NCBI GenBank assembly: GCA_028687645.1 | Contig: JAQTZQ010000025.1 | Location: forward strand, 1-32,554 | Source: Rhodocyclaceae bacterium | GTDB taxonomy: Bacteria; Pseudomonadota; Gammaproteobacteria; Burkholderiales; Rhodocyclaceae | Length of the DNA stretch: 32,554 bases | Direction: 5' to 3' | Shown: positions 1 to 32,554 of the stretch, piece by piece | Layout: each line of letters opens with the position of its first letter | Position numbering within the stretch: the first letter of the stretch is position 1 | Made by a program: the position numbers and the translations under genes | The notes under the pieces: model-generated | The model's input: the letters and a program-made list of their open reading frames with translations, nothing else | Told to the model about the DNA's origin: nothing | Databases searched by the model: none

Positions 1-216
1 GCAGCTTGTGAAATTGCCGGTGAGCATCAATTACGTCTAACCGTGACCGAGGGTAAATACCACCAGGTCAAGCGCATGGTTGCGGCGGCAGGGAATCGGG
101 TTGAAGCACTGCATCGCGAGGCGGTGGGGGAGTTGTCACTGCCGACAGATCTAAAACCGGGTGAATGGCGCTGGTTAAGTACGGTCGACCTGCAAAAACT
201 GGGATATTTTTCATGA
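1..216 (+). CDS. rsuA: 16S rRNA pseudouridine synthase, RsuA family (C-terminal 71 residues, cut by window start)
   Basis: Reading frame 1 is open from the first base to a TGA at 214-216. The visible end carries the RsuA-type sequence EGKYHQVKRM followed by an A-A-G-N-R-V stretch, an L-H-R-E segment and a PGEWRWL ending close to the family C-terminus. RsuA isomerises U516 of 16S rRNA. The catalytic Asp and the S4 domain lie upstream of the window. The last codons overlap the ATG of oxyR (ATGA, 213-216), so the two are probably translationally coupled. The YHQVKRM form fits RsuA better than RluB, but RluE-like enzymes cannot be fully excluded from this fragment. Confidence 0.85.
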   Translation, partial: AACEIAGEHQLRLTVTEGKYHQVKRMVAAAGNRVEALHREAVGELSLPTDLKPGEWRWLSTVDLQKLGYFS

Positions 217-1136
217 CTTTGACCGAGATGCGCTACATCGTGGCCTTGGCTCGCGAGCGCCATTTTGGTAAAGCAGCCGAGGCGTGCCATGTCAGTCAGC
301 CAACTTTATCGGTAGCGCTGAAAAAGGTGGAAGGGCAATTGGGGGCCGCGCTGTTTGAGCGTACAGCAGCCGATGTGCGGATTACGGCCTTGGGTGAGCG
401 GATCGTCAATCAGTGCCGGCGCGTGCTGGAAGAGGCGCTTCGCCTTGAGGAAATCGCCGGTTCGGCGGGTGATCCGATGACTGGGCCTTTACGGGTCGGC
501 GTTATTTACACGATTGCGCCTTACCTGTTCCCCAAGCTGATTCCGGCTTTGCATCAATACGCGCCGGCCATGCCTCTGTTTCTAAAAGAAGATTTCACCG
601 CCAACCTGATCCCGGCGCTCAAGGCGGGTGAGCTTGACGTTATCGTGATTGCCTTGCCCTTTGCGGAACCGGGGCTGGTTGCTCAAGCGGTGTATGACGA
701 ACCTTTCCGCGTTGTTGTGCCGGCAAATCATCCCTGGGTTGATCGACCCGAGATTCCGGCAGATGAGTTGGATGGGCAAAACCTTCTGCTACTAGGTCAG
801 GGAAACTGTTTTCGAGATCAGGTACTCGAGTCCTGTCCGCGCCTGACGGCCCCGGATGCCTTGGCTCATTCTCTGGAAGGCGGGTCACTAGAGACCATTC
901 GCTATATGGTGGCGAGTGGTGCCGGCGTAGCGGTGATGCCAAGTACGGCAGCTGACCCCTTGATTGACAATGAACCGATGGTCAAAGTACTGCCATTTTC
1001 CGGTACGCCGCCGATGCGAACGGTGGGTTTGGTCTGGCGAGTTACTTTTCCCCGTCCGCAAGCGATTGATGCAGTGCGTGCCGCCTTGCTGTCTTGCCGC
1101 TTGCCGGGCGCTAGCGCCCGGCGTTGGATAAAATGA
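213..1136 (+). CDS. oxyR: LysR-family peroxide-sensing regulator OxyR
   Basis: This 307-residue LysR-type regulator is read from the ATG at 213, which overlaps the preceding stop. An in-frame ATG at 165 lies inside rsuA and would add 16 non-homologous residues. The N-terminal winged helix-turn-helix (about 1-60) includes HFGKAAEACHVSQPTLS. The effector domain holds C199 and C208 in GQGNCFRDQVLESC, the same numbering and spacing as the redox pair of E. coli OxyR that forms a disulfide with H2O2. This makes an active peroxide sensor very likely. No catalase or peroxiredoxin gene is adjacent, so its targets lie elsewhere. The 3' end contains a 20-bp palindrome (1103-1122), and a parS-like site follows the stop. 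Confidence 0.95.
   Translation: MTLTEMRYIVALARERHFGKAAEACHVSQPTLSVALKKVEGQLGAALFERTAADVRITALGERIVNQCRRVLEEALRLEEIAGSAGDPMTGPLRVGVIYTIAPYLFPKLIPALHQYAPAMPLFLKEDFTANLIPALKAGELDVIVIALPFAEPGLVAQAVYDEPFRVVVPANHPWVDRPEIPADELDGQNLLLLGQGNCFRDQVLESCPRLTAPDALAHSLEGGSLETIRYMVASGAGVAVMPSTAADPLIDNEPMVKVLPFSGTPPMRTVGLVWRVTFPRPQAIDAVRAALLSCRLPGASARRWIK
1103..1122. repeat. 20-bp perfect GC palindrome in the oxyR 3' end
   Basis: GCCGGGCG-CTAG-CGCCCGGC reads identically on both strands. As RNA it gives an 8-bp G+C stem with a CTAG loop. It lies within the last codons of oxyR (L-P-G-A-S-A-R-R), 12 nt before the stop. It is followed by GTTGGATAAAATG and not by a U-tract, so it is not a textbook intrinsic terminator. 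I found no second copy in the window. Confidence 0.6.
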
Positions 1137-1137
1137 G

Positions 1138-1151
1138 GTTTCACGTGAAAC
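1138..1151. other. parS-like ParB-binding palindrome (GTTTCACGTGAAAC)
   Basis: The 14-bp core GTTTCACGTGAAAC exactly matches the inner 14 bp of the widely conserved chromosomal parS consensus TGTTNCACGTGNAACA. Only the outermost bases differ (G and G here). It starts 2 nt after the oxyR stop, between convergent oxyR and topB. In RNA, the larger inverted repeat 1135-1145/1151-1161 could form an 11-bp stem with one G-U pair and so might also act as a bidirectional terminator. The parS role is inferred from the motif. Confidence 0.75.
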
Positions 1152-1171
1152 GTGGAACCTCATTGCATCAA

Positions 1172-3691
1172 TCAGGCTTCAGCTTTTTTCTTGGCGGGTG
1201 CTTTGGGCTTGGCTACCTTTTTCTCAAACTCGAAGCTGACCTTGCCTTCCTTGGCGACCAGATAAGCCGAGAATTTGCGGCGCGTTCGGTTGGATACAAA
1301 CTCCTTCAGCAAGTCAGTTTTGCCTTCATTCAGCAATTTTTGCATTTGCGCCGCCTCGATTGGCTGCTGCAAAATGACTTTTCCTGAGCGGAAGTCGCAG
1401 GTTTTGTCTGGGCCAACCGATTTTTCGCAAACGTAGGTATTGCCATGATCGAAGACGCCGGCAGCGCATTTGGGGCATTTGCCCAAATTTTGCTGGCCTG
1501 AAAAATCGACAGGTTCAGCGTTAGCTTCATCTGCCTTGTCCTGCCCAAAATCAAACTCTGGCTCCATTTTTTCATTGAGTTTGATCGCGGCAGCGAAGGT
1601 GCGGCCCATTTTGTTGCGGAAACCGGTCAGTGGGCCGATTTGCTTCTCGTTAATCAGCGTATCGATTTCAGCCGCTTCAAATTGACGCCCGGCAACAATT
1701 TTCCAGAGTGAATAATCGCAACCGGTACACTGGAATTTTTTGTAATTTTCACGAATTTCACTACCGCAACGTGGGCATTTGGCTGTTAAGACACCAAAAT
1801 CACCCGGAATGGTATCGCTATCGAAGGTTTTCGCACGCTCGACCATGTGGCGAGTCATTTCGGCAATTTCCCGCATGAATTCGCTGCGGGTGAAATCACC
1901 CTTCTCGATACGCCCCAGTTTCCATTCCCAGTCGCCAGTCAATTCTGGCTGTGTTAGCTCATTAATACCCAAACCATTGAGCAGGGTCATGAGCGAAAAA
2001 GCTTTCGCTGTTGGAATCAATTCGCGACCTTCGCGCACCATGTATTGCTCACCGATCAGATTTTCGATGATTTGCGCACGCGTCGCTGGTGTGCCAAGAC
2101 CACGGCCTGCCATCGCAGCCTTCAATTCTTCATCATCAACCATCTTGCCGGCGCCTTCCATGGCGGAAAGCAGGGTGGCTTCAGAGTGACGCGGTGGCGG
2201 CTTGGTTTCAGTGGCCTTAATGGTGACGTCTTCAGTTTTTACCTTCTCTCCGGCGTCGACCGCAACAAGATTGCCCTCATTGCCTTCCTGTCCTTCCTTA
2301 CCGTGCACTGCCAGCCAGCCCGGATTAACCAGCACTTTGCCTTCAGTTTTGAAGGGGTGGTTCTCAACGCGGGTGATGCGGGTCGTAACGAGATATTCCG
2401 CAGCCGGGAAAAATACGGAAAGGAAGCGCTTGACGACAAAGTCGTAAAGCTTCTGTTCGATCTCATTGAGGTTCTTGGGTGCCTGTGGTGTTGGGATAAT
2501 CGCGAAGTGGTCACTCACTTTCGCGTTATTGAATATGCGCTTGTTGGGCATCACCCAGTTGCGCGCCAGGATCTGGTGGGCGAAGGGTGAGTAGCGGGCG
2601 AGCAGAACTTCATCGTGACCTTTGCCAGCACCTTCGCCGGTAAGTACCGCCAACGTGGTCTTGACTGTCGGGATGTAATCCTCGGGCAGGCAGCGTGAGT
2701 CGGTACGCGGATAGGTGAGTACTTTGTGCTTTTCGTAGAGTGCCTGAGCAATGCTGAGCGTGGTCTTGGCTGAAAATCCGAAGCGAGCGTTTGCTTCGCG
2801 CTGAAGGCTCGTCAAATCGAAGAGTGCTGGAGAAAGACGGGTTTCCGGCTTGGCTTCTTCGCTGACAATACCTGGCTTGCCCAGGGTTGCTGCACGGATG
2901 ATATCGGCGCGCTTTTCTTCCCAAATGCGGTCAGCACGCGCATGTTCGTCTTCACTCTTGCCCTTGAAGCCCTCGTCAAACCATTTACCGGTGTAATCAC
3001 CGGCTTTGGCCGCAAAACTGGCTTCAACTTCCCAATAGGGACGCGACTTGAATTCACGAATACGCTTTTCGCGTTCAACGACAATCGCCAAGGTTGGGGT
3101 CTGGACGCGTCCAACCGTGGTCAGGTGAAAGCCGCCGGTTTTTGAATTGAAGGCGGTCATCGCCCGCGTGCCATTGATGCCGACCAGCCAATCGGATTCG
3201 GAGCGGCAAACGGCGGCGTCGCCCAGACCTGCCATTTCCTGTCCGGGGCGCAGGCGCGAGAATCCGTCGCGGATTGCACCTTGAGTCATTGATTGCAGCC
3301 ACAGACGCTGCACCGGCTTGGTAGTTTTGCTGTGCTGGGCAATGTAATTAAAGATCAATTCACCCTCACGCCCCGCGTCGCAGGCATTGATCAGGCTTTC
3401 AACATCCTTGCGCTTGATCAGCTTGTTCAATACCTTGAGCCGAGATTCAGTCTTTTCAATCGGTGACAGGGCGAAGTGGGGGGGGATGACCGGCAGATGG
3501 GCGAATGACCATTTCCCGCGCTTGACCTCAAATTCTTCAGGGCAGGAGAGTTCCAGCAGGTGGCCGACCGCGGAGGAGATAACATGAGTGTCACTCTCGA
3601 AGTAGTCGTCGTGCTTGGTAAAGCCGCCCAGCGCCTTGGCGATGTCAGCAGCAACGGAGGGCTTTTCAGCAATAATTAGCTTTTTGGTCAT
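1172..3691 (-). CDS. topB: DNA topoisomerase III (type IA)
   Basis: This 839-residue type IA topoisomerase would pass or decatenate DNA through a transient single-strand break. The Toprim domain starts at LIIAEKPSVA (E9) and contains the acidic cluster C-DAGREGEL at 105-112. The second Asp of the usual DxD is Gly here, a variation I believe occurs in other TopB proteins. The catalytic tyrosine is Y327 in LTYPRTDS, close to Y328 of E. coli TopB. The C-terminal part has a four-Cys zinc motif (CPRCG...CTGC), a second Cys-rich repeat (CPKC...C...C) and a Lys/Ala-rich tail. It is the last gene of the LysM-dprA-topB run, 76 nt after dprA. The length suits TopB, and the LTYPRTDS context argues against TopA. 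Confidence 0.93.
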   Translation of the reverse strand: MTKKLIIAEKPSVAADIAKALGGFTKHDDYFESDTHVISSAVGHLLELSCPEEFEVKRGKWSFAHLPVIPPHFALSPIEKTESRLKVLNKLIKRKDVESLINACDAGREGELIFNYIAQHSKTTKPVQRLWLQSMTQGAIRDGFSRLRPGQEMAGLGDAAVCRSESDWLVGINGTRAMTAFNSKTGGFHLTTVGRVQTPTLAIVVEREKRIREFKSRPYWEVEASFAAKAGDYTGKWFDEGFKGKSEDEHARADRIWEEKRADIIRAATLGKPGIVSEEAKPETRLSPALFDLTSLQREANARFGFSAKTTLSIAQALYEKHKVLTYPRTDSRCLPEDYIPTVKTTLAVLTGEGAGKGHDEVLLARYSPFAHQILARNWVMPNKRIFNNAKVSDHFAIIPTPQAPKNLNEIEQKLYDFVVKRFLSVFFPAAEYLVTTRITRVENHPFKTEGKVLVNPGWLAVHGKEGQEGNEGNLVAVDAGEKVKTEDVTIKATETKPPPRHSEATLLSAMEGAGKMVDDEELKAAMAGRGLGTPATRAQIIENLIGEQYMVREGRELIPTAKAFSLMTLLNGLGINELTQPELTGDWEWKLGRIEKGDFTRSEFMREIAEMTRHMVERAKTFDSDTIPGDFGVLTAKCPRCGSEIRENYKKFQCTGCDYSLWKIVAGRQFEAAEIDTLINEKQIGPLTGFRNKMGRTFAAAIKLNEKMEPEFDFGQDKADEANAEPVDFSGQQNLGKCPKCAAGVFDHGNTYVCEKSVGPDKTCDFRSGKVILQQPIEAAQMQKLLNEGKTDLLKEFVSNRTRRKFSAYLVAKEGKVSFEFEKKVAKPKAPAKKKAEA

Positions 3692-3767
3692 GGATTCTGT
3701 CGGTTAATTCCGGGCGATGATAAGTGCCCGACAAGCGGCTTGGCAAGCGGTGTATCTGTATGGGAAG

Positions 3768-4844
3768 TCAATTGAGGCGCTGGTAGCGGTTGCCGGGTAG
3801 GCTGGCAAGCTGACCGGAAAGTTCCAGTGTCAGCAATTCGCCCAGGAGAAGATCGGCACCCAGGCCAGTGCTTTCAACCAATTCATCGAGTCCGCAGGGG
3901 CCATGGCCGAGTGCTATGAGTACGGGATTGTCGTCGCTGGCGGGGCTGGTGTTATCAGGGCTGACACTTGGTTCAAGTTGCCCAAGTTCTTCCAGGACGT
4001 CATTGGCAGTCTCTACCAACTTGGCACCTTGTCTAATTAATTTATGGCAGCCGCGCGCGACGGGGGAATGAATTGAGCCGGGGATGGCAAACACCTCGCG
4101 CCCTTGTTCGCCTGCCAAACGGGCGGTAATCAAGGAGCCGCTTTCGGTTGCCGCTTCGACAACCAACACGCCGCGCGAGAGCCCGGAAATGATGCGATTG
4201 CGTCTTGGAAAATTAGCAGCGAGCACCGGCGTGCCTAGAGGAAATTCGGAAACGATGGCACCATGCTCGACTATCTGTAGCGCCAAATCCTTGTTGCGTG
4301 CCGGGTAAAGGCGATCTGCGCCGGTACCGATAACGGCGACTGTTCCACCGCCGGCGGATAGTGCGCCCCGATGAGCAGCTGCATCAATTCCCAGTGCGAG
4401 CCCACTGACAATGGTTAGACCTTTGGCAGAGAGCGTTCGGGCAAAATTTTCAGCAGTTTGCAACCCTTGTGGCGTGGCATTTCGGCTTCCTACCATGGCT
4501 AAGCCAGGCTTTTGCAGTAGGGCGGGATTGCCTCGGATATAAAGAACATTGGGTGGATCAGCGATTTCCAGGAGTAATTGCGGGTAGGTGGGGTCAACCA
4601 GGGTGACGATAAATTGGCCGGGCTCGTCGGCCCAGGCGATCGTACGGTCAACCGCTTTTTGGGTATCAAAATCGAAAAGTAGCTCAGCTTTGTTGCCAAT
4701 GACTGCGCGCACTGCGCTACGTTCAGCAGCAAAAATGGCTTCTGGTAAACCGAAAGCGGCGAGAAGCTTTCGCTGCGTCTCGCCGCCAATGCCTGGAATC
4801 AGGGTCAGCCTTAACCAGCTGGCCAACCCTTCAGAGATCTTCAC
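3768..4844 (-). CDS. dprA: DNA processing protein DprA (Smf)
   Basis: This 358-residue DprA homologue would bind incoming single-stranded DNA and load RecA during natural transformation. An N-terminal helix-hairpin-helix-like segment (LIPGIGGETQRKLL) is followed by the Rossmann-like DprA core, with MVGSRNATPQG, IVSGLALGIDAAAH, FPRRNRIISG and the GSLITARLAGEQGR segment. A C-terminal winged-helix-like domain covers about 300-355. The start is a GTG (4844-4842) overlapping the TGA of the upstream LysM gene (GTGA), which implies translational coupling. Many betaproteobacteria have smg (DUF494) after dprA; here the 76-nt gap to topB leaves no room for it. No other competence genes are in the window. 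Confidence 0.95.
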   Translation of the reverse strand: MKISEGLASWLRLTLIPGIGGETQRKLLAAFGLPEAIFAAERSAVRAVIGNKAELLFDFDTQKAVDRTIAWADEPGQFIVTLVDPTYPQLLLEIADPPNVLYIRGNPALLQKPGLAMVGSRNATPQGLQTAENFARTLSAKGLTIVSGLALGIDAAAHRGALSAGGGTVAVIGTGADRLYPARNKDLALQIVEHGAIVSEFPLGTPVLAANFPRRNRIISGLSRGVLVVEAATESGSLITARLAGEQGREVFAIPGSIHSPVARGCHKLIRQGAKLVETANDVLEELGQLEPSVSPDNTSPASDDNPVLIALGHGPCGLDELVESTGLGADLLLGELLTLELSGQLASLPGNRYQRLN

Positions 4845-5857
4845 GGATTGCGTGCTGCGTCGCCGACGATGACCGGCTTCGAGGTTTCAACGACGAGTGC
4901 GTAAGCAACACGATCAAAAACTCGAAATACGAAAGCCAGGGCGTAGCGCTCTTCGGGAATGGAAGTCGTTACCCGGCGGTCATTGTCATCATAGCCCTGA
5001 GAAACCCGGGTACGGAACAATGCGAGGATGTGACCAGGTTCAAGTTCGGCATTTTTGCCCCGACTGATGCTGACGACGGAATATTTACCGGCTTCATTAA
5101 CGCCACCATAGATCGACATCACCTTTGCTTCGACTTGGGCTTCCGGGCGATGCGGGACATAGGAAATCAGGTTGAATGGTGGTGCGGGTACCAAGCGGTC
5201 ACCCCGGCCAATTTCTTCCCTGGCTTCGGTAATGCGCATGACCGCCGGTTCGCCTGCTTGTACCAGCGTAGCACTACCGAGGAAGAAGGCTTCGTGGCCT
5301 ACAATCTCCTGAGTATCAGGGTCTCTCAGCGGTTTGCCAGGACGGTAAACGTGCCAATTCAGAATTTTGGTATCGGGAATGCCGGTCACAAAGCCGGTAT
5401 CGCCAATGCCCATAAATACCCGATCTTCCTGACTGGCAACAAATCTCGGCGCTGCGGCATGTTCGCCAGCTTCGATGACCAAGGGCTTTGAAATAAAAGG
5501 CTCAATGACATTGGCTGGAATGCTGGGGATTTCTTGCTCAATTGCTTCGCTATATATCTTGGGCTGCAGTCCATGTGGTCTGGCAACACGCAAGCGTGGG
5601 CCGCCACGGAAGTCGTCAAGCAGGATGATATCGCCGGGATAAATGAGGTGTGGGTTCTTGATTTGCTCGCGATTCATGCGCCAAACTTCGGGCCAGCGCC
5701 AAGGTTGCTTGAGGAACTTTCCGGAAATACCCCAGAGCGTATCGCCCCGTACGACAATATGCCGGTCAGGGGGATTGTTCACCAGCTGAACGGGTTCGGC
5801 AGCGATGGCGCAGGCAGCCGTTACGGCCAGGATGAGCGCGGATATAATGCGAAGCAT
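4841..5857 (-). CDS. LysM-domain exported protein
   Basis: I choose the ATG at 5857-5855 (338 residues) because GAGGTG (5869-5864) sits 6 nt before it; a GTG three codons upstream would overlap that ribosome binding site. A signal peptide (MLRIISALILAVTAACAIAA) precedes a LysM domain at about 30-80, including VVRGDTLWGISGKFL and NPHLIYPGDIILL, which should bind peptidoglycan. The remaining 250 residues have no catalytic motif I recognise. The family is regularly found just upstream of dprA in betaproteobacteria. Its exact role is unknown; periplasmic wall binding is inferred. It diverges from def. Confidence 0.88.
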   Translation of the reverse strand: MLRIISALILAVTAACAIAAEPVQLVNNPPDRHIVVRGDTLWGISGKFLKQPWRWPEVWRMNREQIKNPHLIYPGDIILLDDFRGGPRLRVARPHGLQPKIYSEAIEQEIPSIPANVIEPFISKPLVIEAGEHAAAPRFVASQEDRVFMGIGDTGFVTGIPDTKILNWHVYRPGKPLRDPDTQEIVGHEAFFLGSATLVQAGEPAVMRITEAREEIGRGDRLVPAPPFNLISYVPHRPEAQVEAKVMSIYGGVNEAGKYSVVSISRGKNAELEPGHILALFRTRVSQGYDDNDRRVTTSIPEERYALAFVFRVFDRVAYALVVETSKPVIVGDAARNP

Positions 5858-5997
5858 AGTCGTCACCTCACGAGCCGGTGGAGCACGGCGCGAAAATTAT
5901 TGTCTGTTCAGACGCGTAAAGCAGTTTCAAAATCTCTGAAATTGCTTAAGATTCTGCATGTAATTACCTAAGCGAGCAAGCTTTTTCCCTATTTAAT
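5858..5997. promoter_or_regulatory. Divergent intergenic region between LysM and def with two inverted repeats
   Basis: This 140-bp gap should hold the promoters for LysM-dprA-topB (minus) and def-fmt (plus). Two inverted repeats are visible. One is GTCTG-TT-CAGAC at 5902-5913. The other is AGCAGTTTCA/TGAAATTGCT at 5920-5929 and 5937-5946 (one mismatch, 7-nt spacer). Either could be an operator. No convincing -35/-10 pair was found by eye. def has no clear Shine-Dalgarno before its ATG at 5998. Confidence 0.4.
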
Positions 5998-6501
5998 ATG
6001 GCCCTTCTACCCATTCTGCGTTTTCCCGATGTCCGCCTTAAAAAAGTAGCGGAGCCGATCATCAAGATCGACGAGAGCATCCGTCAATTAGCCAATGACA
6101 TGGCAGAGACCATGTACGAGGCGCCCGGTATTGGCTTGGCGGCGACTCAGGTCGATGTTCATAAGCAATTGATCATTATTGATGTCTCGGAAGACAAGAG
6201 CGAATTACTGGTCTTCATCAACCCGCGTCTTGAGCATTGTGAAGGTGCTCAACAGGGCGAAGAGGGCTGTCTGTCAGTGCCGGGTATTTATGAAAAGGTT
6301 GAGCGGGCCGAGCGGGTGACGGTGCATTATCTGGATCTGGAGGGACAATCACGTTCGCTAGAGGCAGAGGGTTTGCTGGCGGTTTGTTTGCAACACGAAC
6401 TGGATCACTTGAATGGCAAGGTGTTTGTCGATCATCTGTCACAGCTTAAACAAACGCGGATCAAGAATCGTCTGGCCAAACAGGCGCGGGTGACGGCATG
6501 A
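5998..6501 (+). CDS. def: Peptide deformylase
   Basis: This 167-residue metalloenzyme removes the formyl group from nascent N-formylmethionine. All three signature motifs are present: GIGLAATQ (45-51), EGCLSVP with metal ligand C91, and QHELDHLNG with H133, catalytic E134 and H137. Length matches the E. coli type I enzyme. It overlaps fmt by 4 nt (ATGA at 6498-6501), the common def-fmt pair that balances formylation and deformylation. Confidence 0.97.
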
Positions 6502-7421
6502 AGTTGATTTTTGCCGGAACCCCGGATTTTGCCGCACAGGCATTAGCCGCCATTATTGATGCCGGTCACGAAGTGGCGCTGGTTTTGACGCAACCTGACC
6601 GACCGGCCGGACGCGGTATGGTGTTACAGCCATCCGCAGTTAAAAAAATGGCGCTGGCGCATGGCATTGAGGTTTTTCAGCCGCTGACGCTTAAAGATGC
6701 GGAAGCTCAGGCTCGTTTGGCATCGATCCAGGCTGATGCAATGATCGTCGCAGCTTATGGTTTGATTTTGCCGCAAGTGGCGCTTGATTTGCCGCGCCAT
6801 GGTTGTCTGAACATTCACGCTTCACTGCTACCTCGTTGGCGTGGTGCCGCGCCGATTCAGCGGGCGTTGTTGGCCGGCGATGCCGAAACGGGTGTTTGTA
6901 TTATGCAGATGGAGGCGGGTCTGGATACCGGGCCGGTATTGTTGGAGCGGCGGTTTGCCATCGCCGCCAATGACACGGCAGCTTTTTTGCATGACAGGTT
7001 GGCTGCACTCGGTGCCACGATGGTTGTTGAAATCCTGGGTCAACTACCTGTCAAGGGAGAAGCGCAACCCACTGAGGGCGTGACTTACGCGCACAAGATC
7101 GAAAAGCACGAGGCCTTGATAGATTGGCGCAAGAGTGCTGCGGAACTGGATCGCCATATTCGCGCATTTAATCCTGTCCCTGGTGCCCAAGCCTTGATGC
7201 ATGGGCAAATCGTCAAACTGTGGCAGGCGACGCCGGTTCTCGGCAACGGTGAAATTGGCACCATTTTGGCGGTTGACCGTAAGCACCTGATCGTCGCGTG
7301 CGGTGAGGGGGCTTTGGCGGTGAATGAGTTACAGAAATCGGGGGGCAAGCGATTGCCGGTGCAACAGTTTCTGGCTGGGAATGACCTGAAGGTGGGCGAT
7401 CGTTTCGATCTGTCAGCCTGA
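6498..7421 (+). CDS. fmt: Methionyl-tRNA formyltransferase
   Basis: This 307-residue enzyme transfers a formyl group from 10-formyl-THF to initiator Met-tRNA. The N-terminal formyltransferase domain has the substrate loop QPDRPAGRG (32-40), the catalytic triad N105/H107 in [17 protein letters not shown] and D143 in MEAGLDTGP. The C-terminal oligonucleotide-binding-like domain covers about 205-305. The start overlaps the def stop, so coupled translation is expected. It is convergent with speD, only 2 nt separating the two stop codons, and no terminator hairpin is evident between them. Confidence 0.97.
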
Positions 7422-7423
7422 TT

Positions 7424-7801
7424 TCAGCGCAGTTGGCCACGCAGCACGCGTTGGGTATTTTTTTGTGTTGGTGCAAACTGGTCAATCACTTCGTCGAATA
7501 AGGCGTGGGCGAGGGTGCTGTTGTCGGCGCTGAAGTTGCAGACGTAAACATCCAGCGTCACGCCGGAAATCTCCGGCCAGGTATGGATGGCAAGATGGGA
7601 TTCGGCCAATACCACGGTGCCGGTGACGCCGGCGGGCTGTCCGTTGGCATCAATAAACGGGTGAAATAGCTGGCCGACGACAGTCAGTCCGTGTCGTTTG
7701 CAGGCGCCCACACAAAACTCGGCCAACCCTGCCGCATCGTGCAGTAGCGGAAGAGGGCATTGGCAGCCGTGGAGATCGGCGATCAGGTGCAGGCCATTCA
7801 T
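7424..7801 (-). CDS. speD: S-adenosylmethionine decarboxylase proenzyme
   Basis: This 125-residue small prokaryotic AdoMet decarboxylase supplies decarboxylated AdoMet for spermidine synthesis. The self-cleavage site is AES68H within LAESHLAIHTWPE; S68 would become the pyruvoyl group. H73 and C88 match the proton donor and catalytic cysteine of the Thermotoga maritima enzyme (S63, H68, C83), each shifted by five. A spermidine synthase gene is not adjacent. It follows the nuclease gene by 12 nt on the same strand. A parS-like palindrome lies 17-36 nt upstream of its ATG, in the shared junction. Confidence 0.95.
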   Translation of the reverse strand: MNGLHLIADLHGCQCPLPLLHDAAGLAEFCVGACKRHGLTVVGQLFHPFIDANGQPAGVTGTVVLAESHLAIHTWPEISGVTLDVYVCNFSADNSTLAHALFDEVIDQFAPTQKNTQRVLRGQLR

Positions 7802-7813
7802 GATTTGACCATT

Positions 7814-8695
7814 CTATGGCGTTCCACGTGGAACGCCAGCACCCCAGATATTTTCCAGCAGGTGACCCAGGCGAAAGCCGGCATCAACAATTCGCTGTTC
7901 GGTAATCCTGTTGGCCTGACGGTGAAAATCTTCGTTAATGCTTGGTAGCAAACTACCTGCAGTGCTCGGGTAGGCGTGCGCCAGCAAACGAAGGCTTTCA
8001 CTACGCCAGATGCGGACAGTGGCCGGCTTGGGTGGCGGGTGGCTCGCTATCAGTCGGTTCGCTTTTTGCGTCAGGCGCTTACCTCGTAGCCAGGGTGGCC
8101 CGGGCAAATCGTCCCAATAGGTGTGCAAGCTGGAAAAGGGTAGGCGGTGATTGTATGGATTTTCAATTTCAAACGCATTGCCACCGTTGTCGTCATACTG
8201 ACCCACATGCAAGGGCTGGTGGATGTCGCCGACGAGATGCAGAAGCCAGGGTAGCGCGTAATATATTTGCTCGATTTTTGCCGTTGACCGCAACAAGTGA
8301 CTGAATTCTTCAATTTTTTGGTCAAGCAAGCCGGCTTTGACGCTGCCGTCGCTATTGAGATTGACGAAATGCCAGTTTTTGTGACGTCTATTGTCCGCCA
8401 AGCCCGGGATTGGCGGTGTTTTGCCCAATTCTTCATGAAAGCGTGGGTCGTTGCGAATATCGTCGGGCCAGGTTGAGGCTTCGGCAAAAATTGCCGAAGC
8501 TTGCGTCGACTTGGCTTTTTGCAACCAGCGCTCATAGTCGGGATGCTTGGCCAGGATTTCCGCAATGTGCTGCTGCGTCGGTAGCGACAACTGTTGCCAA
8601 GCGATAATAGCCGTCAATCGATGTCCAGCAGCATTCCAGGCATGGCTCACGGGAGCCGCCAAGCTGAGTAATAGCGCAAGCAAGAGTTGTTTCAT
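7814..8695 (-). CDS. Secreted S1/P1-type zinc nuclease
   Basis: The chosen ATG (8695-8693) gives 293 residues with a signal peptide cut after A19, leaving W20 as the mature N-terminus, which this family needs as a zinc ligand. The other expected ligands are all visible: H25, D78, H109, H153 and D157 and H163 in HLVGDIHQPLH, and H191 and D195 in HTYWDD. It should therefore be an active trinuclear zinc phosphodiesterase in the periplasm or outside the cell, acting on single-stranded DNA or RNA and perhaps 3'-nucleotides. An upstream in-frame ATG at 8749 would hide the signal peptide and overlap rsmB. It is probably co-transcribed with speD and divergent from rsmB. Confidence 0.92.
   Translation of the reverse strand: MKQLLLALLLSLAAPVSHAWNAAGHRLTAIIAWQQLSLPTQQHIAEILAKHPDYERWLQKAKSTQASAIFAEASTWPDDIRNDPRFHEELGKTPPIPGLADNRRHKNWHFVNLNSDGSVKAGLLDQKIEEFSHLLRSTAKIEQIYYALPWLLHLVGDIHQPLHVGQYDDNGGNAFEIENPYNHRLPFSSLHTYWDDLPGPPWLRGKRLTQKANRLIASHPPPKPATVRIWRSESLRLLAHAYPSTAGSLLPSINEDFHRQANRITEQRIVDAGFRLGHLLENIWGAGVPRGTP
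7818..7837. other. parS-like 20-bp perfect palindrome
   Basis: GGC-GTTCCACGTGGAAC-GCC is a perfect 20-bp palindrome whose inner 14 bp fit the parS core GTTNCACGTGNAAC. It encodes the last few residues (G-V-P-R-G-T-P) of the S1/P1 nuclease and also forms the immediate upstream region of speD. ParB binding is inferred from the motif. Confidence 0.75.
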
Positions 8696-8729
8696 GTGTC
8701 CATTATGCCGCGTGCGATAATCGCGGCCT

Positions 8730-9989
8730 ATGTCCAATCTTGCCCCCACTTCCCTGGCTTACGCCTTGCTGCACGCAGCAAAAGCGAGCGCTTCCGTTTT
8801 CAATGGTCAAAGCTTGGCCGAGAATCTTTTGACCAAGGTTGATCCGCTGGCTCGGCCAGCAGTGCAGGATCTGCTGTACAACAGCTTGCGCCGCTACGGT
8901 TGGGGTGATTTCATTCTCGCCCGGCTGATGGAGCGACCGCTTGACGTGCCTGAAATCAGGGCTTTGCTACTGGTTGCGCTGGCTCGCCTGGAGGCCCGTC
9001 CGGAAGCGACGCATACGACGGTTGATCAGGCGGTATTGGCGGCTGGCGAGTTGATTGATGGCCGTTTGCGTGGCCTGGTCAATGCGGTGTTGCGCAACTA
9101 TTTGCGGCGCCGGGAAGATTTGGCGCAGGCCGTCGCTGCTAATGACGTTGCCACCCATCAACACCCCGGCTGGTGGCTGGAGGCCTTGCGCGCCGCCTGG
9201 CCCAATGACTGGCAAAGCATTGCGTCGGCTGGTAACCAACCACCACCGATGGCTTTGCGGGTCAATCAGCGGCGCGTCTCGCCAGAGACCTATCTGGCAC
9301 AGTTGGAGGCCGCCGAGATTCCCGCACGGCGGGATGTGCAGGACGCCATTCTGCTGGACAAGCCGGTGCCGGTAGAGCGTCTGCCGGGTTTTGCCGAAGG
9401 CTTGGCTTCGGTTCAAGACCCCGGCGCACAACGGGCGGCGTTCCTGCTTGACCCGGCACCGGGTAGCCGGGTGCTCGACGCCTGTGCTGCACCCGGCGGC
9501 AAGGCCGCGCATTTGCTGGAACGTGCCGATCTTGATCTGGTGGCCCTCGACCTCAAGCCGCCACGTTGTCGACGGATTGAAGAAAACCTGGCAAGACTGG
9601 GGTTGACCGCAACCATCAAGGTGGCCGATTGCATCAAGAAAGATACCTGGTGGGATGGCCAGCTATTTGACGCCATTCTGGCCGACGTACCGTGCACCGC
9701 CAGTGGTGTTGTGCGGCGCAATCCTGATGCCAAGTGGCTGCGTCGCTTCGATGATATTGCCAGTTTTTCGGCCACTCAGTCACGCATGCTCGACGCGCTG
9801 TGGCTGTGTTTACGCCCCGGCGGTAAGCTGCTTTACGCCACCTGTTCCGTGTTTGCAGCAGAAAATACCGGGCAAATTTCGCAGTTTCTAAAGCGCCAAC
9901 CCAAAGCGCGACGCATCTCCGAGGAGCAGTTATTACCCGCTGCCGACCATGATGGCTTTTTTTACTGTCTGCTTGAAAAGCGTGACTAA
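8730..9989 (+). CDS. rsmB: 16S rRNA (cytosine-967-C5)-methyltransferase
   Basis: This 419-residue enzyme methylates C967 of 16S rRNA. The N-terminal NusB-like RNA-binding domain covers about 1-135 and includes VNAVLRNYLRR. The catalytic domain has AdoMet motif I VLDACAAPGGKAAHL (248-262), an Asp-containing VALDLKP, and two cysteines: C322 in DVPCTASGVVRRNPD and C372 in LLYATCSVF. These match C325 and C375 of E. coli RsmB, of which the latter is the nucleophile. It starts 34 nt from the divergent nuclease start and opens the rsmB-DUF4390-ntrYX-trkAH run. Confidence 0.96.
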   Translation: MSNLAPTSLAYALLHAAKASASVFNGQSLAENLLTKVDPLARPAVQDLLYNSLRRYGWGDFILARLMERPLDVPEIRALLLVALARLEARPEATHTTVDQAVLAAGELIDGRLRGLVNAVLRNYLRRREDLAQAVAANDVATHQHPGWWLEALRAAWPNDWQSIASAGNQPPPMALRVNQRRVSPETYLAQLEAAEIPARRDVQDAILLDKPVPVERLPGFAEGLASVQDPGAQRAAFLLDPAPGSRVLDACAAPGGKAAHLLERADLDLVALDLKPPRCRRIEENLARLGLTATIKVADCIKKDTWWDGQLFDAILADVPCTASGVVRRNPDAKWLRRFDDIASFSATQSRMLDALWLCLRPGGKLLYATCSVFAAENTGQISQFLKRQPKARRISEEQLLPAADHDGFFYCLLEKRD

Positions 9990-10563
9990 ACGTCTGCGGG
10001 CTTTTCTTCTCGCTAGCCTGCTGCTGATCCCAAGCTTGCTTTGGGCGGCTGAGATCGAGGTCGTCAATCCGCAAATTTCGGTGACCGAAGATGGCTATGT
10101 ACTGGCCGCCGATTTTAATTTCGAGTTCAACGAACGTCTCGAAGAGGCCGTGACCAAAGGCGTCGTACTCTACTTTGTTGCTGACTTTGAGTTGACCAAG
10201 CCGCGCTGGTACTGGTTGGAGGAAAAGTCAGCAACGCGTAGCCAGACGTTTCGCCTGTCTTATCACGCCTTGACGCGCCAATATCGCCTGACGACGGGAG
10301 GTTTGCACCAGAGCTTTTCTTCGCTGACAGATGCTTTGCTGGTGTTCTCACGCATCCGTGGCTGGCTGGTGGTTGAAAAAGGCGACAAGGCGGTACGTCC
10401 GGGTGAGCCTTACGAGGCGCGTTTGCGGCTGCGCCTGGATTTGAATCAGTTGCCCCGCCCCTTCCAGATCAGCGCCCTGAGTACTAAAGACTGGAGTTTG
10501 GCCTCCGAATGGAAAGCCTGGAGCATCACGCTGCCACCTCTTAACGTGGCGGAAGTCAAGTGA
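9982..10563 (+). CDS. DUF4390 family membrane-anchored or exported protein
   Basis: I choose the GTG at 9982, which overlaps the last codons of rsmB and starts with MTKRLRAFLLASLLLIPSLLWAA, a good signal peptide or membrane anchor. An ATG at 9949 would add 11 residues before it. The mature part (193 residues in total) is a beta-rich domain with no catalytic motif. It matches the DUF4390 family, commonly found between rsmB and ntrY in betaproteobacteria. Its last codon overlaps the GTG of ntrY. The constant position suggests a role with the NtrY sensor, perhaps as a periplasmic accessory, but this is inference. Confidence 0.85.
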   Translation: MTKRLRAFLLASLLLIPSLLWAAEIEVVNPQISVTEDGYVLAADFNFEFNERLEEAVTKGVVLYFVADFELTKPRWYWLEEKSATRSQTFRLSYHALTRQYRLTTGGLHQSFSSLTDALLVFSRIRGWLVVEKGDKAVRPGEPYEARLRLRLDLNQLPRPFQISALSTKDWSLASEWKAWSITLPPLNVAEVK

Positions 10564-12716
10564 AGCGTCTGGTGGCCGCGGGGGGTGCTTTGGCAGCGGC
10601 GATTGGTGGCATCGTCTGGTTCCTCCTGCTGATGTCGACAGCCGCCGACACGGTGTTGTTCTCACGCAATTACCCCCTGTTGATCGCTCTCAACGTAGTT
10701 CTGGCTCTAGGTATGCTGAGTCTGGTTGGCTGGCAATTGCGCTCGCTGTGGGTTGATTATCGGGCGCAGATTTTTGGTGCTCGGCTCAAGTTGCGTTTGA
10801 TGCTGATGTTTGGTGTGGTGGCGGTTTTGCCGGGTGCGCTGGTTTACGGCGTTTCGGTACAATTCGTCACGCGATCAATTGAAAGCTGGTTTGATGTGCG
10901 CGTTGAGAAAGCGCTTGAATCCGGACTGCAACTCGGTCGGTCGGCCCTGGATTCGCAGTTGGCTGACCTGCTTGAAAAGGCGCGCAGCATGGCGGCTGAG
11001 TTGTCGGATGTGAGGGAATCATCGCGGCGCTCGGCCCTGTTGCGCTTGCGCGATGAACATAGTATCCAGTCGGCGGCACTGTTTTCCGTCGGTGGGCAAT
11101 TGTTGTCCAGCGCCACCGCAGATCTCAGCAGTTTGCTGCCGGACTTGCCGACCCAGGCACAGCTCAAGCAGGCACGATCGGCGCGTTCGGTAACCTCGGT
11201 CGAGGGCGATGGCGGCAAACTTCACTTGCGGGCGCTGGTGCCAGTGACTTCACGCGATCTTTATGAAGAGCCGCGCATACTGCAATTAACCCATCCGGTG
11301 CCGGCTGGTCTGGCACTGGATGCCGATGCGGTCCAGGGGGTATATCGGGACTATCAGGAACTGCAATTGGCGCGTCAGGGGCTGACTCAAATTTATGCCA
11401 TGACTTTGACGTTGACCGTACTGGTTGCCTTGTTTGCTGCCTTTGCGCTGGCCTACGTCATGGCGCGGCGCCTCGTGGCACCGCTGCACATTCTGGCGGA
11501 AGGCACTCAGGCTGTAGCGCAGGGCGACTTTTCGCCGCGTGAGGCGGTATATAGCAGCGATGAACTGGGGATTTTGACCCAATCATTCAATCGCATGACT
11601 CGCCAACTGGCCGATGCGCGCCACGATACCGAACGCCACCGGAACGAACTGGAGGCGGCGCGTGGCTATCTTGAGTCGATTCTCGCCAATCTTTCGGCAG
11701 GGGTGCTGGTATTCGACCGTTCTTTTGTCCTGCGCACGGTGAATGAAGGTGCATTGACCATTTTGAATGATGATTTTGTCGATCTGATCGGGCATGAGGT
11801 GGCTAATTGGCCTCGGCAAACGGTATTGGGTGAATTCATCCGCAACCAGTTGGCGGCGACCGAGGAAATTGAATGGCAGGCTCAACTTGAGATGGAACGA
11901 TTGAATGGCATGCCGCAAGTCCTGCTGTTGCGTGGATCCCGATTGCCGGCGATTAGTGGCGGCGGCGATGTGGTGGTTTTTGACGATGTGACACGGGTTA
12001 TTGCCGCCCAGCGCAGTGCTGCCTGGGGCGAGGTGGCACGGCGTTTGGCGCACGAAATCAAGAACCCGCTAACGCCGATCCAGCTTTCGGCAGAACGCTT
12101 GCAGTTCAAGTTGGCCGACAAACTGTCAAATGGCGATGCCGAGATGTTGGCGCGTGGTACGCAAACCATAATCAATCAGGTGCAAGCCATGAAGCGTATG
12201 GTCGATGACTTTCGCGACTATGCCCGTCTGCCGACTCCCGACGTTTCACCGCTCGATCTCAATGAATTGATCAGTGAGGTTCTGGGTCTCTATGAAAGCT
12301 CATCGGCAACCATTATTGTTGAACTGGCACCGCATTTGCCGAAAATTCTGGGCGATGCGACTCAGCTTCGCCAGTTGATTCACAATCTCCTGCGCAATGC
12401 CGAAGACGCGCTGGAAGGCCACGAGGCAGGACGTATCGGAATTACCACCAAAGGTCTCAATCGCTACGCTGAATTGTTGATTAGCGATAATGGCAGCGGC
12501 TTTCCGCCTGAAATTTTGCCGAAAATATTTGAACCCTACGTCACGACCAAGGTGCGTGGCACCGGTCTTGGCATGCCTATCGTCAAGAAAATTGTTGACG
12601 AACACCTGGGCACCATTGAAATTAGTAATGCACCGGAGGGCGGGGCGAGAATTCGCATTCGTCTGCCGCTGGTGAAAGAGGAGGAAGCCAAAAATGGCAA
12701 TCATTCTGGTCGTTGA
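10560..12716 (+). CDS. ntrY: NtrY-type membrane sensor histidine kinase
   Basis: This 718-residue kinase starts at a GTG overlapping the previous stop (GTGA, 10560-10563). Membrane segments are seen at about 7-27, 38-60, 80-102 and 279-301. The last two enclose a periplasmic or extracytoplasmic sensor of about 175 residues. HAMP follows (about 302-355), then a PAS-like domain (365-480) and the kinase core: phospho-acceptor H498 in LAHEIKNPLTP, N-box LLRNAEDAL, G1 DNGSGFP and G2 GTGLGMPIVKKI. It is the partner of the response regulator downstream, which overlaps it by 23 bp. NtrYX systems in other proteobacteria link nitrogen, redox and respiration control; the signal here is unknown. Confidence 0.93.
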   Translation: MKRLVAAGGALAAAIGGIVWFLLLMSTAADTVLFSRNYPLLIALNVVLALGMLSLVGWQLRSLWVDYRAQIFGARLKLRLMLMFGVVAVLPGALVYGVSVQFVTRSIESWFDVRVEKALESGLQLGRSALDSQLADLLEKARSMAAELSDVRESSRRSALLRLRDEHSIQSAALFSVGGQLLSSATADLSSLLPDLPTQAQLKQARSARSVTSVEGDGGKLHLRALVPVTSRDLYEEPRILQLTHPVPAGLALDADAVQGVYRDYQELQLARQGLTQIYAMTLTLTVLVALFAAFALAYVMARRLVAPLHILAEGTQAVAQGDFSPREAVYSSDELGILTQSFNRMTRQLADARHDTERHRNELEAARGYLESILANLSAGVLVFDRSFVLRTVNEGALTILNDDFVDLIGHEVANWPRQTVLGEFIRNQLAATEEIEWQAQLEMERLNGMPQVLLLRGSRLPAISGGGDVVVFDDVTRVIAAQRSAAWGEVARRLAHEIKNPLTPIQLSAERLQFKLADKLSNGDAEMLARGTQTIINQVQAMKRMVDDFRDYARLPTPDVSPLDLNELISEVLGLYESSSATIIVELAPHLPKILGDATQLRQLIHNLLRNAEDALEGHEAGRIGITTKGLNRYAELLISDNGSGFPPEILPKIFEPYVTTKVRGTGLGMPIVKKIVDEHLGTIEISNAPEGGARIRIRLPLVKEEEAKNGNHSGR

Positions 12717-13959
12717 CGATGAAGTCGGCATTCGCGAACTGCTTTCAGAAATTCTGATCGACGAAGGCTACGATGTCCGGTTAGCTGAAAACGCTACCGC
12801 AGCACGGCGGATTCGCGGTGAATTGCGACCTGATCTGGTACTGCTTGATATCTGGATGCCGGATACCGATGGCATTTCGCTGCTCAAGGAATGGCATGCT
12901 GCCGGTCTGCTCAATATGCCGGTAGTCATGATGTCCGGCCATGGCACGATTGATACAGCAGTTGAGGCGACGCGGTTCGGTGCCTTCGATTTCCTGGAAA
13001 AGCCAATTGCGCTGCAAAAACTGCTGTCGACCGTACAAAAGGCGATGAAGCACGACTCGGCGCCGCAGCACCCGCCGCTGACGCTGGAGGCTTTCGGGCG
13101 TTCCGGCTTCGTCAAGGAATTCAAGCGTCGGCTGGAGCAGGCTGCGGCCAAGTCATCCTTGCTGCTGATCAAGGGCGCCACTGGCGGCATGGCTGAAATT
13201 TGCGCCCGTACTTTGCAGCCACCGCGCGCGCCCTGGCTGGATTTGTCGACGCTGAGCAGTGCCCTGACTCAGGATATGCTGGAAAAAGTTTCCGGTGGCT
13301 TGATTTTCGTGCCCGATCTGGCGGTTCTCGGCAAAATGCAGCAAATGAATCTGGCTTATGCGGTCGACCGCCTGGACAAGCTGAATTTGCAATTGGTTGC
13401 AGCCATCGCGCGGCCCGTCTCATCCCTGATTGAGTCGGGTTGGGATGCCAAGTTGCTGACCCGCCTGAGCGAGGTCTGGTTGGCTTTGCCGCCATTGGCC
13501 GGACATGCGGATGAATTGCCAGAAATTGCCAGCCTGCTGCTGACCAACTTTATTGAGCGCGGAGAGGTTCAACCAAAGCGCTTGTCGTCCGGGGCGCTGA
13601 ATGTTTTGCGCACCTTGCCCTGGAAAAATCAACCGGAAGCCAGTTGGGGTGATCTTTATGCCTTGGTTCGCAACCTCGCGCTGACTGCGCTCGAAGACGA
13701 GATCAGTGCTGACGATGTACGCCGTGTGGCGCCGGTCGAGGAAAGTGCGGAGAGCGAAATGGCCTCGCTGTTGCCGCTGTTCGAACATCAGCTCCGCGAG
13801 GCGCGTGATGCTTTCGAGAAGCTATATTTTGAACATCATCTGCGCCTTGAGGGGGGCAACATGACAAAATTGGCCGAGCGCTCGGGTCTTGAACGTACTC
13901 ATTTGTATCGTAAGCTGAAGCAATTGGGCATTGCCTTGAACAAGCGTCACGAAGACTAG
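12694..13959 (+). CDS. ntrX: NtrX-type response regulator with degenerate AAA+ domain
   Basis: This 421-residue regulator has a canonical receiver domain (1-120, phospho-acceptor D52 in VLLDIWMPDTDG) and a Fis-type helix-turn-helix at the C-terminus (about 385-417, MTKLAERSGLERTHLYRKLK). The middle region is colinear with a sigma-54 activator domain but eroded. The Walker A position reads GATGGMA (161-167) without GK[ST]. The Walker B position reads GGLIFVPDL, with Pro-Asp instead of Asp-Glu. No GAFTGA loop exists between them, since only about 20 residues separate WLDLSTL from GGLIF. It therefore should not remodel sigma-54 holoenzyme and probably acts as a DNA-binding regulator. GAGGAAG precedes the ATG. 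Confidence 0.9.
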   Translation: MAIILVVDDEVGIRELLSEILIDEGYDVRLAENATAARRIRGELRPDLVLLDIWMPDTDGISLLKEWHAAGLLNMPVVMMSGHGTIDTAVEATRFGAFDFLEKPIALQKLLSTVQKAMKHDSAPQHPPLTLEAFGRSGFVKEFKRRLEQAAAKSSLLLIKGATGGMAEICARTLQPPRAPWLDLSTLSSALTQDMLEKVSGGLIFVPDLAVLGKMQQMNLAYAVDRLDKLNLQLVAAIARPVSSLIESGWDAKLLTRLSEVWLALPPLAGHADELPEIASLLLTNFIERGEVQPKRLSSGALNVLRTLPWKNQPEASWGDLYALVRNLALTALEDEISADDVRRVAPVEESAESEMASLLPLFEHQLREARDAFEKLYFEHHLRLEGGNMTKLAERSGLERTHLYRKLKQLGIALNKRHED

Positions 13960-13985
13960 ATGACGCATCGCAGCTAGGGGAAAGC

Positions 13986-15419
13986 ATGAAAATCATCATT
14001 CTCGGGGCCGGCCAGGTCGGTGCCAGTGTGGCTGAGGGTCTGGTCTCTGAGGAAAACGACATCACCATTGTCGATCTTGACGGCGCCCGACTGGCGCAAT
14101 TACAGGATCGACTGGATTTGCGCACAGTCCAGGGAAATGCTGCGCTGCCTTCGGTGATGCGTAGCGCTGGTGCCGAGGATGCCGACATGATCATCGCTCT
14201 GACCCAGAGCGATCAAAGCAATCTGGTTGCCTGCAAGCTGGCACACAGTGTTTTCAATATTCCGACTCGTATCGCTCGTTTGCGCTCTCCCGATTTTCTT
14301 GAAGACAGGAGCTTGTTGTCTGAAGAGAACTTCGCTGTCGATTTCGCTTTATGTCCGGAGCAGGTCATTACCGACTATATCCGGCGCCTGATCGAATTTC
14401 CCGAGGCGTTGCAGGTGCTGGAGTTTGCCCGTGGGCGGGTCAGCTTGGTAGCGGTCCTTGCTTACGCCGATGGATTGTTGGTGGGAAAGCCGATCAAGGC
14501 GATGCGTGAGCTACTCCCGCTGGAAATGGATGCGCGGATTGCCGCTATTTTCCGCCGTAACCAACCCGTATTTCCTGATGGAGATACCATTATCGAGGCC
14601 GGGGATGAGGTGTTTCTGTTGGCCGCTGCCGAACACATCAGGCCGGTTTTACGACAATTGCGGCGAATGATGACGCCGGTTCAGCGGATCATGATTGCCG
14701 GTGGCGGCAATGTCGGTTTCCGGGTTGCCAAATCGCTCGAAAAGCGCTACGAAATCAAGATCATCGAAGGGCGAAAAGAACGTGCTGAACAGATTGCCTG
14801 CGAACTCGACAACACGCTGGTTTTGCTCGGTGATGTGACTGACGAGGATTTGCTGGAGCAGGAGAATATTGCCGAGATGGATCTCTTCCTCGCCCTGACC
14901 AATGACGATGAAGACAATATCATGTCCGGCAATCTGGCCAAGCGACTCGGCTGCAAGCGGGTTTTGGCATTGATCAATCGGCGCGCTTACGCTGAGATGA
15001 TTGAGGGAGGGGCGATTGATATCGGCATTTCGCCCGCACAGGTCTCCATCGGTACGCTGCTGGCCCATGTGCGAGCGGGCGATGTCGCCGAAGTCCATTC
15101 TTTGCGTCGTGGTGCGGCCGAGGCGCTTGAGTTGGTTGCTCACGGTGACGCGAAGAGTTCGAAGGTGATCGGCAAGCGGATTGATCAGATCGACTGGCCG
15201 GGCGGGGTAACTGTTGCGGCTCTGGTACGAAATTTTGATAAAAAAGTGATAGTTGGGCAAACCGATGACTGGACGGCTATCACGCGCCAGGGCGAGGTAT
15301 TCATTGCGCATCACGACACAGTGATTGAAGCGGATGACCATGTGATTGTTTTTTGCACGCGCAAAAAGCAGGTCAAGAAGGTCGAAAAGTTGTTCCAGGT
15401 CGGTTTTCACTTCTTTTAA
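13986..15419 (+). CDS. trkA: Trk system potassium uptake protein TrkA
   Basis: This 477-residue peripheral membrane protein gates TrkH in response to nucleotides. It has two RCK units, each with a Rossmann fold and a TrkA-C domain. The first begins IIILGAGQVGASVAEGL (GxGxxG, acidic D of IVDLD). The second begins around residue 236 with IAGGGNVGFRVAKSL and IIEGRKE. Two TrkA-C segments follow at about 140-220 and 385-470. The length fits E. coli TrkA (458). GGGGAAAG precedes the ATG by a few nt. trkH follows after 10 nt, so both subunits are made together. Confidence 0.95.
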   Translation: MKIIILGAGQVGASVAEGLVSEENDITIVDLDGARLAQLQDRLDLRTVQGNAALPSVMRSAGAEDADMIIALTQSDQSNLVACKLAHSVFNIPTRIARLRSPDFLEDRSLLSEENFAVDFALCPEQVITDYIRRLIEFPEALQVLEFARGRVSLVAVLAYADGLLVGKPIKAMRELLPLEMDARIAAIFRRNQPVFPDGDTIIEAGDEVFLLAAAEHIRPVLRQLRRMMTPVQRIMIAGGGNVGFRVAKSLEKRYEIKIIEGRKERAEQIACELDNTLVLLGDVTDEDLLEQENIAEMDLFLALTNDDEDNIMSGNLAKRLGCKRVLALINRRAYAEMIEGGAIDIGISPAQVSIGTLLAHVRAGDVAEVHSLRRGAAEALELVAHGDAKSSKVIGKRIDQIDWPGGVTVAALVRNFDKKVIVGQTDDWTAITRQGEVFIAHHDTVIEADDHVIVFCTRKKQVKKVEKLFQVGFHFF

Positions 15420-15429
15420 GGCGTAGACC

Positions 15430-16884
15430 GTGACCCGCTTTGCCCCGGTATACCGCGCACTCGGCATGATCATCATGCTCTTTGCGCTGACCATGTTGGC
15501 GCCCCTGATTCTCTCCTATGTGACCAACGATGGCGCGCAGTCGGCTTACGATGAGGCGTTTTTGCTGACTTTGCTGAGTGGCACGTTTCTTTGGTATCGC
15601 TATCGCAACTGCAAGCGCGAACTCAACATTCGCGACGGATTTTTGATGGTCGTTCTGGTGTGGACCGTACTACCTGCCTTTGCCGCCATTCCTTTCATGA
15701 TTCATTTGGGGATTAGCCACACCGATGCTTATTTTGAGGCAATCTCCGGCCTGACCACGACGGGCGCTACGGTACTGTCCAATCTCGACACCTTGCCGAT
15801 GTCGGTCAACCTCTGGCGTCACGAACTGGTCTGGGTTGGCGGTATGGGCTTGATTGTGCTGGCGATTGCCATTCTGCCCTTGCTGGGTATTGGCGGTCGC
15901 CAGATGTTCAAGGCGGAAACCCCGGGGCCGATGAAAGATTCCAAGATGACCCCACGCATTGCAGAAACCGCCAAGGGTCTATGGCTGGTCTATGTTGGTG
16001 TTTCAATTGCTTGCGCCATCTCCTACCGACTCGCCGGCATGTCCTGGTTTGATGCTGTGTGTCACATGGGGTCGACCATGGGGCTGGGTGGGTTTTCGAC
16101 CCACGATGCCAGTTTTGGCTTTTTCAATTCACCGGCGATTGAGGGCGTCAGCATTTTCTTCATGCTGATTGCCGGGATGAATTTCGGAACGTTGTTTCTC
16201 GCCATCAGCGGACGCTCCCTGCGCGCCTACTTTACCGACCCCGAAGCGCCGTGGTTTATTGGTGTCACGTTGATCAGTATCTTTGTTGTCGGCATGTATA
16301 TCTGGAAGGATGGCGCCTATCCCGATCTTGATACGGCCATGCGGCATGCCGCTTTCAATGTGGTGTCAATTGCCACAACGACCGGTTATGCCAGCGTTGA
16401 CTATGCCCTGTGGCCGATTTTTGCCCCGCTGTGGATGCTTTTCCTCTCCAGTTTCGCCACCAGCGCCGGATCAACAGGCGGTGGCATCAAAATGGCTCGC
16501 GCCCTGCTGCTCTACAAGCAAGTCTATCGTGAGTTACTGCGTGCCATGCATCCGAATGCGGTCTACAACATTCGCCTGGCCGGGCAAGTTGCGCCACAAC
16601 CTATTTTGTTCGCGGTTCTCGCCTTCGGCTTCATGTATATGGTCAGTATCGTCTCACTGACACTGGTGCTCTCCTTTACCGGGCTCGACATCATTTCTGC
16701 CTTCACGGCGGTAGTTGCCAGTGTGAACAACACGGGCCCGGGGTTGGGCGTGGTTGGCCCGTCGACCACCTACGCCGTACTCGGCGATTTTCAAACCTGG
16801 GTGTGCATTTTTGCCATGTTACTGGGGCGTCTGGAAATTTTTACTTTGCTGGTTGTTCTGACTCCCGCTTTCTGGCGTAAGTGA
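15430..16884 (+). CDS. trkH: Trk system potassium uptake protein TrkH
   Basis: This 484-residue integral membrane K+ channel or transporter subunit begins at a GTG 10 nt after trkA. All four pore-loop signatures of the TrkH/KtrB superfamily can be read in order: GLTTTGATVLSNLD, GSTMGLGGFSTHDASFG, TTTGYASVDYALWP and NNTGPGLGVVGP, with selectivity-filter glycines intact. About ten or more hydrophobic segments flank these loops. Together with trkA this gives a complete potassium uptake system. The link to ntrYX upstream is a recurrent arrangement in proteobacteria. Confidence 0.95.
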   Translation: MTRFAPVYRALGMIIMLFALTMLAPLILSYVTNDGAQSAYDEAFLLTLLSGTFLWYRYRNCKRELNIRDGFLMVVLVWTVLPAFAAIPFMIHLGISHTDAYFEAISGLTTTGATVLSNLDTLPMSVNLWRHELVWVGGMGLIVLAIAILPLLGIGGRQMFKAETPGPMKDSKMTPRIAETAKGLWLVYVGVSIACAISYRLAGMSWFDAVCHMGSTMGLGGFSTHDASFGFFNSPAIEGVSIFFMLIAGMNFGTLFLAISGRSLRAYFTDPEAPWFIGVTLISIFVVGMYIWKDGAYPDLDTAMRHAAFNVVSIATTTGYASVDYALWPIFAPLWMLFLSSFATSAGSTGGGIKMARALLLYKQVYRELLRAMHPNAVYNIRLAGQVAPQPILFAVLAFGFMYMVSIVSLTLVLSFTGLDIISAFTAVVASVNNTGPGLGVVGPSTTYAVLGDFQTWVCIFAMLLGRLEIFTLLVVLTPAFWRK

Positions 16885-16896
16885 CCTGAGCTTGAT

Positions 16897-16918
16897 AAAG
16901 GCGGATAATCCCGCCTTT
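16897..16918 (+). terminator. Hairpin after trkH (weak intrinsic terminator candidate)
   Basis: AAAGGCGG-ATAATC-CCGCCTTT forms an 8-bp stem with a 6-nt loop, starting 12 nt after the trkH stop and ending 23 nt before hemE. Only the Ts of the stem itself supply a short U-run, so termination may be partial and hemE may be read through. Confidence 0.55.
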
Positions 16919-16941
16919 GCGAATTTCTGGCGGAGTACCCC

Positions 16942-18009
16942 GTGAGCCGACCCAAGAACGATACCTTCCTGCGCGCCCTGTTGAAGGAGCCGACCGAATA
17001 CACCCCACTCTGGCTGATGCGCCAGGCTGGCCGCTATTTGCCCGAATACTGCGCGACGCGCAAACGCGCCGGCAACTTCCTCAACCTGTGCAAATCACCG
17101 ACCATGGCCTGCGAAGTGACCTTGCAGCCTTTGGCCCGTTACGATCTGGATGCTGCGATTCTGTTTTCCGACATCCTGACCGTACCCGATGCGATGGGCC
17201 TTGGCCTCTATTTTGCCGAAGGTGAGGGACCAAAATTCGAGCGCCCGTTGCGTGAAGAATGGGCGATCAACGACCTGACGGCGCCCGATCCCTACGACCA
17301 TCTGCGTTATGTCATGGATGCCGTCTCGGAAATCCGCCGCGCGCTGGATAACTCAGTGCCGCTGATCGGTTTTTCCGGCAGCCCGTACACCCTCGCTTGC
17401 TACATGGTTGAAGGCGAAGGTTCGAGCGATTTCCGCAACATCAAGGGCATGCTCTACAACCGCCCGGACTTGTTGCACCGCATTCTCTCAGTAACGGCTG
17501 ACTCGGTGATTTCCTACCTCAACGCGCAGATTGAATGTGGCGCGCAGGCGGTGATGATTTTTGATACCTGGGGCGGCTCGCTGTCCAACGCGGCGTACGA
17601 AGAGTTTTCGCTGCAATACATGCGCCGTATCGTCGCTGGACTGACCAAGGAAAAAGATGGCGAGCGCATTCCCTGCATCGTGTTCACCAAAAATGGTGGC
17701 CTGTGGCTGGAAAAGATTGCCGATATCGGCTGCGATGCCGTCGGTCTCGACTGGACCATCGACATCGGCGAAGCCCGTCGCCGGGTCGGTGACAAGGTGA
17801 CCTTGCAAGGCAACCTTGACCCCAACGTGCTGTTTGCCGGGCCAGAAATCGTTGCTGCCGAAGCCCGGAAGGTGCTCGATAGTTTTGGGCCGGGCAATAC
17901 CGGCCACGTTTTCAATCTCGGTCATGGTATTTCCCAATTTACTCCGCCTGATAGCGTCACAGCGCTGGTTGAAACGGTGCATTCGCATAGCCGTCTATTA
18001 CGAAAGTAA
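16942..18009 (+). CDS. hemE: Uroporphyrinogen decarboxylase
   Basis: This 355-residue cytosolic enzyme removes four carboxyl groups from uroporphyrinogen III to give coproporphyrinogen III in haem synthesis. The N-terminal signature [14 protein letters not shown] and the second signature region with [17 protein letters not shown] are intact, as is the C-terminal VFNLGHGI motif. Length equals E. coli HemE (354). The start is a GTG at 16942 preceded by GGAG 6 nt upstream. Confidence 0.97.
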
Positions 18010-18017
18010 TTAATTTG

Positions 18018-18061
18018 TTGAAAGGCAAAGCTTGACTTATTCACACGGTTTTGCCTTTCAA
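18018..18061. repeat. 12-bp inverted repeat downstream of hemE
   Basis: TTGAAAGGCAAA (18018-18029) and TTTGCCTTTCAA (18050-18061) are exact inverted repeats with a 20-nt loop that contains the TTATTCACA box. It starts 8 nt after the hemE stop. The stem is A+T rich and is followed by TAAAAATATT and not a T-run, so a terminator role is possible but not typical. Confidence 0.5.
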
Positions 18062-18132
18062 TAAAAATATTTACCGAAAACTGGTTGACAGATTGTTAGA
18101 TGTTTAACTATCTGATTTTAAAAGAATAGTTG

Positions 18133-18155
18133 CTTTGCTTAATATTTCAGCAAAG
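18133..18155. repeat. Short inverted repeat in AT-rich hemE-priA gap
   Basis: CTTTGCT (18133-18139) and AGCAAAG (18149-18155) form a 7-bp stem with a 9-nt A+T loop. Function is unknown. It lies between the AT-rich stretch and the downstream DnaA-box-like cluster. Confidence 0.35.
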
Positions 18156-18306
18156 TGACAAAATCCTTTATCGGCGGATACTTAGCGCCATACCGCAAAA
18201 GAAATCCACAAAGTTATCCACAGATTTTGTGGACAACCCACAAAGCGCTGATGACTTAAGGCCTTGCGAGTGATTTTCGAGAATTGACGGCTACGACTGC
18301 CCCTAA

Positions 18307-20289
18307 ATGACTGTATTGCGCGTCGCTCTCGATCTGCCCTTGCATCGATTATTTGATTATTCGGCAACTGAAATCTCAGCCGCTGATATTGGCCTGCGCG
18401 TTCGTGTGCCTTTTGGTCGGGGCGAGCGCATAGGCGTCATTGTCGACATCTCCGAATCCAGCGACTGGCCGTTAGAGCAAATCAAGCCAGCGGGAGAAGT
18501 GCTGCGCGATATCGCGCCGTTGCCCGCTGATTTTTTCGCACTTTGTACTTTCGCCAGCACCTATTATCAGGCGCCGTTGGGCGAAGTCATCATGCAAGGC
18601 TTACCGGTTGGCCTCAAGCGACTTGACCCACCTGATCGGCGCAAGGTGCGAGCAACGCGGTCGCCAGCCCAAACCCCTCAGCCAGCGCTGACCGCCGAGC
18701 AAACCAGTGTGCTGGCGGCGATGGATCTAAACACCGGGTTTTCAGCGCATTTATTGCATGGCGTGACGGGGAGCGGCAAGACAGAGGTGTATTTGCGCCT
18801 GATCGAGCGGGCCTTGGCCGACGGCAAGCAGGTGTTGCTGCTGGTGCCGGAAATTAATCTGACGCCACAACTGGAGGGCCGGGTTCGCTCGCGCTTCCCG
18901 GATACCGAGGTCGTTTCCCTGCATAGTGATCTGGCCGAGGCGGCGCGCGAACGTAATTGGCGCTCGGCTTTTGCAGGTGATGCGAGCATTGTTCTAGGCA
19001 CCCGGTTGGCGATTTTCACGCCGATGCCGCGCCTTGGTTTGATTGTGATTGATGAGGAGCACGATCAATCCTTCAAGCAACAGGATGGCATGCGTTATTC
19101 GGCGCGCGATGTCGGTGTTTTCCGGGCGCATCAACTGGGCATTCCCATTTTGTTAGGTTCGGCGACACCTTCGCTGGAATCCTGGGGTAATGCGCTGCAC
19201 AAGCGCTACAAGCTGCTGAATTTGAAGGAGCGCGCCAATCCGCAGGCTACTTTGCCGATGGTCAAGGTGCTGGATACGCGGAAAATGGCGCTCAAGGAAG
19301 GGGTTAGCGAACCCTTGATTGCGGCCATCACGGAGCGCCTTGCGCGCGGTGAGCAGAGTCTGGTTTTCCTCAATCGGCGTGGTTACGCGCCGGTGTTGGC
19401 TTGTACGGCCTGTGGCTGGGTCTCGCGCTGTACGCGCTGTGCGGCCAATATGGTGTTGCATCTGGCCGATCGCCTGTTGCGCTGCCACCATTGCGGCTTG
19501 GAGCATCGCATCCCGAAAGCCTGCCCGACCTGCGGCAATCAGGATATTCACCCCTTTGGACGCGGCACGCAGCGCCTCGAAGGTTGGCTACAGGAGGCTT
19601 TCCCCGAGGCGCGAATTTTGCGCGTTGACCGCGACTCGGTGAAAAGTCGCAAGCAATGGGAGGCCATGCTGGAGCGCATTCACGGCGGCGAGGCGGATAT
19701 TCTGGTTGGCACGCAAATGTTGGCCAAGGGCCATGATTTCCCCAAATTAACCCTGGTTGGCGTCCTCGGCGCCGATGCGGCGCTGTTTGCCGCCGACTGG
19801 CGCGCGCCGGAACGACTTTTTGCCCAGTTGATGCAAGTCGCTGGTCGTGCTGGCCGCGCTGAGTTGAAGGGCGAGGTGCTGGTTCAGACCCAATACCCGG
19901 ATCACTCGCTTTATGCGGCTTTGGTCGCCCACGACTATCCCGGCTTTGCCGCCACTTTACTCAAGGAGCGCGAGCAGGCCGGCTTTCCGCCTTACGCTTT
20001 TCAGGCCATGCTGCGGGCTGAAGCGCCGGCGATGGCTGATTCAATTGCCTTTCTTGAGGCAGCGGCTGAATTGCCGGTGATTGCCGAGCATCCGAATGTG
20101 ATGATTTACGATGCCATCCCGATGAAAATGTCGCGCCTGGCGAATCTGGAACGTGGCCAGTTGCTCGCTGAATCGGCCTCACGCCCCGCAATGCAGGCCT
20201 TTTTGCCGCGTTGGCGCGAGGCGATTGAGGCTTTGAAGTCACCGTCAAAATTACGCTGGCACATTGAGGTCGATCCGCTGGAGTTTTAA
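18307..20289 (+). CDS. priA: Primosomal protein N' (replication restart helicase PriA)
   Basis: This 660-residue 3'-5' helicase reloads the replicative helicase at stalled forks. It has an N-terminal DNA-binding domain (about 1-110), Walker A HGVTGSGKTEVY (P-loop 152-159) and DEEH (249-252). Eight zinc-binding cysteines, C366, C369, C375, C378, C393, C396, C406 and C409, are inserted between the helicase lobes. Motifs V and VI follow, including GTQMLAKGHDFPKLTLV and QVAGRAGR. It is about 70 residues shorter than E. coli PriA (732), but all motifs are present. No clear Shine-Dalgarno precedes the ATG. Its upstream region contains the DnaA-box-like cluster. Confidence 0.95.
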   Translation: MTVLRVALDLPLHRLFDYSATEISAADIGLRVRVPFGRGERIGVIVDISESSDWPLEQIKPAGEVLRDIAPLPADFFALCTFASTYYQAPLGEVIMQGLPVGLKRLDPPDRRKVRATRSPAQTPQPALTAEQTSVLAAMDLNTGFSAHLLHGVTGSGKTEVYLRLIERALADGKQVLLLVPEINLTPQLEGRVRSRFPDTEVVSLHSDLAEAARERNWRSAFAGDASIVLGTRLAIFTPMPRLGLIVIDEEHDQSFKQQDGMRYSARDVGVFRAHQLGIPILLGSATPSLESWGNALHKRYKLLNLKERANPQATLPMVKVLDTRKMALKEGVSEPLIAAITERLARGEQSLVFLNRRGYAPVLACTACGWVSRCTRCAANMVLHLADRLLRCHHCGLEHRIPKACPTCGNQDIHPFGRGTQRLEGWLQEAFPEARILRVDRDSVKSRKQWEAMLERIHGGEADILVGTQMLAKGHDFPKLTLVGVLGADAALFAADWRAPERLFAQLMQVAGRAGRAELKGEVLVQTQYPDHSLYAALVAHDYPGFAATLLKEREQAGFPPYAFQAMLRAEAPAMADSIAFLEAAAELPVIAEHPNVMIYDAIPMKMSRLANLERGQLLAESASRPAMQAFLPRWREAIEALKSPSKLRWHIEVDPLEF

Positions 20290-20298
20290 CGGCACGAC

Positions 20299-20331
20299 CC
20301 TTGCTGTGATGTCTTCCCAATCACTGCAAGG
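20299..20331 (+). promoter_or_regulatory. Hairpin overlapping the Shine-Dalgarno of the EF-hand-like gene
   Basis: CCTTGCTGTGAT (20299-20310) and ATCACTGCAAGG (20320-20331) pair over 12 positions with a single T-T mismatch, closing a 9-nt loop. The 3' arm includes the first four bases of the AAGGAG ribosome binding site (20328-20333) for the gene starting at 20340. The fold would compete with ribosome binding. It could instead be a priA terminator, but no U-tract follows. Confidence 0.5.
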
Positions 20332-20339
20332 AGATGAGC

Positions 20340-21323
20340 ATGAGAGTTGCTGAATCGACGGTGGCACTATCGGCCAGCCACGAGGCGGAGCGTAGTCAGA
20401 GCACTGAAATCACCCTGGAACGGGGCTTCCGGCAGATTTTTGAAACCATGGCCAGTGATGAACCCGAGAGCCAGAACGCGCAGCGCGAGCGGGTGGTGAA
20501 ACTGCTGCAATCGCTGGTCGATGCCATCATGGCGGCAATGGATGGCAAAACCCATCCGGTAAAGTTTGCCGCCGAAGATATCTCTTCCGGCGCATCGCCC
20601 AAGCTGCCCAGTGGGCGTGAGCTGAGTTGGCAGCAAAAAATGACCGAGACGATCACCGAGTTTGAAAAAACCACAGTGTGCGGCAATGGCCGGGTCAAGA
20701 CTTGCGATGGGCGGGAAATCGACTTCAGCTACGCGGTCGACATGGCGCGTGAATTCAAAAGTGAGAAAGTTTTTGAGGATTCCGGAACAGTCGTATTGCG
20801 CGATCCGCTGGTCTTGAATTTTGACGGCAAGGCGGCTGAGCTGACGGATGCCCGGCAGAGTTTTGATCTGGATTCCGACGGCAAGCTGGAGAGCATTCCC
20901 GGTTTGGCGGCCAGTAGTGGCTTTCTGGTTTTTGACCGTAACGGCAATGGCAAGGCTGACAATGGCAGTGAGTTGTTCGGCGCCACAAGCGGTAACGGCT
21001 TTGCCGATTTGGCAGCGCTGGATGGTGACCATAACGGCTGGATTGACGAGGGCGATCCGCTGTTTTCACAACTGGCTGTATGGTCAGGTGATTCGTGGAG
21101 CTCGCTGGCCGCGCGCGGGGTTGGTGCGCTGTATACCGGTGCGGTCGACGCGCCTTTTAGCCTGAAAAATGCAGCCAATGGTTTGCTCGGTGAAATCCGT
21201 GCAGCAGGGATTTATCTCAACGAATCAGGTTCGGTGGGCGGCATGCAACAGGTAGATCTGGCCGTATCAGCTTTGCCGGACGGGGCGCAGCAGCCAGAGA
21301 AAAGCGAGAAACTGGCCGCCTGA
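20340..21323 (+). CDS. Cytoplasmic protein with EF-hand-like calcium loops, function unknown
   Basis: AAGGAG is directly adjacent to an ATG at 20334 but 6 nt from the ATG at 20340, so I use the latter (327 residues). There is no signal peptide or membrane segment. The N-terminal half (1-150) is charged and partly helical. The second half has three DxDxDG-type loops: FDLDSDGKLE (175-184), FDRNGNGKADNGSELFG (198-214) and LDGDHNGWIDEGD (227-239). The closing region GIYLNESGSVGGMQQVDL resembles uncharacterised bacterial proteins of similar layout that I recall from Pseudomonas and relatives. Calcium binding is inferred from the Asp/Asn spacing. The 3' end overlaps the convergent MFS gene by 57 bp. 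Confidence 0.8.
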   Translation: MRVAESTVALSASHEAERSQSTEITLERGFRQIFETMASDEPESQNAQRERVVKLLQSLVDAIMAAMDGKTHPVKFAAEDISSGASPKLPSGRELSWQQKMTETITEFEKTTVCGNGRVKTCDGREIDFSYAVDMAREFKSEKVFEDSGTVVLRDPLVLNFDGKAAELTDARQSFDLDSDGKLESIPGLAASSGFLVFDRNGNGKADNGSELFGATSGNGFADLAALDGDHNGWIDEGDPLFSQLAVWSGDSWSSLAARGVGALYTGAVDAPFSLKNAANGLLGEIRAAGIYLNESGSVGGMQQVDLAVSALPDGAQQPEKSEKLAA

Positions 21324-22484
21324 AAGGGTATAAAAGGCGGCGCGGAAAGCGGCGTCGCCTGACCATCCGCTGGCTTGCAGGGCATCAACCAGCACACCGA
21401 TGCCCCATTGCAGGCCAAACGCACCGGCAAAGGCCAGCAGGTTGAGGGCGGTATTAGCGCGCCCGGAAAGCGCCGGTGGGAAGGCGTGCGCAACCAGTGA
21501 ATAGGAAATATTGGAGAGCGAAAAGCAGGCGCCGAGGATGGGCCACAGCCAGGCGCTGGCCATGCTCGGCTGAGTGGTCAACGTGAGCAGGATACTGACG
21601 CCGAGCAGCATCGCCCACAGATAGACCTTTTCCAGCTTGATGCCGCGCCGCACCAGCGCCGTAGCGAAGAAACCCATGAACAGGAAGCCGGCCAGCATGG
21701 CGCCGCTGATCCAGGTCAGGCGGGCGGCAATTGCGCTGGAATCGAGGCCTTCCATAACAGTCATCCAGCGCGAGACCCAAAGCCCTTGAACGGCCATGAA
21801 GCCGCCGGTGAACCAGAAGCCCATCGGCGCATAACGCCAGAAATGAGCGCTGGTAAAGATGGCTTTGACGCCCGCCATCTGCGCGGCAAACCCGGTACCT
21901 TTGTCTTCGTTGGCCTTGTCCGGCACAAAAAACCACAGGGCGGCGGCGACGGCCACCGTGCATGCTGCCAGCAAGAGTGCCAGTTCGCGCCAGGTGGCAA
22001 TACCCAGCGCCATTTCCAGGGGTTTTGAAGCGGCCAACGCACCGAGGCCTCCAGCCGCCATGATCCAGCCGGTCAATGAAGCCAGACGTTCCGGCGGGAA
22101 CCATTGAGAGAAGGCTTTGAACGAGGCCATCAGGCAGGCGGAAACGCCGAGGCCGATTAACGCACGGCCAGTCGCCAGACCGCCAAGCGTATCCGATAGG
22201 GCAAAAATGGCCGCGCCACTGGCGGCAATCAGCAATAAGCCGGCTTCAACCCGGCGTGGGCCAAAGCGGTCAAGCAACATGCCCAGCGGCAACTGGGCGG
22301 CGCCGAAGGCGAGGAAATAGGTGCTGGTCAGCAAGCCGAGGGCGTTATCGCCGAGCGAGAGTTCGTGCGCTAAAACCGGGCCAATAACGGCGTTGACCGT
22401 ACGATACAGGTAGGACAAAAAATAGCCGGCGGCAAAGGGCAGAAACAGGCGCAGTATCAGTTGGCGGGGATCGGGGGCACTCAT
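21267..22484 (-). CDS. Major facilitator superfamily transporter
   Basis: The start at 22484 (405 residues) overlaps the stop of the MOSC gene (ATGA). A longer form from 22553 would lie inside that gene. About twelve hydrophobic segments are seen. The MFS loop 2-3 signature is present as LPLGMLLDRFGPRRVEAG and the N-terminus reads FLPFAAGYFLSYLYRTVNAV. The substrate cannot be told from sequence. It is the last gene of a tightly packed four-gene run with the methyltransferase-like, fructokinase and MOSC genes, so it may export or import a compound handled there. Confidence 0.88.
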   Translation of the reverse strand: MSAPDPRQLILRLFLPFAAGYFLSYLYRTVNAVIGPVLAHELSLGDNALGLLTSTYFLAFGAAQLPLGMLLDRFGPRRVEAGLLLIAASGAAIFALSDTLGGLATGRALIGLGVSACLMASFKAFSQWFPPERLASLTGWIMAAGGLGALAASKPLEMALGIATWRELALLLAACTVAVAAALWFFVPDKANEDKGTGFAAQMAGVKAIFTSAHFWRYAPMGFWFTGGFMAVQGLWVSRWMTVMEGLDSSAIAARLTWISGAMLAGFLFMGFFATALVRRGIKLEKVYLWAMLLGVSILLTLTTQPSMASAWLWPILGACFSLSNISYSLVAHAFPPALSGRANTALNLLAFAGAFGLQWGIGVLVDALQASGWSGDAAFRAAFYTLSGGQFLAFLWLLRPVRQS

Positions 22485-23185
22485 GGCGTGTTTGGTTTCA
22501 CATGAAACAGTGGTAAGGGCGGTAGCGGTTGGCCCGGCTGTTGGCGCAGCCATTGCGTACGGTCAAGAATTTTACGTTGCCAATGGCTGGCGATGCCGGG
22601 GGTGGCGGCGAGTTGTTCCAGTTCGCTGACCGCCGGACGATGGACTTGCCACAAGGCCATGGCGGCGGCCAGCGTCGGGGCGCCAATGGCCGCGACATCG
22701 AGTTCGAGAGGTTCATCGGGGCGCACCTGACCGCTTTGTAGCACCCGCCAATACCAGCCAGTCAAGGCTTGTTCGGCAATAAAGGCAGCCATGCCTTCGG
22801 CGTTGAAGCGCTCATCAATTTTCCAGCAGGGATTGCGTGGCTGGCAGACCTGGAGGCGCGCCTCACCGAGGCGATAAATGTCGCCGATGCGTACCGAGTG
22901 CTCATCGAGATCGGCGGTTGACAAGTTTTCACCGAGGCTACCGGGGATGAGCTGGCTGGCCGCGTCCGGGAAGCGCGCAGCGAGTTTGGCGTAGTGGGTT
23001 GCCGGGTAGAGGTGTACCGCTTTTTCCGGCCCACCGTGGACGCGGCGATCAGCCTGCTGGTCGCCGATAAAACCTTCAGGGCCGATTTCGAGCGGGCCAA
23101 ATACCTGCTGTTTGAACATGCCCGTCGGGCGTCCGGAATTGGGGAGGGCGGAGATGCTGCCGATAAAAATGATCACGTTTGCCAT
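22481..23185 (-). CDS. MOSC domain protein, YiiM-like
   Basis: This 234-residue protein has the MOSC core: RVHGGPEKAVHLYP, GSLGENLST, and VCQPRNPCWKID with the conserved Cys. A YiiM-type C-terminal helical extension follows. MOSC proteins handle molybdenum cofactor sulfur or reduce N-hydroxylated compounds; YiiM acts with the cofactor on N-hydroxylated substrates such as 6-hydroxylaminopurine. Whether this one does so is inference. A parS-like site (22495-22508) overlaps its last codons. It lies 18 nt after the fructokinase gene and overlaps the MFS start. Confidence 0.88.
   Translation of the reverse strand: MANVIIFIGSISALPNSGRPTGMFKQQVFGPLEIGPEGFIGDQQADRRVHGGPEKAVHLYPATHYAKLAARFPDAASQLIPGSLGENLSTADLDEHSVRIGDIYRLGEARLQVCQPRNPCWKIDERFNAEGMAAFIAEQALTGWYWRVLQSGQVRPDEPLELDVAAIGAPTLAAAMALWQVHRPAVSELEQLAATPGIASHWQRKILDRTQWLRQQPGQPLPPLPLFHVKPNTP
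22495..22508. other. parS-like site with one central mismatch
   Basis: GTTTCACATGAAAC differs from the parS core GTTTCACGTGAAAC by one base (G to A in the centre), and the 3' flanking A also matches the 16-bp consensus. It overlaps the codons for F-H-V-K-P at the 3' end of the MOSC gene. Weaker support than the two perfect palindromes. Confidence 0.45.
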
Positions 23186-23203
23186 GGTCTGCCGATTGTG
23201 CCA

Positions 23204-24106
23204 TTAATTCCACAGCCAGGCGGCACCGCGTACCCCCGAGGAATCCCCATGCGCGGGCGGCAGGATTTTGTTGTAAAAAACATCGGAAAAAACGTGTTGA
23301 CCGCAATACTTTGGCACATTGCGGTAAAGGCGTTGTAGTTTGGACAGTCCGCCGCCGAGGACGATGACTTGTGGATCGAGCAAGTTGATAACGCCGGCCA
23401 GCGCCCGGCCCAGGCGCATTTCGTAGCGTTGCAGGGTGGCTTCAGAGGCGGCATCGCCAAGGCTGGCACGGCGGTCAATTTCACCTGGCTCAAGCAACTC
23501 ACCGCTGGCTTGCTGATGGTCGCGGCTCAGCGCCGGGCCACAAAGATAAGTTTCGATACAACCGCTGCGTCCGCAATAACAGGGTGGCAGGGGTAAATCG
23601 GAGGGCTCCGGCAAGGGGAGCGGGTTGTGCCCCCACTCGCCGGCAATAGCGTTGGCGCCGGTCAGCACCTTGCCATCGACCACAATGCCGCCACCGACGC
23701 CGGTACCGAGAATGACGCCAAAAACGATTGGCGCGCCGCGCCCGCTGCCGTCAATCGCTTCCGACAGCGAAAAACAATTGGCGTCGTTGGCCAGGCGGAT
23801 ATCACGCTGCAAGGCGTTTTGCAGATCAAGGCGTAGCGGCTGGCCAATCAAACAGGTGGAATTGGCATTCTTGATCAGCCCGGTGACCAGTGATTCGGCA
23901 CCCGGAATGCCGATACCCACACTGCCGCTTTGCCCCAGTTCGATTTCGGCGCCGAGCACCAGATCGCGAATGGCGAGAACTGTGGCCTGATAATTTCCTT
24001 GCGGGGTGGCAACACGGCGGCGCAGTAATTCCTGACCATCCAAATTCAGGGCGATGATCTCGATCTTGCTGCCGCCAAGATCAACGCCAAACCGTAAATG
24101 CTTCAA
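23204..24106 (-). CDS. mak: ROK-family fructokinase (Mak-like)
   Basis: This 300-residue ROK kinase phosphorylates a sugar with ATP. It has the ATP-binding DLGGSKIEIIAL, catalytic D108 in LANDANC, AGEWGHNPLP with zinc ligand H160, and zinc cysteines C176, C178 and C183 in CYCGRSGCIET. The sequence closely resembles E. coli Mak, including IPGA..., IKNANST, VIVLGGG and the HGDSSGVRGAAWLW ending, so fructose is the likely substrate. The start codon is TTG (24106-24104), overlapping the TGA of the methyltransferase-like gene, which implies coupled translation. Confidence 0.9.
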   Translation of the reverse strand: MKHLRFGVDLGGSKIEIIALNLDGQELLRRRVATPQGNYQATVLAIRDLVLGAEIELGQSGSVGIGIPGAESLVTGLIKNANSTCLIGQPLRLDLQNALQRDIRLANDANCFSLSEAIDGSGRGAPIVFGVILGTGVGGGIVVDGKVLTGANAIAGEWGHNPLPLPEPSDLPLPPCYCGRSGCIETYLCGPALSRDHQQASGELLEPGEIDRRASLGDAASEATLQRYEMRLGRALAGVINLLDPQVIVLGGGLSKLQRLYRNVPKYCGQHVFSDVFYNKILPPAHGDSSGVRGAAWLWN

Positions 24107-24753
24107 ACCCGAACCGCAACCGCCTTGACGTTGCCGTAGGTGGTGGTCAAAGTGCGCAGGACGCTGGCGCCCGATTCGAGGAGCAGGAGGAAGAGGTTAC
24201 GCTCGGTGTAAAGGCAGACCTTGCTCTTGATCCCGTATTTTTTGACCAACGCCGGGGAGAGGTAGCAGAAACGTTCTTGCACATCTTTATCTGCATCAAT
24301 GTAACCATCACCCAGTTCGGACTTGAGGCCGAGAATGGAAACGTAAAGTTTGCCGCCGATACGCAATTTGAGCATGAGCTGGCGGACAACCTGCCGCGCT
24401 TCTTCGTAATGCAGATGACCCAGTCCATAGCGGATGAAGATGATATCGAACGGCTCATTGGGCAGTTCGTCCGGAATCGCAGGCAGTTCCAGAACGGCAC
24501 AACTGATTGCCGCGCTCAGACCACTGGCGGTGACGATATTTTGAATGGACTCAAACTTGGATTTACGATCAACGGCAGTGACCGTGGCACCCAGTTTGGC
24601 AAATTTAATCGCCAGTTCGCATTGGCTGGTGGGGGAAACCATGACTGCGACGCGGTGATCGGCACGCTGGCGCTTGATGCACTCCTCAAGGGCAAAACGC
24701 TCGATCTCGTCAGTACCCGTCTCGAAGGTATTCGCAGTAATATCAGTTAGCAT
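24103..24753 (-). CDS. Class I methyltransferase-like protein, function unknown
   Basis: The ATG at 24753 is preceded by GGAG about 10 nt upstream and gives 216 residues; an upstream ATG at 24792 would add 13. The fold looks like a Rossmann methyltransferase: a beta strand VAVMVSP, an acidic strand end VTAVDRKSK, FDIIFIRYGLGHLHYEEA and GGKLYVSILGL. The glycine-rich AdoMet loop is replaced by SPTSQ, so cofactor binding is uncertain. It heads the operon with mak, MOSC and MFS genes and is divergent from DUF1840 across 83 bp. No substrate can be proposed. Confidence 0.65.
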   Translation of the reverse strand: MLTDITANTFETGTDEIERFALEECIKRQRADHRVAVMVSPTSQCELAIKFAKLGATVTAVDRKSKFESIQNIVTASGLSAAISCAVLELPAIPDELPNEPFDIIFIRYGLGHLHYEEARQVVRQLMLKLRIGGKLYVSILGLKSELGDGYIDADKDVQERFCYLSPALVKKYGIKSKVCLYTERNLFLLLLESGASVLRTLTTTYGNVKAVAVRV

Positions 24754-24836
24754 TTTTTTGGGTCTCCGTAATGGCATTTTGCACGAATGCACGCGCGTCT
24801 GACAACCTGAAACCCTCGGTGAATAAAGGAATTTTG

Positions 24837-25154
24837 ATGTTAGTGAAGTTTTTATCCAGTGAAACCGGAGAATTGTTGATGTTTGCCGAAGTGGCAGGTT
24901 CTTTGCTGCGGGCGATTGGCAAGGAATGTACGGCGCGCGGTACGTTTACGCGTGAGCAGATGATGCCGGCGGCCAAGCTGTTGCGTGAGGCGGTAGCGCG
25001 TGGCGAAGGTGAAACGAGCGATGACGAGGATGGCAGCGGTGAAAAGCCGGTGGCCATGCGCTCGCGTGCATTTCCGTTGATCGACATGCTGGAGCGCAGC
25101 AGTCAGGGGGACGCCAAGGCCAATATTGTCTGGGAAGCGGCGGCGCCGTTTTAA
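24837..25154 (+). CDS. DUF1840 family protein
   Basis: The ATG at 24837 with AAGGA 7 nt upstream gives 105 residues. The layout fits DUF1840: an N-terminal LVKFLSSETGELLMF, a central helical part, an acidic linker (SDDEDGSGE), and the conserved SRAFPLIDMLERS near the end. The family is small, cytoplasmic and uncharacterised, and common in betaproteobacteria. Its stop overlaps the stop of the convergent hybrid kinase by a few bases. Confidence 0.85.
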   Translation: MLVKFLSSETGELLMFAEVAGSLLRAIGKECTARGTFTREQMMPAAKLLREAVARGEGETSDDEDGSGEKPVAMRSRAFPLIDMLERSSQGDAKANIVWEAAAPF

Positions 25155-28100
25155 GGCAGTTTGAAGCCGCTGGCGATCCCGCCAATGACAATGTCTAGCT
25201 CGCGTTCAAAAGCGGAAAGCTCATCGGTCAAGGCGGGATCGTGTGATTTAATCGCACTTTCGAGCGCCAGCGCTTGCGTTTGCAGGGTGCGCGCGCCGAT
25301 CGATCCGGCAAGCCCTTTAATACTGTGGGCCATGCGCCTGGCGTTTTCCGGTTCACTCGCCAGCGCCTCGCGAATCCGTGCCGCTTCGCCGACAAAGCGC
25401 TGGTGAAATTCGCGCAACACCCGTTCGTAAAGCTTGGGCTTGTTCATCATCAGGCGTAAGCCCTCAACCATGTCGAGGCCGGGGAGGTCGGGCAAATCGG
25501 CTGTATTTGTTACGGTCGACGGCAATTTGGGGCTGATTTTTTCTGCCGCCGAGGGCTTTGAGCGCCAGCGCAGAAGCACTTGTTGCAACAGCGCCGGGTC
25601 GATTGGCTTGGTTAAAAAGTCATTCATGCCCGCCTGTTCGCAGCGCTGCTTTTCTTCGTCGAAGGCATGGGCGGTCATGGCGATGATCGGCAGGCTGGCA
25701 TGCCGACCGCTGGCGCGGATGCGTCGTGTCGCCTCCAGGCCATCCATTTCCGGCATCTGGATGTCCATCAACACCATATCGAATTGGCGGTTTTGATCGA
25801 CCAGCTTATCAACGGCAATCCGCCCGTTATCGGCACTCTCGACTGTCACGCCAAAGGACTCAAGAATCTCGGTGGCGATCAGTTGGTTGGTCGGGATGTC
25901 CTCAACCAGCAGAACGCTAACCCCGGCGAGCAAGGCGGGGGCCTGAACCTTGGGTGCCGGCGGTATGAGGTTGGCGATGTCCACCAGTTGTTTGATTTGT
26001 GCGGCGGTGACGGGCTTGTGCAAGACGGCATCAAAACCGGCCAGCCGCCCGACACTTTCAATTTCAACGGTATCGGCAGCGGTGACCATGACCAGGCGTA
26101 CTTTGAGTTGTGGTGCCAGGCGACGAATGTTTTCAGCCAACTCAATACCATCCATGCCCGGCATGTTGAGATCGATGGTGATGCAGTCAAAAGGCGCATG
26201 GCTTTGCGCCAGAATCAGGTCAAGTGCCTGTTGCCCGGATTCGGCGGACATGGTCTGGCAACTGGCATTCTCCAGCAGACGCATGAGCACGGCACGCGCC
26301 AATGGGTTGTCATCGACGACCAGCACCCGCCGCAGGTGGGGGCCTTCCCGCAGCTTGCTTGGCTTGCCAGCGCGCAAAATGACCGTGAAGCGGAAGGTGC
26401 TGCCCTTGCCTGATTCGCTGCTGACCGTGATCTCGCCGCCCATCAGCTGGCATAGACGTTTGCAGATGGTCAAGCCGAGGCCGCTGCCGCCGTAACGGCG
26501 GGTGATCGAGCTATCGGCCTGGCTGAAGGCCTGAAACAATTTGCTCATTTGCTCGGGCGACATGCCAATGCCGGTGTCTTCAACGGCGACTTCCAGTGCT
26601 AACTGGCCATCGGCGTTTGGTTTGGCATTCAAATAGACAGTGATCGAACCCTGCGCGGTAAATTTGATGGCGTTGCCAAGCAGGTTGACCAAAATCTGGG
26701 CTAAACGCAGCGGGTCGCCGAGCAGATTGCCGGGGACTGAAGAATCAACCACATAATGCAGCTCCAGGCCCTTTTCCTGCGCCCGCGTCTGAACCACGGT
26801 CGAGACGTTGTTGAGGACGTCATCGAGACTGAAATCGGTCGTCTCCAACTGCATTTGGCCGGCTTCGATTTTTGAGAAATCGAGAATGTCGTTGATCAGC
26901 CCAAGCAACATTTGCCCGGCACCCTTGATTCGTGCGACGTAATCGCTCTGTTTGGGCGATAACGTGGTGTTGAGCAGCAGGTGGGTGAGGCCAATCACCG
27001 CGTTCATTGGCGTGCGGATTTCGTGGCTCATGTTGGAAAGAAAGTCCGCCTTGGCGGTGGCTGCCATTTCCGCGACGCCTTTGGCGGCGATCAGCGCCGC
27101 TTCGCTGGTTTTACGCTCGGTCACATCCTGCAAGGTTTCAATGGCGCCGACGATATTGCCCTGGGTGTCAAACAGCGGGGCGGCGGTGAAAAACAGCCAG
27201 CGTTGCAGGCGCGGGAAATAATCTTCGCCTTCCATGCCGTGTTCGACGGCACTTGAGCGGCGGAAGAGAATTTTGCTTTTGGCGTAATGCTGATCCAGCG
27301 TGCCATCCATGATGGCATCGGCCATGATGGGTCGCTCGCGGGCATAAAAGGCTTTCCATTGTTGCCGGGTGCCGATCATCTCGCTGGCCTTGAGGCCGGT
27401 AATGCTCTCGCAGGCGGCGTTCCAGTGCGTGATGCTGTGATCAGCACCGAGTACCAAGGTTGGCACCGGGCTGCCGTCAATGATCTGCGCCAGACTGGAT
27501 TGGGTAATTTTCAGCTCGGCGGTGCGTTCGCTGACGACGCGTTCGAGGTTCTGGTGGTAGGCCGCCAACTCGCGTTCTGCTTGCAGACGTTGCGTAATGT
27601 CGCGGGCGAAAAAGACCATGCCGGTGGCGCGGCCCAGGGCGTCGGAAATGGTGGTGAAGGCAACCGCTGCATCGAAACGAAGGCCGCCACGGCGCCGCAT
27701 GGAGAACTCGCGATTGACGATGAGGCCGGCGTATTCGTCAGGATTTTTGAGGAAATCGGCAGCGCTTTCGCCGCTTTCAGTGGGCGCCAACAAGTCGTTC
27801 AAATTGCTTGAAGTGAGCTCATCAAATTCGTGGAGGCCAAAAAGTTTCTGCGCCTGCTGGTTGGCCATCGTAATCTGGCCGTTGAGACTGAGGAGCAAGA
27901 TGGCATCCGGCGAGGTTTCTACCAGCGTGCGGTAAGTTTTTTCGCTTTTCTCCAGCGATTGTTGCGCCTGGCGCTGCTCGGTGATGTCCTGGATCAATGA
28001 CAAAATGCCGATCAATCGACCGTTGACCGTACGCAAGGCCACATTGTGCCAACTACATTGGCGTAGCAGGCCATCCTTGCCCATTGCCGGGCCGCTGAAA

Positions 28101-28726
28101 CTGCCGTCCCCGGTGCCTTGCGTCAGCGCCTTGATCGAAGTGCTGAAGGCGTCGCGCTGATCTTCCGGTAGCAACAGGCGATGCACTGGTTTGCCGATGA
28201 TTTCAGTGATCGTCCAGCCAAATAGCGCTTCGGCACGGCGATTCCATTCGGTAATGTGGCCGTGGCGATCCCACAATATAAAAGCCAGCGGCGAGGTGGC
28301 ATAAAGTGCGCCGTAGCGAATCTGGCTGTCACGCAATGCCTGTTCAGCCTGCTTTTGCCGGGTGATGTCACTGAAGGTGTAGAGAATTTCCAGCGACTGT
28401 CCATCACCGCCCAGGCGTCTACAAGCAATTTCAAACCACGACCATACGCCTTTGCCCTGGCGCAGACGAGCGGTGCAGCGATGGCTGCTGTCCTCGTTAC
28501 ACTGCGCTTCGAGCAGGGTCTGGAAGGACTTGAGGTCATCCGGATGCGCCCAGGTCAGCCACTGTTCGGGTGCTGTGGGTAGCGCGCTGGCCGGGCAGTT
28601 GAACAGTTGCTGAAAGTTGGCCGAAGCGCGCGCGCTGTGCTCTGCCGGGTGCCATACCCAGCAGCCGATCCCGGCATTGCCCAGGGCTTGCTCAAGAATG
28701 TCAGCGCTAAGCGGGAGGTCGGCCAT
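25151..28726 (-). CDS. Soluble hybrid histidine kinase with PAS domains, two receivers and HPt
   Basis: This 1191-residue protein has no transmembrane segment. PAS/PAC-type sensor domains lie at about 10-130, 135-255, 262-380 and 410-540. The kinase core has H568 in [17 protein letters not shown]-box LGNAIKF, and [13 protein letters not shown]. Receiver 1 (about 799-920) has D852 in [10 protein letters not shown], and receiver 2 (936-1055) has D988 in [10 protein letters not shown]. The HPt domain has H1134 in [12 protein letters not shown]. It therefore holds a full His-Asp-His relay in one chain, as in BarA-type kinases, but cytoplasmic. The final response regulator is not adjacent. It lies 18 nt after a CheZ-like gene on the same strand. 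Confidence 0.93.
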
Positions 28727-28744
28727 GGGGGCTATTTTCAGGCC

Positions 28745-29314
28745 TCAAAAAAGCTCGATATCGTCACTTTTCTCTTTCATGTCCGCCATGAATTTGGCGA
28801 CTGCTTCTTGTACCGGTACGCCATTCATGACGGCATCGAACATGGCAATTTCATCGCGCGTTGAATATTTGGCTTTGATCGAGCTTTGCAGGCCGACCCA
28901 TTCAGCCGGGTTGTAGAGCCGCTGCGGTTCGGAAACCAGGGCGCTCAGGCCGCCCAGGCTGATGCCAACGTGGGCCAGGCGCTGCACCAGTTTGTCGTAA
29001 AACTGGAAGGCGATGATGGCCTGATGCACCATGCTCGATACATGCTCGGAAACGCCGCTGAGATTTTGTTTGGCGGCACCGACCTCACCCTGATCGGGCA
29101 GGGTTTGCACGGTGTCGGAAATCATCCGCATGTAACCGGCCATGGTGGTGAATGATTCAGTCAGCACTTCAACCGAGGCATTGCTGTCTTTCATCGCCGC
29201 TTCGATCTGGACGGCGGCCAGTTCCAGCATCAGTACGGTTTCACGCACCTGGCTCCAGTTGAGATCCGGCATGTGGGCGGAAGTGCCGCGTGGGAAAGTT
29301 GTCTCTTCGCTCAT
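28745..29314 (-). CDS. CheZ-like protein (possible phosphatase of receiver domains)
   Basis: This 189-residue helical protein has no signal peptide. Its central helix reads IIAFQFYDKLVQRLAHV, in which D107 and Q111 form a DxxxQ spacing like D143/Q147 of E. coli CheZ, where the Gln drives dephosphorylation of CheY. The C-terminal tail (KSDDIELF) is acidic then hydrophobic, like the CheZ tail that docks on CheY. Overall similarity to CheZ is low, so the call rests on motif, tail and helical character. Its location 18 nt upstream of a kinase with two receiver domains fits a role in that relay or in chemotaxis. A plain hypothetical helical protein is the alternative. Confidence 0.5.
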   Translation of the reverse strand: MSEETTFPRGTSAHMPDLNWSQVRETVLMLELAAVQIEAAMKDSNASVEVLTESFTTMAGYMRMISDTVQTLPDQGEVGAAKQNLSGVSEHVSSMVHQAIIAFQFYDKLVQRLAHVGISLGGLSALVSEPQRLYNPAEWVGLQSSIKAKYSTRDEIAMFDAVMNGVPVQEAVAKFMADMKEKSDDIELF

Positions 29315-29398
29315 GGTTTTATTGTCCGGGGAACAAGCGCCAAACTATAACCCAACAGCGTCGGGGCAAACTAGCGCCAGTCTTGTGTTTCAGGCGGG

Positions 29399-29764
29399 TT
29401 ACGGCTTTTTCTTGTCGGCCTTGGCGCGCCAGCGGGCGGCCTCTTTTTCGCTCGGTTCGGCAAACTTTCCACCCCCGGCATTGGCCAGGTAAACCACGCC
29501 ACGGGCGACTTCCAGATCGCTGAGGCTGGGATTTCCGCCTTTGGCCGGCATTTTGCGGATGCCGCCGAGGGCCGCCGGAACGAGATCATCCAGGCCTTCG
29601 CGCACCAGTTTTCCCCAGGTTTTTTTGTTGCCGAATATCGGTGCCTTGTCTTTGCCTGTGCCGTGGCATTCAACGCAGGTGCTGTTGTATACCTGCTCGC
29701 CAGAGAGTCCTTCGGCAAAAGTTGGCAAAGCGGCAAAGATGAGAAGTGCAGGCAGATAACGCAT
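29399..29764 (-). CDS. Periplasmic class I c-type cytochrome (c5-like)
   Basis: This 121-residue protein has a signal peptide (MRYLPALLIFAALPTFA), a haem-binding CVECH (C30, C33, H34) and a likely distal ligand M72 in IRKMPAKGGNPSLSDLE. This arrangement is typical of the cytochrome c5 family of periplasmic electron carriers. The C-terminus is Lys-rich. AAGGA precedes the ATG. It is divergent from the amidase gene and 84 nt upstream of the CheZ-like gene on the same strand; that gap holds no other feature I can identify. Confidence 0.9.
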   Translation of the reverse strand: MRYLPALLIFAALPTFAEGLSGEQVYNSTCVECHGTGKDKAPIFGNKKTWGKLVREGLDDLVPAALGGIRKMPAKGGNPSLSDLEVARGVVYLANAGGGKFAEPSEKEAARWRAKADKKKP

Positions 29765-29819
29765 GCTTTGGATCCTTGTTCAGAAAACGCTGATATTAAA
29801 TTACAGGGATAATTCACGC

Positions 29820-30533
29820 ATGATTTTTCATCGTCTTGCATTTTTAGCCCTGTTTTCGTCGTTGACCGTCACACTTTACGCGGCACCGCTGGTGGCGATT
29901 GATGTCGGCCACCATCTGACCGATTCCGGCGCGCTGAGTGCCCGTGGGCGTAGCGAATTTGAGTTCAATCGCGAGTTTGCCGGCGTGCTTGCCGGAGCCG
30001 TGACGGCGCGTGGGCTGGCGGTGCGTGAGGTAAATTTTGACGGCAGCGTGCGCCTTCTGGCGGAGCGCCCCAAACTGGCTGGCAAGGCTGATTTTTTTAT
30101 CGCTATCCACCACGATTCGATCAGTGAGCAATATCTGTCGTTCTGGGATTGGGATGGCAGCGAGGCGAGCTATACCGAGGCCAAGCGCGGCTTTGGCCTG
30201 TTTGTCTCGGCCAATAGCCCGGACTTGGCCACCAGCCTGCGTTGCGCTTCAAGTATTGGCAGTCAGTTACGGCGGGCGGGTTTTATCCCGACGCCGTGGC
30301 ACGGGCGCAAACACCTCGCTGCTGATGCTGAGAATGGTGTCTGGTATTACGACAATCTGGTGGTGCTTTATCGCACCAAGCTGCCCGCCGTGCTGTTCGA
30401 GGCTGGGGTGATCAAGCACCGCGAAGAAGAGCTGGAATTGCGCGACCCGCAACGTCAGGCTTTGATGGCCGATGCCGTGGCGAGGGGTATCGCCGGCTGT
30501 CTGTTTGTTAGAGAAAAATCGGTTCAGGAGTAA
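29820..30533 (+). CDS. N-acetylmuramoyl-L-alanine amidase (Amidase_3, AmiC-like)
   Basis: The ATG at 29820 gives 237 residues beginning with a signal peptide ([21 protein letters not shown]). The Amidase_3 zinc site can be read: H31 in AIDVGHH, E48 in FEFNREFA, H97 in FIAIHHDS, and catalytic E194 in VLFEAGVI. It would cleave the bond between MurNAc and the stem peptide in the periplasm. It lacks the AMIN targeting domain of AmiB/AmiC and consists of the catalytic domain alone. Its 3' end overlaps the convergent murB by 26 bp. Confidence 0.88.
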
Positions 30534-31521
30534 GCGCGACGCCGAATTTGGCCAACACATCGGCTTGCACGGCAGCCATGGTGCGCTTGACGTCTGATCC
30601 CGTCGCCCCACCGCGATTGACCAGCACCAGCGCCTGCTTTTCGTACATGCCCACCGGGCCGAGGTTTTTGCCTTTCCAGCCCGCCTGTTCGATCAGCCAA
30701 CCGGCGGCCAGTTTGACCCGGCCATCTGGTTGCGAATATTGCGCCAAGCTAGGGTGGGCAGCCTTGAGTAGCGCTGCTTGCTCAGGGAGAACGACAGGGT
30801 TGTGGAAGAAACTCCCGCAGTTGGGGATCGCTGCCGGGTTCGGCAATTTGCGCTGGCGAACGCTTATGATCGCGTCGGCAACATCTTGCGGGCTTGGGCT
30901 GGCGATTTGTTGTGCGGCCAATTCCTGCGTCACATCGGCGTAGCGAATAGTTGCCGTCCACGCTTTGGGCAGACGAAAAATGACTGAGCTGATCGCGATT
31001 TGCCCATTCAAATGCCAGCCTTCCTGTTTAAACAGGCTGTCACGATAGGCGAAGCGGCAATGGTTACGGTCAACGCTGAAAAACGCCTGATTTTTGAAAT
31101 CCCAGGCGCTAACGGAATGCAGGCAATCGCCAACCTCCAGCCCATACGCGCCGATATTCTGGATCGGCGCAGCGCCCACCGTGCCGGGGATCAGGCTCAA
31201 ATTCTCCAGCCCCGGCCAACCCTGTTGCAAAGTCCACTGCACAAAGTCATGCCAGTTTTCACCGGCCCCGGCTTCAATGTAGAACGCCTCGCTATCTTCC
31301 TTGAGCAGGCGTTTACCGGGGATGGCGATGTGCAAAACGAGGCCGTCGAAGTCGCCGATAAGCACCAGATTGCTGCCGCCGCCAAGGATAAAGCGCTTTC
31401 CCTCGGCCAAATCACCGGCGGTCAACTGCGCCGGGGCAGTGATTTTTTGATAGCGCGCCGCCTTGCCGGGCAGGGCGAGGGTGTTGAAAGGGGTTAAATC
31501 AATATTTTGCTGGCTAGGCAT
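30508..31521 (-). CDS. murB: UDP-N-acetylenolpyruvoylglucosamine reductase
   Basis: This 337-residue FAD enzyme makes UDP-MurNAc with NADPH. I use the ATG at 31521, which overlaps the upstream gene by 8 bp; a longer form would lie within that gene. FAD-binding [10 protein letters not shown] and [18 protein letters not shown] are intact. The catalytic residues R160 (in YRDSLF), S237 (NCGSFF) and E333 (near the C-terminus, TPEPIFL) match R159, S229 and E325 of E. coli MurB. The YRDSLFK sequence and length mark the type I, E. coli-like class. Confidence 0.96.
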
Positions 31522-32083
31522 AGGTGCTGACAGCTTGCCCGGCACTACCCGACGATGCGCCGTAAAAGCTATCAATCTGAGACTGACGCCGCGCACTCGG
31601 ATCCTCGGCTTCTGGCGCCTTGTCCTGGGATTGCTGCGCCAGTTCCATGCGCGCTTCCATTTCCATTTTGGCCGCCTGCGCTGCCACGGCGCGATCCTGG
31701 CCGGAAGGGTCGGCAGGGGCTAGCGCCGCCGCGCGTATGGTTCGCGCCCGCTGGATGGTTTCTTCCGGTGTTCTACCGGGTGAGGTGCTGATGCCGACCT
31801 CACCGCCCACCGCATAATTGACGCCATCCGGCCCTTTTGTATAAGTGAAACTGGCACCCGAGGTCGCCATGCCGCCCGCTGCCGCCATATGCGCCTGCTC
31901 ATGCTGCCTGACCTGGCGGTCGATTTGTTTGAGCTTGGCAACCTGTGCGGCATCTTCCGGGCTCAACTCGCCGGACTTGGCTTTTTCCGGCTTGCCATCT
32001 GCGGGCGCCGCACCGCTCCCCATCGACCGGTTCAGGGTTGATGTGTAGGCACTGCTGGAAGGGGATAGTCCGGAAACGTTCAT
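31514..32083 (-). CDS. SprA-related putative metalloprotease family protein
   Basis: This 189-residue protein has an HEXXH motif, [13 protein letters not shown] (residues about 59-71), followed by [20 protein letters not shown] and [23 protein letters not shown], the core of the SprA-related family (also called putative metalloprotease CJM1_0395). The N-terminus is Ser-rich and the C-terminus low in complexity, with no signal peptide. Zinc binding is inferred from HEQAH; activity of the family is, to my knowledge, not established. It overlaps murB by 8 bp. Confidence 0.85.
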
Positions 32084-32115
32084 GTCAATTCATGATATGT
32101 CGAGCCGGGATTAAA

Positions 32116-32554
32116 TCAAGAATCCAGCGACTTGATCAGGTCGAATAGCCGCTGGTAAAAACTGGGCGCCGTGACCGTTTCTTCGCCGACTTTGACCAGC
32201 GTATCTTTATCGATAGACCACGGCAGCGAGATCGAACCGAAGGCGGTGACACTGACGCCGGCATTGCTGCCTTTTGATTTCATCTCGAACTGGGTTTCCT
32301 GGGCGCTGGCGTAAATCACCGTGCCCAAGCTGCTCGGCAGGCAAACCAGTGAAATGCTCAGGCGCGTGCCCTCATCCGGCGTCGGGCGAAAATACTTTTC
32401 ACCACGGACGTTGCCGGGCTTGAGTTCCTCGACCTGATAGCCTTGACTGAGCAGCGCCCGGCGAGCGATTTCACAGGCTTTTTCCGGCGCCTGGTTGCTG
32501 TAATACTGAAACGGCGACTCGCTGGTGAAGGCTTCGGTCTGATAGGAACGACTG
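32116..32554 (-). CDS. DUF2242 family protein (C-terminal part, cut by window end)
   Basis: The minus frame is open from the window edge to a stop at 32116, giving 145 residues. It contains FQYYSNQAPEKACEIARRA, GYQVEELKPGNVRGEKYF, SLVCLPSSLGTVIYASA and SVTAFGSISLPWS, which follow the DUF2242 family pattern. These are usually envelope lipoproteins of unknown function. The start and any lipobox lie beyond the window. It is 32 nt upstream of the SprA-related gene. Confidence 0.82.
   Translation of the reverse strand, partial: SRSYQTEAFTSESPFQYYSNQAPEKACEIARRALLSQGYQVEELKPGNVRGEKYFRPTPDEGTRLSISLVCLPSSLGTVIYASAQETQFEMKSKGSNAGVSVTAFGSISLPWSIDKDTLVKVGEETVTAPSFYQRLFDLIKSLDS

Follow-up and report, generated by a model that had tools for sequence, protein, structure and literature searches.

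Three palindromes resembling parS, the site at which ParB loads, lie close together in a 32,554-nt stretch of DNA from a Rhodocyclaceae bacterium (the window), and one of them has an altered centre. Do they mark an origin-proximal ParB-loading region, as an earlier note on this DNA had claimed, and what has become of the altered site? A motif search of the window recovered all three, with the core GTTNCACGTGNAAC matched exactly at 1138-1151 (site A, GTTTCACGTGAAAC) and 7821-7834 (site B, GTTCCACGTGGAAC) and with one mismatch at 22495-22508 (site C, GTTTCACATGAAAC). The sole mismatch of site C falls in the central CG, which reads CA, giving a CACATG centre and leaving 22495 without an exact core. 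When the motif was extended to its 16-bp form, TGTTNCACGTGNAACA, the outer T/A proved incomplete at sites A, B and C, which are flanked by g..g, c..g and g..a, respectively. The positions of the sites relative to genes are as previously described. Site A starts 2 nt past the stop (1136) of a LysR-family regulator gene (165-1136, + strand; best model OxyR, under its curated cut-off), in the space between this gene and the convergent topB for DNA topoisomerase III (1172-3691, - strand; above cut-off), and these two genes served as its anchors. Site B occupies the final codons of an ORF (7814-8749, - strand; NCBIfam match none) that we take to encode an S1/P1-type nuclease, and was anchored by the neighbouring adenosylmethionine decarboxylase gene (7424-7801, - strand; slightly above cut-off). 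Site C lies in the final codons of a presumed MOSC-domain ORF (22481-23185, - strand; best match 6-hydroxyaminopurine reductase, under cut-off) and upstream of an MFS transporter gene (21267-22475, - strand; every model match under cut-off), whose likely start at 22475 is downstream of the site. Window gene names that lack a family match are our presumption from the sequence. Adjoining site A is an extra half-site, GTGGAAC, which forms a two-mismatch match overlapping the site (1145-1158, GTTTCACGTGAAACGTGGAAC); none is found beside the printed site A copies of relatives. The ParB of P. aeruginosa is reported to bind a half-parS (PMC7022226).

Within the window alone, the four matches at up to two mismatches are moderately unusual, as 4 of 100 shuffles also reach four (mean 1.26). 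The picture is clearer in the whole genome, a draft of 4.28 Mb in 310 contigs (99.74% complete) of which the window is contig C126. Here we counted eight exact cores, compared with none for a reversed-pattern control and 0.26 expected from 4^12 (Poisson P ~4e-10). Within the genus, 58 of 60 genomes, our own included, have exact sites, as do 40 of the 41 of good quality; four of the 60 give a control match, one apiece. With one mismatch allowed, the genome-wide count (16) is at background level (control, 15). Site C can therefore not be claimed from the motif alone, and the case for it rests on orthology to exact sites of relatives.

To place the sites relative to dnaA, we used as reference frame three single-contig congeners (G029, G046 and G038), in which the DnaA match begins at base 13. 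All exact sites of these genomes are near the origin (12/12, 12/12 and 5/5, respectively), the 29 together falling between -66 and +145 kb relative to dnaA (-65.5 to +144.2). Distances in our own, fragmented assembly were assigned by synteny. By protein order against the relatives, its eight exact sites, spread over seven contigs, all map between about -53 and +94 kb, namely at about -42 to -53 kb (C59), -38, -22 and +3 kb, at sites A and B, and at +47 to +55 and +87 to +94 kb, the values depending on the relative. The gene order of the window, LysR-topB-def-fmt-rsmB-ntrY-ntrX-murB, recurs at about +17 to +53 kb from dnaA in the three congeners, with local gaps (a close copy of a 1191-aa kinase is absent there in G046 and G038, and the comparison gave no match for trkA-trkH in G038). 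Records labelled Azonexus, Dechloromonas and Rhodocyclaceae are among the best 80 loci from an NtrY protein search. One-mismatch sites of the four genomes map near the origin in 10 of 17 cases (own 4/8, G029 4/5, G046 2/3, G038 0/1), at least one of which, at -78 kb, is a coding coincidence. The earlier note had named even genome-wide scatter of the motif as one outcome that would speak against an origin-proximal ParB-loading region. No such scatter was seen: the exact sites, both our own and those of relatives, cluster around dnaA, and synteny thus supports the proposed region of predicted sites.

The sites are also conserved at fixed gene positions. We surveyed 84 sequences (80 loci, three relatives and the window), among which the anchor genes were found in 33 for site B, 22 for site C and 61 for site A (topB). 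For site A, 55 of the 61 topB loci were left out as having no LysR gene, two of them nonetheless carrying an exact site; among the six loci with both flanking genes, window included, five are exact, and the site is absent in G038. Site B has an exact core at 29 of 33 loci (window included) and one mismatch at two, and it is lost in two, L048 and L050. The place of site C is occupied by an exact core in 16 of 22 loci, by a one-mismatch copy in three (including the window) and by a two-mismatch copy in one, with two losses. Counting distinct rows with at most two mismatches (31 for B, 20 for C; losses omitted), identity in the specified core columns is 0.94-1.0 at B and 0.85-1.0 at C, compared with an average of 0.56-0.73 in the 30-base flanks, and at B and C alike position N is variable on one side or both. 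A further position, at +73.8 kb, is exact in G029, G046 and G038 and reads GATTCACGTGGAAC in our own genome (C39:6773, L146). Judged by these orthologues, it is a second ancestral site that has changed in our genome.

A matching protein partner is encoded in the genome. There is one ParB match above the curated cut-off (C148:11861-12400), and upstream of it lie a ParA-like gene (models under cut-off) and the genes for RsmG/GidB and MnmG/GidA (both above cut-off). In the complete relatives, parB is 81-92 kb from dnaA, on the side opposite to the three sites. The Noc model TIGR04285 (209 bits; cut-off 315) outscores the general ParB model (193.5 bits), and among solved structures the best relatives are chains of the ParB family, Spo0J and ParB, with Noc chains scoring lower. 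Noc and its NBS sites provide an apt comparison, as Noc is a ParB paralogue that reads a related palindrome, its specificity altered by few residues; NBS depart from parS at positions 1 and 6 of the half-site, and the residues equivalent to 173 and 201 are Q and R in Noc (PMC7383237). Numbering the specificity residues by anchoring the alignment on R, T, A and G, we found that our ParB keeps R173 and G201 (Caulobacter numbering), the criterion for preferring parS over NBS and a pair described as conserved in all extant ParB orthologues (PMC7383237). At half-site positions 1 and 6, the window cores have G and A instead of the A and C of NBS, and the ParB has R/G in place of Q173/R201. Our ParB further has L at 179, Q at 184 and H in place of Q162, positions 179 and 184 being variable among ParBs (PMC7383237).

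A part of the earlier claim that held less well concerns gene borders, at which selection was said to place the sites. Of 37 site copies, 21 are at gene borders, as opposed to 14% of random positions: 11 lie within 30 bases of a gene 3' end, 9 are intergenic, 1 is at a start and 16 are inside genes, the corresponding shares of random positions being 3.9, 6.5, 3.5 and 86.1%. When copies were grouped into 15 distinct positions, 7 are at borders (P ~0.002); the grouping is our own, and the borders come from a home-made gene caller based on codon usage, with uncertain starts. Of the 8 positions within 45 kb of dnaA (G029-like coordinates), a cut chosen post hoc, 7 are at borders. The enrichment at borders stands, but the other eight of the 15 positions are counted as inside coding sequence, which the sites do not avoid.

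These findings bear on two other accounts of the palindromes. One is that they are chance matches in a 4.3-Mb genome, and the shuffles of the window that equal its four loose matches would allow this; but against 0.26 exact cores expected there are eight, at positions conserved across species, and the likelihood of this account is practically negligible. For the exact sites, chance is ruled out by the control count, the origin clustering and the cross-species conservation. The other account, that the palindromes form no centromere and are targets of a transcription factor with GTTNCACGTGNAAC among its recognition sequences, could draw on the location of site C upstream of the MFS gene start and on the several sites at gene borders. 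Yet about half of the positions are within coding sequence, the sites cluster around dnaA, and the motif is the known target of a protein, ParB, that the genome encodes, making a transcription factor very improbable. We therefore consider it close to certain, judging from sequence and gene order, that the three sites belong to the chromosomal ParABS centromere of an Azonexus/Dechloromonas-type betaproteobacterium. By analogy with the family, ParB would load at parS, clamp and slide along the DNA with CTP, and the ParB complex would be moved by ParA and would recruit SMC, such that the newly copied origin region would segregate first.

Several origin-proximal parS sites are found in Bacillus subtilis, Pseudomonas aeruginosa, Caulobacter and on chromosome 1 of Burkholderia cenocepacia. 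With these chromosomal ParABS systems, the present one shares the 14-bp core, the type of ParB, the clustering near oriC and the location of parAB beside gidAB, whereas its details differ in the eight exact sites, the incomplete outer T/A and at least one CACATG-centred site. The cluster itself is thus ordinary, representing a known kind of chromosomal ParABS, and it supplies reference positions for the centromere of the genus.

The CACATG centre of site C is less ordinary. A central CG is present in all six parS sequences studied in PMC5450999. In the same work, symmetrical changes to Burkholderia parSc1, described there as canonical for single-chromosome genomes, abolish binding except at pairs 1-16 and 5-12, none of the one-arm changes listed with high remaining binding is at the centre, and a half-parSc1 retains 49% of the binding score. 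Neither a chromosomal parS with a CACATG centre, in titles and abstracts, nor the literal 14-mer of site C was found in our literature search, in which subscription papers are sparsely represented. Going by its orthologues, site C is a changed copy of an ancestral parS, with the central CG turned into CA. The change has probably weakened the site, which may still load ParB because one half-site is intact, and the parSc1 data cited above fit a weakened, perhaps not dead, site.

How often does this variant centre occur elsewhere? Matches were found in 20 of 76 genomes of the genus, 16 of which have a single one. Leaving aside one genome, G045, there are 22 matches, of which we compared 18 besides the window's own. 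Twelve are the -78 kb site, two are, like site C, at canonical parS positions (+87 kb in G006 and site A in G032), three are at -58.8 kb (G000, G007 and G001), where G029 and G046 carry one-mismatch copies with the canonical centre and where coding constraint may be at work, and one is a second G006 match without an assigned place. The remaining three are in G065, G029 (-87 kb) and G074. The -78 kb site, GTTCCACATGAAAC, present in G029 (L173, around 1674) and 11 further genomes, was rejected as a conserved variant parS: its flanks are equally conserved and it encodes V-S-C-G-T-C on the other strand, according to a translation read by eye. Because this site is a coding coincidence, conservation of a single variant site proves no function. 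G032 has no canonical parS and one CACATG site, at site A (contig C102, L189), an absence that is not separable from missing contigs because this genome is 83% complete, in 410 contigs; G009 has two canonical sites. Across 395 genomes of the family (22 of them of the genus, G045 excluded), the variant centre reaches a maximum of three matches per genome, as does the control.

G045 stands apart from these genomes. In this assembly (99% complete, ~4.2 Mb; relevant loci on contigs C5, C8, C16, C39 and C55, L160-L170) there are no canonical parS sites, and 12 one-mismatch sites, against six for the control, of which ten are CACATG-centred and two are not. Six of the ten occupy positions at which relatives have exact sites: dnaN/gyrB, A, B, C, +51 kb and -38 kb. 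The other four comprise the -58.8 kb site, the coding coincidence, a match on the dnaA contig for which no orthologue was found and one on C16 without an assigned place. At +73.8 kb, G045 has a different change, GTTTCACGGGGAAC, in its -65.5 kb neighbourhood no site was found, and for -14 kb there was no convincing neighbourhood. The eight canonical positions located within the 241 kb fetched (-22, -8.9, +87, +99 and +144 kb lie outside it) thus hold no canonical site, six CACATG sites in both orientations, one other change and one loss; a CATATG centre occurs at none of the sites in the stretches fetched. A global loss or miscall of CACGTG, for example by methylation-related sequencing error or restriction avoidance, is unsupported: the 241 kb contain 23 CACGTG, none in the context TTNCACGTGNAA, and counts without exact parS are 22 in 260 kb for G029, 14 in 220 kb for G046, 14 in 180 kb for G038 and 12 in 207 kb for our own genome.

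In a tree of DnaA and ParB from nine genomes, G045 groups with G030 and G044 (support 0.998). As these two keep canonical sites (12 and 14, respectively), the state of G045 is most simply derived. Its parB adjoins parA, gidB and gidA, and its ParB differs at four residues from one common to the eight others in the set. Three of these are in the DNA-binding region, at Caulobacter-equivalent positions 156 (D to Q), 180 (L to M) and 225 (S to T). M180 is also present in Caulobacter ParB, so this residue alone does not make a switch. All five solved chains with printed alignments have S at position 225, and position 223, G or S in 11 other aligned ParBs, is E in G045. We infer that 223 and 225 are at the start of helix alpha-8, which contributes to the DNA interface (PMC7383237). 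On these data, the parS centre may have changed across the whole lineage of G045, a new lead that the parSc1 binding data make unexpected.

Site C might instead be a decaying relic, unused by ParB and no longer a parS, a reading to which we assign a likelihood a little below even. The parSc1 work favours a relic insofar as symmetrical changes outside pairs 1-16 and 5-12 abolish binding and no one-arm centre change is among those reported to keep high binding (PMC5450999), and other decays are seen at site C orthologues (GTTTCGCGTGGAAC in L048 and L050). Against this, G045 has the CACATG centre at the same position and at five further canonical ones, site C keeps 11 of 12 specified bases and one whole half-site, and half of parSc1 retained 49% of the binding score. 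We lean, if slightly, toward a ParB-parS code that is drifting at its dyad within the genus: the G045 lineage would have rewritten most of the located CACGTG centres to the asymmetric CACATG, with a co-evolved ParB, and 22495 would represent the same step at a single site, a tolerated intermediate. Our confidence in such a switch is lowered because one located position is otherwise changed and one is lost. The move of a parS set to another base has a precedent in Pseudomonas, whose parS (TGTTCCACGTGGAACA) shows a genus-wide shift at positions 5-12 (PMC5450999). That shift, however, is symmetrical and at the free position N, whereas at 22495 and in G045 it is the central dinucleotide that has changed, and the site loses its symmetry. 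Chromosomal parS is considered almost invariant, and since sites and protein have to change in step, a DNA code spread over many sites is difficult to alter; a natural switch, if true, would matter more than the cluster itself. With G030 and G044 on the old code and single sites in our own genome at what would be the intermediate state, a protein-first order of events could be tested against a sites-first one.

Two minor observations concern other parts of the region. One-mismatch sites of the form GTTTCACG[CG]GAAAC occur in our own genome (C89:6219), in G029 (C1:129928) and in G046 (C1:133773), the first two near +130 kb, and may reflect either coding constraint or a weak parS. Finally, the 1191-aa protein encoded at 25151-28726 of the window is a hybrid sensor kinase; G029 has a copy at the same place that is 59% identical, and the best matches in G046 and G038 sit elsewhere, at 36-39% identity.
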